Origin: Tridacna crocea
Lineage: Eukaryota; Mollusca; Bivalvia; Cardiida; Cardiidae
Assembly: GCA_943736015.1 (NCBI GenBank)
Contig: OX031062.1
Coordinates: forward strand, 60,562,962-60,626,961
Direction of reading: 5' to 3'
Length of the DNA: 64,000 nt
Shown: positions 1 through 64,000 of the stretch, piece after piece
Position numbering within the stretch: position 1 is the first letter of the stretch
Layout of the letters: each line of letters opens with the position of its first letter
The notes under the pieces: generated by a model
Databases searched by the model: none
What the model was told of the DNA's origin: nothing
The model's input: the letters and a program-made list of their open reading frames with translations, nothing else
Made by a program: the position numbers and the translations under genes

Positions 1-59
1 CTGAATTTGAAACATTTGTTGACCACAAATGCAAAATGGGTATAAATAAATTTTATGGT

Positions 60-195
60 ACTGGTATGGTAGAAATATTGTTGGAAAAGGAGAAAATGTT
101 GCTTACCAGCATTTTCTCCTTCACCCACAATGTTTTCAAAAACTTTTTCTGTAAAGGGTCATCAAAACTTTGGATTGTATGGTAAAAGATTGTGA
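60..195 (+). mobile_element. F1, right part
   Basis: Hairpin core at about 72-133 with the B arm to its right (GGTAAAAG end). The A arm is missing. Confidence 0.7.
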
Positions 196-511
196 TATTT
201 ACATAAGACAATTTCCTTTCCCTAGATACCAGTAGTAACTAGAATCACTTCTGTTTAGATTACTTCAGGGAGATTAAGTTTCCTTTCTATAAATAACAAA
301 TTAAAAATTACCAGTTTTGTTTTTTGATAGATTCCTCAGATGCTAATTGGATTAAGCAGAAGTGTCAGCTCGTATTACAGCCGATATCATGTATTGGGGG
401 TAAGTGTATTTTTAGTATGTGTGCAGTTTTCATAGCATGCAGTGTTCTATTGATGCAGCTTAAACCTGATGATGCACAAGTACAATTTTGTGTATCCATT
501 GAGAAGACAGG

Positions 512-743
512 TTTAACCTTTTACCTGTTATGCCAATAGGAGACTCTTCCATTTCAGCAGCAAATAAAGATATGATGTCAAAAACATGGACAAATGAGGA
601 TACAAATAACTGATTGAGTGGAAAACATTGTGGGAAAAGGAGAAAATGCTGGTTACCAGCATTTTCTCCTTTTTCTACAATGTTTTCTACAGACTTCTTT
701 CATTGGGGTCATCAAAAGTAGGGATTGTGTGGTAATGGGTTAA
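512..743 (+). mobile_element. F1, diverged A arm
   Basis: TTAA at both ends. The core (about 618-690) and B arm are good, while the A arm is hardly recognisable. Confidence 0.7.
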
Positions 744-929
744 TAAACAACAAAATTTTAGACTAGACAAAATTGAAAAACATTTGCAGATAACAAAATA
801 TGTGGCTTAAATGAAAATTTCTGTATCTGGTAGGTTACCAGCATTTTCTCTTTTTCCCCAATTTTTTTTATTTCAAAAGCTTTTTGTTTCATGGTTGTTA
901 CAATTCGGCATTGAGTGGTAAAGGGTTTA
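744..929 (+). mobile_element. F1, old copy abutting the previous one
   Basis: The A arm starts directly after the TTAA at 740-743. One stem arm is lost, leaving only GGTTACCAGCATTTTCTC. Confidence 0.65.
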
Positions 930-1324
930 AGCACTCATTAATGGATAATGGGTTAATCAGGCTGTTAATTTCCTTTGTCTTTATCACAGGAGGCCAGACC
1001 ACACTTATTACCTACAATGTATGCTAGACTATATCTACTGAAGGCAGTGTATCAAGTTATGTGTAATGGTTTAAGACTGATGGGAATTACGCCATTGTCA
1101 CAGCTCTAATGTTATATTTTTGTAAATATTGTACTTGTAAGGTCTACTGAAATATATAAGGTATGTTCCAAATTGTGTTTAATTTCATATTTGTATCCCT
1201 GCAAAAGGGAACATTGCTGTAGCCAGCCAGCCAGTCTATCTTATCCTTCTGTGGGCATGCTCACATGTAAAACTTGTCGTATTAGGAGATGACACATAAA
1301 AAGTAGTACACATGATGCAAGTTA

Positions 1325-1440
1325 CCTCTGAGAGGTTAGAGTAGATTGTGGCTACCACCATTTTATCCTTATCTCACAATGCTTTCATAAACTGTCTTTC
1401 TTGGAGTTGGTTAAACATGTGCTTGTTTGGAAAAAGGTAA
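1325..1440 (+). mobile_element. F1 fragment, very diverged
   Basis: One stem arm and a trace of the B arm. Confidence 0.4.
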
Positions 1441-1673
1441 ACCAGAGAAACTGCCAGAAATGAAGGTAGCAAGAACAGCAGAACTTGATAAAGTCTTATA
1501 CTAAATAAGCATGTTTATAGATTCTTGACAGTTGACAAAAAATTAAAACAAATTTTATGGTATGAATATGCATGTAAAGAATAGAATAATTGAGGAACAC
1601 TCATATTGCAAAGGCTGTTTATAGTGGTAAACAGTTTATCTAGTACACCAAAAGGGTTCACTAAATAAATCCC

Positions 1674-1876
1674 CTAATCACTGGTTTCTATCAGTTCTTC
1701 CTGAGCTCTTTGTAGAAGATCTGAATTGTACATTTTATACACTTCAGGTAAGTCAAACATGGAAAATGTGAATGATCTGGTGAAAGATAAATCAGATAAC
1801 TTGTCATCATCTGTCCGATTCTTTTTGCTTCCAATGTTGAGTTGATCAGCTGTAATTGTCTTCATCAAAGTTTTAC
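1674..1876 (-). CDS. Exon 15, terminal (residues 1060-1126 and stop)
   Basis: Acceptor acctcag|GTA, phase 1. The frame runs to TGA at 1674 and ends LLQRAQEELIETSD. No canonical AATAAA is obvious immediately downstream on this strand. Confidence 0.82.
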
Positions 1877-4800
1877 CTGAGGTATCACAAAAAAAATGTA
1901 ATTAATATACAGTGATAGCTATGGCAACAACAATGAAAAAAATTAGCTTTTGTCTGTGAAAAGGGGGCTTAATGCATCTGCCAAAACTATAGACCCAGGT
2001 TGGCCAGTGCAGTGCATGCAAGCTGACCTGGGCCAAAACGTTTTGCCGTCAGTCAATTATATGAATGTAAAAGGACCATTCAAGATTTTGGTGCTGTTAG
2101 TATTTATGGATCTACTATTATGTGATGGCTTGCTTGGTATGATGTGTAACAGAGATACATTAACTCAATACCAAATGACAAAATTTTAGGCTTGCCCAAA
2201 TCGAAAGCATTTGCAGATGACAAAAAAAAAGTGACTAAAATTTTGAAAATTGTTTTGTGAAGGGTAGAAAACATTGTGGGAAAAGGAGAAAATGCTGGTT
2301 ACCAGCATTTTCTCCTTTTCCCACAATGTTTTCTAAAGGCTTCTTTCACAGGAGCGTCAAAAGTAGGGATTGTGTGGTAATGGGTTAAGCCCCTGTTTGC
2401 CAAAACAGACTTCAAATATTGTAACACTTTTTATCCGCCTCCTGAAACGAATCAGGAGCAGGCAAATTTTAACCATTCTTGTAAAATAAAGATAATGATC
2501 ATGAATTAATCCATTACCACACGATCTCTACTTTTGATGACCCTGAAAAAGAAGCCTTCAGAAAACATTGTGGGAAAAGGAGAAAATGCTGGTAAGTTGG
2601 TAACCAGCATTTTCTCCTTTTCCGATGATGTTTTCTATCCTTTCACAAAACAAATTTCAAATTTTCAGTCCCTTTTATTTTGTCGTCTGCAAATGATATC
2701 ATTTTGGACAAGCCTAAAACTTTATCGTTACGTAATGAGTTAATGTTAACTAATAGATAAATTTGAAATAATGATAAAAGAAAGAAGAAACTGCTGATTA
2801 AAAACAATTTTCTGAATTTCTAAAAAGATTCATCCCTTTATCACACAATGACGACTTTTAACACCCCTGAAAGAGAAGGCTTTTGAAAATGCTGGTTACC
2901 AAAGGCTTGCTCAATAACATTTTCCCTAGACTCGTTTAATAAAATTTTATCTCAAAAGCCAACTCTTGTCAGATGCTATATATCTTCAATGTTTTCTCCT
3001 GTGTCATTTGTAACAGTTTCTGGTAAATCTAGTATTGATCTAGATATGATCTGTACAATAATGGGTGAACACATACATAGCATTTTAGAGTATTTAAACA
3101 TTAACCCTTTACCCAGTAAGGCATTTCTATGGTATCTCTAATTGACCCTAAGTAACAGCAAGGATGAAGCTGTTTCTTACTTGAATATGACACCTTTTGA
3201 TAGCATAGAAAACATTGTGACAAAAGGTGAAATTGCTCATCACGAGCAATTTCACCTTTTGCCTCAATGTTTTCCAAAAGCTCCTACAGGCAATGCGGAT
3301 CAATGAGTATCTATGGAGTAAAGGGTTAACTTGTTCACAAACTTGCATTAGATGACCTTGAAAACACCAATCTTAAATTCTTAATGACTGAACCCTTTAC
3401 TCCATAAATACTCATTTCTACGCATTGCTTGGAGGAGCCTTTGGAAAACATTGTGGCAAAATGTGAAATTGCTCGTCATGAGCAATTTCACCTTTTGTCA
3501 CCATGTTTTCTATGCCATCAAAAAGTGTCGTACACACACAAAAAATGGCTTCATCTTTGCTGTTAGTTTTAGGGTCAGTTAGAGATACCATAGAAATGCC
3601 TTATTGGGTAAAGGGTTAAGAGTAAATACATATCAAAGATGTGGTACTAGAGTGAATTGCTCTTTACAAATGGACATCTACACCAATGCCCACACTGGTT
3701 ACTCTCTTACAAACATGAAAGTTTGCAACAGATGCATAGCTGAAATACAAACTGCATCTGGCGGGATTCGAACCCATGTAGCACCATCACCATAACCAAT
3801 GAGCTAAAGAGATATAGATCTCACTAATGCAGTTTTTGGTATTGTATTTAACCCTTTACTCCATAGATACTCATTTCTACCCATTGCTTGTAGGAGCCTT
3901 TGGAAAACATTGTGACAGAAAGTGAAATTGCTCGTGACAAGCAATTTCACCTTGTGTCACAATGTTTTCCATGCTATCAAAAGGTTTCATTTACGCATAA
4001 GAAACGGCTTCATCCTTGCTGTTATTTAGGGTCAATTAGAGATACCATAGAAATGCTGTATGGTGTAAAGGGTTAAATAGGAACGAAGCCATGCATGAAG
4101 GAGTGGTCTCCTGTAACACATCCCATCTGAAAGTCATCATTTATTGATGACTCGAAGCCTTTTTAGGCAGAAAGACCGTTTTTAGACAACAAATGGGATA
4201 AATGGCTCAGTGGCAATCCCAGACCAGCCCCCATTTTACGAACATGGTCGATAACAAAGAAACAAATTAGCAAATGCAGAAATAAAGGGACCAGGAAAGA
4301 TTCTAACCAAGAATGCCCAGACAAAAGCCCAACACCATAACCACTGAGCTAAAGGTAATTCTCCCTAACGCAGTTGTTCGGTATTGTATTTAAACTGGGA
4401 TGAAGCCATGCATGAAGGAGTGGTCTCCTTATTGCTATTTGGGCTTTAATGTCACACAGACAAGTGTAGATAGTCTTCAAAAACCTCAGTAAAACTTACC
4501 GGCTGTATGTGGACCAATGTGTGAATTAATTCTCAATCTGTCCTTGTACAGGGATTTCAAATAATAGTCTCGAAACAGTAGGTTTGGATCTTCTTGATCT
4601 ATCTTGTTTCGTTTTTTGACAGAAAATGGCTGTGTTTTTGGTCTTGTAAACTGTTGTTTCATGGTAGCTACCTTTCCTGGAACTGGGGTCTGTAAACACA
4701 GACAAAAGAGTTACAAACTGTAGGTGAAATTGACAAATTTTCTGCGCATATGTTTTTTTTACAAGTCAAAGATATAGAGAAGAAATAACAAGTTTATACA

Positions 4801-7800
4801 AAATTATGTTCTATTTGGCCATTGGAAAGTTTTTATTGCCAGGTTGGAAAAGTACATCAACAGTATATTTCAACTAAAGACTAGCAAATTTTAATACACA
4901 ACTCTAAATAGTAAAATGTGTATTATGGTCTTAAACTTGAAGAATACAACATAGATTTTATGTGAAAATATTGCAGTAAAAGGAGATGATATTTAATGCC
5001 TTGAAGAAGACCTCTATTGAAAACATTTTACACATATGAACCGTTTACAAAACAATCCCTGGTTTTTACAAACAAGAGCAAGCAGCCTTCTGAAAACATT
5101 GTAGGACAAGGAAAAAATGCTGGTAACCAGCAATTTCTCCTTTTCCCACAATGTTTTGAACTCTTCTAAATTCAAGTTTCAATTTTTCAGTAATGTTTAT
5201 TTTGTTGTCTGCAAATGCTTTCAATATTTCTTATCATCTGCAAATGCTTTCAATTTGGACAAGTGTGAAATTTGATCGTTTGATAAAAGTTAAAGGAGAA
5301 ATTGTATGTCATAAGTGACTTCTTCACCTGCAACAATGTATGAGTATTTGAACCTTTTACCACACAGTCTCCATTTTTATGACATAGAAGAAGAATGCTT
5401 TTAACTTTTTACCAAACGGCAAAATTTTGGAGTCATCCAAATCGAAAGCATTTGCAGACGGCAAAATAAAAGTGACTGAAAATTTGAAATTTGTTCTGTG
5501 AAGAGAAAACAACATTGTGGTAAAAGGAGAAAATGCTGGTTCTCCTTTTCCCACAGTGTTTTCTAAAGGCTTCTTTCTCAGGGTCATCAAAAGTAGGGAT
5601 AGTGTGGTAATGGGTTAAAAAAATTGTGGGAGAAAGAGAAAACGCTGGTAAGCTGTATTTTCCTCTTTTCTAATAATGCTTTGTACCATATCAAAAACAG
5701 AAAACATTCTTTGAGCTAAAGTCAGTTTCTCCTTTCTAATTGAGTTTGATTTACTTTAGGACAAAATTCTTTCATTTAATATGGAGTAAATCCCTTGTCA
5801 AAGTGATATGGAGTATGAATGACCTGAAGGTAAAAGGCTATATATAACATTGTGGGAAAAGGCAAAAATACTGTTAACCAACATTTTCTCCTTTTTCCAC
5901 AATTTTTACAACCCTATGAAAGTCAAATTACATCACTTTAGACACATTTGATTCGTCGTCTGCTAATTAACCCATTACCACACAATCCCTACTTTTGACG
6001 CCCCTGTGATAGAAGCCTTTTGAAAACCCTGTGGGAAAAGGAGAAAATGCTGGAAACCAGCATTTTCTCCTTTTCCCACAGTGTTTTCTACCCTTCCCAG
6101 AACAAATTTCAAATTTTCAGTCACATTTATTTTGTCGTCTGCAAATGCTTTCAATTTGGACCAGTCTAAATTTTTCTTGTGTGGTAATGGGTTAACAAGA
6201 TTATGTCTAAAATTCTGTCAATTGGTAAAGTGCCCAGGAGCTCAACAATGAACACTGTACCTGAGGTTTCTTTCTTCCTTTAAATGGGGTAGCCTTTCGA
6301 AAAGTTTGTGGAACAATCTGTGATTTTAAAGTTTTGGACAGTGCTGGAAGATTTACAGTTGTCTTAGATTTTGGTTGGTCTTTCAAAGCTGCAATAAATG
6401 ATAACAAATAAATTACTTTCAGAACTTTCAACCTTCTACCAACCAATCTTGTTTAACTCTTTACCAAACAACAAAAATTTAGACTGGTCCAAATCGAAAG
6501 CTCTTGCAGTTCACCCGGTGTCCGTCGTGCTTCGTGAACAATTCTTTAAACATCATCTCCTCCTCAACTGTTGGACCAAACATGGCTGGAATGTTCCTTG
6601 GGAGGTGTTCTTTAAAATTAGTTCACAGAATTTGATTGCATCAAAAACTCTGGTTGCCATGGCAACCAAATGGAATTTTCTAAGAATTCTTTAAAAATAT
6701 CTTCTGAAACTGCTGGTCAGATTTTGAAATAATTTCACAGAGATGTTCCTTGGGTGACCCTCTTCAAAAAATGTTCGCAAAATTTTGATCCATCGACAAA
6801 CAAGTAGACAAGGAATTATTGATTCATGAAGTTATATGGTAAGCAGAAAAACATAATGAATTAACCCTTTTCCGAACAATCTTGGGTTTTAACGACCTTG
6901 ACGGACAGTCCTTTTGAAAACATTGAGTGAAAACAAGCAAATGCTGGTAACCAGCATTTTCTCCTTTTCCCACAATGTTTTTCACTTTGTCAAAGCAAGA
7001 TCGCACCTTTTGAGCTGCTTGAAAATTGTTGGCTGTAAATGCTTTCAATTTGGACAAGGCTCAAATTCTGTCGTTTGGTAGAGGGTGGAAACCAAAACAT
7101 TACCAAATATTAGAAAGTGTAGTTTTAACTGCAAGAATTTTGAAACATGCTCACTGATATAAGCCATTGTACAAAATTATGAGGAAGATAGTACATTTTC
7201 AAAGGCACTGAAACTCATTTACATTTCTTGTCCTGTTTTGTTGCACTGGTTAAATCAATATTATCACATTTGACGGGTCGAAGTGAGGCCTTGAATGTGT
7301 AGTCAAGGTCATTCTGCCCCACCTCCACTACCCCAATTTTCCTGGCTGTCTTTTTGCCTGGTCTAATCTCATCCCATGACGATGTGACCGCCCGAGAAAG
7401 TAGCCTTGTGCTTTGGATTGGTGTGTTAGAGTTCCTGTAAAAAGTAACGGTAAACGCTTCCCTGACATCAACATTTATTAGGTTTACTGGTTAACTCTTT
7501 ACCACACAATCCCTACTTTAGACAACTCTAAGAAAGAAGCCTTCAGAAAACATTGTGGGAAAAGGAGAAAATGCTGGTAACCAGCATTTTCTCCTTTTCC
7601 CACAATGTTTTCTACTCTTCACAAAACATTTCAAAGTTGCAGTCACTTTTATTTTGCCATCTGCAAATGCTTTCGATTTGGACAAGCCTAAAATTTTTAA
7701 TCAGATAAATGTTTTGCACCACCCTCAAAATTATTCTAGTTATAACATAGCAACAGCTAATGTATTAATATATTCCCTATATACCAGTATAAGGCTAATG

Positions 7801-10800
7801 TTCTGAAGTGGTTAACCCAAGGACATTCCAGGGAAAAAAAAACAAACTCTTCTAGTGAGGATCAAATCCTGAGCTTCAAGGTTGCAAATCTCACACCTTT
7901 ACCATTAAGCCTACATGTATATGGCCCTGCATTAACTCTTTACCACAGAATCCCTACTTTTAACAACTCTGAGAGAGAAGCCTTTTGAAAACACTGGAGG
8001 AAAAGGAGAAAATGCTGCCTGCATTTCCCTTAGTGTTTTCAAGAACCTTTTTCAAGAAAAATCTATAGCCTCATTAAAACACTAGATCATTTTATTAATT
8101 GTTCACACATTACCATACAATCACAAATTTTAACAACCCTACGAAAGAAAGCTTCTGAAAATATTGTGTGAAAAAGAAAAAATACTGGTAACTCTTTGAT
8201 AGACAAATTTCTTGCCTTTAGTAACAAAATGCCATCTGCACATGTTTTTGTAGGCTGAAATATTGTTGTCAGCTAGAATACAGCTTTCCCCACAACATTT
8301 TCTACTCTGTGAAAGACAATTTTCATGGTTTTAGTAACATTCACTTTGTGATCTGCAAAGGCTTTGTATCTGACGAGACTAAAGTATTGTCTGGTAGAGT
8401 AAAGCACAGAACTAGCCCGTATTCACCAACCATTCTTGAGAATATTCTTTGTCTTATTCTCCAAGGTTTTTTTAAATTTGTAAGTAACACAACTTCTGAT
8501 TGGCTAAACCATTTGGTTTAGCCAATCAGAAGTTGTGTTACTTACAAGGATGGTTTAGCCAATCAGAAGTTATGTTACTAACAAGGATGGTTTAGCCAAT
8601 CAGAAGTTGTGTTACTTACAATGTAGAAAATTCTGGAGAATGGTTGGTGAATATGGACCCAGGACTTCAGTGAACCTTTTTATACAAACCTTGGAGATTG
8701 CTGTATAGATCTGGACCATTTTCTGAAGATACTGGGGTTAGGCATAGTGTTTTTCGTGACCACAACCTTTTGAACAGATTTTTCACAACTTTTTGATGAC
8801 TGATTTGAAGCATCTGTATTGGTGGCATTAGTTCTTTCCCTAAAGATTGTAACATACAAAAACTTAAGGTAAGGTTTATCATTTGGTAGATTTACCATTT
8901 GGTAGTAACATAGTGAACTATACACAGACTATTTTCTTTTTACGTACAATCATAATAGTATAAAATCTATTAAAGAACGAGAAAATAAAAAGAAAATACA
9001 TAACCAGATAAAAGAACATCAGTGAGATGAGAAAAAAAAATCAGATGCATCAGAAGAGAAAAAGAAGTCTAGATAAATACATATGGAACTGAGGCAGTAT
9101 GCCTATTTATGTATAGAACACAAGAGATACCCAACACAATGAAACAGTACGTGAATTATCCAGTATCAAACACTGCTGTATTTGAAGGCCTTTTTTCATG
9201 CATATGCTGCTGAAAAAATTAAATGAAACTTTTGGAGCCAATTGTAAAATCCAATGATGTTATTTCAAATGCATTTTCAAATAAAAATATGTCCTTATTA
9301 GACAGTATAGATCCAAGATCAGGCTGCATGTTGTGTGCAATCTGATCTTGATCTACACTGTCCGTAAAAGGTCAGTGAGTCATGATTGGCAGGATAAGGG
9401 TTAAAACTTGGCCAAATTGTTTTAACCCATTACCAAACGACAAAATCTTTGGCTTGTCCAAATTGAAAGCATTTGCAAATGACAAAATAAAACTGATTGA
9501 AAATTTGAAATTTGTTTTGTAAAGGATAGGAAACATTGTGGGAAAAGGAGAAAATGCTGGTAACCAGCATTTTCTCCTTTTCCACGATGTTTTCTAAAGG
9601 CTTCTTTCTCGGGGCGTCAAAAGTAAGGATTGTGTGGTAATGGGTTAATGCTGACTTGTTATTGCTTTTAAAAGATTCAACTAATGTCACAGAGAGAGGT
9701 TAGATATATAAGCACTTGAAACCTGCCTTGCTGTTGAGCTAGCTTTTACAGCGATGCGGTTTGGTGTATTAAATTTCTCTCCTTGATAGTTAAGCAATGT
9801 GCATTGGGTTAATGCCTGGATGGGTGACCAAATCGTTGCACATTACATTTGGTGGCAGCGGTGGGATAATGACAACTGCCGGACTGGAGTTGCCTTACCC
9901 ATGTATATTCCCTTAGTGTTTCTGTATATAAGTGCTTGTACATGTATATAGGTCTCAGGGTTGAGACTTCCCAAAGGGGGGAGTAATGTCACGGAGAGAG
10001 GTTAGATATACATGTATAAGTACTTGAAACCTGCCTTGCTGTTGAGCTAGCTTTTACAGCAATGTAGTTCGGTGTATTTCTCTCCATGATAGTTAAGCAA
10101 CATGCATTGTGTTAGTGCCTGGATGGGTGACCAGGTCGTTGCATGTTACACTAGTCTTTGTTTGGTCAAAGTCTGCAATAAAATTCACTTTATTTAAAAA
10201 TACTGCTAAGAACTACAGTACAGTAAAACCTTGATTGATTTATCTTATATGGAAAGTTACATTTTGCAGACAGGTTCGAACAGGATCAAAATGCACAAAA
10301 ACTGTCTGATCTTGCTCTGGGTTCATTCTGTGGTGTTCAGAAACACCCACCACTGGCTATTAGAATTATATATATATATATATACATGGATAAACTGAAA
10401 AACCTCCACACACAACTTTGTCTTATTTATAGCAGCAATGGTCATCAGGATTTTATGATACGGATAAATTGAATACTGTAACCTTCACATGTAGCCTGAG
10501 AGTCTGAACTTAACCCTTTACCAAACAATCCCTGATTTTTATGACCCTGAGATAGAAGCCTTTTGAAAACATTGTGGGAAAAGGAGAAAATGCTGGTAAC
10601 CAGCATTTTGTTTTTTTCCCACAATGTTTTCTGTTCTTCCTATAACAGATTTCAATATATGAGATACATTCATTTTGTTCTCTGCAAGTGCTTTCACTTT
10701 AGACCTGTCTAAAAGTTCGTCATTTGGTAAAGGGTTAAAACCAGCATTTACTGGCCCAATAGCCTCTAAGGAGGTCTTTATAGCTCACCTGGAGCACCTT

Positions 10801-13800
10801 TTGTTCATATGAGTGAAGAATGCTGAGAAACTTACCCAATTCGACTTTGATCTTTCTTTATACTGGCTTCATTGTCTGTCAGCTTTTGGTTATCACCCTC
10901 TGACTGGTGACTGGTTCTTGAACTTTTCTTGCTGTAGTGTGATGTAATGTCTGGTAACCATTCCTTCTGATCCATGGCCTCTAGTTGTTCTGAATGTCAT
11001 CAAATTATAATATTTAATCATTAGGAAATTACAATCATTTATATTGAAAGCTTGTGTAGACAACAAATCAGCAGTAGATTAAATTATTACCAGACAACAA
11101 CATTTTATTGGTTACCAGCATTTTCTCTTTTTTCCATGTTGTTTTCAAAAGACTTCTTTGATTGGGGTGTAAAAGTCAGGATTGTGTGGTAAAGGGATAG
11201 TAGACAGAAAGCTTGCAAAGGTACAACGGGTGCTGCACGGCAAAACTGCAATTGTGGTAAACAACAAATAGAGTACCAATTCATTTTATGTGTGGAGAAT
11301 TACCTGAAGAAGTATTTTTTATTTTCATCATCATTTCCTGTTTATACTGTTCAATGAAGGGCCAATAACATAGATCATCGCTGCTTTTCCCTTTCACTGG
11401 TTTGTGTATGGTAACACTGTTCAACTTATCATAACAATGTCCCGAACCAGAATTTGAACTCAGATGCACGCTATCTCTATCTGAGGATGTCCATTCTGAA
11501 CTGGCATCATAATTTGTGACAGTTGGTTCAGTAGATGTCAGTGCCAGTTCCAGTTGGTTAACGTGTAGCTCTTGCCGACGTCTTCTGTTACGCAGTCGGG
11601 GAGTGTCACGAGTGCCATTTGCTGTTAAAGGTGGAGGACCGTGAATTTGGTCATACATACGATCAAGAATCCTTTCAACTTGGAAATTTCTGGAATGTTA
11701 AGATCAGAGTTAATGATTATGTCTTATTCATATTAACAACTAACAAAAAGAAAGTTATTTAACCCATTACCACACAATCCCTACTTTTGACGCCCCTGAG
11801 AAAGAAGCCTATAGAAAACATTGTGGGAAAAGGAGAAAATGCCGGTAACCATCATTTTCTCCTTTTCCCACAAAGTTTTCAACTCTATCACTGAACAGTT
11901 GAAGCATTTGAGCCACTCTGAAATTGTTGTTTGCAAATCCTTTCAATTTGGACTGGGCTAAAATTTTGTCGTCTCGTAAAGGGTAAAACTTTTACCAAAT
12001 GACAAAATTGTACTTGTCTGACTTGACAGCATTTGCAGATTACAAGTTAAATCTGCTTCGAATGTTGGAATATGTTTCAGAAAGGGTTAAAATATTATGG
12101 GGCAAGGAAAAAATGCCGATTTCATATAGTAATATTTTCTCTTTTTCCAAGTTTTTTTCAAAGCCTTTTTTCTCTAGATATTTAACAGGTTACCATATTA
12201 CGTTTTAACAACCCTACTGAAAAAGTTTTTTTTGCAAACATTGTGTGAACAGAAGAAAATATTGGTAACCAGCTTTTTCTCCTTTTTGAAGCAAGCAAAG
12301 TCCTCATTTGGATCATGACTTGACAGTCTTAGTTTTTTAACAGTTTACCACACGACAAAATTCTTGGCTTTTCCATATTAACCCATTACCACACAATCCC
12401 TGCTTTTGATGCCCCTGAGAAAGAAGCCTTTAGAAAACAATGTGGAAAAAGGAGAAAATGCTGGTAACCAGCATTTTTTCCTTTTCCCACAATGTTTTCT
12501 ACCCTACACAAAACATCTTTCAAATTTTCATTCACTTTTACTTTGTAGTCTGCAAATGCTTTTGATTTGGACAATCCTAAAATTGTGTCCTTTAGTAAAG
12601 AGTTAGAAGACGTCATTATGTGGTAAAAGGTTAACCCTCTTTTTAACTCTTTACCAAACGACGAGGTTTTAAGTTTGTCCAAATGGAAAGCATTTGTAGA
12701 CGACAAAAATGAAAGTGACTGAAAATTTGACTTTTGTTTTGTGAAGGGTAGAAAACATTGTAGGAAAAGGAGAAAATGCTGGTTACCAGCATTTTCTACT
12801 TTTCCAACGATGTTTTCTAAAGGCTTCTTTCTCAGGGGCGTCAAAAGTAGGGATTGTGTGGTAATGGGTTAAAAGGTTTCACAAACAGAAGTCATTAAAA
12901 GGTTTCACAAACAGAAGTCATTAAAAGTCTTCATTATGTGGTAAGAGATTAACCTTCTTTTTACAGAGCATAACTTCTTTCAAATCTGACATATAACTAA
13001 AAACTTTTATGCCTTACTGTTCATCATTTTCATCTGAACTTTCTGTTTCTAAATGACAAACCACTCGATGATGTTCACCATCTTTCTTCTTCTTCCTTCG
13101 GTGACGCTTCCATCGATTATATCGCTTGTCTACCACAGCCTCGAAACAAAATTCCTGACCCGTAGGGAGGGAGGGGTCTGGAACTGTAACATTATAATAC
13201 ATAATCCATTTGTTTACATGTTCCTATTAGTTGTAACATTCATTTATCACATAACCTCCCTTATTTTCAGTGTAATATACCCACTACGAATTTTATCTTA
13301 TACATAGTTGATATCACATTTGTGTGACATCATTTTGTACGCATTTCATACCAGTGAGTGGGTCTCATGGAAAATACCGCAGGTGTATTTATGAATGTTT
13401 TTGCATCATGTGATCCATATTTTGTGAAAAATTGTTATGTGATAAAAAGAATCTGACATTTGTGGGCATTTGAGATAAGATTTTATTAAACTTGTCGAGA
13501 AAAATTTTATTAACCCTTTCCCAAACGGCAAATTCTGGACCAGACCGAATTGAAAGCACTTTGCAGATGACAAATTAACAGTTGCTAAAAAGATTATTTT
13601 TCTATATGATAAGGTAGAAAACATTGTGGGAAAAGGAGAAAATGCTGCTTACCAGCATTTTCTCCTTTTCCCACAATGTTTTCAAAAGGCTTCTATTCCT
13701 GACCCGTAAAAACCAGGGATCGTTTGGGAAAGGGTTAAGCTCGTCAAAGGCTTGCTTAATAACATTTCCCTAGACTTGTTTAATAAAATCTTATCTCAAA

Positions 13801-16800
13801 AGCCCACTCATGTCAGATCCTATATTTCTGTAATTGAGACAAAGGAAAAAATATGTGGGCCATACCCTGGCAAAAAGGGGGCGTAGTGCATCTAAATGAT
13901 AACAATAAACATTTAACTCTTTACCACACATTCCCACCTTTTAACGACCCAGAGAAAGAAGCCTTTTGAAAACATTGTGGGAAAAGGAGAAAATGCTGGT
14001 AACCAGCATTTTCTCCTTTTCCCACAATGTTTTCTACCCTTCCAACTTCAAATTTCAATTCTTCAGCCATATTTATTTTGTCATCGGCAAATGCTTTCAA
14101 TCTGGACCAGTCTAAAATTTTGTTGTGTGGTAAAGAGTGAATGTGGATCCATAAAATTCTTTTTGTCTGACAACCAATTGAATCATGGGGTAGAGTTGTC
14201 CAAAGACATACTGAAAAAAAAATTGACTAATAGTGAAAAGTTCCATCTAAGGTCAGCCTGCGAATACTGTGCAAGCTGACCTGGCTCGATACTTTACTCA
14301 GGTGCATTAACCCATTACCACACAATCCCTACTTTTGACGCCCCTGAGAAGGAAGCCTTTGGAAAACACTGTGGGAAAAGGAGAAAATGCTGGTAACCAG
14401 CATTTTCTCGTTTTCCCACAGTCTTTTCTACCCTTCCCAGAACGAATTTCAATTTTTCATTTACCTTTATTTTGTTGTCTGTAAATGCTTTCAATTTAGA
14501 CCAGTCTAAAATTTTCTTGTGTGGTAAAAGAGTTAAGCCCTTTTATTACAGAGTATGGCTTATATCATGAAGGAGGAGGAAAAGTCATTTTTGAATGAGA
14601 TGGGCATATTAAGCCTTTCCCAAACGATCCCTGGTTTTTACGGGTCTTGAAAAGTAGCCTTTTGAAAACATTGTGGGAAAAGGAGAAAATGCTGGTAACC
14701 AGCATTTTCTCCTTTTCCCACAATGTTTTCTACCCTATCATAGACAGAAATCACCTTTTCAGCAACAGTTAAATTGTCGTCTGCAAATGCTTTCCATTTG
14801 GTCTAGTCCAAAAGTTTGTCGTTTGGGAAAGGGTTAAGATATGGGTCAATTATTACTTGACTAGAAGATTCTGGGATTTTTTTCCCCTTTTTCCTTTTCA
14901 AAAAACTGGACAGAGGTTGAAAGCCACACTTGTGCAGAACAGGGTTAGGTATATAGAGGATAATCAACTGGTTATTTTTGATATGAAAAATATCTCACAA
15001 GGATGTGTTGTTAGGCGTTGAAAAAACGAGTGCGCAGCACAAGTTTTTTTTAATGCCTTACAATGCATCCAAGTGGGATATTTTTCATATCAAAAATAAC
15101 CAGCTGATTATTTTATTTATTTATATACCTTATTAACATTATTATTTTTGATTTTTTGTTTGAAAGTCAAAATCAATACTTAGGATAGAGAGAAGAAATC
15201 AAGGACACAGTGTGGATGAATACATAATTTAAAAGAACAAAACGAGATTGAGTAAAGTAGTTTGATTATCTAGTTGAAAACAAAGAGGTTACAATTAACA
15301 CTATCTATAAGTGCTCAATGAAAAAAAAAAGTAGTTCCTAAATTATGGCAGGAAGTGAAAGTGGAAGTTGATATTGTCACTAGTGATGATATCAAAATTT
15401 ATTACATTGGGAAATTCCAGGAGTTGACTACTAGGTGTATAATAAATAGAGGATAATCAACTGGTTAATTTTGATATGAAAAATATCTGACGAGGATGCG
15501 TTATTAGGCGTTGAAAAAACGGGTGCACAGCACAATTTTTTTAAACGCCTTTCGACGCATCCGGGTGAGATATTTTTCATATCAAAAATAACTAGTTGAT
15601 TATCCTCTATTCATTATATACCTTATCAACATTATTATTTTCAATTTTTCATTTCAAAGTCAAAAAAAAAAACTGTAGTCGAAAAAAAAAGTAGTTCCTA
15701 AATTACGGCAGGAAGTGAAAGTGTAAGTTGATATCGTTACTAGTGATGAATATTTTCAGTCACTTGTTATAAACATTTCAGGACTTAATGAGAGATAATT
15801 TGTCATAAATCACTAGACTGAGGGTTGTACCATTACTTCTGAATGATTCAAATAAAGATAACTTGCTTGTATTGCACAATGTAGTTCGCTGCAACCTCTT
15901 CAAGAATGTATCGCAGCCATCATCTACATCTGAGGTGTCATTGAGCACAGGCTCATTTCCAGCACCAAAGGAAATCCATTGGTTACACTGGGTGTCAGGT
16001 GATGGTACAATAACTGTTTTTGTTGTTGTACTGCAAAAAGAAGGCATCCAAATAAAACTTTTCAGTATGTAAGTCTACTCAACTTTTAGATGAACCCAAG
16101 TTTCTACACAATTTAAGAAATCTGTACTGTAGTAAGTATTGCAAGTACATGTACCTTCAGCAACTGTTGATTTCCAACTCATATATTACAGCAAAAGTTC
16201 TTCTATCTGACTATATCAAAGATAATCTCTCATAATATGTAAAATTCTCCATCCTGGTGGCACTTTCAACAGAAAGGCCATAAGCACACACTATAGAATA
16301 AGATGAACATGTAACTTGCTATCAAATTTCTAAACAAGGACAAATGGTTTAAGTTCTTTTCTGCAAAACATTTCAAATGCGTTTTGTCTGTAAAGATAAC
16401 TCCTAACAACTTTCTGTGTTACATGTCCCTCCCTTTAAATTTTTACATTGCAGAAGCTTCAAGTGTATAACCCTTTACTCCATAGATACTCATTTCTATG
16501 CATTGCTTGCAGGAGCCTTTGGAAAACATTGTGGCAAAAGGTGAAATTGATCGTGACGAGCAATTTCACCTTTTGCCAAAATGTTTTCTACACTATCAAA
16601 AGGTGTCATATACACATAAGAAACAGCTTCATCCTTACTGTTATTTATGGTCAATTAGAGATACCATAGAAATGCTTTATGGGGTATAGGGTTAAAATAA
16701 CCCCAGATTTCAAAATTTGACATTACTTTAATTCTTGACCACACAATACCGACTTTTAACGACCCTGAGAAAAAAGCCTTTTGAAAACACTGTGAGAAAA

Positions 16801-19800
16801 GGAGAAAATGCTGGTAACCAGCATTTTCTCCTTTTCCCACAATGTTTTCTACCCTTCCCAAAACAATTTTCAAATTTACAGTCACATTTATTTTGTCGTC
16901 TGCAAATGCTTTCAATTTGGACCAGTCTATAATTTTGTTGTTTGGTAAAGAGTTAACCCTTTTCTTTACAATTACAACTTTTAACAACCCTGAGGAATGA
17001 GCCTTTTGAAACTTTGTTGGATGAGGGGAAAATGCTGATTAACAGCATTTTCTCCTTTCCAACAAAGTCTTTTACCTTACCAAAGAAAAATTTAGTAATT
17101 TGAACCACTATGAAATTGTTGTCTGCAAATGTTTTCAATTTGAATGGGACTAAAATCTTGCTGTGTAGTAAAGAATTAAGTTTCATTATACATGTAACTG
17201 ACTCTGGTGAATAATATTGGACATTCATTGTTCTACTTCCTCCACCTATTCTGTCGCTCTGTTAAAAAAATTTTGATACTTACTAAACTATGTTGACTTC
17301 TGGTGCAATTCTTATTTGTCGCTGTTGAACCTTTGTATTTCCTACTAGAACCATTGTGCATTATTGATACACCCCAAAATGTTTGCACAAGTCTCTTTTT
17401 TTTTTTATGAATCGAGTTGATTAATTTTAATATTCAAAGTCATTTTTTATCCATATATCGAAACCTTCGCATGCATATTCTCTTTTATGAAAATCATACC
17501 TGGAAAATTTTGAACTATCAATTTTATTATTTTAAATGCTCTTTTCAATATTTTTTCAGCTATATCACAGGAGTAGTCTCAATAATAAGACGCTATGGTG
17601 ATATTTTTCATATTTGGACATTCACCCTGCACCATACCAGAGGCGATCAGTCAAAAAGTAACATCACCTTTGTGGACAGTAAATCCGTACTAATCACAGG
17701 AGCAGGATCTAAAAGGTCCGTAGGAGCAAGTGCATCTTACAGACCTCACTGTAACTGGCCTTTTACCTAAATTTAAATTTTTGGGCTACCTTTATTTTGT
17801 TGTCTGCAAATACTTTCAGTTTGGACAAGTCTAGAATTTTGTCTTTTGGTAAAAAGTTAAATGGCTGCTAAGCTCTACTATACCAAGTTACATTATTATA
17901 TGGCTTGCAACACACGAAAAGGGGCATTCGGACATTTGCGTAAAGTGTCGTCTCGGATGAGCCTGCGCAGTCCGCGCAGGCTCATCCGAGACGGCACTTT
18001 ACGACTACATTAGATTTTGTGCTACAGTAGACTTGCACAAAACAGAAAAATGACATAAAAATGGAAGATGCCTTCTCGGAAAAGCGTACGCAGTCCGCGA
18101 GGGCTAGCCCGAGACGGCACTTTACGCTAATGTCCGAATGCCCCTTTTTGTGTGTTGCAGGCCATATGGTCATTCATCGGAATAATTCACACTACGGCCC
18201 CTATCATCATTTTGATAGCAGAGTCATCATAGAGAAAAAACACAGTAGGTCTAGATCTAAAGAGAATTATTACTTTGAGGAGAGATTTTGCTTACTATTG
18301 CTATTTGGAGCCTTGCTATTTCATCATTTGTCACTTTCTACCTTACTCGGTTACTGAATAGGCTTTGTTCCCCCCTTCCCACCCATTATATCTTTTCGTT
18401 TTAGACTTTCATTCACTCATTTATTTCTGTCCACAGGGTTCCAGCTTAATTTGTTTGGGCCCAAAATGACAACGGTTGTCGACAGGCCTTGAAAGCTCTC
18501 TCATTCCCATTTTTCATTCAAACGGATCCGCCTGATAAACTTTTTTATCTGAACACTGGTTCTCGTCTTTACCCTTGCGCAAGTATAAGCCGGAAAGCAA
18601 TTGTACTCTCTACGAAGGAGAACGTCGCCAATATACGAAAGAGAATTCTACTCAAAATTTGACGTAAATTGATAACGATTTCTCATCTTATTGTCAAGCA
18701 TTTGATATGAAAGTTACGGAACCACTGAAACAACGAATTCGCCCTAACTACAGATTTGAAATAAATTAATCAATAAATATGAATGACTTTTCAAATTGAC
18801 CTTAACTCGAAACATCTCTTTTTGAAAACGACAGGACGAAATCTGTGACGAAAATGACAATGTTCTTACAATAATCAAAGTGCTGAAAGGGATCTGGTAT
18901 GACTTTGACAAAGTTTCAAATCGACTTTTTGGCACAAAAAGCGACGTTTTTATGCATTTTGGGATGTTTGGTGTCAGTCAGGGCTCTTATATTATTACAA
19001 ATAAATCAGAATGTAGGTTTGAATCCAAGCATGGCGAAACTCTTTTCGAGGATTTGGGATCTAGTCATTGTGACGGAACAACTTTTTGTATTTGCGCCAA
19101 ACTCCGTGCGCAGGTTAACCTGGGTCGAAACTTTGCTATAAGTAAATTTTCTGCATTCAAAGGACCAGTTCGTCTCATGATTCAGACGGTTAATACACAA
19201 AGTGGATGTCATTAATCTATAAGTGCTTGGTATAAGGCTTTAAGGAGGTACATTAACCGTTTTTTTCACAGCATGGTTCATCTGTATTGAGATCTACATC
19301 CACCTCTCATTGTGTCTATAATTTGATATTTTTCAAATGTGCATGTGATCACCATTTTCTTTTACACTATTTTCATTTTCTTTTTTTTTTTAATATGTTA
19401 AGCCATATCTATGAAAGTCTTTGTTACATTACAGGCCCCGTAGGGGGGGGGGGAGGGGGGGGGGCTCAGCCCTCCCAATAATTTTGAAAATCATAGTAAC
19501 TAAAATATGAGTTTTTAGTGCAATGCAACTACCACGCAGAAAATCTCAGTATTTCAAAGTTAGCCCCCCCCCCTTCCCCCCAATCTTGAAATGCTTCCTA
19601 CGTGGCTGCATTACATTGAGAATGAGTTGATCACATGCTGTGAGCACAACCTTCAATTTTCTATCTTTTAACAGAACAGTGATGCATTGCTTTTACAACT
19701 GTTCATCATAAATATTCTGTATGTCGCTCTAATATGAGGTTAAACATTCGTAAGTTTTGAAGAGGTCGTCGTCTACACCAAAAGTATTGCCTTACATTTT

Positions 19801-22800
19801 CCATGTATAAACATGACAAATTATTTAATATTTTAATTCACATCCCATTTTCTGATATAATCCTCATTTTCTTTTTTAACAACAGTACACTTCTTGCACG
19901 TTCTCAACTCTAGTACAAACTTTCTTGGTTTTACAATTACCAGCTCTCTGATAGTTTTTGGCACGTTACCGCCGTACCTCTTTGCCAGACGACAAAAGTT
20001 TAGACTCGTGCGACTTGAAAGCATGCTTAGACGACGATGTAAAAGGAACTAAGTGATGGAATTAATCTTTCAATTAAAGAAAAATTTGAAAAAAAAAACT
20101 TCATGAGATTAAGTAGAGATTTTTTTTCGCTGTCTGCATATGCTATCAAAAAGAAAGAGTCTTACACAGCTAATTAATAGATAGGTACAATAGAAAATAT
20201 TGCAGCACACAGACAAATTACTCGTCCACAAAAACTTTTATTTTTTTCCACATTTACCAATTAATAAACGATTTTGATCAAATGATTATCACAGCGATGT
20301 TCACAGGCACAGAGTGAGTACATAGATTCACAAATCACAAGGTCTAGTACTGCGTGGTGAAAATGTTCTTATATCATCAAACGATTGATTTTTCTGACTT
20401 AATATTAGCTTATCCTTTACTGACTAGCCGGTTATCCCTTTACCATCAGTTTTTGTATTTTAGCGACCCTGAATATTTGGCTATGGCTTTGGAAAAAATG
20501 CAGGTTATGGAATAAACTGTCGCCTGCGAAAGCTTTGATTATTTCATATCTCCGTCATTAGATTGAAGATGTTCACGTCAAACTTGGAAAATGTTGTTAA
20601 CTGTCGAAAGGGGAATGCCATGTGGGTAACCCACTTAATAATTTTGACATAATCGTGTCAACTTGCAAACATTCACTTCAAAAGCAACTGCAGCTTTCCC
20701 GCACCACGACCATCTCCCTAACATTGGCATCTGCATGCGGTGCTGGTATTGGTATATAAGTTTGTCATTTTAATTCACTATGATATTTTGTCGAGAAAAG
20801 AACTCGTCATCGAAAAATAAACTTCCCCAGTTTTTTTATTATGCAACTCATACAACAATATTGTTCTTCAATAAAAATCTGAAAGATTTCAATCAGCCAC
20901 CGATAAGTCCCTGTTAAAATATTTGAACGGATATAATCTGCTTATCTATTCAGCGACCGTTGTCGAGCTGACTTTTAGGTACTCTTTCACTTTTTGTAAC
21001 TCTATAAATAACCGATGTCAACAACATAATGTTAGACTTGTCAACACAACATAATGTTAGACTTGTCAACACAACATAATGTTAGACTTGTCAAAACTGA
21101 GAGCATTTCAGGATTTAGTTGGCATGTGGTTCTATTGATGGGGCTTGTCTTTGTAAGGCTCGAAAATTTAAAAAAAAGCATTTTCTGTTTTTGAAGCAGT
21201 GTTTGCCAGGAACTATTTATTTGAAGTCGTATAAACTGTTTAGTGCAGGGTTAAGTAGAAATTTTCATCTTCAACATCATTGGAAACATAGAGAGAAAGG
21301 GAGCCATGACCATACGTATGTTATTGCTCCTGTTCCCACAGTGCTTTCGAAATTTTTCAACTGCATTGAGAGCAAAGAGTCATACTTGTATTTGTCTAGT
21401 TTATTGGTTTTATTTTCTGTCAGCAATGTACGGTGATTCATATAACACTGTAGAGGTGAAAAACATTTTAATGTTTTGGTCATACAATTTTGTTCGTTTT
21501 AATTGGCTTAACTTTCCATTCATATCATCCCGATTATGTTTATTCAATTCCTTTGCATTTGTTCAGGATTTTGTACCGCCTTGCCCAAGAACACTCCTAC
21601 GTGATAAACGTCTCTAGCAGGGGTCAAAGCCGTATCCGAATAAGGCTTCGAAACCCTTAGCCATGTGCACATGGTAGGTACAGAGTGTTTAGATTCATTG
21701 CAAAGCATATAAATGCAACTTCCATCGACGACTGAAAATTCACTTCACATTTTTAAAACCCAGAAAACTGTTTATATGTAAATCTCTATGCTTGACTCAA
21801 CAAACGGGCGGCATAGATCAATATCAGACTGCACGTTTTGTGCAGTCTGATCTTGATCTATGCTGCTCGCAAAAGTTCTTGTTTTCAATTACGGTGCTGA
21901 AAAGGTTAATAAAAGCGTAACTCTGTGTAATTAAAGCTTAAAGTATAGAATATCTTCGATTAAGGTTTACATGCCAATATTTGAAATACTTGTAATTTGA
22001 CCCGTTATTGAAGCAACGGAAACCCCATTTTAATTAGTTCAGCGTCAACTATACTTTGTCCAACCTTTTCATACGATAGCTGGATATACAATCCAGTGAA
22101 ACTGAGAAAGATTTTTATATCTGATCGACTTACTAAGCGGGCGGCATGCTTATAAAATCAGAATGTACGTTCTCTGCAGTCTGATCTTAATCTCTGCTTC
22201 CTGAAAAAAACAACAACAACTGTTATTATCTTAGGTCTACTCATTCCATTACGATAGAAAAGTAGCTTTTCAAATGAAAATTTAATTGTAAATATCTTTT
22301 CTGAGGAAAAAAATAACGACCCATTCTTTGAATTTGAATATTTTTTTTATTGGGATATTAACTCATTCTCCCCGGTGACAAATTTGCAATAGACGAGCTC
22401 AACACTGTACCAAACGACAATTTTTTATGGACGACAATTTAAGTGCGACTCAAAATTCTTGAAGCAAAAAAAGGACAGGAGTGAACTCGTCTAAGATCTT
22501 AGACGCATAATCGAACTCATCCGAGATCTTATAGTCATATGTATTTTGAATAAGTTTGGTGCTGATTGGTTGATATTTGAAGATGCTAGAGTGTAAACCA
22601 AATCAAATATAGCCATTTGTCTAATTCAAGGGCAAATAACTACAGATGTGCTGGTCTGATTAGACCCATAACCAAATTGATTCGAGATCTTATAGTCATT
22701 CATATTTTGACCAAATTTGGTGCTGACTGGTTGATTTTTGTAGATGCTAGAGTGTAAACAAGAAAATGTGAACAGACAACGGACGGACGTCGACGGACAG

Positions 22801-25800
22801 TGAGTGATCAGGTGAGCTAAAAATGCGGGCTTCCAGCAGTTTGTCTTTTTCCCACAATGTTTTCAATGGCCTTCCCAAGAGTCTCTAAATGATGTGACAA
22901 AGGGTTGAAAATCAATTTTAACTTAATTGGTAGATGGATATTAGAATATAAATCGTCAAATAAAGTCTACCGCAGGGCGAATGAAAGCGTCTACTAGAGA
23001 TAAAATACAAATCCCATTCCGACCAGCAAAATAACGGTTAGACAATGTGTTGGGTTGCTTAGGTACTTTCCATAAATTTCGGCATGTGTCAATACAATCA
23101 CTGACTTTTGTCAATATATGTTTTTGCCAATATATTTACGTTCATATCATAACTTCTTTTTTTTTTAAATTAGACACTTTTGTTCGGCTTTACAAATGTT
23201 AGAAATGAATGAACTTTACAATAGACGTAAACTCATGAATTGTTACAAATTATTGATGGTTTGTCATTACTGTTTTCACGACTGAGACTTTTGTTCGACC
23301 GCATAAATAGCCGCCTAAAAAATGGAAGGATGGGTGAATAAAAGAAAATAAGTGAATGATAGAAAAAAAATATTCAAACACTGTGATAACATACACTGAA
23401 ATAGGAAGTGACAACATCATAAAGCAAATTTATAACGAGACAAATGATAACAGATAGACAGAATAGGAGGCTGACAGATTAGGAGGCAGACAGAATAGAG
23501 ACAGACAGACAGAGAGAGAGAGAGAGAAAATCAATCGCAAAAAAAGATCAAAGATGCAAATGATTGAATTACCCCTTTCAAATTCGCGAATACCAACTGA
23601 CTACAAGACGACAAAATTTTAGACATGTCCAAATTGAAAGCTTTTGCAGAGGACAAAATAGATGAATCTCAAACGGAGAAATCTGTGTTAACACTTTACT
23701 AAACGACAAAACTTTAGACTCGTCCAAATCCAACGCATTTGCAGAGATAGAATAAATGCGACGCAAAAAAATGACTTTATAAGAGTGGAAAACATTTTGG
23801 AAAAGGAGAAAATCCTGATTACCATCATTTTCTCCTTTTCCAACAATGTTTTCAGTAGGCTTCTTCCAGGGATTGTTAGGTAAAGGGTAACCCGTACTCT
23901 GCTGACCAAAAGAAATTAAACTTTCAGGCTAATGGTAAAAAACCTAATTTTTTTCTGTTTCAAAGGTATTGTTCGGAATGAAAATATCAGACAGTGTAGA
24001 CCCAAGATCAGACTGCACGTTCTGTGCAGTCTGATCTTGATCTACACTGTCCGCAAAAGATATTTGAGTCGCGCTAAGCAGTTTAACCCTTTCCAAAACG
24101 GCAAATTTTGGACCAGACCAAATTGAAAGCATTTTACAGCTAACAAATTAACAGTTGCTAAAAAAATATTTTTTCTATATGATGGGGTAGAAAACATTGT
24201 GGGAAAAGGAGAAAATGCTGGTTACCAGCATTTTCTCCTTTTCCCACTATGTTTTCAAAAGGCTTCTATTCCTGACCCGTAAAAACTAGGGATTATTTGG
24301 GAAAGGCTTAAGGGATAGTCAATATTCGCATTTATATCGACTAGGTGAAATCGGATGAGACGGTATTGTATGCGTTTATCATTTATATCATTTTCCCTCT
24401 ATTTGAATAGTTAATAAAAATAAATCATTTTAATGTTTGAGAAAAGTGGTCTTCTGTGACCCCATTATTTATTACCTGGTAATTTCAAATTAGCATTGTA
24501 TAGTGATAGGAAGGTAGGCAGAAGAGGGAGTACGAAAAATCAATTAAACCAATTACAGCCAGGATTTTTTTTCGAGAAGAAATAATGCAGGGCATATAAT
24601 ACAAGAGTGCTTTTACCTGACCAGGCTACATATAATTCAAGATCCTTCAGGTTTATAGAAAGAAACAGGAAAATTTTTATCTGTCAATAGATAATTGTTT
24701 TTTAATTAATAAACTTTTCCTGCATAAAATCAAAGCGTTGAGAAGTGGTATTTGTCAAGGAAACCCATTTTGTGGAATTAAAAGTTTGAAAGGAAAAGAG
24801 ACATATTGTTCAAATATTTGCTTAAAAGTCAACCCACTAAGCAAATGAATCCTTTTCGGTTGAGGGGAGAGTGCTCATGTACCTTAAAACTATAATTTTG
24901 AAATATCTTTAGCCTTTTACATTTAATTTCCAACATTACAATCAATTACTTCGATCTATAAATATTCATGAGCAATCACATGGAGAAGTGCGCAATCATA
25001 GGACGAACAAGCGATGGAACGAATTGGTTTGGAACGAAAAAGCAGGCAAATTTGTATTATTGCGTCAATAAAAGGCTATGAGCGATAGAAGCTATTTTCA
25101 ATAAAAATAAGTATCTCAACGATCGATGGCCGTGCCCAATGTATTTTAGTATGCCATTTCAATTTACATATCTGAGTGCTACCGAAAAACTCATTTGCCT
25201 GAGAAAAAATGAGTTCTACTGGGTTTATTTCCTTCGGCTTTGCACAAAATAAGATACATGGTTATCAAAATTCAATCTTGAACTCATAGTGGTATTGTCT
25301 TCGACAAATACCACAATTCTAGCTCTTTAGTGTTGTATAATGATACAACCCCCGATTTTTGTTGCTGCTCGGTGTATTGCAATTTATCACCTGTAAGATC
25401 GTCACTTATCAATACAACTGCAGCTGTTTTAGTGGACAGTGTTGTCCAAGATCAGACTGCACAGAAAGTGAAGTCCAATCTTAGGACTATGCTGTCCAGT
25501 TTTCCTACAAACGATTTGAACAAAATGTGGTATGTTTTACGCGACTAAATCTGTCTATTTAGATCTACGTCATTTTGCACTTTAAAGGTTTTTTTTTTCT
25601 ACAGTTCTAGATAGCTAAAGTAACAAAAAGAAACACTGTCAGCCAGTGGTAAACATGAGTCAGCCTGGGATCGTACTAGTATTCACCAACCAGTCTTAAG
25701 AACGTTCTTTGTCTTATTCTCAAGAATTTTCTATATTTGAAAGTAACAAAACTTTTGATTGGCTAAACCTCCTTCCGCGCCAAATAGGCCTATGTGACTC

Positions 25801-28800
25801 ACGCTTTGGCAAAAGAAGTCTGAATGTAATTTAGTGATGAAGTGTGCCAAGTAAGTCATCGGTATATTCCCAGTTCACCCAATCCTATTTCGCCCATTCT
25901 CATTTCGCCAGAATTTTTCCCGTTTCGCCTATTCTTTTTTCGCCCTTTCCCATTATCTCCCGCTAGATGGCATTCTATAAATACTCATCTATCTGATATG
26001 GGCATCCTGGGTACAGAGCCGAACCACCTTCCTACGCGACAACCGTTACTTTGAATATAAAACAAAAAAAAGGTTTACCCAATAAAACGCTACCTCGTGC
26101 AATTTACTCAACTATGATCACCAGTTTAGAGAAATCTGTTGCTAAAGCATGTCTCATTTCTCCTCAAACGTATTGATACGTGAAAGGTATTTTCAACATT
26201 GCTACTTTATAGAGCGTAATATTACAGTCAGCCCGCTTTCGGGGCTAGTAGTGATGCGTCATATAAGACAGTCGAATCTTCGAAGAATATGACATGCACA
26301 GACAACGCGCCCTTTCCAACTTCGCCCTTTTCCCATTTCGCCAAATATATCTGTCCTGCCCTTTATCGTTTTGCCCAAATTCATTTTCGCCTACTTTTCA
26401 TTTCGCCCAGAAGCCATCTCGCCCAACGTTCCCGTTTCGTCCAAAGACCATTTCGCCCTTTTCCCACAAGGCCCCTTCCCATTTCGCCCAAACGCCATTT
26501 CTCTGATATTACACAAACAGGCTTAAAAACACTGATGAGCTCAGCCAATGCCTAATATTGGTGGTAATGATTATAGGCCTGTGGTAAAGGAACAGGGTGT
26601 AGGCTACAACACGTAAGGGCCAAAATGGTGATTGGGCGAGTTGACAACTGGGCAAAATGGCATTGGGCGAAGTGGTGAAGGGGCGAAATGATAAAGGGGC
26701 GAGATGGCCTTGGGCGAATCGGCAAAGGGTGAATTGGCAAAGGGGCGAAACGGTAATTGGGCGAAAAGGTGATTGGCGAAAATGTGATGGGGCAAATTGA
26801 AAAAGGGCAAAATGGGTTGGGGATAAGACGGCAAAGGGCGAACTGGGAAGAAAAGTTTGGCGAAATGGGAATGGGCGAAATGGAATTGGGCGAACTGGGA
26901 AGACACCAAGTCATCACACGATTGTGAATCCATACAGCCAATCGTGTAAAAAACCTGCTGAACCATGAGGTAAACTAGCTATCCTTTGACTTGTAGAAAA
27001 AGACAAATAGCAAAATTTTTCGACCCATGTCAGCCTGCGCAGACTACGCAGGCTGACATGGGCCGATACTTTTTGCAGATGCATTAGCTCATTACCAAAC
27101 GACAAATTTATAGACTGGTCCAAATTGAAAACATTTGCAGACGACAAAATAAGACTGAAAAATCGAAATTTGATTTGGGAAGGGAAGAAACTTTATTGTG
27201 GGAAAAGGAGAAAATGCTGGTTACCACCATTTACTCCTTTTCCCACAGTGTTTTCAAAAGGCACCTGTCTCAGGGTCGTCAAAAGTAGTCATTGTGTGGT
27301 AAGGGGTTAAGCCCCCTTTCTCTCAGTGCATAGCTCATAATAAACTCGATAGCTGAAATGCAATCCAACGAAAGCGTTTTTATCGTAGATACTTGACGAA
27401 GATAGCGAAAGGCACAGAGCCAAGATCAGACTGCATGTTTTGTGCAGTCTGATCTTGATCCATGCTGTTCGCAAAAAAAAGCCTTTATTTACTCCCATGG
27501 CGCCGAAAGATTAGCCACCCATGATAATGATCTCCTTTCACGGTCCATATAGATCTTTGACAGTAATCTGTTTCTCTATTCCGTAATTATTATGTCATTT
27601 TTTGAGACTGAAACGTCAGGCAATATAAAGGGACAACTGATTAGACTGGAGCCCAGATTAGAACAGCGTAATATAATTACATGTATAACTTAACTCATTA
27701 CCAAACGACAAAATTTAGGTTTGTCCAAATCGAAAGCATTTGCAGACGATAAAATAAAAGTGACTTAAAAATTGAAATTTGTGTTGTGAAGGGTAGAAAA
27801 CATTGTGGAAAAAGGAGAAAATGCTGGTTACAGTCATTTTCTCCTTTTTCCACGATGTTTTCAAAAGGCCTCTTCTACATGGTCGTTAAAAGGTATCATT
27901 GTGCAGTAAAGGGTTAAAGCCTCTCCCAGACGATACAAATTTTTCTATTTGTCCAAATTTCAAGCATGTGCAGACGACAATTAACCCTTTCCCAAACAAG
28001 CCCTGGTTTTTAGGTGTCTGCGGTACAAGCCTTAAGAAAACACTGTGGGAAAAGGAGAAATTGCTCGTAACGAGCAATTTCTCCTTTTCCCACAGTGTTT
28101 TCTACCCATTTGGAGAACTTTCTGTCATTTTTATCAAATTTGAAATTGTCGTCTGCAAACGCTTTGATTTTGGAAGAGTCTAAAATGTGTCATTTGGGAA
28201 AGGGTTAAATTTGGCATGAATGATTAGATTTGGATGTGAGAGAGAAGTAAACATTGTTTGAAGTGGAGAAAAATGCTAGTTTGCAAAATTCCTACTTTTA
28301 AACTTTTTCAGAATGATTGGATTTGTATGTAAGAGAGAAGTAAACATTGTTGGAAGTGGAGAAAAATGCTAGTTTACAAAATTCCTACTTTTAAACTTCA
28401 GAATGATTGGTTTTGTACTTAAGAGAGAAGTAAACATTGTTAAAAGTGGAGAAAAATGCTAGTTTACAAAATTCCTACTTTTAAACTTTTTCAGAATGAT
28501 TGGATCTGCATGTGAGAGAGAAATAAACATTGTTAAAAGTGGAGAAAAATGCTAGTTTACAAAATTCCTACTTTTAAACTTTTTCAGAATGATTGGATTT
28601 GTATGTAAGAGAGAAGTAAACATTGTTGAAGGTGGAGAAAAATGCTAGTTTACAAAATTCTTACTTTTAAACTTTTTCAATGGCCCTCTTCCACAGGGTC
28701 TGTGAAACTTTGGTTTCTTTATGGAAAGGGTTATGACATAAAAATATCTCTCTAAATTAATGGACAGTCAAGATTCAGTATCAATTCATTAATAGTATTG

Positions 28801-31800
28801 TTCCGAAGATTTGTTTTGACACAGGAGCTCGGCAAGTCCTTAACTCAGAACAATGCATTACCACATAATCCCTATTTTTGTCGACCCTGAGAAAGAAGCC
28901 TTTATAAAACATTGTTTTCTACCAAATTTCAAATTTCCAGTCACTTTTGACAAACCTGAGGAAGAAACGTTTAGAAAACATTGTGGGAAAAGGATAACCA
29001 ACATTTTCTCAAAATGTTTTCTACCCCTTACAAAACAAATTTCACATTTTCAGTCACTTTTGACGAACCTGAGAAAGAAGCTTTTAGAAAACATTGTGGG
29101 AAAAGGAGAAAATATTGATAACCAGCATTTTCTCCTTTTCCCACAATGTTTCTACCCTTTACAAAACAAGTTTTAAATTTTAAGTCTCTTTTATTTGTCG
29201 TCTGCAAATGCTTTCGATTTGGACAAACCTAAAGTTCTGTCGTTTGGTAATGAGTTATAATGAGTTAAAAACTATAACAAAACAGCGATACGAAAGTGAA
29301 GATGAAACCAAACATACCGATCATAATCCTCTGGTGAGGGCGCTTTGACCTGACCATTTTTTAATCCGACCGGAAGTGACGTTTGCAACATAACAGCATC
29401 ATCTGCACCAGATGCATGGTTACTTTGATTTGATGTTAGCGACTCACACGAAAAAATGGTGGACTCTGAACTTTTAATGGCAGGAGAGCGATTGAGAGGA
29501 TAGAAAGGCGTTATTCTACTTTTGTTTCGGTATTCTCCAAAATTAAATGCGACTATGTCATCTTCGGTTCTCTTATTCGAATCTGCGCCTCCCGGAAAAG
29601 GCCAGATGTCACTCCAACATCGGCGTATTTGAAGTTTTTCTACTTCCGGTGTGCGGCTTAGGACGCCAGATGATCGACATCTTCGTTTCACTGTTGGCAG
29701 CGGTTTTAAGGGAGATTCATACTCCAGTAGAAAATCATTCAAAGATTTATTTGCTGTCGCGGTTGTTTTTCGTGGGATTAGAACATCAGCAGAATCTGAA
29801 GTAGAAAGGAAGTATAACCATTACATAAATATATCTATCACTGATTCTTTTAATCGTTGACAGAGCGATTCCCCGCTAAATAGGACGGCTTTAACCCTTT
29901 ACCAAACTACAAAATTTTAGACCGGTCCAAATTGAATGCACTCGGTGCATGAGTGCAGACGACAAAATAGATATAACTCAAAATTGAGATTTGTTTCCAA
30001 CAAGGTAGAAAACATTGTGGGAAGAGAAAATGCTGGTAACCAGCATTTTCTCCTTTTCCCACAATGTTTTCAAAAGACTTCTATCTCTGGGTCGTAAAAA
30101 CTGGAGGTTGTCTGGTAAAGGGTTAAAACAACGAAAAAGAGCTTAAAGTATATCATATAGGTACAAGATTCCACATATCGGCGGTAAAATTCAGTTGGCG
30201 CTGACAGACTTTCACAAAATTACACGCCAATGGCGACTAGCTTACATACATGTATTTAGATAGGACAGAGATTTATGCTTAACGGCGGTATTGCGATGCT
30301 CTACCGCAGTACTAATCACATTGTATTATTAAAGGTATCAAGCCGTTGTAGAATGATTGTCGAGTAAACGGTGTACACGCACTCATCATTGCTTCCTAAT
30401 AAAATCTAGATTGTTCTTTTGTTAAATACTCTAGCCAGAACAACTTACAACATGCATATTTTGTTGTTGTTGTTATTGTTTTCCCATTTTGAAAACGTTC
30501 AGTTCTTTAATTCAGCACTCTGAAGGTTAAAAGTAAAAGATTAGACAACGAAAAGAGCTCAAACCTTCATAGGCAGATGTGCTTCTGTATATTTTTTTCT
30601 CCAATGGTTTCACAACAAGCTCATCAGAAATTCCGTGTTGTGTTGTCTCCACCACATTTTCCAAATGCGATTTCATCTTTACGCCATCCTTCTCATTGTT
30701 TTTCCTTGCCATTCTGGCCTTCTTTTTCGCCTCTTTTTCGTGACGTCTGTTTTCCCTAAATCGCTTCTTTTCCTCCGCCATTTCCTTGTCTTTCTCCTCC
30801 TTTAATCGTTTCTTTTCCTTGTATATTTCTATAAATGTTTTATTGTAGTAACTGCTAGGGTTGGGAGATATCATTTCAGGGGAAAACCCATCTAGCGAAC
30901 CCTGTAACATGAGACTATCCACGGCAAGTCTAGATCCCACGCTTTGTATGGCATCAATCGGTGTTTCGATATACTTGTGTGCTGATATTCGGCTTTGGAG
31001 CAGAATGCTACGTCTGTAATGAATAGAGAAACGTGATAACTTAGTGTTGTGGTTGAGGAAAGCCTGTCTTACGAGGCGGGAAAAATTTAAACAATGGTGT
31101 ATTGACCTACAGTACAAAATTCAGAACCTGGGCCCGTATTCACCAACCATTCTTGAGAATATTCTCAGTCTTATTCTCCAAGGTTTTCCAAGTTTGTAAG
31201 TAATACAACTTCCGATTGGCTAAACCATTCGGTTTAGCCAATCAGAAGTTGTGTTACTTACAAATGTAGAAAATTTTGGAGAATAAGACAAAGAACGTTC
31301 TTAAGAATGGTTGGTGAATACGGGCCCTGGTCTAGTTTAGTTTAAACATATATATTTTACATCGATTGAGAAACGAGTTCTTACAACTTATACTATCTCT
31401 CTCGATTCTGCTTCCTGGGAACTACACTAGTACTCGCGCCGAATGTGTGGGCCAATGAAAAATCCCAAAGTTGACACCCGCTCCCGGGTATCGAACTCAG
31501 GACCTTTAGGTTATGAGACCGACGCTCTACCTCACGACCACGGACACCACCTGGTCTTGTAATTGCCAGCAATATAGGTTTGTCTTGGAATTCAGAATAC
31601 ATGTAAGTATGATAGTTAAAATGTTTTGTTGACTGCAGTCACATGATAGAATTCTTGTTCCTTCGCCTGCTGGGCCTTACCATCTACCCTTAGTTTTGGG
31701 AAAAAAAGGGGGAATGGCGCATGAATACACCACTGACCTTCAAAACGGCAACGGGCGATCCTATACATTTAGCTACAGAAGCGATTCATTAATAGTCACG

Positions 31801-34800
31801 TGTATGTTTAATGATTGGGTCATAAACTGTAAAAGGGGCGACTTAATGGTCAGAAACTCATTTCCCCAGGTTAAAGATCCATGGCTATTCTAGCCCTCTT
31901 GTTTTCGAATTATTAATTCCACACAGAAGCTTCCTTGACAAATGCCACATCAGCGTTCTCAACGCTTTGATTTTAAAAGCAGTCTGCCAAAAGACGCGTT
32001 AAAACTTTTACCTTCGTTGAAGTGCGGCCTCCGTCTGCTGTTCCTCTACAACACGATATTCACATTTGTTGCAATGGTGGAGTGGATGTTTCACAAAGCC
32101 AGGCACAAAATCGCGGCTCTGTCGGGAAAAAGAAAAACTGGCAATTCTTCATCGACAATAAAAAAATGTTTGCCTATTTTTCTTTTAAATTCCATGAGAA
32201 GTTATCTATTTGGCCAAACCAGAATGTTTAAGCCAGTGGAATGGCTTTGTCTTTGCTTTTTGAATTTTGGACTGAATTTCGAGTACAGCCATACTCTGTG
32301 AAAAGAAGGTTTATTGCTTCTGAGAAAAATTATCGACTCAGGACAGCCTGCGCAGTTCGCAGTTCCGAAAGGAAAGACCAGGACCAATACTCGCCAACAA
32401 TTTTAACTCTTAGGCTACTAAGCGCTACTCACTGACCTTTTGCGGACAGTGTAGATCAAGATCAGACTGCACAGAACGTGCAGTCTGATCTTGGATCTAC
32501 ACCGTCCGTGAAGGAGGTATTATTCCTTAACCCTTAACCCTTTCCCAAACAATCCCTGGTTTTTACGGGTCTGGAATAGTAGCCTTTTGAAAACATTGTG
32601 GGAAAAGGAGAAAATGCTGAATTGTCGTCTGCAAAATGCTTTCAATTTGGTCTAGTCCAAAAGTTTGTCAATTGGGAAAGGATTAAAACAAAATTCTTCT
32701 TAAAGAAAAAAAAAACGCTGTTTTTTTTTCAATAAAAGTCAAAGCACTGTTTCACAATACATCTAAAAAACATGGGTGCGTTTAGGATCGCCTGAGTTTC
32801 CCTTCCTCTACGTCATCGTGCCTTTCCGATACCACAGCACCCATAGAATCAAATTATACAATTGGGCTCCAACACAGAAAATCACAAAATAAGAAAAATC
32901 TTCTTCTAGAACAGGATATACGACCATGATGGCTGCTTTTTATATTTCTTTTTACATTGACCTTTCAAACCTGTCTGAAATTTTCAGTTTACTCATTACC
33001 AAACGACAAAATTTTAGGTTTGTCCAAATCGAAAGCATTTGCAGACGACAAAATAAAAGTGACTGAAAATTTGAAATTTATTTTGTGAAGGGTAGAAAAT
33101 ATTGTGGGAAAATGCTGGTTACCAGCATTTTCTCCTTTCCCACAACGTTTTCTATATGCTTCTTTCTCAGGGTCGTCAAAATTATGGATTGTATGGTAAT
33201 AGGTTGAAACAAAATTTGAAAGAAAAAAAATATATAGAGAGACGGAAAATACACACATTATTTAACGTTCCTTGGCGGGTTGTCGACTTTTCGGGACTCA
33301 GCAGTTTTTGTCCGCCAACAACGAACCCTTCTAAAGATGGCCGATAATTGATCGGGCTGGGTGGGGGGTTGTCTGGTGATGAACTTTCTTCTCTGTTGAG
33401 TTGATGTTCGGATGACTTCTTTGGAGCAGGAAGCGAATCTTGCATGTTTTGTCCAGAACACGTCGATTTGGTCTGATGAAAATGAAAAAAAAGGGTAAAG
33501 TTACCTTCGATAATGATGTTAAACACAGAACTCAAAAATTTTATTTACCTTTTTCAAAGTTCAACTCTGACGAACTCTGAAACTATAGAGGCTCAAATGG
33601 CTAAGTTTAGCGCGAGAAAAAAATATATAAATACTGCAACAGAACTTTCGTGTGGCTATGCGCCTAGGCTGGGTTTAGATGTATCTTGAAGAAGGACAGT
33701 TTGCAATCCTCACAACTCGGTTGATTACAAAGATTTTCTAACCTCGTCGGTATTAACCCCTCACTCCATAGATACTCATTTTTACACATTGCTTGTAGGA
33801 GCCTTTGGAAAACATTGTGGCAAAAGGTGAAATTGCTCGTGACGAGCAATTTCACCTTTTGTCACTATGTTTTCTATGCTATCAAAAGGTGCCATTTACA
33901 CATCAGAAACGGCTTCATCCTTTGTGTTATTTAGGGTCAAATAGAGATGTCATAGAAATGCCTTATGGGGTAAAGGGTTAAGTATTTTCAGTCATGTAGT
34001 CTTTAACATAGAGGCGCCCGTAACTGGTAGACTGAATCGGTGACATTCCCACAATGCTTTTTTTTTATTTTTGGCGCGAAATCTAAAAATACCTTAAGAG
34101 GCTACGTAGCCTTTTAAGGGAATTTCATCCATTTTTTGGTAATTTCAGGAGTCTTAATTATTGATTATTTGTATTGTTTTTTCATATGAATTTCAGTGAT
34201 ATGTCTATTTCTTTATTTGGTGAGATGTTAAAAAAAACTAAATACCTACCTTTAATGCATCTGTTAAAGATATCGACTCAGCTCAACCTGTGCAGCCTGG
34301 CGTTTATTTCAAGCTTGAATTAGTTGCTAACCAACATGTTTACTTCAAACTTGGGCTAGTTGAACCCTTTACCACACAATGACGACTTTTAACGCCCCTG
34401 AGAAAGAGACCTTTTGAAAATATAGTGGGAAAAGGAGGAAATGCTGGTAACCAGCATCTTCTCCTTTTTCCTCAATCTTTTCTACCCTATCAAAGCAAAA
34501 TAGCACCATTTGAGCCACTTTGACATTACCGTCTGCAAATGCTTTCAATTTGGACAATTCTACCATTCTGTCGTTTGGTAAAGAATTAACTCTTATACGC
34601 ATTTTCCACTTGCTCCTCTCGAACAGTGCTTTCAGCACTTTGATTTAACCGAAACGAACACTTCAAAGAATCTTACCTTCGCTATGTCTGCCTTCAGATT
34701 GGGCACGTCGTACGGACCATGAAGTTTCTGGCGAGAGCCAACAACAAAGAGGGGTTGTTTATCATCAACATCCCACTGTTCTCTGTCCTGTTCACCGTCC

Positions 34801-36725
34801 GTGTCAATGTCGCTCAGCTCGCTCAACGACCCGGAGGATGAGAACTGGAAATTAAGATTATAGACGGTGATGACAAAGTCTAAATTCCATTTGAATTAAG
34901 CTCTGGTGAAATGGAGCTTAACCTTTTACCAGACAGTTAAAATTTTAGACCTATCCAGATTGAAAGCATTTGCGGATGACAATTTTACAGTGGCTCAAAT
35001 GACACAATTCTCTTTCAATAGAGTAGAAAACTTTGTAGGAAAAAGGAGAAAATGCTGGTTACCAGCATTTTCTCCTTTTCCCACAATGTTTTCAAAAGGC
35101 CTCTTCTCCCACAATGTTTTCAAAAGGGTCGCTAAAAGGCGTCATTGTGGGGTAAAGGATTAATATATCTCCGTGATACATGATACGACGAAAGTAAAAA
35201 TAATTGTATTACATTTCAATTCGAAAAACTCTGGAAAATCAGCATTAGCATGTAATTTAGGGCAGATTGGACCGTATTCACATTTTTTTCTACTATTCAG
35301 TGGCGAAAAATCTGATACCATTCAGAGATTAACGTGGTGGACCCGTAATAGAAAACAGCTATTTCCACTATAATATCATCCTACGAAATTTGCTAACATT
35401 GAAAATGAGTATTTTTTATTACTTTCACTGGGCCACTTTTTCCTTTTTCTTTTTATCATTCCTAGAATTATCATTTATAAATCTAAAACCACTATATTCT
35501 CATTACAAAGAGATATGATAATTACCACACGGCAAAATTTTAGGTTTGTCTAAATCGAAAGCATTTGCAGACGACAAAATAAAAGTGACTAAAATTTCCA
35601 AATTTGTTTTGTGAAGGGTAGAAAACATCGTGGGAAAAGGATAAGCATTTCTCCTTTTCCCTCAATGTTTTCAAAAGTCTTCTTTCTAAGGGGCGTCAAA
35701 TGTAGGGATTGTGTGGAAATGGGTTAACAGAGCACGTTTCCGATATATTTGACGACAAATCATTGTATATTATAAGTCATTATACCTCGTCATATGCAAA
35801 TCTTGATTGTCGACCGCTGTAAGGGGTGACACTTTGGCGTGGAACGGGGCTTTCCGCAGGAGATAAGACGAGTTGTGTTCCTTCCAAACCCAGAAGCTTA
35901 GGTGACACACTGATCCGGCCTTTCATGTCCGGAGTTCGAGCCTTGTAAGCCGCTGCAAGTTTGTCCGGCGAAAAGCACTGCGAATACCAGATACAACACT
36001 CTTTGAATATGTGAACCCATCACGCAAAAAGGGACCATCTGGGAATTTCTCTGCATCAATTTTAGATAGAAACAGATCAACGATATTGCAGGTCACTTTA
36101 AGTTGATAATTCCAGAAGCCCCCCCCCCCCCCTTTTCCGTAATGGGTCACATATATTCCCGAGAGAAAGAGTATTCATTTCCCATTTAAAATATTTCGTT
36201 ATATTTTTTGCTGAAAACGACAACTATTACAGACAGGCCATAAGAAGATACTAGTCTAGTCCATTGAATAACTTTTCTTTTCTGAAACTTCTTATTCTTG
36301 ACTCACGTTTTACCCTTTACCAGACGACGAAATTTTAGCCCTGTACAAACTGAAAGCATCTGCAGACGACAATTTTAGTGTGGCTCAAATGGTGCGATTG
36401 TCTATTGATAGGGAAGAAAACATTGTGGGAAAAGGAGAAAATGCTGGTTACCAGCATTTTCTCCTTTTCCCACAATGTTTTCAAAAGGCTACTTTCCAAG
36501 GGTCGTCAAAAGTCGTCATTGCGTGGAAAAGGGTTTAAAATAAGGTTGATCGGTGCTCACTAAACGCCAGATAGAATGATAGCACAACTATGACAAACAC
36601 TGTGAAGAAGAATCATTATGGCCTACCTGAAGACGAGTTCGCCTGTGAACGAGCGAACTTATAGAAGTGCCACAAGAACGAAGCGAAACTGGAGATTTAA
36701 TCTCAACGAGTGACACAGTGGTCAT
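1674..36725 (-). CDS. Unrecognised 1126-residue protein, 15 exons
   Basis: Fifteen exons with GT..AG borders join without a frame break. Coding lengths from ATG to stop are 99, 192, 168, 206, 449, 478, 200, 166, 386, 154, 150, 212, 128, 190 and 203 nt, total 3381 nt = 1126 codons plus stop. The start (36725) is in a good context (ACAATGA) and begins MTTVSLVEIKSPVSLRSC. I see no signal peptide or membrane segment. The protein is rich in Ser, Lys, Arg, Asp and Glu, with Pro-Ser stretches in the N-terminal third. A Lys/Glu-rich run at about residues 283-330 looks like a coiled coil, and residues 617-637 (KRYNRWKRHRRKKKK) look like a nuclear or RNA/microtubule-binding basic patch. The C-terminal ~130 residues (exons 14-15) are less simple and include FRDYYLKSLYKDRL and SFTFSMFDLPEVY. 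I cannot assign a family, so cytoskeletal/ciliary or nuclear scaffold roles are guesses. Donors of exons 4 and 12 are non-consensus, but they are the only ones found that keep frame. Confidence 0.85.
1955..2050 (+). repeat. J hairpin element
   Basis: Starts GGGGGCTTAATGCATCTG and contains an imperfect palindrome GACCCAGGTTGGCC / GCTGACCTGGGCC. It belongs with the copies at 14248 and 27000. Confidence 0.55.
2160..2388 (+). mobile_element. F1, complete
   Basis: TTAA 2160-2163 and 2385-2388. Hairpin around 2265-2335 with tip GGTTACC. Confidence 0.9.
2506..2743 (-). mobile_element. F1, complete with 10-bp tip insertion
   Basis: TTAA at both ends. The hairpin tip reads GCTGGTAAGTTGGTAACCAGC, so an extra AAGTTGGT-like segment opens the loop. 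Confidence 0.88.
2828..2995 (-). mobile_element. F1 fragment joined to another dispersed repeat
   Basis: The B arm and part of the stem run to about 2905. The following 90 bp (AAGGCTTGCTCAATAACATT onward) recurs at 13745-13835. Confidence 0.55.
3101..3329 (-). mobile_element. F1-B, complete
   Basis: TTAA 3101-3104 and 3326-3329. Stem GGTGAAATTGCTC, tip ATCACGA. Confidence 0.9.
3388..3619 (+). mobile_element. F1-B, complete
   Basis: The left end has decayed to TGAA; right TTAA is at 3616-3619. It lies 58 bp from the previous F1-B copy, in opposite orientation. Confidence 0.88.
3738..4115 (-). repeat. tRNA-derived SINE-like unit, split by an F1-B copy
   Basis: On the minus strand it shows a B box GGTTCGAATCCCGCC and an A box TAGCTCATTGG. 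The sequence is interrupted at GTATTGTATTTAA (3839-3851) by the F1-B element and resumes at 4077 with GAAGCCATGCATGAAGGAG. Confidence 0.65.
3848..4076 (+). mobile_element. F1-B, complete, inserted in the SINE-like unit
   Basis: TTAA 3848-3851 and 4073-4076. The uninterrupted site at 4380-4430 has a single TTAA at the matching place. Confidence 0.92.
4325..4432 (-). repeat. Second SINE-like unit, empty-site paralogue
   Basis: CACCATAACCACTGAGCTAA through GTATTGTATTTAAACTGGGA to GAAGCCATGCATGAAGGAG matches 3785-4110 without the F1-B insertion. Confidence 0.7.
4500..4689 (-). CDS. Exon 14 (residues 997-1059)
   Basis: Acceptor tttacag|ACC, donor ACAGCCG|gtaagt, phase 0 in and 1 out. It encodes a less simple segment including DPNLLFRDYYLKSLYKDRL. 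Confidence 0.85.
5037..5293 (-). mobile_element. F1 with duplicated inner A-arm block
   Basis: Core at about 5090-5155. The block TCTGCAAATGCTTTCAAT occurs twice in a row (5210 and 5240). Confidence 0.75.
5350..5720 (-). mobile_element. F1, old copy hosting another F1
   Basis: The B arm 5350-5402 stops at TTTTAA and the core resumes after 5618 (AATTGTGGGAGAAAGAG). Confidence 0.65.
5403..5618 (+). mobile_element. F1, nested inner copy
   Basis: TTAA 5403-5406 and 5615-5618. The stem lacks one tip arm (GAAAATGCTGGTTCTCC). Confidence 0.85.
5810..5966 (-). mobile_element. F1, truncated on the left
   Basis: Core at about 5848-5920 with an A arm remnant ending CGTCGTCTGC at the next copy's TTAA. 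Confidence 0.6.
5967..6195 (-). mobile_element. F1, complete
   Basis: TTAA 5967-5970 and 6192-6195. Hairpin with matching CCTGTGGG / CCCACAGTG arms. Confidence 0.92.
6261..6388 (-). CDS. Exon 13 (residues 954-996)
   Basis: Acceptor attgcag|CTT, donor CCTCAG|gtacag, phase 1 in and 0 out. It is Lys/Pro-rich (LKDQPKSKTTVNLPALSKTL). Confidence 0.83.
6452..6800 (+). repeat. F1 A-arm stub followed by a bivalve-type dispersed repeat
   Basis: The F1 A arm (6452-6517) breaks into CCGGTGTCCGTCGTGCTTCG and then a degenerate ~150-bp repeated motif with GGTTGCCATGGCAACCAAA, also seen at 56.26 kb. Confidence 0.55.
6861..7089 (-). mobile_element. F1, complete, variant arms
   Basis: Left TTAA 6861-6864; the right end has decayed. 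The A arm has GAGCTGCTTGAAAATTG in place of the usual sequence. Confidence 0.82.
7223..7434 (-). CDS. Exon 12 (residues 883-953)
   Basis: Acceptor gttacag|GAA, donor AAGAAAT|gtaaat (atypical at -1), phase 2 in and 1 out. It contains SSWDEIRPGKKTARKIGVVE. Confidence 0.8.
7491..7698 (-). mobile_element. F1, right end missing
   Basis: TTAA 7491-7494 and a perfect stem. The A arm breaks off at CCTAAAATTTTTAAT. Confidence 0.85.
7850..7931 (-). repeat. tRNA-derived SINE fragment
   Basis: Reverse strand carries TAGGCTTAATGGTAAAGG (A-box-like) and GGATTTGATCCTC (B-box-like) about 30 bp apart. Confidence 0.45.
7932..8055 (-). mobile_element. F1, left half
   Basis: TTAA and B arm are good. The stem has lost its tip (ATGCTGCCTGCATTTCCC) and the A arm is gone. 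Confidence 0.7.
8100..8405 (-). mobile_element. F1, old and rearranged
   Basis: B arm 8100-8160, then a broken stem and a partly repeated A arm to 8405. Confidence 0.55.
8417..8663. mobile_element. G fold-back element with internal direct repeats
   Basis: Ends GTATTCACCAACCATTCTT / AATGGTTGGTGAATATGG are inverted. The middle holds TTAGCCAATCAGAAGTTGTG in both orientations, and the right half repeats a 40-bp block (TGGTTTAGCCAATCAGAAGT) three times. Confidence 0.8.
8690..8839 (-). CDS. Exon 11 (residues 833-882)
   Basis: Acceptor tctttag|GGA, donor CCAAG|gtttgt, phase 2 in and 2 out. It encodes ERTNATNTDASNQSSKSCEK and a basic tail. Confidence 0.82.
9300..9404. repeat. E palindromic element
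   Basis: CCAAGATCAGGCTGCA / TGCAATCTGATCTTG inverted arms, then CACTGTCCGTAAAAGGTCAG and a TTAA end. Confidence 0.7.
9422..9648 (+). mobile_element. F1, complete
   Basis: TTAA 9422-9425 and 9645-9648. Stem intact apart from CCACGATG. Confidence 0.9.
9685..10150 (+). mobile_element. LTR retroelement fossil, very short (non-autonomous)
   Basis: Two direct repeats of about 163 bp (9685-9847 and 9987-10150) start TGTCAC and end TTACA. After the first comes TTTGGTGGCAGCGG, which looks like a primer-binding site. Before the second comes CCCAAAGGGGGGAG, which looks like a polypurine tract. The interior is only about 140 bp and has no gene. Flanks CTAA / CTAG suggest a 4-bp target duplication with one change. 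The repeats differ at roughly a tenth of positions, so it is not recent. Ty3-like is a guess from the priming sequence. Confidence 0.75.
10366..10384. repeat. TA microsatellite
   Basis: About nine TA units, inside an intron. Confidence 0.8.
10510..10738 (-). mobile_element. F1, complete
   Basis: TTAA 10510-10513 and 10735-10738. One stem arm reads CATTTTGTTTTTTTCCC. Confidence 0.9.
10836..10989 (-). CDS. Exon 10 (residues 782-832)
   Basis: Acceptor cattcag|AAC, donor AATTGG|gtaagt, phase 1 in and 2 out. It encodes EQLEAMDQKEWLPDITSHYS and a polar tail. Confidence 0.85.
11080..11208 (+). mobile_element. F1 with large A-arm deletion
   Basis: The left end runs straight from ACAACATTTTA into GGTTACCAGC, with a full B arm after it. 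Confidence 0.75.
11304..11689 (-). CDS. Exon 9 (residues 653-781)
   Basis: Acceptor attccag|AAA, donor TCTTCAG|gtaatt, phase 2 in and 1 out. It encodes NFQVERILDRMYDQIHGPPP, an Arg-rich RLRNRRRRQELHV run, a Ser-rich stretch, and DDLCYWPFIEQYKQEMMM near the end. Confidence 0.87.
11759..11987 (-). mobile_element. F1, complete
   Basis: TTAA 11759-11762; the right end has decayed (GGGTAAAA). It lies 70 bp upstream of exon 9. Confidence 0.88.
11988..12377. mobile_element. Cluster of decayed F1 pieces
   Basis: A degraded + copy (11988-12186), a degraded - copy (12188-12342) and an A-arm stub (12343-12377) lie head to tail. Confidence 0.6.
12378..12606 (-). mobile_element. F1, complete
   Basis: TTAA 12378-12381; right end GAGTTAG. 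Stem arms are intact with one T run. Confidence 0.9.
12643..12872 (+). mobile_element. F1, complete
   Basis: TTAA 12643-12646 and 12869-12872. Similar sequence (CATTATGTGGTAA..GGTTAACC..CTTTTT) lies on both sides, at 12611-12642 and 12927-12962. Confidence 0.9.
12871..12922. repeat. 26-bp direct duplication
   Basis: AAAAGGTTTCACAAACAGAA plus GTCATT occurs twice in tandem. Confidence 0.85.
13018..13183 (-). CDS. Exon 8 (residues 598-652), basic patch
   Basis: Acceptor gttacag|TTC, donor GAACA|gtaagg, phase 1 in and 2 out. It contains KRYNRWKRHRRKKKKDGEHH followed by acidic ESSDENDE, a typical nuclear-localisation-like charge pattern. Confidence 0.82.
13511..13738 (+). mobile_element. F1-D, complete
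   Basis: TTAA 13511-13514 and 13735-13738. Ends CCCTTTCCC / GGGAAAGGG; A arm GGACCAGACCGAATTG. Confidence 0.9.
13745..13896 (+). repeat. Dispersed repeat and J fragment
   Basis: 13745-13835 matches 2905-2995. 13858-13896 carries the J end AAAGGGGGCGTAGTGCATCT. Confidence 0.5.
13913..14140 (-). mobile_element. F1, complete
   Basis: TTAA 13913-13916; right end GAGTGAA. The stem is perfect over more than 30 bp per arm. Confidence 0.9.
14248..14560 (+). repeat. J element split by an F1 copy
   Basis: GGTCAGCCTGCG / GCAAGCTGACC hairpin, then ACTTTACTCAGGTGCATTAA. The J end (GCCCTTTTATTACAG) continues after 14536 on the far side of the F1 copy. Confidence 0.65.
14307..14536 (-). mobile_element. 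F1, complete, inserted in J
   Basis: TTAA 14307-14310 and 14533-14536. The stem base carries CACTGTGGG on the left and CCCACAGTC on the right. Confidence 0.92.
14609..14837 (-). mobile_element. F1-D, complete
   Basis: TTAA 14609-14612 and 14834-14837. B arm CCTGGTTTTTACGGGTC, A arm with TTTGGTCTAGTCC. Confidence 0.9.
14949..15750. repeat. Tandem duplication of a palindromic repeat
   Basis: AGAGGATAATCAACTGGTTA opens an inverted repeat closing with TAACTAGTTGATTATCCTCT. Copies lie at about 14956-15107 and 15450-15610. Each is followed by the same flank (GTAGTTCCTAAATTA, GGCAGGAAGTGAAAGTG, CTAGTGATGA), so about 490 bp was duplicated in direct order. Confidence 0.8.
15831..16030 (-). CDS. Exon 7 (residues 531-597)
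   Basis: Acceptor tttgcag|TAC, donor AGTAATG|gtacaa, phase 2 in and 1 out. The frame stays open past the donor to a stop near 15778, so a read-through transcript would end here. The donor is chosen because exon 8 needs phase 1. The segment is TTTKTVIVPSPDTQ and onward. Confidence 0.78.
16467..16695 (+). mobile_element. F1-B, complete
   Basis: ATAA/TTAA ends. The hairpin has GGTGAAATTGATCGTGACGA on the left arm. Confidence 0.9.
16728..16956 (-). mobile_element. F1, complete
   Basis: TTAA 16728-16731 and 16953-16956; the right TTAA is also the left TTAA of the next copy. Confidence 0.9.
16953..17179 (-). mobile_element. F1, complete, sharing a TTAA with its neighbour
   Basis: TTAA 16953-16956 and 17176-17179. 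The stem is diverged (TTTGTTGGATGAGGGG / CCTTTCCAACAAAG), with both stem bases changed together. Confidence 0.85.
17762..17860 (-). mobile_element. F1, A-arm half
   Basis: TTGTCTGCAAATACTTTC..GGTAAAAAGTTAA; the hairpin is missing. Confidence 0.7.
17898..18167. mobile_element. TIR element with two internal hairpins (MITE-like)
   Basis: Terminal inverted repeats of about 45 bp: ATATGGC, then TGCAACACAC, AAAAGGGGCATTCGGACATT and GCGTAAAGTG. Inside, GAGCCTGCGCAGTCCGCGCA forms a perfect hairpin at 17958-17990, and a decayed second copy (CGTACGCAGTCCGCGAG) lies near 18090. It differs from F1 in having no TTAA and GC-rich stems. Confidence 0.8.
18168..19430. other. Intron stretch, no recognised feature
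   Basis: Part of intron 6 of the minus-strand gene. A J-like fragment (GCAGGTTAACCTGGGTCG) lies at 19109-19140. The longest open frame (18880-19215) has no recognisable domain. Confidence 0.5.
19436..19585. repeat. G-run and C-run pair
   Basis: Near 19443-19470 lie two runs of about 10-12 G, and near 19564-19580 two C runs, inverted with respect to each other. Confidence 0.7.
19970..20050 (+). mobile_element. F1 A-arm stub, decayed
   Basis: CTCTTTGCCAGACGACAAAA followed by CTTGAAAGCATGC. Confidence 0.5.
20051..21015. other. Intron stretch, no gene seen
   Basis: AT-rich. A weak F1 trace lies at 20427-20510 (GTTATCCCTTTACCATCAG). Nothing else is recognised. Confidence 0.45.
21021..21095. repeat. 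25-bp tandem repeat, three units
   Basis: ACAACATAATGTTAGACTTG plus TCAAC, three perfect units in a row. Confidence 0.95.
21795..21909. repeat. E palindromic element
   Basis: ATATCAGACTGCACG / TGCAGTCTGATCTTGATC, ending AAAAGGTTAA. Confidence 0.7.
22126..22210. repeat. E element, diverged
   Basis: GGCGGCATGCTTATAAAATC, then TCTGCAGTCTGATCTTAATC. Confidence 0.55.
22395..22908 (+). mobile_element. F1 remnant split by a two-unit bivalve-type repeat
   Basis: A-arm remnant (22395-22480) and right-stem plus B-arm remnant (22823-22908) flank 22482-22822. The insert is two ~170-bp units (GAGATCTTATAGTCAT, TTTGGTGCTGA, GATGCTAGAGTGTAAAC) with an ACGGACGGACGTCGACGGAC tail and GTGAGCTA end. Confidence 0.6.
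23455..23535. repeat. GACAGA/GA-rich microsatellite
   Basis: AGACAGACAGACAGAGAGAGAG and degenerate units before it. Confidence 0.85.
23594..23687 (+). mobile_element. F1 A-arm fragment
   Basis: ACGACAAAATTTTAGACATG onward, cut by the TTAA of the next copy. Confidence 0.7.
23688..23890 (+). mobile_element. F1, complete but old
   Basis: TTAA 23688-23691. Stem GGAGAAAATCCTGATTACCA with several mismatches. Confidence 0.8.
23987..24086. repeat. E element abutting F1
   Basis: Perfect palindrome AGATCAGACTGCACG..TGCAGTCTGATCT, then CACTGTCCGCAAAAG and GTTTAA at the junction with the F1-D copy. Confidence 0.75.
24083..24311 (+). mobile_element. F1-D, complete
   Basis: TTAA 24083-24086 and 24308-24311. 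Confidence 0.9.
24312..25430. other. Intron stretch, nothing recognised
   Basis: No F1, E, G or J sequence and no convincing exon on either strand. It is the longest repeat-poor part of intron 6. Confidence 0.5.
25432..25500. repeat. E element
   Basis: GTCCAAGATCAGACTGCACA / TCTTAGGACTATGCTGTCC. Confidence 0.6.
25673..25785. mobile_element. G fragment, one end
   Basis: GTATTCACCAACCAGTCTTA to GATTGGCTAAACC; the other half is absent. Confidence 0.7.
25858..26905. repeat. Inverted degenerate minisatellite, 'TTTCGCCCA' units
   Basis: 25865-25965 and 26305-26505 are built from loose 12-20 bp units around CATTTCGCCC. 26615-26905 is built from the reverse complement, GGGCGAAATGG. The arms meet across about 100 bp of other sequence. 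Open frames through it (HFAQ, RPFPIS repeats) are by-products. Confidence 0.85.
27000..27330 (+). repeat. J element split by an F1 copy
   Basis: Perfect hairpin CATGTCAGCCTGCGCAG / CTACGCAGGCTGACATG, then CAGATGCATTAG. GCCCCCTTTCTC follows the F1 copy at 27311. Confidence 0.75.
27084..27310 (+). mobile_element. F1, complete, inserted in J
   Basis: Left end TTAG (decayed TTAA), right TTAA 27307-27310. Confidence 0.9.
27408..27515. repeat. E element
   Basis: CCAAGATCAGACTGCATG / TGCAGTCTGATCTTGATCC, then GCTGTTCGC. Confidence 0.7.
27690..27917 (+). mobile_element. F1, complete
   Basis: TTAA 27690-27693 and 27914-27917, the latter shared with the A-arm fragment 27914-27980. Confidence 0.9.
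27914..27980 (+). mobile_element. F1 A-arm fragment
   Basis: CCCAGACGATACAAATTTTT..GCAGACGACAA, cut at the TTAA of the next element. Confidence 0.65.
27981..28208 (-). mobile_element. F1-C, complete
   Basis: TTAA 27981-27984 and 28205-28208. Stem ACACTGTGGGAAAAGGAG / CTCCTTTTCCCACAGTGT is perfect. Confidence 0.92.
28209..28735 (+). repeat. ~93-bp tandem array grown inside an F1-like element
   Basis: Five units begin GAATGATTGGATTTGTATGT at about 28218, 28311, 28401, 28494 and 28587. Each holds AACATTGTTGGAAGTGGAG and TACTTTTAAACTTTTTCA. An F1-like B arm and GGAAAGGGTTA end follow at 28680-28733. Confidence 0.88.
28853..29258 (-). mobile_element. F1 with the hairpin region repeated
   Basis: Between one B-arm end and one A-arm end, the block AACCTGAG(G/A)AAGAA..AAACATTG..TTTTCAGTCACTTTTGAC is present about two and a half times (28890, 28950, 29060). 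Confidence 0.85.
29318..29795 (-). CDS. Exon 6 (residues 372-530)
   Basis: Acceptor acttcag|ATT, donor GATCG|gtatgt, phase 1 in and 2 out. It is the longest exon and encodes a Ser-rich, mainly disordered segment with one aromatic island, CWSDIWPFPGG. The intron that follows on the minus strand is about 13.3 kb and is repeat-filled. Confidence 0.85.
29891..30126 (+). mobile_element. F1, complete, small extra palindrome
   Basis: TTAA 29891-29894 and 30123-30126. The A arm carries an inserted TGCACTCGGTGCATGAGTGC. Confidence 0.9.
30127..30564. other. Intron 5, nothing recognised
   Basis: No repeat family of this window and no extra exon seen. Confidence 0.5.
30565..31013 (-). CDS. Exon 5 (residues 222-371), coiled-coil segment
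   Basis: Acceptor cattacag|ACG, donor TATGAAG|gtttga, phase 2 in and 1 out. It carries the Lys/Glu/Arg-rich run IYKEKKRLKEEKDKEMAEEK and following basic residues, the strongest coiled-coil candidate in the protein. Confidence 0.85.
31129..31327. mobile_element. G element, complete
   Basis: GGGCCCGTATTCACCAACCA and its inverted copy at the two ends, with TTAGCCAATC inverted pairs in the middle. Both halves still align almost end to end. Confidence 0.88.
31395..31560 (-). repeat. tRNA-derived SINE
   Basis: Minus strand: TCGTGAGGTAGAGCG (A box) and GTCCTGAGTTCGATACCC (B box) at pol III spacing, followed by a non-tRNA body. Confidence 0.7.
32320..32420. repeat. J-like fragment
   Basis: TCGACTCAGGACAGCCTGCG..CGCAGTTC, half of the J hairpin. 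A similar half lies at 34270-34305. Confidence 0.4.
32428..32515. repeat. E element, near-perfect palindrome
   Basis: ACCTTTTGCGGACAGTGTAG, AGATCAGACTGCACAGAACG, then the inverse TGCAGTCTGATCTTGGATC. Confidence 0.8.
32534..32696 (-). mobile_element. F1-D lacking one stem arm
   Basis: TTAA at both ends. GGAGAAAATGCTGA joins directly to ATTGTCGTCTGC, so the return arm of the hairpin is gone. Confidence 0.88.
32989..33208 (+). mobile_element. F1, complete, shortened stem
   Basis: The left stem arm lost AGGAGA, while the right arm kept TTTTCTCC. It lies about 60 bp downstream of exon 4's donor. Confidence 0.88.
33267..33472 (-). CDS. Exon 4 (residues 154-222)
   Basis: Acceptor tcatcag|ACC, phase 0 in, phase 2 out at a weak donor GGAAC|gttaaa. 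It encodes a Ser/Pro-rich linker ending in YRPSLEGFVVGGQKLLSPEK. The weak donor is supported because the next exon restores the frame exactly. Confidence 0.75.
33753..33981 (+). mobile_element. F1-B, complete
   Basis: TTAA 33753-33756 and 33978-33981. Tip GCTCGTGACGAGC. Confidence 0.92.
34361..34589 (-). mobile_element. F1, complete
   Basis: TGAA/TTAA ends. Lies about 90 bp from exon 3. Confidence 0.9.
34677..34844 (-). CDS. Exon 3 (residues 98-153)
   Basis: Acceptor tttccag|TTC, donor GCGAAG|gtaaga, phase 0/0. It holds an acidic stretch SDIDTDGEQDREQWDVDD followed by a more hydrophobic LFVVGSRQKLHGPYDVP. Confidence 0.85.
34918..35163 (+). mobile_element. F1, complete, with 27-bp duplication
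   Basis: TTAA 34918-34921 and 35160-35163. CTCTTCTCCCACAATG..CAAAAGG is repeated once at the stem base. Confidence 0.9.
35326..35520 (-). mobile_element. TTAA element (family K), truncated and inverted relative to 52690
   Basis: Starts TTAACGTGGTGGACCCGTAA and continues as the reverse complement of 52860-53057, stopping at GATATGATAATTACCAC where an F1 copy begins. Confidence 0.8.
35521..35726 (+). mobile_element. F1, left end lost
   Basis: A arm from ACCACACGGC; right TTAA 35723-35726. The stem is short (GGATAAGCATTTCTCC). Lies 60 bp from exon 2. Confidence 0.85.
35786..35977 (-). CDS. Exon 2 (residues 34-97)
   Basis: Acceptor attcgcag|TGC, donor GACGAG|gtataa, phase 0 on both sides. It encodes CFSPDKLAAAYKARTPDMKG and onward, with Ser-Pro repeats. 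A closer acceptor (cttgcag, 18 bp inside) would leave the frame with a stop, so the outer one was chosen. Confidence 0.85.
36309..36537 (+). mobile_element. F1, complete
   Basis: In intron 1 of the minus-strand gene. Perfect stem, right end GTTTAA. Confidence 0.9.
36627..36725 (-). CDS. Exon 1 of the 1126-residue gene (residues 1-33)
   Basis: ATG at 36725 with A at -3. It ends CTTCAG|gtaggc in phase 0. The encoded segment is Ser/Arg-rich. Confidence 0.8.
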
Positions 36726-38898
36726 TGTATGTCCGTGCTGGACAGTCTATAGTCATCATAAGTCTATCCCATTACTAAGATACAAAAGACGTCGATTAAG
36801 TTGAACTTATCAGGAAGCGTGGCTTTTCTATTCAACAACGGTTGTTACGTCTCTTGGACACAACGTCATATAAAAGCACGTCGTTACGTCATCAAATTAT
36901 GTGGACATTGGTTCCGTCGGCGCTGTCGCCCGCCATCATGTATGAATTATGGTGCGTGATATCAGGTTATCTATACATAAAATCTGAATAAATCTATCTA
37001 CTACTTTTTACGAGTGTAAGGAAGGAGGACTAATGAAACTTTGGGTGTTTGAACAGCCATTGTTAAGCCAGCATTTTTTTTTTTCTTCTTCTTCTTTTCA
37101 TTTCTCACAGTGCATTCTACCCTGTCCTAGACGCATTCCACAATGTAAACCACCATTTGTAGCGGCGTTTTTGAAACGGGCGATCAAAATTGTTTAAGTA
37201 ATTTTAACTGATAGTTTAATAATTAAAAAAAAAACTATCAAATCATATTCAAGTCTGGTTGAATATGCTAATTCCAAGTAACTTTAAAGGACTAGGGACT
37301 TTTTATGGTCTAAGGGAGAAAACTCGTACTGGTATAATGCATGTGTGTTTTTGCGATTGGTCTCCCTTACTTTGACGTAGGAATTTTGCATAAAACGCTA
37401 CACGAATTATATTGGGCATTTTGTTGCCGTCGGCCGGAAGATACGCTAGCGCGGGAATTTCTTATTATTTAATTGATCTGAACTATTTTACTTTACAAAT
37501 GAAAATTCTATCTGCAGCAAATATTCACTAAAAAGCAAACACGAATTTTGCTGTTGGAACTAGGTTCACTAGCTCTAGATCCGTTTTGATTAACATAGAT
37601 CTAACGTGACCTTTCTTAAAAGGAAGGGGAGCGGGTTGAGAAATAAAAAGAAATACAAGTTTATCGATATCAGTCACTGTGTAATATTTTGTGTTCCTTG
37701 TTCAAAGATGTATTTATTCTCAACCGAAACCCTAGCTTAACTCTCAAAGTTTCATATTACAATTCCCTTTCAATATTTGGCGGTTATTGAATATTGTTAT
37801 CATCTTTTAACAAACAAGGGAGATAACTTTTTATTCAATATGGGATAATATTTGCAACATGATATGTTCAAATGTTGAGTCTGATATATACCTAAGGATG
37901 CATATTAAAAACATAAAGTTTATGGTATGTCGTTTTCTTTTTTTATTAAATGAAGTAGACATCTAGATAATGTCGACATCGATCGTTTAGGCAAGGAAGT
38001 GTGTTTCGGGCTGTTTCGTCCCCTGGCTTGTTCGCTCTTGCGTATTCATCCATCAGAATCAAGAGAATTTGTTTAGCGTTTGCATGAATTCCACAACAAA
38101 ATTGGAAGCTGGTTGTAAAATTAAATTTCAGATCAATATTCAAACATTTCATGATCTAGATCTACATGGGGGGCTTTTCTTTCGCATCGTTTTTATCACT
38201 ATTTCAACATTAGGTCCCTCTCTCTCCCTTTCTCTCTTTCTCTCATCTTTTTGTAAAATAGTCACGATAGGTTCAGAGAAATAAAAATTCACAAAATACT
38301 AATTTAGATAAATGATGTGGACAAATAACATGATGCCTCATCAAAACTTGATATCCTGGATACTAGTATGTTAAGTTACGAGAATGAAAAGGATTGGAAA
38401 TGAATATCTGACTGATTTTTAATCAGTCCAGTCTGTATTTGGTGCAATTTGTCAAGTGTGATTCTAGTTTACTGTAGAAGCTTTCATGGTCTAAGGAAGC
38501 AAACTTGTACTACCATAAATAATGTAATAATGGGATTGAGTACCTTTGTTTATGACAAAATGATTGACTAAAGTCCCCTCACGAATGTTGATGAGCATTA
38601 TATTGCCGCTGGAGACAACATGAACAGTTTCGGGAAAATTTGTTTTACTCCTTATGTAACTGAATATTTGAATGAAATATTCGTGTATATGAAATTTGAT
38701 CCGTTTTAAGTATGGATATAGGAATTGTTGAACAGGAGGAAGATTTTAAATAAATTTTAAAGTACTTTTATCTTAGGCAAAGCTTTTGTCAGAACTATAA
38801 TTATGTACACTACCTTTCAATTTACAAACTTTGCAGGCACAAAAGCTTATGTTGATCTCCAGCTGGAGATAGTTAACAAAATAGTTTAATTAGGTTAT
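36726..38898. other. Upstream of the minus-strand gene; dispersed motif copies
   Basis: No gene seen. TTTTTATGGTCTAAGGGAG (37298) and CTTTCATGGTCTAAGGAAGC (38490) belong to a motif family seen three more times up to 43.4 kb. A decayed F1 trace may lie at 37040-37160. Confidence 0.5.
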
Positions 38899-39086
38899 TA
38901 AACCCTTTATCCCATAAGGCATTTCTATGGTATCTCAAATTGACCCTTAAAAACAGCTAAGATGAAGCTGTTTCTTATGTGTATATGACACCTTTTGAAA
39001 GCATGGAAAACACTGTGGCAAAAGGTGAAATTGCTCGTGACGAGCAATTATACCTTTTGCCACAATGTTTTCCAAATGCTCGTACA
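38899..39086 (-). mobile_element. F1-B, truncated
   Basis: The left end and stem are intact. The right arm stops at CCAAATGCTCGTACATC. Confidence 0.85.
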
Positions 39087-39089
39087 TCA

Positions 39090-39245
39090 CAATAACGGCA
39101 CAAAAATAAATGTTGACAACATGGTGATAAACTATCATTACATGTATTAGTGGTGGTACAACGTCTCTGGAGAACTTGTACCCTCGAGATTGGGGTACAG
39201 GTTCTCCAGGGTATGAGTTCTCCTGATACCATTTCGACCACTTAC
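39090..39245. repeat. Repeat shared with 43180-43265, with an internal palindrome
   Basis: GTTGACAACATG..AACTATCA and GTTCTCCAGGGTATGAGTTC recur at 43.2 kb. Here TCTGGAGAACTTGTACCC pairs with GGGGTACAGGTTCTCCAG. Confidence 0.7.
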
Positions 39246-39429
39246 AGTGGATCTAGATCTATGAAAATCAGCAAATATTTATGGACAAAAAATCTATCCT
39301 ATTTATTTGAGTTTCAATCATGTCATCATGTCATAAGGAAATAAAATTTTAGTTGATCTAGATCTACAGCAAAACTATGAAAAAAGATAGAAGGCAATAG
39401 ATCTATGGGAGGAAATGGGTCATCAACGT

Positions 39430-39659
39430 TTCAACTCATTACCAAACGACAATATTTTAGACTTGTCCAAATCGAAAGCATTTGCAGACGACAAAATAAT
39501 AGAGACTGAAAATTTGAAATTTGTATTGTGAAGGGTAGAAAACATTGTGGGAAAAGGAGAAAATGCTGGTTACCAGCATTTTCTCCTTTTCCCACAGTGT
39601 TTTCAAAAGGCTTCTTTCTCAGGGGCATCAAAAGTAGGGATTGTGTGGTAATGGGTTAA
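39430..39659 (+). mobile_element. F1, complete
   Basis: The right TTAA is at 39656-39659. The stem is perfect apart from CACAGTG. Confidence 0.9.
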
Positions 39660-39688
39660 TAGATCAAAATTGGACTAGAATAAAAACT

Positions 39689-41262
39689 AGAAGCCCTTGA
39701 GGGCCTGAAATTGCTCTGCTGGCATTGAATTTGCTTTTGTGCTAACATACATAATGAATTTATGATAATAAGAAAAAAAACACACTCACACACACTAAAG
39801 TGTGCTCTTGCAGCTTGGCTTCAACCTACTAAGACAGCGTATTAACCCATTACCACACAATCCCTACTTTTGACACCCATGAGAAAGAAGCCTTTTGAAA
39901 ATACTGTAGGAAAAGGAGAAAATGCTGGTAACCAGCATTTTCTCCTTTTCCCAGTGTTCTCTACCCTTCCCAGAACAAATTTCAATTTTTCAGTCACCTT
40001 TATTTTGTCGTCTGCAAATGCTTTCAATTTGAACTAGTCTAAAATTTTGTTGTCTGGTAAAAGGTTAAGTAGGTATGGTGAATTGAAAAAACAGTGAATA
40101 AAATAAAGTGCAATTTCTCAAAACTTAATGTATGGAGTCCAAGCTAAATTTGAAAGTGTTTTAGAATGCCTTGTATTACACGATTATTAGCAAACTTCAA
40201 GGAATTGGGACTAATAATATGGACTTTGTTGGGTATACAATACTAAGTCATCAAATGGCTGCTTTTTCTGAATGGTTTACTAGATTTTCTTCACTTTTAA
40301 TAGAGCTCATTTCCTTGATGAACCAAACTATCTTTGCAAGTTTCAACAGAATTCGATCAACACTGGGAACTTCATTGCTGAAACAAGAAATGGAAATTTT
40401 AAACTGCAATTAGCTACTTTTTCCACACTGATTTGTCAGTTTTTTTTTTTTTTTTTTTTCAAAAATTAATGGCCTTTTATGATACAGAGTAACTGTGCAA
40501 GTTTATGAAAATCCAGCCCCAACTGCTGACTTCATCGCATTAACAAGAAATGGAAATTTTCAACATTAAATGGCTACTTTTCCCATACTGATTGTCAGAT
40601 TTTTTTTTTTCAAAATCAATAAGGTCTAAGCTGTTGATAAGGCAAAGCAACTGTGTAAGTTCCATGAAAATCTGACTGCAAGTGCTGACTTCATGGCGAG
40701 AACTGACAAAATAGAAATTTTCATTAGCAAAAGGCTACTTTTACCATACTGTTTGTTGGTTTTTTTTTTTTTTTTATTAATTCAGTAGGTTCCAAGCTAT
40801 TTATGAGATTAACAAACTGGGCAAGTTTTTACAAAAATCTAATAAATGCAGACTTTATCACATTAACAAGAAATGGAAATTTTCAACTTAAAATGGCTAC
40901 TTTTCCCATATTGTTGCTTGGATTTTCTTCAAAATCAGTAGAAGTGATGCTATTGATAGGATAACGATACTGTGTAAGTTTCACAGAAATCTCACCACAA
41001 GTGTAGATTTTATGGCATAAACAAGAAATAGAAATTTCAAACTTGAAATGGCTACTTTTCAATACTTTATCTTGGAATTTTGTCAAAATCGATAGGTTTC
41101 AAGCAATTGATGATATAAACAAACTGTGTAAGTTTCATGAAAATCTGATGAAAATCTGATGAGAAATGCAGATTTTTTTGTGTAAAACAAGAAAAAAGAT
41201 TAACGGATTGACAGACAGATGGACGGACAGACGGACGAACGGACGGCAGAACCCCCCCCCCC
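39689..41262. repeat. Bivalve-type repeat with ~160-bp tandem body and GACGGACGGAC tail
   Basis: Opens GAAGCCCTTGAGGGCCTGAA. From about 40380, units with AGAAATGGAAATTTT, GGCTACTTTTCCCATA and AAGTTTCATGAAAATC recur every ~160 bp (40385, 40548, 40708, 40868, 41025), each with a T run. It ends in a GGACGGACAGACGGACGAAC tail. An F1 copy is inserted near its start. Confidence 0.75.
39842..40068 (-). mobile_element. F1, complete, inside the repeat above
   Basis: TTAA 39842-39845 and 40065-40068. Confidence 0.9.
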
Positions 41263-42889
41263 CCAATGACATAGACAATAGAGTTAAAATCAAGAGAAAG
41301 CTCCAAATTATCGCTGTGGATTGGTCTCGGGTCTGTCCCATATACGTTCTCTGTAAGATTCCATTGTGATTTTTATGGTCAAAGGGAAAAAACTCGAGCA
41401 ATCTGGTATCCATTAGTTATGAAGAGTACTCTCCCTTTATGTTGCCCCCACCCCCCACCTTCGGAATAGTCTTTTTTTCAACCATTACAAACAGTCACAC
41501 CGAAGAACCGGTGCAGGGTTAATTTATACCCACACGGTCTATCGAAAAACCCGGTTCCTCTGTTACACTAAATAAGTAAAATGAGACTTGCAAGCCGATT
41601 TTGAAACCCAATCTTTGCTATTTCAAAAATGCTCTGAATGGACCGTGTAGATTTAAGATCAGCCTGCATGTTCATTTATAAGTATGCACCCCAGTTCAGT
41701 CTATGCTGATGGTTTCCCCGCTGGTATTTTTCAGTCAAAGGCAGGATGCTGTTGTGTTATTTCAATTAAATCCATTTATTGTCTCGGGGATTACGTGTTC
41801 AACTTAATAGGGAATGACCTCCCATCTTACAACCCTCTTCCACCTAAAAAGATGAGGAGTCTAAACTGGGATCAATATTAGTAAAATCATCCCAATTTAT
41901 TAACTTGGAAGATACGGGCCTGTATACGTTCAATATCTGTCCCTAGTTCCTTACGGTCAATGATCAAAGAAATGATTGGAATTTGACAATTCAGTCCATG
42001 AATATTAACGATATTTATAACCTCGAAAACCTAATTGAAAGAAAACATGTCGTTGGTTCATAAGTTTAAATATTGTAACAAAATAAAGCTTATCTATCGC
42101 ATACATTCATCAGTTGATAAATTTAATTGTAAAAATTACATTTAGATTGTGCGTGAGCTCTTACTTTGTAACCAAATTGTTCCTTCCAATTTTAAATTTC
42201 GGCGGTCGCCTTGTTTACAAATGTGACGAATACAAGGGAGACTACCACCTGTTTCCAAAAAAGTAACCACGTCTGCAAATGTTTTTCTGTCTTTTGTCTT
42301 CTGTCATGATTTCTTTCAGAAGTAGCAGCATCTTCAATCCTATCTTGAACTTTACCAGAAAAAAATGACAGCTCTACGAACATTTTTTTTTTTTTTTTTC
42401 GATACTGATCATCTTCACAAGCTGCTATGATGTTTATAATTCGTCTTCCGTTTTATGTTATCTACAAATGTAAGGGAAGTAACTCTGTCATGGAAAAGAT
42501 GAAAAGTAATGTCTGTAAATACGAGTTTTCTCCCTTTGACCATAAAATTATTCCTAATTTTAGCTGGTTTTGGTTCGTGCCACACACAATTTCCCATTTA
42601 AGGAAATCAACGTAAACAGAGTGGAGAGAAAGTAAAAGTGTTCATGAAATATAAGAACTTCTAAAAGTCGCACAAATTGATATGAAAATAGGCAAAGCCT
42701 ATAAACGGGGGAAAGAGACTTTTTCTAAGACATACACAACCATAACCTGTACAACTGTTCATTATATTTATTTGAAACTGCCCAGCAAATTTTTGATAGC
42801 AGTAGATATATGTATACTGCTTTAACTATCAAAAGACAAATTCTACACTTTTCTAAAATGAAAACCCCTGCAAAAAAAAACATTCAGAA
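41263..42889. other. Intergenic, no gene seen
   Basis: Contains a C run (41250), an E fragment (41640-41676), and motif copies TTTTTATGGTCAAAGGGA (41371) and its inverse (42525-42550). Confidence 0.45.
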
Positions 42890-43050
42890 GTGAGACAAGT
42901 GAAAAAATAGCCCTCAAGAAATCGAAAACATTGTGGAAAATGTGAAAAAGGCTGGTTACTAGAATTTTCTCCTTTCCCCGCAAAGGCCTTTAGAATCCTT
43001 CTCCTTCATGTTCGTTTAGACTCGGGATTGTGTTGTAGAGAGTTTACTTG
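42890..43050 (+). mobile_element. F1, decayed, right part
   Basis: AAAACATTGTGGAAAATGTG..GGCTGGTTACTAG with mismatched arms and a trace of the B arm. Confidence 0.6.
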
Positions 43051-44004
43051 TGAAATCTAACTCCAGATTGTCAAACACAAAATATAAACACCGCACGAGA
43101 AAGCGCACAAGTTTCTTTACTTTATTTATGTCTTTTCAACAGATGTACAAAAAAAAAAAACATTTTCATCAAATCTCAATACAATAAAGGCATAAAAATA
43201 AAAGTTGACAACATGTTTTTGAACCATCACGAGTTCTCCAGGGTACGAGTTCTTCTGATACCGACGAGACGGAACAGTGCACGAATGACTGAACTAGGCT
43301 GCGAACAGGGAGATCTAATCCAGTAGGAAAAGAATTACAGTATATGCGAGTTTTCTCCCTTAGACTCTAAAATTTCTGTAATAAAAAATACACCCAATAA
43401 ATGATTAAAATAAATTTTATGACGAAGTCTTTCAAATTGAAATAGATCATAAAAGCATTGCTTTTGAAATTAAAAACTGGGGGTAAAGAGGCATTTTTAA
43501 AAGCATATCTTAATTTTTAGGTACGTAGGGGAATGGGCACTGAAAATGGCGGCCAGGAATTAAGGGAGGTAACTTTAAAAAACTTAGGAAACACATCATG
43601 TCAAGTTGAATTGGCATGTGAAAACTGTTGGCAGAAATTAGGTCTATTTCAGCTTTTCACCGTATGAATGGTTTATCTGACAGTGTCACTTCTTGACTAC
43701 AATTTATTTCATTTTCATCATTACATTCGGTTTTCATTCTTTGAACACATTTTCTGCAAGTATACTGTAAGTGTAACGTCATACGCTACAGGTGGAGTCG
43801 ATGTGAAGGAAGGCGGGGTTTGAAAAGCTATCAGTTAGGAGGTCACAACTTGTCATGTAGGTGTTTCGAAATCGTCTTATCAATGATTTTGTTAAACCTT
43901 GTGGACTGTTTATAACGTGAGCCCTTGTTGTGTTCAGTTTTGACCACAGAAAGTCACAATATGTTTTAAACTTTCCCATATTTTAGAGTGCATAGTTTGA
44001 CAAG
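43051..44004. promoter_or_regulatory. Region upstream of the phosphatase-like gene
   Basis: It should hold the promoter, but no TATA box or other site can be assigned. A second copy of the 39.1-kb repeat lies at 43180-43265 and a motif copy at 43345-43375. TATTTTAG at 43979-43986 could be an acceptor of a 5' UTR intron. Confidence 0.3.
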
Positions 44005-45073
44005 ATGGTGTCACTCGGCTCATCATACTGTACTGTGGTGTTCTGTGGCATATTTTGTGCACTACTGGGATCAGAAGACTTCAATACTGCTGTTAAAAGA
44101 AAGCAGCCAGGCCTGAATGCACCAAATAAGTTGTGGTGGGCAAAAGAGGTAACTCCAGATTATCATATTGCTGGTCGACTGACAGAGAGACAGATCAAAT
44201 ATGCATCTGAGGGAGGATTTAGGAGTATATTATCTTTATTTATCTATGAGACAGATGATGTTGGGGATTTTGGTGGAGAGAGACTACCAAACAGTGCAGA
44301 AGCATGGGCGGTATCTCACCTCGCAGGTTTACAGTATATAGCTCTGATTGGAGCCAACGATGACTGGGCTAGTGTTGAAACCATTCAAAAATTTGCTTCG
44401 GTAATTGACCATTTAAGAAAGCCTGTGTTAATGCACTGTGACAGAGGCTACACTATCACATTTGTAACATTAATGTATATGGCAAATCAGACACGATACA
44501 ACTCCAGTTTTGAACCAAAGATTTACAGCAAGGATATTTATCGAATCACAGCAGCCATGGGTCTGGATTTTACCAGCGATGACTTAAAAGAAATTGTAGC
44601 CAATATTACTGGGGAAGAGTTTGTGAAAGATCCACCAAAGTCAAATTGTGATCCCAGTGAATGGCTTGACTTTTGGCTGGCACATCCAGTGTCTAGAAAC
44701 TGGTACACAGCAGGACAGATCAGAAAATGTGACATTAAAGTGCTGGAGGCTACGGGGTTTAAAGCCATTGTAAACATGCGACTCGGTGTTGTAACTAATA
44801 AAACATACACACAAGAACCTGTTAATTTATTAAACATTAAAGATGGCACCTCGACTTACGGGTATAAATCAGTTCTTCCAAGACAGGACTTGAATACCTT
44901 GGAGAAAAGTAGGATAAACGCCCACTTAAGTGCTGATTACATCAGTCAACATTCCAAGAAAAATTTTGAAGCAGAAAATTCACTGGAGTTTGGGGATGAT
45001 ATAGGTTATAATGAACATCTTGAGGAGGATGTGGTGAAGCTGTCAAACATGAAATATTACCATGTACCTATCT
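44005..45073 (+). CDS. Phosphatase-like gene, exon 1 (residues 1-356)
   Basis: Ends CCTATCT|gtaagt. The donor lies in the first of three tandem 38-bp units, so near-identical donors follow 38 and about 76 bp later. Reading through the first donor gives a stop at 45090. Confidence 0.85.
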
Positions 45074-48000
45074 GTAAGTGTCAAACATGAAATATTACCA
45101 TGTACCTATCTGTAAGTGTCAAACAAGAAATATTACCATGTATCTGTGAGTGTGAAATGTGAACCATTGTAGTGGCTCTAACTCTTTACCACAAAAAGCC
45201 CAGTTTTAACCCTTTACCAAACAACAACATTTTAGACTGGTCCAAATTGAAAGCATTTGCAGACAATAAAATGAAGGCAATTCAAAAATTGAAATTTGAT
45301 TTGGTAGGGTAGAAAACACTGTGGGAAAAGGAGAAAATGCTGGTTACCAGCATTTTCTCCTTTTTCCACAGTGTTTTCAAAAGGATTCTTTCTCAGGGTC
45401 GTTAAAAGTCGGGATTGTGTGGTAAAGAGTTAATCACTGAGAAACAAGCCTTTTTTGAAAACATTGTGGTAAAAGGAGAAAATGCTGGTATCCAGCATTT
45501 TCTCTTTTTTCCCGCAATGTTTTCTAACATAACAAAGACAATGGCCATCGTTTTAACCACAATTAAAGTGTTGTCTGCAAAAGCTTTCAATTCGGACAGG
45601 TCTACTTTTTTGTCATGTGGTATAGGATTAGCCGTAAATGTGACAGACAGTGTATTTTTCAGAGGGTAGAAAATATTGTTGGAAAGGAAGAAAGTGCTAG
45701 TTAGCAGCTTTTTCTTCTTTTTCCATCAATGTTTTCAAAAAGCTTTTTACAGTAAACCTAATGATCACTCAATTAAAGGGTTGATATATCACCAGACACA
45801 TACCTCACTAACTGAAAATCATTTTTGACAACAGTAAACATAAATGATAATGCAAAAGATGATTACTCAGAAGGACCATTGTCTCTTTTTTAGCCTTTTT
45901 TCTTTCACATGACTCCAATGTTCAACAAAAATTTGGACCAGTCCCAATGAAAGCATTTTATAGACTTGAAATGAGATCTGGTTCATCAACTCAATCATTA
46001 CCAAGCCACAGTATTTTAGATTACTCCAAATTGAAAGCATTTGTAGGTGACAAAGTAAAAGTGTCTGAAAATTTGAAATTTGTTTTGTGAAGGGTAGAAA
46101 ACATTGTGGGAAAAGGAGAAAATGCTGGTTACTAGCATTTTCTCCTTTTCCCACAATGTTTTCAAAAGGCTTCTTTTTCAGGGTCGTCAAAAGTCAGGAT
46201 TGTGTGGTAATGGGCTAAACAAAAGTTGCGGGTCAAAACATAGAAAAAATTATGGTAAAAGAAGAAAATACTTTTCTAATGAACGATAGAATTTCAAGAG
46301 TTGTCCAAATTCAAAGCATTTGCAGACAACAAAATTTAAAAAAAAAATTGACTCAAATGACAAAAATGACTCAAAAATTGAAACTTCACTTTAGAAGAGT
46401 AGAAAACATTGTGGGAAAAAGAGAAAATCCTGGTTTTTCCTTTTCCCACAATGTTTTCAAAACGTTTTTATCTCGGAGTGTTTAAAGTCGGCATTGTGTT
46501 GTACAGGGTTAAAAGTGGGAAAAGTATTGTGAAGATGGCAGTCTGTCATTGGTTGGTCCTAGTGTTAGTCACTGACAGAGAAAATAATTTCAAAACTAGG
46601 TAAAAACCTTCCAGTTAGCTTTGTTTTCCTCAACATGTATAACAGAACAAGGTAAACTGTAATTGTCTATCAATGAACCAGAATTTTCTTTTACAGCACC
46701 ATCGGGAAATTACACACTAGAGATGTTTCGAGAAGTGAGAGATATTTTGTTAAGTGCAGCTCAGGAAGGTCCAGTGTTGTTACATTGTGCCGATGGTAGA
46801 CGTGTTGGTATGTACCGATTTTGAATTTTGTTTCAAATTGACCTGCCAGTGGTCAAGGGCATGTAAATTTTAGCTCTTTAAAATTTTACCACACCATCCT
46901 GAGGTTTAAATTAACTCTTTACCATTCAACAAAATTTTAGACTCGTCTAAATCGAAAGCATTTGCTGACAACAAAATATATGTGACTGAAAAATTGAAGC
47001 TTGACCTTAGAAGAGTAAAAAACCTTGTGGGAATAGGAGAAAATGCTGATTACCAGCGTTTTCCCCTTTTCCCACAATGTTTTCATAAGGCCTGTCCCTC
47101 AGGGTCTTTAATCCTTTCCCAAACAATCCCTGGTTTCCACGGGTCTGGAATAGTAGCCTTTTGAAAACGTCATGGGAAAAGGAGAAAATGCTGGTAACCA
47201 GCATTTTATCCTTTTCCCATAATGTTTTCTACCCTATCATAGACAGAAATCATCTTTTCAGCAAGAGCTGAATTGTCGTCTGCAAATGCTTTCAATTTGG
47301 TCTAGTCCAAAAGTTTGTCATTTAGGAAAGGGTTAAAAGTCAAGATTGTGTGGTAAAGAAAAGACCCTGACAATGAAAGCTTTTGAAAACATTGAGGAAA
47401 AAATAGGAAATAGTGGTAGCCAGGTTTTTCTCCTTTTCTCATAATTTTTTTTCTACCCTATCACAGAAAATTTCATCATTTGAATCATGTTTAATTTATT
47501 TTCTCCCAAAGCTTTCAACTTGAACCAGGGCAAAATTTTTGCCATGGTGTAAAGGGTTAACCCTTTACTACAAAGAGCCCATTATTGACAATCCTGAGGT
47601 TGAGGGCTTTTGGAAAATCACAAGAATTTAAGAAAAGGAGAAAATGCTGGTAGCCAGTATCTTTTTCATTCCAGATGGTGTTCATCATTTGAAATTTTGA
47701 GTCACATTAATTTGTAGACTACAAATGCTTTAAATGTGTAAAATTTTGTTTTCTGATCATTACCAAACGACAAAATTTTAGGCTTATCTCATTTGAAAGC
47801 ATTTGCAGACGACAGAAATTTGAAAATTTGAAATTTGTTTTGTGAAGGGTAGAAAACTAGGAGAAAATGTTTCCTAATGGTAACCAGCATTTTTTTCCCA
47901 AAATGATTTTTACTCTATACAAGAAAAGTTGCACCTTTTGAACCACACTTAAATTGTCGTCTGTAAATGCTTTATCTTAGACAAGACTGAAATTTTGTTG

Positions 48001-48583
48001 TCTGGTAAAGGGTAAAAACATTTTGGAAAGAAGATATACTGATAAGTAGCCTAATTTTCTGTTTACACTATATTTCTACAATGTCTCTCAGAGCTCCAGA
48101 TAAGAGGGAGTGATGGTATTCTTAATTCATTATTTCTCTTTGAAACCCTATGTTGTGGGTACTCATTAGAATCGTCTCAATGAGACGATTCTTATGAGTA
48201 CCCACAACATAAGTTTTTTGTGGAGAAAAATTAATATTTTCAATTCTGAAATCAAAATCACTCCCTCTACATGTAGCTTTGGTTTCTGCCCTTTCCAAGA
48301 TATATCTCACCTTTTGAGTCACTTCTGACTTTTTTGTCTCCACAAGAAAATGATGAGGATGTTTTCTGCTGCTAAAAACTTGTTGGTAAATTATAACTTT
48401 TTTTTTTCAGCATATTTTGGGGTTTTAGCAGCAGCCCTTCAAGAAGGTCAGAGTTTAAACTGGGCCCTTAAAAGAGTGCAGGATCTGGGATTTCAAGTCA
48501 GCGCAGAATCTCGTCCAGACATCTTCAACATTTACTGCAACACTTTGTCAAAGGAGAAGACAGTAGACAGGGAGGAGTTGTGA
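44005..48583 (+). CDS. Secreted tandem tyrosine-phosphatase-like protein, 450 residues, 3 exons
   Basis: Coding exons 44005-45073, 46697-46807 and 48411-48583 sum to 1353 nt (450 codons plus stop), with all joins in phase 1. The start is in context ACAAGATGG. Residues 1-23 (VVFCGIFCALLG) form a signal peptide. Two repeated halves follow. In half 1 (about 40-210), WWAKEVTPDYHIAGRLTERQ leads to a P-loop LMHCDRGYT with Cys145 and Gly148. In half 2 (about 222-440), FWLAHPVSRNWYTAGQIRKC leads to LLHCADGRRV with Cys387 and Arg392. The layout 'strand-helix, xAGQ, HCxxGx' resembles the DSP/DUF442 (beta-lactamase-hydrolase-like) phosphatase fold. In that family's HCxSGNRVG loops the arginine sits five residues after the cysteine. 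Half 2 keeps it. Half 1 has Thr-Ile there, so it is probably not catalytic. Substrate unknown. The assignment is from motif memory, not a search. Confidence 0.85.
45043..45152 (+). repeat. 38-bp tandem repeat spanning the exon 1 splice donor
   Basis: Units at 45043, 45081 and 45119 (the last shortened) start TCAAACATGAAATATTACC and end TATCTGTAAGTG. The first two are identical. Confidence 0.95.
45178..45630 (-). mobile_element. F1, outer copy of a nest
   Basis: B arm ACCACAAAAAGCCCAGTTTTAA is cut by the next element and resumes as TTAATCACTGAGAAACAAGCC, followed by its own hairpin and A arm. Confidence 0.88.
45206..45433 (+). mobile_element. F1, inner copy of the nest
   Basis: TTAA 45206-45209 and 45430-45433. 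Both stem bases read CACTGTGG / CCACAGTG. Confidence 0.92.
45631..45782 (+). mobile_element. F1, decayed
   Basis: GTAGAAAATATTGTTGGAAA..GTGCTAGTTAGCAGC hairpin, with an eroded B arm. Confidence 0.65.
45988..46218 (+). mobile_element. F1, complete
   Basis: The ends have decayed (CTCAATCATTACC / GGTAATGGGCTAA). Stem intact. A 40-bp A-arm scrap precedes it at 45934-45975. Confidence 0.88.
46265..46512 (+). mobile_element. F1, tip lost
   Basis: The right TTAA is at 46509-46512. The hairpin is reduced to GAGAAAATCCTGG / TTTTTCC. The A arm has a doubled GACTCAAA block. Confidence 0.8.
46697..46807 (+). CDS. Phosphatase-like gene, exon 2 (residues 357-394)
   Basis: Acceptor ttttacag|CAC, donor GTTG|gtatgt, phase 1 both sides. 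It encodes PSGNYTLEMFREVRDILLSA to LLHCADGRRV, the second P-loop. Confidence 0.85.
46913..47355 (+). mobile_element. F1, outer copy of a nest
   Basis: The A arm and hairpin run to CTCAGGGTCTTTAA (47111), then AAGTCAAGATTGTGTGGTAA resumes at 47337. Confidence 0.88.
47108..47336 (-). mobile_element. F1-D, inner copy of the nest
   Basis: TTAA 47108-47111 and 47333-47336. Confidence 0.92.
47362..47560 (-). mobile_element. F1, left end missing
   Basis: Begins in the B arm at GACCCTGACAATGAAAGC. Right TTAA 47557-47560, shared with the next copy. Confidence 0.75.
47557..47752 (-). mobile_element. F1, decayed
   Basis: TTAA at left. The hairpin return arm is mostly lost (GGTAGCCAGTATC). Confidence 0.7.
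47755..48016. mobile_element. F1 with two A-type arms
   Basis: The left arm reads ACCAAACGACAAAATTTTAG. The right arm is also A-type, inverted (TTGTCGTCTGTAAATGCTTT..TCTGGTAAAGG). Confidence 0.75.
48107..48275. mobile_element. Small TIR element with a perfect central hairpin
   Basis: Ends AGAGGGAGTGAT / ATCACTCCCT are inverted. In the centre, TTGTGGGTACTCAT and AGAATCGTCTCA pair with their complements (48150-48213). It lies in intron 2 of the phosphatase-like gene. Confidence 0.75.
48411..48583 (+). CDS. Phosphatase-like gene, exon 3 (residues 394-450)
   Basis: Acceptor tttttcag|CAT, phase 1. It encodes AYFGVLAAALQEGQSLNWAL and ends KTVDREEL, then TGA. DREEL at the very C-terminus is not a clear KDEL-type signal. 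Confidence 0.83.
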
Positions 48584-48618
48584 AAATTTTTGTTTTTTTA
48601 ATGATTTTGTTTTCTGTT

Positions 48619-48745
48619 ATAACCCATTACCACACAATGCTAACTTTTGTCACTCCTGGAAAAGAAGCCTTTTGACGGTGTTCATTGTTTTCGAAAGTGC
48701 TCTTTTTCAGGGTCAGGAACATTAATTTGTGTGGTAAAGGGTTAA
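48619..48745 (-). mobile_element. F1 without hairpin
   Basis: Both ends are B type (CCATTACCACACAATGC / GTGTGGTAAAGGGTTAA) and the core is nearly gone. Confidence 0.75.
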
Positions 48746-48819
48746 AAAACCAGTGGAGCGATACAGGGCCATGATTGCCCTCTAGTTATTTTAGCCTTAT
48801 GAAAGACAAACTCTGTCAT
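48746..48819. repeat. Terminal scrap of a bivalve-type repeat
   Basis: AGTGGAGCGATACAGGGCCA then TGATTGCCCTCTAGTT, matching the ends at 55.90 and 57.33 kb. Confidence 0.6.
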
Positions 48820-49114
48820 TTAACCCTTTACCAAACGACCAAATTTTTGAATGGACCAAATTGAAAGCATTTGCAGACCACAAAATAACTGTGACTCAAA
48901 AATAGAAATTTGTTTTCAGCAGGGTATAAAACATTGTGAGAAAAGGAGAAAATGCTGGTAACCAGCATTTTCTCCTTTTCATTCAATGTTTTCTACCCTA
49001 TCAAAGACAGAAATCATCATTTGAACTATATTTAAATTGTTGACTGCAAAAAAAAAAAGCCAAATGTTTTCAATTTGGTCTGCTACAAGATTCAGTAAAG
49101 GGGGAAAGGGTTAA
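48820..49114. mobile_element. F1 with two A-type arms
   Basis: TTAA at both ends. The left arm ACCAAACGACCAAATTTTTG and right arm GTTTTCAATTTGGTCTGC are both A type, inverted. Confidence 0.82.
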
Positions 49115-49339
49115 CCCATTACCACACGAGAAAAATTTAGACTGGTCCAAACTGAAAGCATTTGCAGACGACAAAATAAAGGTGACGGAAAAATTAAAAT
49201 TTGTTCTGGGAAGAGTAGAAAACACTGTGGGAAAAGGAGAAAATGCTGGTTACCAGCATTTTCTCCTTTTCCCACAGTGTTTTCAAAAGGCTTCTATCTC
49301 AGGGGCGTCAAAAGTAGGGATTGTGTGGTAATGGGTTAA
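49111..49339 (+). mobile_element. F1, complete, sharing a TTAA with its neighbour
   Basis: TTAA 49111-49114 and 49336-49339. Stem bases CACTGTGGG / CCCACAGTG. Confidence 0.92.
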
Positions 49340-49420
49340 GACACACTTATGTTGTCAGAGAGTCTATGCATTTGAGTTGAAAAAATATCCAAAGTTTTGT
49401 CATCTGGTAAAAGGTAACTG

Positions 49421-49770
49421 CGAGTGTAATGTAGAGAAATGACCCTCCCCTACAAAATGACCCATGGGTCATTCTTTTTTACGTAGAGGAATGACCCAGG
49501 TCATTATTCTATGTAGAGAAATAACCCCAGAGGGTCATTTCTCTACGTAGAATAATGACGGGGGTCATTCCTCTACGTAGTGAAATGACTTTGGGGTCAT
49601 TTCTCTATGTAGAATAATGACCCGTGTCATTTTATAAGGGAGGGTCATTTCTCTGCATTACATCGGGTCATTCCTCTACGTAGTGAAATGACTTCTGGGG
49701 TCATTTCTCAGCGTAGAATAATGACCCGGGTCATTTTGTAGGGGGGGGTCATTTCTCTGCATTACACCGG
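49421..49770. mobile_element. Multi-palindrome TIR element, 'GGGTCATT' repeats
   Basis: Ends of about 42 bp are inverted (GTGTAATG.AGAGAAATGACC, then CCCCTACAAAATGACCC). The body is made of AGAGAAATGACC and GGGTCATTTCTC in alternating orientation, linked by CTACGTAGA, at least ten times. Confidence 0.85.
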
Positions 49771-49797
49771 CACCAGTAGAGCATCATCAGTCTGCCA

Positions 49798-50012
49798 AGC
49801 ACAGGTGGCTCAGTGAGTAGCATACAGAACTTGAGAACAGGAGGTCGCTGGTTTGATCCCTGGCTTGGCCAATTTCTTTCCCAGGATTGATGATGGTAAT
49901 TGCAATAGGATTCATTCTCCTCTCACAACTGACCATTGTTTTGACAATTTCTATGTGGGAAAGCAGCCAGTGGATGGTAAGAAGATTGGGTGGAGCACTG
50001 AGAAAAAGAGAC
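49798..50012 (+). repeat. tRNA-derived SINE
   Basis: GGTGGCTCAGTGAGTAGC (A box) and GGTCGCTGGTTTGATCCC (B box), followed by a ~140-bp non-tRNA body. An F1-D copy follows. Confidence 0.75.
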
Positions 50013-50014
50013 TC

Positions 50015-50246
50015 TTAACCCTTTCCCAAAAAATCTCTGGTTTTTACAGGGCTAGAATAGTAGCCTTTTGAAAACATTGTGGGAAAACTAGAAAATGCTG
50101 GTAACCAGCATTTTCTCCTTTTCCCACAATGTTTTCTACCCTATCATAATAATACAGAAATCATCTTTTCAGCAAGAGTTGAATTGTCGTCTGCAAATGC
50201 TTTCAATTTGGTCTAGTCCAAAAGTTTGTCGTTGGGGAAAGGGTTG
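50015..50246 (-). mobile_element. F1-D, complete
   Basis: TTAA 50015-50018. The right end is TTGA at 50243-50246, shared with the next copy. Confidence 0.9.
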
Positions 50247-50471
50247 ACCCTTTACCAAACAACAAAATTTAGACTTGTGCAAATTGAAAGCATTTGCTGA
50301 CGACAACATAAAAGTAACTAAAGAAATTAAATTTATTTCCACTAGGATAGAAAACATTGTGGGAAAAGGAGAAAATGCTGGTTACCAGCATTTTCTCCTT
50401 TTCCCACAATATTTTCCAAAGGCTTCTTTCTCAGGGGCATCAAAAGTAGGGATTGTGTTGTAATGGGTTAA
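50243..50471 (+). mobile_element. F1, complete
   Basis: Right TTAA 50468-50471. The stem is perfect down to CACAATATTTTC. Confidence 0.9.
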
Positions 50472-50531
50472 GTAAGCATGGATAGGTGCACTGGCTGCCG
50501 AGATATAATAGCAATCATATTGAATATGGTG

Positions 50532-50762
50532 TTAACACATTACCGCACAATCCCTACTTTTGATGCCCATAAGAAAGAAGCCTTTTGAAAAAACTATGGG
50601 AAAAGGAAAAAAATGCTGGTAACCAGCATTTTCTCCTTTTCCCACAGTGTTTTCTACCCTTCCCAGGACAAATTTCTATTTTTCAGTCACCTTTTTTTTT
50701 ATCATCTGCAAATGCTTTCAATTTGGACCAGTCTAAAATTTACTCGTGTGGTAAAGAGTTAA
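50532..50762 (-). mobile_element. F1, complete
   Basis: TTAA 50532-50535 and 50759-50762. Confidence 0.9.
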
Positions 50763-50874
50763 ACTTCATAAAATCAATTCCCATATCAAGTCAACGGGCA
50801 TTTATTACATTACATGTCGGAGATTTGGAACTGTCCTTAAAACTATATTTATAGGTGATTGCTCAAATTGTTCT

Positions 50875-51101
50875 TTAACTCATTACCAAACAACAATATT
50901 TTAGGCTTGTCCGAATGGAAAGCATTTTCAGATGACAAAATAAAAGTGATAAAAGTTTGAAAGTTGTTTTGTGAAGCCTAGAAAACATTTTTGGAAAAGG
51001 AAAAATTCTGGTTACCAGCAATTTCTCCTTTTCCCACAATGTTTTCTAAAGGACTCTTTCCCTGGCTTGTCAAAAGTAGGGACTGGGTGGTAATGGGTTA
51101 A
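50875..51101 (+). mobile_element. F1, complete
   Basis: TTAA 50875-50878 and 51098-51101. The left stem arm is partly lost (GGAAAAATTCTGG). Confidence 0.88.
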
Positions 51102-51265
51102 ATTGAAAACTAAAAATATTTTTTTCTATGTTTTTTGTTTTGTACATTTTGCACTTACTTATAAATAGCTCCTTAATCAAATTTAAAAGATGTTCATGAA
51201 AATGTCTGTGTAAAATATTGGTATTCATTTTGAAAAAGTTCAAATGTTGGAGTATATATTAATTA

Positions 51266-51490
51266 TCATTTTCCCAAACAAGCAGTGGTTTTTACGTGTC
51301 AGCAGTACAAGTCTTTCGAAAACACTGTGGGAAAAGGAGAAATTGCTCATAATGAGCAATTTCTCCTTTTCTCACAGTATTTTCCACCCTTTAGGAGAAC
51401 TTTCTACCATATTCATCAAATTTAGAATTGTTGTCTGCAAACTCTGCCAGTTTGGAAGAGTCTAAAATTTGTCGTTTGGGAAAGGGTTAA
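51266..51490 (-). mobile_element. F1-C, complete
   Basis: The right TTAA is at 51487-51490. Tip GCTCATAATGAGC is palindromic and differs on both sides from the 27.98-kb F1-C. Confidence 0.9.
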
Positions 51491-51587
51491 TACATAGCGA
51501 AAAAAGGAATAGTAGCTTCTGCTTTTTACATTCTATTTCTTGTTTTATCCTAATGTTTACTAAAAAGGTCTGCTGAAAGATGTTTTA

Positions 51588-52007
51588 GTCTTCACCAAAC
51601 AACATTTTTTATGTACAGGACCAAACTCCCAGCATTTGCAGATGACAAATTAAATGCTGCTAAATCGATGAGTTCTGTTTTTGATGATGTGGAAAACATT
51701 AACCCATTACCACACAATCCCTACTTTTGACGCCCCTGAGAAAGAAGCCTTTTGAAAACACTATGGGAAAAGGAGAAAATGCTGGTTACCAGCATTTTCT
51801 CCTTTTCCCATAGTGTTTTCTTCCCTTCCCAGAACAAATTTCTATTCTTTAGTCACCTTTCTTTTGTTGTCTGCAAATGCTTTCAATTTGGACCAGTCTA
51901 AAATTTTCTCGTGTGGTAAAGAGTTAAGGGAAGAAGGAAAGCATTTCTCGTTATGGCACAGTTTTTTCAAACACCTTCCATTTCAGGTTGTGTGGTACAT
52001 GTTAAAA
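51588..52007 (+). mobile_element. F1, outer copy of a nest
   Basis: The A arm runs to GTGGAAAACATTAA. It resumes after 51927 as GGGAAGAAGGAAAGCATTTC with a decayed B arm ending GTGTGGTACATGTTAA. Confidence 0.75.
51699..51927 (-). mobile_element. F1, inner copy of the nest
   Basis: TTAA 51699-51702 and 51924-51927. Stem bases are CACTATGGG and CCCATAGTG, a matched double change. Confidence 0.92.
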
Positions 52008-52321
52008 CTGACATTCATAAAGTAGTAGTTTTCCTTCCTAATTTTCCCATTTTCCCCTGTTTAGATACATTTTCATTTATATTTGATGAAAGAGGACTGA
52101 AAACTTTTGTTACCAAGGACTTCCTCTTTATTGTTGACGTTTTATACTGAATGTTTCAACTTTGATGTGTTTGTCTTCATGCATGTGGTGTTTTTTTTTT
52201 TTTCTTTTTTTTTTTTATGTTTTTACAGCTAAGCCAATGCAAACATTTCTATTTACTTATTTTATTGCGAAACAAGTTTGACATTTGAAAAAATCTTTGC
52301 AAAAATTTGGGTAATCATTGT

Positions 52322-52475
52322 TAGGTCATGTAATCATCAACCATTCTTAGGAATGTTCTTTGTAGAATCCTCCAGAGTTTTCTAATTTGAAAGTAACACA
52401 ACATCTGATTTATTAAACCATTTTGGTCAGCCAATTGGAAGTTGTGTTACTTCCAAATTTAGGAAGTCTTAAAGA
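52322..52475. mobile_element. G element, decayed
   Basis: ATCAACCATTCTTAGGAATG, then GTTGTGTTACTTCC with one side broken off. Confidence 0.65.
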
Positions 52476-52489
52476 ATATGACCATGAGT

Positions 52490-52620
52490 TAAAAAAAAAA
52501 ATTGTTGAAACAAGCCCTTGCTTTTACGTAATGAGCAATTTCTATTGTTATGAAAGTCAAAATTGTTGTCTGCAAACTCTTTTGGTTTGGAAGAGTTTTG
52601 TTGTTTGGGAAAGGGTTAAT
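52490..52620 (-). mobile_element. F1-C, decayed
   Basis: CAAGCCCTTGCTTTTACGT, then ATGAGCAATTTC and a right end GTTTGGGAAAGGGTTAA. Confidence 0.65.
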
Positions 52621-52689
52621 GGATTTTGAAACATTTTCACAAAAGAAGAAGTTATTTGTAAATATGATGAATCCCTTTGCAACAGTGTT

Positions 52690-53057
52690 TAAGGTAGTGG
52701 ACCCGTAATACTTCTGATGCAGAATGGCATAGATTTTCTAAGACAGTTGATAAAGACAGATTTATACAGATATAATACTTTTGCATATTTTTAACCGACC
52801 AGAAATTCCTTTGATGTCTATCTTCAAATTATTTGTTGATAATTTTGTTAGTTTCCAGAAAAGGGAGGTAATTATCATATCTCTTTGTAATGAGAATATA
52901 GTAGTTTTAGATTTATAAATGATAATTCCAGGAAGGACAAAAATGAAAAAGTGGCTCGGTGAAAGTAGTATAAAAATACTCATTTTTAATCTTAGCAAAT
53001 TTGTAGGATAATAATATAGTCAAAATAGCTGTTTTCTATTACGGGTCCACTACGTTA
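52690..53057 (+). mobile_element. TTAA element (family K), complete
   Basis: Ends TTAAGGTAGTGGACCCGTAA and TTACGGGTCCACTACGTTAA are inverted, ~17 bp after TTAA. About 370 bp, non-coding. An inverted partial copy lies at 35326-35520. Confidence 0.8.
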
Positions 53058-53082
53058 AAAGTAGTATGCACAAGATAATGAG

Positions 53083-53275
53083 TTAACCCTTTACCAGCTA
53101 ATCCAGAGTTTTGATGACCCTCAGGGCTGAACAAGAAAGATTTTGAAAACAATGTGGAAAAAGAAAATTCTGGTAACCAACATTGTCTTCTTTTCCCACA
53201 TTTCCATCATTTGACCTAAATCAGATATGTCATTCACAAATACCTCAGGTTAAAATTATGTTATCTGTGTAAAAG
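53083..53275 (-). mobile_element. F1, old
   Basis: TTAA 53083-53086. A stem with many mismatches (AATTCTGGTAACCAACATTG). Confidence 0.7.
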
Positions 53276-53277
53276 AT

Positions 53278-53320
53278 GTAGATGGATGGACGGATAGATT
53301 GATGGGTGGATGGATGCAAA
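53278..53320. repeat. GATG-rich microsatellite
   Basis: GATGGATGGACGGATAGATT and GGTGGATGGATG. Confidence 0.8.
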
Positions 53321-53479
53321 CATAGGACGTATAGGATAGCATTTTGTGTGTGTATAGTTTTCATGTTTTCACTTACAATGTATATTTTTTTGTTGAAGCT
53401 AAGTCAGTGCATGTTTTTATAAACATTTTAGTCATAAGTTTTAAAATATTTCTTTTTACCTCACTTGAGCTCAATGTGT

Positions 53480-53708
53480 TTAACTCATTACCACACAATC
53501 CCTACTTTTGATGACCCTGAGAAAGAGGCTTGTAGAAAACATTGTGGGAAAAGGAGAAAATGCTGGTAACCAGCATTTTCTCCTTTTCCCACAATGTTTT
53601 CTACCCTTCACATACCATATTTTAAATTTTCAGTCACATTTATTTTGTCGTCTGCAAATGCTTTCAATTTGGACTAGCCTAAAATATTGTCGTTTGGTAA
53701 CGAGTTAA
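53480..53708 (-). mobile_element. F1, complete
   Basis: TTAA 53480-53483 and 53705-53708. Stem perfect. Confidence 0.92.
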
Positions 53709-53928
53709 TAAGAGAATAAGCTTTTGTTATTGAACTGTTATGTATGGGACCTCAAATTCTTTTATACATGATCCAGTTATTATTTTGTCTCCTGTAAAAA
53801 GGCTTGGAGAGTTATAATAGACCACTCTTGTGCTTTTATTGATTTACGGACAGATGGATGGAAGAATGAATAGTTGAATGGATGTTTTTTGTAATAACTG
53901 TTTGTTTCATCTGACACTGTGTCAACTC

Positions 53929-54157
53929 TTAACCCTTTACTCCATAGATACTCATTTCTACGCATTGCTTGTAGGAGCCTTTGCAAAACATTGTGGCAAA
54001 AGGTGAAATTGCTCGTGATGAGCAGTTTCACCTTTTGTCACAGTGTTTTCTATGCTGTCGAAAGGTGTCATATACACATAAGAAACAGCTTCATCCTTGA
54101 TGTTATTTAGGGTCCATTAGAGATACCATAGAAATGTCTTATGGGGTAAAGGGTTAA
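53929..54157 (+). mobile_element. F1-B, complete
   Basis: TTAA 53929-53932 and 54154-54157, the latter shared with the next copy. Confidence 0.92.
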
Positions 54158-54373
54158 CCTAAGGAAAAATGTTTTGACTCGACCAAATTGAAAGCATTTG
54201 CAGATGACTTGCTGAATTTGACTCAAAACATTGACATTTCCTTTTGGAAGGGTAGAAAACATTGTGGAAAAAGGAAAAATGCTGGTCACCAGCATTTTTT
54301 TTGTTTTTTCACAGTGTTTTCAAAAGGTTTTTTTAGGGTCGTTGAAAGTCTGCATGGTGTGGTAAAGGGTTAA
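54154..54373 (+). mobile_element. F1, complete
   Basis: TTAA 54154-54157 and 54370-54373. Tip GCTGGTCACCAGC, self-complementary but shifted from the usual GGTWACC. Confidence 0.88.
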
Positions 54374-54416
54374 ATATGGATTATGTGGATTACTTGTATC
54401 ATCAACTACAGCAGTT

Positions 54417-54490
54417 TATTGTTACTAGACAACAAAACTTTAGAATCCTCCAAATTGAATGCATCTGCAGATAAACAATTGTCACCAGGT
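54417..54490 (+). mobile_element. F1 A-arm fragment
   Basis: ACTAGACAACAAAACTTTAG..GCATCTGCAG. Confidence 0.65.
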
Positions 54491-54533
54491 AAAATATTTA
54501 CTCATATTCTTTTCACTTTCAGTTTGTGTATGT

Positions 54534-54761
54534 GAACTCTTTACCAGACAACAAAATTTTAGCCTTGTCCAAATTGAAAGCATTTGCAGATGACAATTTC
54601 AGTGTGGCTCAAATGGTGTTATCTTTCTTTTATAGAGTAGAAAACATTGTAAGAAATGGAGAAAATGCCGGTTACCAGCATTTTCTGCTTTTTCCACAAT
54701 GTTTTCTAAAGGCTTTTTTCCCAGGGTCGTTAAAAATCGTCATTGTGTGGTAAAGGGTTAA
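54534..54761 (+). mobile_element. F1, complete
   Basis: The left end is TGAA. Right TTAA is at 54758-54761. Stem tip GCCGGTTACCAGC. Confidence 0.9.
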
Positions 54762-54776
54762 ACCCATAATCTGTTT

Positions 54777-55004
54777 CTTACCCCTTTATCACATAATCCT
54801 GAGTTTTAACGATCGTAAGAAAAGGACATTTGGAAACATTGTGTGAAAAGGAGAAAATGCTGGTCACCAGCATTTTCTCCTTTTGCCACAATGTTTTTGC
54901 CATGTCAAAGATACTTTTCTTAATTTGTGCCACGCTCAGTTCCTTGTCTGCAGATGCTTTCAATTTGAACTCGTCTGCAGAATTTTTGTTTCGTAAAGAG
55001 TAAC
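54777..55004 (-). mobile_element. F1, complete
   Basis: CCTTTATCACATAATCC to GTAAAGAGTAA. Tip GCTGGTCACCAGC, as in the 54154 copy. A 17-bp F1 end scrap follows. Confidence 0.88.
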
Positions 55005-55047
55005 TCTTTACCAAACAATACATGTATATTTGACTTTATTCTTGATT

Positions 55048-55197
55048 TTAACCCTTTGCTTCATAATCCCTACTTTTGACGACCCTGAGAAAGAAGCCTG
55101 TAGAAAACATTGTGGGAAAAGGAGAAAATGCTGGTAACCAGCATTTTCTCCTTTTCCCACAATGTTTTCTAGCCTTCACAAAACAACTTTCATTTTT
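55048..55197 (-). mobile_element. F1, right arm replaced by another repeat
   Basis: TTAA 55048-55051 and a perfect stem. It stops at ACAACTTTCATTTTTTAT where the next repeat begins. Confidence 0.88.
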
Positions 55198-55199
55198 TA

Positions 55200-55920
55200 T
55201 TAGCTCACCTGAGCAAGAAGACGAGTTTGAAAATGGGTCATGGGGGTTAAAAACTAGGTCACCAGGTCAAATCTTAGAAAAACCTTGTATATGCTCTGGA
55301 TGCCACGTTTTCAGTCCAACACTCTTGAAAATTAGTCAGAATGTTTGCCTTTATAATATCTTGGATGAGTTTGAAAATGGGTCATGTTGGGTCAAAAAGT
55401 GGGTCAATAGGTCAAATGTTATAAACACCTTTTGTATGCTCTGGAGGACTCGTTTTCAGTCTGATACCCCTAAAACTTGTTCATAATACTTGTCCTGGTG
55501 ATACCTTGAATGAGTTTGAAAATGGGTCATGTAGAGCCAAAAACTAGGTCAATGGGTCAAATATAAGAAAAACCTTGTGTACACTCTAGAAGCTACATTT
55601 TCTGCCTGATACTCTTCAGACTTGGTCAGAATGTTTGTTTTGGTGATACCTCAAAAGAGTTTGATAATGGGTAATTGTCTGGTGCAAAACTAGGTCACTT
55701 GGTGAAATCTTAGAAAAACCGTTGTATGCTGTAGAGGCCATATTTTCAGTCCAATTCTCATGAAACTTGGTCAGAATGTTTGTCTTATTGATATCTCAAA
55801 AGTTTTTGATGATGGGTAATGTCTGATAAAAAACTAGGTCACTTGGAAACTAGATGGTTCATGTTTGGTCAATAAACTCAGGTGAGCAATTTCAGGGCCA
55901 TCATGGCCCTCTTGTTATTC
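55200..55920. repeat. Bivalve-type tandem repeat, ~148-bp units
   Basis: Between TAGCTCACCTGAGC and CAGGTGAGCAATTTCAGGGC lie about four units with GAGTTTGAAAATGGGTCATG, ACTAGGTCA, AGAAAAACCTTGTAT and CTTGGTCAGAATGTTTG. It ends GGGCCATCATGGCCCTCTTG. Confidence 0.82.
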
Positions 55921-56059
55921 TTTTAAATGCAGTTGGCATCATTTCAGGTGAAATTGTTTTGTAATCTGTGAATTCTTTTAACATTGATGATAATTAAATG
56001 TTTTGAGAGGTTTGTTTGTTTGTTTTGTGTTCAATATTGTTACAATTATGTACCTTCTT

Positions 56060-57345
56060 AGCTCCAATGGCCAAAGGCCAGTGGGCCTATGACATGGCCC
56101 TGTGTCCGTCCGTGTGTGCATGCCCCCATGTGTGCATTAACTTTTATTTCAAACATCTTCTTCTTTGAAACTACCTTCTCAAATTTGATGAAACTTCACA
56201 GAAATGATCCTGCCATGGTCCTCTTCAGAATTCCTTGAAAGAATTTGACTCTTTCAAAAACTCTGGTTGCCATGGCAACAAACAGAAAAGTACTGAACAT
56301 TTTTAAAAATCTTCTGCTCTGAAACCATAAGGCCTAGGGCTACCAAATTTGGCATGTAGCTTTATCTAGTAGACCTTTACCAAGTTCCTTCAAATAATAG
56401 CCCTGGGGTCAAATTGGCCCACCCTGGGGGTCAGAAATTTTATATGGGCTTATACAAGGAAAACTTTAAAGTCCTTCTGGCACCTAGCCATAGGGCCTAG
56501 GGCTGCCGAATTTGACATGTATCTTTATCAAGCGGTTGTCTACCAAAAGTGCCCAAATGATAGCCCAGGGGTCAAATTTGGCCCAGCCCCGGGGATCACA
56601 AGTTTTGTATGGGCTTATATAGGGAAAACTTTAAAAATCTTCTTGTACCAAGCCATAAGGCCTAGTGCTACTCAATTTTGCATCTAGCTTTATCAAGTGG
56701 TTGTCTACCAAATTTGCCCAAATCATAGCCATGGGATTAAATTTGGCCCAGTCCTGGGGGTCACAAGTTCATATTGTTCATATTGGATTTTTAAAAAATA
56801 ATATACTTGTACCTAGCCATAAGGCCTATGGCTACCAAATTTTGCATGTAGCTTTATCCAGTGGGCCTCTACCAGGAGGGCCCAAATTATAGACTTGGGT
56901 CAAGTTTGTCCTCACACCAGGGATTGCAAGTTTACATGGGCTTTTGAGATGAAAACTTTCTAAGTCATCTTGTTACTAACCATGATAAAGACTAAGGCTA
57001 CTAAATTTAGCCCTGTCTCATAGGTTTCATGTTTTACAGGCCTTTTATTGAGAAAACTTCGAAAATTTTCTTGTTAATATCCACACATTCTAGACCTATA
57101 TCATATGGAATGGGGCCTTATTTTGTGGACCTTCGCCAGGATTCAAGTAATTATAGTTTTGTGAGCAAAACTGGCTTTGCAAAGGGGGGGGGGGAGGGGT
57201 CACAATTTTCTTGTAGGATTTTATAAAAGAATTTTTGTATGCCCTCAAGTTTGAAACCAATTGGCCAAATATTGTAATGTTTGACTTGTAGTGTTTTTAC
57301 TCATAAGGAAGTGGAGTGATACAGGGCCATCATGGCCCTCTTATA
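56060..57345. repeat. Bivalve-type tandem repeat, ~165-bp units
   Basis: Head AATGGCCAAAGGCCAGTGGG and GTGTCCGTCCGTGTGTGC. Then about five units (56.33, 56.50, 56.67, 56.82, 56.99 kb) with CATAAGGCCTAGGGCTACC, TAGCTTTATC and GGGTCA. The tail is GATACAGGGCCATCATGGCC. Short open frames in it are not genes. Confidence 0.8.
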
Positions 57346-57362
57346 TGTTGTGATACCCAGTG

Positions 57363-57670
57363 TTATTGAACTCTTTTCCAGCTGACAAGTTTTCTGACTT
57401 ACCCAAATTGAAACCATTTGCAGATAACAGAATAAATGTGACTCAAAAATTGAAATTTGGCATGGGAAGGACAGAAAACACAGAGTTCGGCTTATTTATG
57501 GGATTATGTACGATCCATGCAACTTAGGAATTTTATACTCGTCTATGTTGTAAGCATTTGAATACCACTCATTTGACGGGAGCTATCTTTGAAATAGAAG
57601 AAATATTGTGGCAAAAGACAAAAAATGCTATTTATCAGCATTTTATCTTTTCTCTACATCGTTTCTGAAT
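57363..57670 (+). mobile_element. Two decayed F1 pieces
   Basis: An A arm at 57363-57487 breaks at ACAGAAAACACAG. A second, poorly paired hairpin (AAATGCTATTTATCAGCATT) lies at 57530-57670. Confidence 0.6.
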
Positions 57671-57808
57671 GGCAGTGGCTCATGTCCAACGATCCAAAAA
57701 ACTCGCGGATCAGTTCGGAAAGGGTTTATTATCTACTAAAAACCGAAGAGGAATGCGGAAACCCAAGAAGTTACAAGCTCTTGAACCCTGCACAAACTAT
57801 TACATGTT

Positions 57809-58024
57809 TTAACCCATTACCACACAATCCCTACTTTTGATGACCTGTACAGTGGAGCCTTTAAAGAACATTGTTGGAAAAGGAGAAAATGTTACCAGCA
57901 TTTTCTCCTTTTCCCCACAATGCTCTATACTGTTTACAAAACAATTTTCAAGGCTTTATTTTGTCATCTGCAAATGCTTTCGATTTGGACAAGCCTGAAA
58001 TATTGCCGTTTGGTGATGAGTTGA
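57809..58024 (-). mobile_element. F1, complete, short stem
   Basis: TTAA 57809-57812. The left stem tip lost GCTGG (AAAATGTTACCAGC). Right end GATGAGTTGA. Confidence 0.85.
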
Positions 58025-58027
58025 CTA

Positions 58028-58094
58028 TCCAGTCTGATCTTGATCTACACTGTCTGCAAAAGGTCAGTTAGTCACGCTTAGCAGCCTAAGGATT
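58028..58094. repeat. E element, half
   Basis: CAGTCTGATCTTGATCTACA, then CTGCAAAAGGTCAGTTAGTC. Confidence 0.65.
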
Positions 58095-58264
58095 GAAAAA
58101 AAGTTGCGGGAAAAGTAGAAAATGTTGATAACCAGTATTTTCTTCTTTTGTCACGAGGATTTATATTCTCTCGGACACAAATCTTATTTCTTGAGTCACA
58201 CCTTAGTTGTCGTCCACAAAAGTTTTCAATTTGGACTGGTCTAAGATGTGTGGTAAAGGGTTAA
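58095..58264 (-). mobile_element. F1, decayed, at the head of the 1.26-kb array
   Basis: GTTGCGGGAAAAGTAGAAAA hairpin and an A arm TTTTCAATTTGGACTGGTC ending GGTAAAGGGTTAA. The same A arm recurs at 59.52 and 60.78 kb. Confidence 0.7.
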
Positions 58265-59169
58265 TCGCTCATAGAGCAGTATCAAAGACAGCAGAATAAT
58301 CAACACCAAATGGTGGACCCGACGTAAATAGGTTCATTACCCAAGTTGAGGTTCAAAAACCGACACAACATGAGAGAATGGACCCGAATTATGAGGTAAG
58401 CAGAGGTGCGACAAAGAAAAGACCCCTTTTCTGGTGTCCCGGCTGCTTCAAGTTTACTGAGGCGTATAAAAACTTTTGCAGCACCGAAAAAGGAACCATG
58501 TAGAAAATTTGAATATTACATGCAGAAAACACACAATTTCAAAACTTTTTATGTTGCTAATAGTTTCTTAGAACCGTTCCAGACTTCATGGCGAGGTTTT
58601 GAAGTAGAAAAATCAACCCTAAATACCTTTAATAATCATTTAAAGTTCAGGACACCCTTTTGTGGTGGCGGGTGAAATTTGTCCAAAAACGCTCGAGTGT
58701 TCCGTGCAATGGCTGCCATGGCATGACAACGGGTACCCGATAAAAAGATACCCCGATGCGCGACAGGTAAATTTCCCCCTTTATGGTGCTGCGAAAAGTT
58801 TCGCCGATATCCGGCCATTTTGAAGGAAAACTTTTGCAGCACGAAAAGAGGGACCACATAGAAAAATCTCAAATTGCAAATACACAAGATGCCAATTTTG
58901 TATTTTTATGCCACAGAAATGTAGTTGGAATTGCTCTCGATTATACAGCAAGTTTTTTATGTCCGGAAAAAGATCCCAAGTGGTCAAAATAATCTGTCAA
59001 ACTTTCGGTCCCCTTTTCTCATGGCGCGTTTTTTGTGCTCCAAATCAAGAAAATTTTTGTGAAAGCTGTTCGGCCCCTGTCAAGTCGTACCCGAACGTAA
59101 AATTAACATTGAGTTTGATAAAATAGAGGGTTTTATCATTTTGTTTTTACATTTTTGGATGTTACACGC

Positions 59170-59258
59170 GACTGACTGACCTTTTGCGGACAATTTAGAT
59201 CAAGATCACACTTCACAGAACCGAAAGTCTGATCTTTGATCTTCATTTTCCCATAAGG
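59170..59258. repeat. E element of array unit 1
   Basis: ACTGACCTTTTGCGGACAAT, then CAAGATCACACTTCACAG / AAAGTCTGATCTTTGATC. Counterparts lie at 60431-60519, 61682-61748 (one arm deleted) and 63036-63123. Confidence 0.75.
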
Positions 59259-59330
59259 AAATGCCGCGCCCCCCCCCCCCCCTTGAAAGATTCATTTGGA
59301 ACAGAAAAATTTTAGTTTTTACTATAGGCT

Positions 59331-59528
59331 TTAAAACCTTTACCAAACAATTCCTGATTTTTACGGTCCTGATATCGAAGCCTTTTGAAAACGTTATGGG
59401 AAACCAAAAAAAAAAAAATGCTGGTAAAAATACTCTCAGACACAAATCCTTTTTCTTGATTCATATCTTAGTAGTCGTCCACAAAAGTTTTCAATTTGGA
59501 CTGGTCTAAGATGTGTGGTAAAGGGTTA
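59331..59528 (-). mobile_element. F1, hairpin lost, between array units 1 and 2
   Basis: TTAA 59331-59334 and 59525-59528. B arm TTCCTGATTTTTACGG, A run, then A arm. A near-identical copy lies at 60586-60781. Confidence 0.8.
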
Positions 59529-60585
59529 ATCACAGAGGAGTATCAAAGACAGCAGAATAATCAACATCAAATGGTGGACCCGAGGGAAATAGGTTCATTA
59601 CCCAAGTTGAGGTTCAAAAACCGACACAACACGAGAAAAGGGACCCGAATTATGAGGTAAGCAGAGGCGCGACAAAGAAAAGACCCCTTTTCTGGTGTCC
59701 CGGCTGTTTCAAGTTTACTGAGGCGTAGAAAAACTTTTGCAGCACCGAAAAAGGTTCCATGTAGAAAATTTGAATATTATATGCAGAAAACACACAATTT
59801 CAAAACGTTTGATGAGGCCTAAAGTTTCTTAGAACCGTTCCAGACTTCATGGCGAGGTTTTGAAGTAGAAAAATTAACCCTAAATAGCTTTAATAATCAG
59901 TTAAACTTGCGGTCACCCTTTTGTGGTGGCGGGTGAAATTTGTCCAAAAATGCTCGAGTGTTCTATGCAATGGCTGCCATGGCATGACAACGGGTACCCG
60001 ATAAAAAGGTATCCCGATGCGCGACAGGTAAAATTCCCCTTTTATGGTGCTGCGAAAAGTTTAGCCGATATCCGGCCATTTTGAAGGAAAACTTTTGCAG
60101 CACGAAAAGAGGGACCACATAGAAAAATCTCAAATTGCAAATACACCAGATGCTAATTTGGTATTTTTATGCCACAGAAATATAGTTGAAATTGCTCTCG
60201 ATTGTACAGCAAGTTTTTGGTGTCCGGAAAAAGATCCAAAGTGGTCGAAATAATCTGTCAAACTTTCGGTCGCCTTTTCTCATGGCGCGTTTTTTGTGCT
60301 CCCAATCAAGAAAATTTTTGTGAAAGCTATTCGGCCCCTGTCAAGTCGTACCCGAACGTAAAATCAACACTGACTTTGATAAAATAGAGGGTTTTATCAT
60401 TTTGTTTTTACTTTTTTGGCTGTTACAGGCGTCTGACTGACCTTTTGCGGACAATTCAGATCAAGATCAGACTTCACAGAACCTAAAGTCTGATCTTTGA
60501 TCTTCATTTTCCCATAAGGAAATGCCGCCCCCCCCCCTTGAAAGATTCATTTGGAACAGAAAAATTTTAGTTTTTACTATAGGCT

Positions 60586-60781
60586 TTAAACCATTTACCA
60601 AACAATTCCTGATTTTTACGGTCCTGATATCGAAGCCTTTTGAAAACGTTATGGGAAACCAAAAAAAAAATGCTGGTAAAAATACTCTCAGACACAAATC
60701 CTTTTTCTTGATTCATATCTTAGTAGTCGTCCACAAAAGTTTTCAATTTGGACTGGTCTAAGATGTGTGGTAAAGGGTTAA
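60586..60781 (-). mobile_element. F1, hairpin lost, between array units 2 and 3
   Basis: TTAA 60586-60589 and 60778-60781. It differs from the 59331 copy mainly in A-run length. Confidence 0.8.
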
Positions 60782-61807
60782 TCACAGAGGAGTATCAAAG
60801 ACAGCAGAATAATCAACATCAAATGGTGGACCCGAGGGAAATAGGTTCATTACCCAAGTTGAGGTTCAAAAACCGACACAACACGAGAAAAGGGACCCGA
60901 ATTATGAGGTAAGCAGAGGCGCGACAAAGAAAAGACCCCTTTTCTGGTGTCCCGGCTGTTTCAAGTTTACTGAGGCGTAGAAAAACGTTTGCAGCACCGA
61001 AAAAGGTACCATGTAGAAAATTTGAATATTACATGCAGAAAACACACAATTTCAAAACGTTTGATGAGGCCTAAAGTTTCTTAGAACCGTTCCAGACTTC
61101 ATGGCGAGGTTTTGAAGTAGAAAAATTAACCCTAAATAGCTTTAATAATCAGTTAAACTTGAGGTCATCCTTTTGTGGTGGCGCGTGAAATTTGTCCAAA
61201 AATGCACCAGTGTTCCGTGCAATGGCGGCCATGTCATGACAACGGGTACCCGATAAAAAGGTACCCCGATGCGCGACAGGTAAAATTCCCCTTTTATGGT
61301 GCTGCGAAAAGTTTCGCCCATATCCGGCCATTTTGAAGGAAAACTTTTGCAGCACGAAAAGAGGGACCGCATAGAAAAATCTCAAATTGCAAATACACAA
61401 GATGCCAATTTTGTATTTTTATGCCACAGAAATGTAATTGGAATTGCTCTCGATTGAACAGCAAGTTTTTCATGTCCGGAAAAAGATCCAAAGTGGTCGA
61501 AATAATCAGTCAAACTTTCGGTCCCCTTTTCTCATGGCGCGTTTTTTGTGCTCCAAATCAAGAAAATTTTTGTGAAAGCTATTCGGCCCCCGGCAAGTCG
61601 TACCCGAACGTAAAATCAACATTGACTTTGAAAAGATAGAGGGTTTTATCATTTTACTTTTATATTTTTGGATGTTACACGCGACTGACTGACCTTTTGC
61701 GGACAATTTAGATCAAAGTCTGATCTTTGATCTTCATTTTCCCATAAGGAAATGCCCTCTCCTGAAAGATTCATTAGAACAGCAAAATTTTAGTTTTTAC
61801 TATAGGC

Positions 61808-62026
61808 TTAACCCTTTACCAAAAAATCCCTGGTTTTTACGGCCCTAATATAGAAGCCTTTTGAAAACAATGTGAGAAAAGAAGAAAATGCTGGTAACAG
61901 CATTTTCTCCTTTTCCCACAATGTTTTCTACCTTGCTGTAAACATTTTAATTCTTTATTAATGTGTATTTTGTTGTCTGCGAGTGCTTTCTTTTTAGATC
62001 AATCTAAAGTTTTGTCGTTTCAGTTA
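61808..62026 (-). mobile_element. F1, nearly complete
   Basis: TTAA 61808-61811. Hairpin GATAACAG-type with one base lost at the tip. The right end has decayed (GTCGTTTCAGTTA). Confidence 0.85.
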
Positions 62027-62042
62027 CTTAGCAGGATGAAGT

Positions 62043-62139
62043 TTAACCCATTACCACACAATCCCTACTTTTGATGATCCTTAGAAAGAAGCCGTTAGAA
62101 AACATTGTGGGAAAAGGAGAAAATGTTGGTAACCAGCAG
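62043..62139 (-). mobile_element. F1, cut at the tip by array unit 4
   Basis: TTAA 62043-62046. The B arm and left stem reach GTTGGTAACCAGCA, and the array unit starts at the next base. Confidence 0.85.
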
Positions 62140-63183
62140 AGGAGTGTCAAAGACAGGAGAATAAACAACACCAAATGGTGGACCCGAGGGAAATAGGTTC
62201 ATTACCCAAGTTGAGGTTCAAAAACCGACACAACACGAGAAAAGGGACCCGAATTATGAGGTAAGCAGATGCGCGACAAAGAAAAGACCCCTTTTCTGGT
62301 GTCCCGGCTGTTTCAAGTTTACTGAGGCGTAGAAAAACTTTTGCAGCACCGAAAAAGGTACCATGTAGAAAATTTGAATATTACATGCAGAAAACACACA
62401 ATTTCAAAACGTTTGATGAGGCCTAAAGTTTCTTAGAACCGTTCCAGACTTCATGGCGAGGTTTTGAAGTAGAAAAATTAACCCTAAATAGCTTTAATAA
62501 TCAGTTAAACTTGAGGTCATCCTTTTGTGGTGGCGCGTGAAATTTGTCCAAAAATGCACCAGTGTTCCGTGCAATGGCGGCCATGTCATGACAACGGGTA
62601 CCCGATAAAAAGGTACCCCGATGCGCGACAGGTAAAATTCCCCTTTTATGGTGCTGCGAAAAGTTTAGCCGATATCCGGCCATTTTGAAGGAAAACTTTT
62701 GCAGCACGAAAAGAGGGACCACATAGAAAAATCTCAAATTGCAAATACACCAGATGCTAATTTGGTATTTTTATGCCACAGAAATATAGTTGCGATTGTT
62801 CTCCATTGTACAGCAAGTTTTTGATGTCCGGAAAAAGATCCAAAGTGGTCGAAATAATCAGTCAAACTTTCGGTCCCCTTTTCTCATGGCGCGTTTTTTG
62901 TGCTCCAAATCAAGAAAAATTTTTGTGAAAGCTGTTCGGCCCCTGTCAAGTCGTACCCGAACGTAAAATTAACACTGACTTTGAAAAGACAGAGGGTTTT
63001 ATCATTTTGTTTTTACATTTTTGGATGTTACACGCGACTTACTCACCTTTTGCGGACAATTTAGATCAAGATCAGACAACACAGAAGCTGAAGTCTGATC
63101 TTTGATCTACATTTTCCCATAAGGAAATCCCCCCGCTCGAAAGATTCATTTAGAACAGCAAAATTTTAGTTTTTACTTTCGGC

Positions 63184-63395
63184 TTAACCCGTTACCAATC
63201 AATCCCTTGTTTTTACGGTCCTAATATATAGAAGAATTTTGAAAACAATGTGGGAAAAGAAGAAAATGCCGGTAACCAATGTTTTCTATCCTGCTGTAAA
63301 CATTTTAATTCTTTAGTAACGTGTTATTTTGTTGTCTGCAAGTGCTTTCATTTTAGACCAATCTTAAGTTTTGTCGTTTCAGTTACTTAGCATTT
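63184..63395 (-). mobile_element. F1, tip lost
   Basis: TTAA 63184-63187. GAAAATGCCGGTAACCAA jumps to TGTTTTCTATCC. The right end matches that of the 61808 copy (GTCGTTTCAGTTACTTAGCA). Confidence 0.8.
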
Positions 63396-63710
63396 TCTCC
63401 TTTTCCCACAATGGTTTCTTCCTTTCCTCAAACAAATTTGAATTCTTTAGTCACATTTATTTTGTCGTCTGCAAATTCTTTCAATTGGACCAGTCTAAAA
63501 TTTTGTCGTTTGGTAGAGTTAATTAAATTCTTTATTGGTTACCAGCATTTTCTCCTTTTCCCACAATGTTTTCTGCCCTTCCTAAAACAAATTTGAATTC
63601 TTTAGTTACATTATAATGTCGTCTGCAAATGCCTGCAAATGCTTTCAATTTGGACCAGTCTAAAATTTTGTCGTTTGGTAAAGAGTTAATTAAATTCTTT
63701 ATTGGTTACA
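63390..63710 (-). repeat. Half-F1 unit in tandem
   Basis: The right stem arm plus A arm occurs twice (63391-63525 and 63540-63690). Both are followed by GTTAATTAAATTCTTTATTG and GTTAC, as if a half-element of ~155 bp was duplicated. Confidence 0.8.
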
Positions 63711-64000
63711 TATCACTGCAGCCAATGCCCTTTTTTCCCCAATGTTTTTGCCGTATCAGTACCAGATACCAGTCATATATGATGCGATGAATTACATTCC
63801 AGCCATTGGGTGACTTTCAGACGCCAAATATATCAATTTCCGACTTCTTACCATTGAATACTATTCCAGTGAAACTCCGAAAAATCATCTTCTTGTAGAC
63901 TTACCTTATGACGATCGGACCATGGGCATCCTGATCTTGATCTATGACGTCTGGGATAGATGTTGTTTCGCTGATAGTGCTAAATGATTTAACAATCATT
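63711..64000. other. Window end, nothing recognised
   Basis: A possible F1 scrap lies at 63728-63750 (CCAATGTTTTTGCCGTATCA). An E-like GATCTTGATCTATGACG lies near 63932. Confidence 0.4.

What the first reader, a model, noticed from the sequence alone, without database searches (positions are those of the whole stretch)
1..64000. One TTAA-bounded hairpin element (F1) fills perhaps a quarter to a third of the window
About 60 full or nearly full ~228-bp copies and about 25 fragments share CCC(T/A)TTACC..GG end motifs, TTAA at both borders and a central hairpin of ~65 bp with almost no loop. Ends starting CCC next to TTAA are a piggyBac-type hallmark (established knowledge). A MITE with a hairpin this strong and dense is unusual, and I know of no description of it.
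Basis: partly seen in the sequence, partly recalled or inferred. Interest (0 to 1): 0.75.

Follow-up and report, generated by a model that had tools for sequence, protein, structure and literature searches.

The report
Giant-scale piggyBac mini-transposon with conserved hairpin
A 229-letter non-coding "cut-and-paste" DNA parasite of the piggyBac kind fills roughly a fifth of this animal's genome, and the part it keeps most faithfully is not its ends but a near-perfect hairpin in its middle, which hints that the hairpin helps it multiply.

Summary
Confirmed. A 229-bp TTAA-bounded element (F1) with an almost loopless 65-70 nt central hairpin covers 20,103 of 64,000 window bases and 13,829 of 72,000 bases sampled one stretch per large contig: about 19% of a 1.05-Gb genome, roughly 0.6 million near-full copies. 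The piggyBac call is supported: three filled sites have F1-free relatives with TTAA at the junction, and autonomous elements with F1-type ends were found. A 6.4-kb element encoding a piggyBac transposase matches one F1 end at 34 of 38 bases; a related 7.2-kb family has seven copies. The unusual part is inside. The hairpin does not resemble the ends of four autonomous elements tested, diverges 2-3 times less than F1's other internal sequence and less than the TIRs, and between subfamilies changes mainly in compensated pairs. Correction between the arms of single copies is not clearly seen, but not excluded. I infer constraint on copies able to multiply. Coral CMITEs (PMC2872659) are a small-scale precedent. 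The host is probably the giant clam Tridacna crocea (inferred).

The parts
1..64000. Region holding 113 non-redundant F1 matches (20,103 bases). The 56 of >=200 bp are listed below; the other 57 are fragments listed
   Evidence: reversed control 0
2160..2388 (+). F1A copy
2265..2335 (.). central hairpin of the 2160-2388 copy, 35-nt arms, 100% complementary, 1 nt between
2506..2743 (-). F1A copy
3101..3328 (+). F1B copy
3390..3619 (-). F1B copy
3849..4076 (-). F1B copy; F1-free relatives of this site carry TTAA at the insertion point (window 4326-4429, L041, L062)
5401..5618 (+). F1A copy
5967..6195 (-). F1A copy with exact end motifs on both sides
6861..7087 (-). F1A copy
7491..7697 (-). F1A copy
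9422..9648 (+). F1A copy
10510..10738 (-). F1A copy
11759..11986 (-). F1A copy
12378..12605 (-). F1A copy
12643..12872 (+). F1A copy
13510..13738 (+). F1A copy (TTTCCC-type ends)
13913..14141 (-). F1A copy
14307..14535 (-). F1A copy; its one F1-free relative (77% identical, L046) reads TAAC at the junction
14609..14837 (-). F1A copy (TTTCCC-type ends)
16468..16695 (-). F1B copy
16728..16956 (-). F1A copy; shares its border TTAA with the next copy
16953..17178 (-). F1A copy
23688..23888 (+). F1A copy
24083..24311 (+). F1A copy
27084..27310 (+). F1A copy
27690..27917 (+). F1A copy
27981..28208 (-). F1C copy (three paired arm changes against F1A)
29056..29257 (-). F1A copy
29891..30126 (+). F1A copy
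32989..33205 (+). F1A copy
33754..33981 (-). F1B copy
34362..34588 (-). F1A copy
34918..35163 (+). F1A copy
35522..35727 (+). F1A copy
36310..36536 (+). F1A copy
39432..39659 (+). F1A copy
39842..40068 (-). F1A copy
42828..43044 (+). F1A copy, diverged
45206..45433 (+). F1A copy
45995..46218 (+). F1A copy
46282..46512 (+). F1A copy
46911..47111 (+). F1A copy, abutting the next at one TTAA
47108..47336 (-). F1A copy
49111..49339 (+). F1A copy with exact end motifs on both sides
50015..50246 (-). F1A copy
50245..50471 (+). F1A copy
50532..50762 (-). F1A copy
50875..51101 (+). F1A copy
51270..51490 (-). F1C copy
51699..51927 (-). F1A copy; hairpin 51754-51820 with 33-nt arms in which both arms carry a matched change (CACTATGGG / CCCATAGTG)
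53480..53708 (-). F1A copy; folded alone as RNA it gives -91.3 kcal/mol, z -11
53930..54157 (-). F1B copy
54157..54373 (+). F1A copy abutting the previous one
54535..54761 (+). F1A copy
54779..55002 (-). F1A copy
57809..58023 (-). F1A copy
61808..62020 (-). F1A copy

Best explanation
F1 is a non-autonomous piggyBac element (a MITE). It keeps the terminal inverted repeats and, at one end, one unit of the subterminal repeat array of a parent piggyBac, and is cut and pasted into TTAA by piggyBac transposases supplied in trans. Shown: TTAA at the insertion point in F1-free relatives of three filled sites, F1-type ends on full-length elements with an open piggyBac transposase frame, and scale (about a fifth of the genome). 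Inferred: that these transposases move F1. Also inferred, with less confidence: that the central palindrome, which does not resemble any autonomous end tested, helps copies multiply, so that it stays under constraint in the copies that found new lineages. A possible reason for the success of F1 is that it carries one subterminal repeat where P carries four; in piggyBat an extra subterminal transposase site restricts movement (PMC11707139). The confidence below is for identity and mode of movement; the role of the hairpin is scored in the section on the most novel reading.
For: Parent: the 6,376-bp element P (L071 1766-8141) has identical 18-base ends, TTAACTCTTTCCCACACA. Its left end matches the F1A end at 34 of 38 bases; beyond the first 13 bases the match scores 40 and 0 of 200 shuffles reach it (maximum 22). 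A second, internally deleted P copy is in L072 (96.2% over 4.28 kb, left end 71 of 72; its right end was not found). The 7,203-bp family E has 5 near-identical copies and 2 older ones; left end TTAACCCATTACC in 6 of 7 copies, right end TTAACTCATTACC in 5 of the 6 copies where it was found. Transposases: PF13843 at E 1.1e-83 (P) and 2.6e-88 (E); P against piggyBat 9c0f at E 2.7e-40, with the three acidic motifs aligned by my reading. TTAA: F1-free relatives of three filled sites read TTAA at the junction. Scale. Hairpin: in tight clusters (cut 0.12, 43 copies) A/T sites outside CpG-like context differ from the cluster consensus at 18 of 1,234 arm positions, against 93 of 2,009 and 40 of 785 in the left and right flanks and 28 of 714 in the ends. 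Of seven cluster consensuses five have 0 and two have 1 mismatch in 33 arm pairs; F1B (12 copies) differs from the main cluster by 4 paired and 1 unpaired arm sites at flank identity 0.41, F1C (4 copies) by 3 paired and 0 unpaired at 0.68.
Against: No autonomous element with ends identical to the commonest F1 ends was found among those examined; P differs at 4 of 38 bases. Of 24 end comparisons beyond the first 13 bases only the F1A/P one stands out: for F1A against the E left end 3 of 200 shuffles do as well, and the other F1A end shows nothing beyond about 15 bases of P (84 of 200 shuffles as good). No parent of F1B was identified (best 5 of 200). The match of the C-terminal Cys-rich segment to piggyBat is weak (9.0 bits, i-Evalue 4.3). 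One filled site (L033) has seven relatives that read TTTA, one of nine relatives of the L031 site reads TAAT, and the one weak relative (77%) of a fifth site reads TAAC. One E copy has lost its left and another its right terminal TTAA. No transposition was observed. Low divergence of the arms might come from gene conversion or lower mutation rather than selection; in the 137 copies with <=8 arm changes, complementary double changes exceed a plain shuffle (16 against a mean of 7.3).
Confidence: 0.85

Rival explanations
1. The hairpin is a passive passenger, kept uniform by gene conversion among copies (or now and then between the two arms of one copy), with no benefit to transposition.
For: Five clusters with flanks 71-89% identical share the same arms, apart from one site in one arm of the smallest cluster. 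Donors abound. In the 137 copies with <=8 arm changes, complementary double changes outside the diagnostic columns number 16 against a shuffle mean of 7.3 (1 of 500 shuffles reach it), which arm-to-arm copying would give; minor subfamilies would give it too.
Against: F1B and F1C keep their own paired arm changes. Over all 166 copies the excess of complementary doubles (33) disappears when shuffles are made among copies of like arm divergence (means 30.3-30.9; 162-194 of 500 shuffles reach it). Conversion between copies was not tested directly.
Confidence: 0.28
2. The hairpin acts as RNA: read-through transcripts give double-stranded or microRNA-like precursors that help F1 evade or exploit silencing.
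For: Strong RNA fold and compensated changes.
Against: No Rfam family reaches its gathering score in the window; no expression data were available; compensation fits a DNA structure equally well.
Confidence: 0.2
3. F1 belongs to another TTAA-targeting superfamily such as Kolobok (the Xenopus T2-MITE kind).
For: Kolobok elements also target TTAA (PMC6004289, passages read).
Against: Kolobok ends start with purines (AGGRR/RR, same passages), F1 ends start CCC or CTC; elements with F1-type ends encode piggyBac transposases.
Confidence: 0.02
4. F1 is a rolling-circle (Helitron) element, as its hairpin might suggest to an automatic classifier.
For: A published annotation gives T. crocea 22.48% rolling-circle (PMC11700175, Table 2), close to the F1 share.
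Against: F1 has inverted termini, TTAA at insertion points and a central hairpin; another T. crocea annotation gives 1.03% RC and 34.9% unknown DNA elements (PMC10858879). The features of Helitrons are recalled.
Confidence: 0.02

Closest known systems
CMITE of Acropora corals (PMC2872659: abstract, passages, sections 10 and 15 read)
   Same: piggyBac-type MITEs with TTAA and CCC ends; internal region of unknown origin, more conserved between families than the TIRs; one family tied to a piggyBac element (AmiPB1) by its TIR and weak similarity next to it
   Different: about 100 bp and about 1,600 copies in A. millepora; 'hairpin' and 'secondary structure' occur 0 times in the main text. F1 is 229 bp and some hundreds of times more numerous
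piggyBac / piggyBat elements (solved 6x67, 9c0f; PMC11707139: passages and part 1 of the discussion read)
   Same: transposase family, TTAA, repeats behind the terminus of P as binding-site candidates
   Different: F1 codes for nothing; it keeps one subterminal unit where P has four, and has a palindrome unlike the parents' ends
T2-MITE / Kolobok of Xenopus (PMC6004289, passages read)
   Same: long-lived TTAA-targeting MITEs
   Different: different superfamily and end motif
Angel elements of zebrafish (recalled; the search did not bring the original paper)
   Same: short inverted-repeat elements able to form hairpins, for which a hairpin role in amplification was proposed
   Different: recalled only; no comparison made

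Membership tests
piggyBac-derived MITE | TTAA target site, one TTAA in the empty site | tested here: met
   3 of 5 filled sites with F1-free relatives read TTAA at the junction (3 of 3, 8 of 9 and 2 of 2 relatives); one reads TTTA in 7 of 7, one reads TAAC in its single weak relative. TTAA at both ends in 68 of 137 and at least one in 121 of 137 full matches, not de-duplicated
piggyBac-derived MITE | Ends start CC[C/T]T or CCC (motif as given in PMC2872659) | tested here: met
   exact TTAACYCWTTMCC 564,210 times genome-wide, reversed control 574, of which the CCC form TTAACCCTTTACC 133,483. The pattern also admits CTC, which departs from the motif
piggyBac-derived MITE | Autonomous partner of the superfamily with matching ends | tested here: met
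   P (34 of 38 bases at one end) and E (13-base ends); transposase by PF13843 and 9c0f. No partner found for F1B
piggyBac-derived MITE | Short, uniform length, no transposase gene | tested here: met
   commonest length 229, too short for the 349-position transposase domain
piggyBac-derived MITE | Moved by the partner transposase | not testable with these tools
   needs an excision assay
CMITE-like piggyBac MITE (internal region more conserved than TIRs) | Internal region diverges less than the ends | tested here: met
   arms 0.029, ends (17 columns each) 0.047, flanks 0.066 in tight clusters; same order in A/T, G/C and CpG-like sites
CMITE | Sequence homology to the coral internal region | not tested
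   no coral sequence at hand
Kolobok MITE | RR / AGGRR ends | tested here: not met
   ends start CCC/CTC
Helitron | No inverted termini, hairpin near the 3' end (recalled) | tested here: not met
   inverted termini and a central hairpin

The most novel reading that the evidence does not exclude
The palindromic core is a cis-acting amplification module: a long near-perfect hairpin, not derived from the parent's ends, that is under stronger constraint than the transposase-recognised termini, evolves by compensated changes in the copies that found new lineages, and let one DNA element reach retroposon-like numbers (about a fifth of a gigabase genome).
Probability: 0.38. Interest if true: 0.8.

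Novelty: new variant of a known kind. Interest (0 to 1): 0.66.

Why it matters
How short, coding-less DNA elements reach enormous copy numbers with a cut-and-paste enzyme is an old open question. Here one family has an estimated 0.6 million near-full copies, plausible partners with open transposase frames sit in the same genome, and a specific non-terminal feature (the hairpin) shows the mark of constraint. That makes the question directly testable: the same ends with and without the hairpin, and with one or four subterminal repeats. It may also help repeat annotation in giant clams, where two published classifications of one species disagree strongly (RC 22.48% in PMC11700175 against 1.03% RC and 34.9% unknown DNA in PMC10858879); that F1 is what is being classified differently is my inference.

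Tried and rejected
Rejected: Kolobok and Helitron membership (ends, insertion sites). Rejected: the palindrome derives from the ends of the autonomous elements (three arm types against 300-bp ends of P, E, the L073 element and a 2,765-bp family member: in each of 24 comparisons at least 20 of 300 shuffles do as well). Not settled: correction between the arms of one copy. Outside the five subfamily-diagnostic columns there are 72 double changes in 166 copies, 33 complementary and 39 not, where 40.9 doubles are expected if columns are independent. A plain shuffle gives 18.8 complementary (1 of 500 reach 33); shuffles among copies of like divergence give 30.3-30.9 (162-194 of 500 reach it); the 137 copies with <=8 arm changes show 16 against 7.3 (1 of 500). 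I read this as no clear correction, perhaps minor subfamilies. An early covariation count was discarded because hairpins had been counted on both strands.

Led nowhere: Rfam at gathering scores (0 matches). Paper searches: TTAA + miniature inverted-repeat + hairpin + mollus (0 papers); Tridacna + piggyBac (which mentions a gene family); piggyBac + MITE + bivalve; MITE + hairpin + palindrom + piggyBac + copy number; miniature inverted-repeat + hairpin + Angel + amplification (of which 15 listed); miniature inverted-repeat + palindromic + hairpin + cruciform + transposase; four of piggyBac/MITE/TTAA/highest copy number/genome (of which 20 listed); giant clam + Helitron + genome; Tridacna + genome assembly + transposable element (of which 15 listed). 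No description of F1 was seen in these listings. Opened, in part: PMC10294476, PMC11490831, PMC10858879, PMC11700175, PMC2872659, PMC11707139, PMC6004289. Host name: Tridacna derasa (PMC11490831, passages) does not fit (1,060.2 Mb).

Rows dropped before counts: from then on, loci L006, L008, L023, L025-L029, L034 and L058 were left out as overlapping or near-identical; 225 copies remained, 138 of them with >=195 columns for the cluster tests and 166 with both arms for pair counts. The tight-cluster figures use 43 of these 138, the seven-cluster comparison 94. The 137 matches were not de-duplicated. The 18 sampled stretches were taken at round coordinates, one per large contig, not by a random generator.

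Full report
OBSERVATION. A two-profile search (F1A, F1B, built from 39 window copies) gives 113 non-redundant matches, 56 of at least 200 bp, covering 20,103 of 64,000 bases; the reversed window gives none. The commonest element length is 229 bp and the ends read about TTAAC[C/T]C[A/T]TT[A/C]CC. The middle is a palindrome; in good copies the arms are 33-36 nt with one nucleotide between them.

SCALE. The window lies in an unnamed 1,048.8-Mb genome of 31 contigs; the 18 largest hold nearly all of it by the lengths shown. In 18 stretches of 4 kb, one per large contig, F1 covers 13,829 of 72,000 bases (19.2%; bootstrap over stretches 12.7-26.1%), with 76 matches, 41 of at least 200 bp, reversed control 0; 2 of 18 stretches have none. 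The exact end pattern occurs 564,210 times genome-wide, reversed control 574. Calibrating F1 bases per exact end on window and sample gives 186-229 Mb (17.7-21.9%); the same calibration gives about 1.1 million pieces and about 0.58 million copies of at least 200 bp. From other counts, 411,400 exact 22-nt arms and 88,271 perfect 45-nt hairpins imply, if the two arms mutate independently, about 480,000 hairpins of the main arm type. Human Alu has about a million copies (recalled). I know of no single animal MITE family of this size, but made no search that tests that claim.

PIGGYBAC MEMBERSHIP. PF13843 matches at 118 places in the genome, a lower bound. Among the 30 best loci, several full-length families have ends that start TTAACCC: 2,765 bp (TTAACCCTTTATATAC), 2,883 bp, 2,693 bp, 2,606 bp, and a possible 3,661-bp one. 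These share only 8-11 bases with F1 ends. Two families match F1 more closely. Family E is 7,203 bp, with five near-identical copies and two older ones. The left end starts TTAACCCATTACC in 6 of 7 copies and the right end TTAACTCATTACCAC in 5 of the 6 copies where it was found; one left and one right end have lost the TTAA, and the right end of one older copy was not found. Beyond its first 13 bases the left E end resembles F1A only weakly (3 of 200 shuffles as good). Element P is 6,376 bp with TTAACTCTTTCCCACACA on both sides; its first 38 bases match the F1A end at 34, far beyond the terminal repeat (0 of 200 shuffles reach the score). The other F1A end shows about 15 bases of likeness to P and nothing beyond (84 of 200 shuffles as good), and neither P nor E is a convincing parent of F1B. 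P begins with four units of a 35-bp subterminal repeat; F1A has the first of them only. A second P copy with an internal deletion is in L072, and a 4,255-bp element in L073, whose transposase is 57% identical to that of P, has TTAACCCTATCCTCCAC ends and a subterminal repeat of its own. The P and E transposases are 80% identical and hit PF13843; P aligns to piggyBat with the three acidic motifs matched by my reading, its Cys-rich tail only weakly (9.0 bits).

TTAA AT INSERTION POINTS. Joined flanks of 68 F1 copies were compared with all DNA then held. Five filled sites have F1-free relatives. Three read TTAA (3 of 3, 8 of 9 and 2 of 2 relatives; the ninth reads TAAT). One (L033) reads TTTA in 7 of 7 relatives, so the target there was either TTAA only in that copy or not TTAA. 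One weak relative (77%) of a fifth site reads TAAC. Two of the five filled sites (L031, L033) lie inside the 2,765-bp piggyBac family, whose copies are 96-99.9% identical, so F1 moved after that family had begun to spread. Neighbouring F1 copies abut at one TTAA in 20 of 156 neighbour pairs; F1 ends themselves offer TTAA targets.

THE HAIRPIN. Average-linkage clustering of 138 near-full copies gives seven clusters of at least three at 20% distance (94 copies, sizes 51, 12, 10, 9, 5, 4 and 3). The consensus arms match in 33 of 33 pairs in five clusters and in 32 of 33 in two. Five clusters share one arm sequence, apart from one site in one arm of the smallest, although their flanks are only 71-89% identical. 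The two that differ do so mainly by paired changes: F1B by four paired and one unpaired site at flank identity 0.41, F1C by three paired and none unpaired at 0.68, both against the largest cluster. In tight clusters arms differ from consensus at 2.9% of sites, ends at 4.7%, other flanks at 6.6%, and the order holds in A/T, G/C and CpG-like sites, with the CpG-like arm rate (44 of 960) close to that of the ends (23 of 398). Within copies, the five diagnostic columns hold 88 of 121 complementary double changes. For the other columns the test of arm-to-arm correction is equivocal: no excess of complementary doubles when copies of like divergence are shuffled, an excess in a plain shuffle and in the 137 less diverged copies. 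So most single copies decay at each arm separately (734 one-sided changes), while lineages keep the palindrome. The arms do not resemble the ends of P, E, the L073 element or the 2,765-bp family. The palindromes listed in the 30 transposase loci all show the F1 or F1B core, so I take them as F1 copies inserted in or near these elements.

MECHANISM. Shown: ends, targets, partners, scale, conservation. Inferred: P/E-type transposases move F1; the palindrome helps copies to multiply; having one instead of four subterminal units removed an inhibition like that in piggyBat, where a third transposase site on one end restricts movement (PMC11707139, passages and part 1 of the discussion read). In piggyBac a palindromic site is bound by two Cys-rich domains, and piggyBat recognises a palindrome likewise (same paper); whether the F1 palindrome is such a site is unknown, and no sequence match to the parents' ends supports it.

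PRECEDENT. CMITEs of Acropora are piggyBac-type MITEs whose 75-base internal region, of unknown origin, is more conserved than the TIRs, at about 1,600 copies (PMC2872659). F1 repeats that pattern at far larger scale and adds a palindrome with compensated changes. Hence 'new variant of a known kind'.

HOST. Genome size (1,048.8 Mb) and 18 large contigs fit Tridacna crocea, listed at 1048 Mb in PMC11700175 (Table 2); 18 pseudo-chromosomes are reported for that species in PMC10858879, whose own assembly, however, is 1,303 Mb. This is inference; no sequence comparison was possible. The two papers disagree on its repeats (RC 22.48% against 1.03%), and F1 may be part of the reason.

Noticed in passing
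L014-L019, L023 (C3, C4, C10, C12, C18): A 2,765-bp piggyBac family with ends TTAACCCTTTATATAC, copies up to 99.9% identical and open frames of up to 624 aa: probably active recently.
   Followed up: partly
window 8474-8551 and 31193-31264: Another near-perfect palindrome of 72-78 nt (core GATTGGCTAAACCA) in two places, one overlapping a 37-bp tandem array (8514-8621); unlike F1.
   Followed up: no
window 17939-18003, 21808-21866, 27018-27068, 48143-48217: Four further palindromes with arms of 22-37 nt, two of them (17939, 27018) sharing a CGCAGGCT core; possibly other hairpin elements.
   Followed up: no
window 49455-49770, 55223-55841, 56302-56908, 28218-28679: Tandem arrays with periods of 30-104, 145, 165 and 93 bp; the last matches the F1 profile weakly.
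   Followed up: no
L025-L029, L039 (family E): The five near-identical 7.2-kb piggyBac copies all carry an F1-type palindrome inside, so the partner appears to spread its own MITE as cargo.
   Followed up: partly
C13:4.48-4.61 Mb and C8:56.71-56.76 Mb: Clusters of many broken piggyBac transposase fragments in short intervals.
   Followed up: no
PMC11700175, section 9: The text gives RC 15.91% and DNA transposons 23.26% for T. maxima, while Table 2 gives RC 23.26%, DNA 15.02% and SINE 15.91%; values seem to be swapped in the text.
   Followed up: no
window 44005-45090: A 361-codon open frame with a sub-threshold match to a phosphatase-like Pfam family (PF22741, 19.2 bits against a cut-off of 27); perhaps a gene exon.
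   Followed up: no
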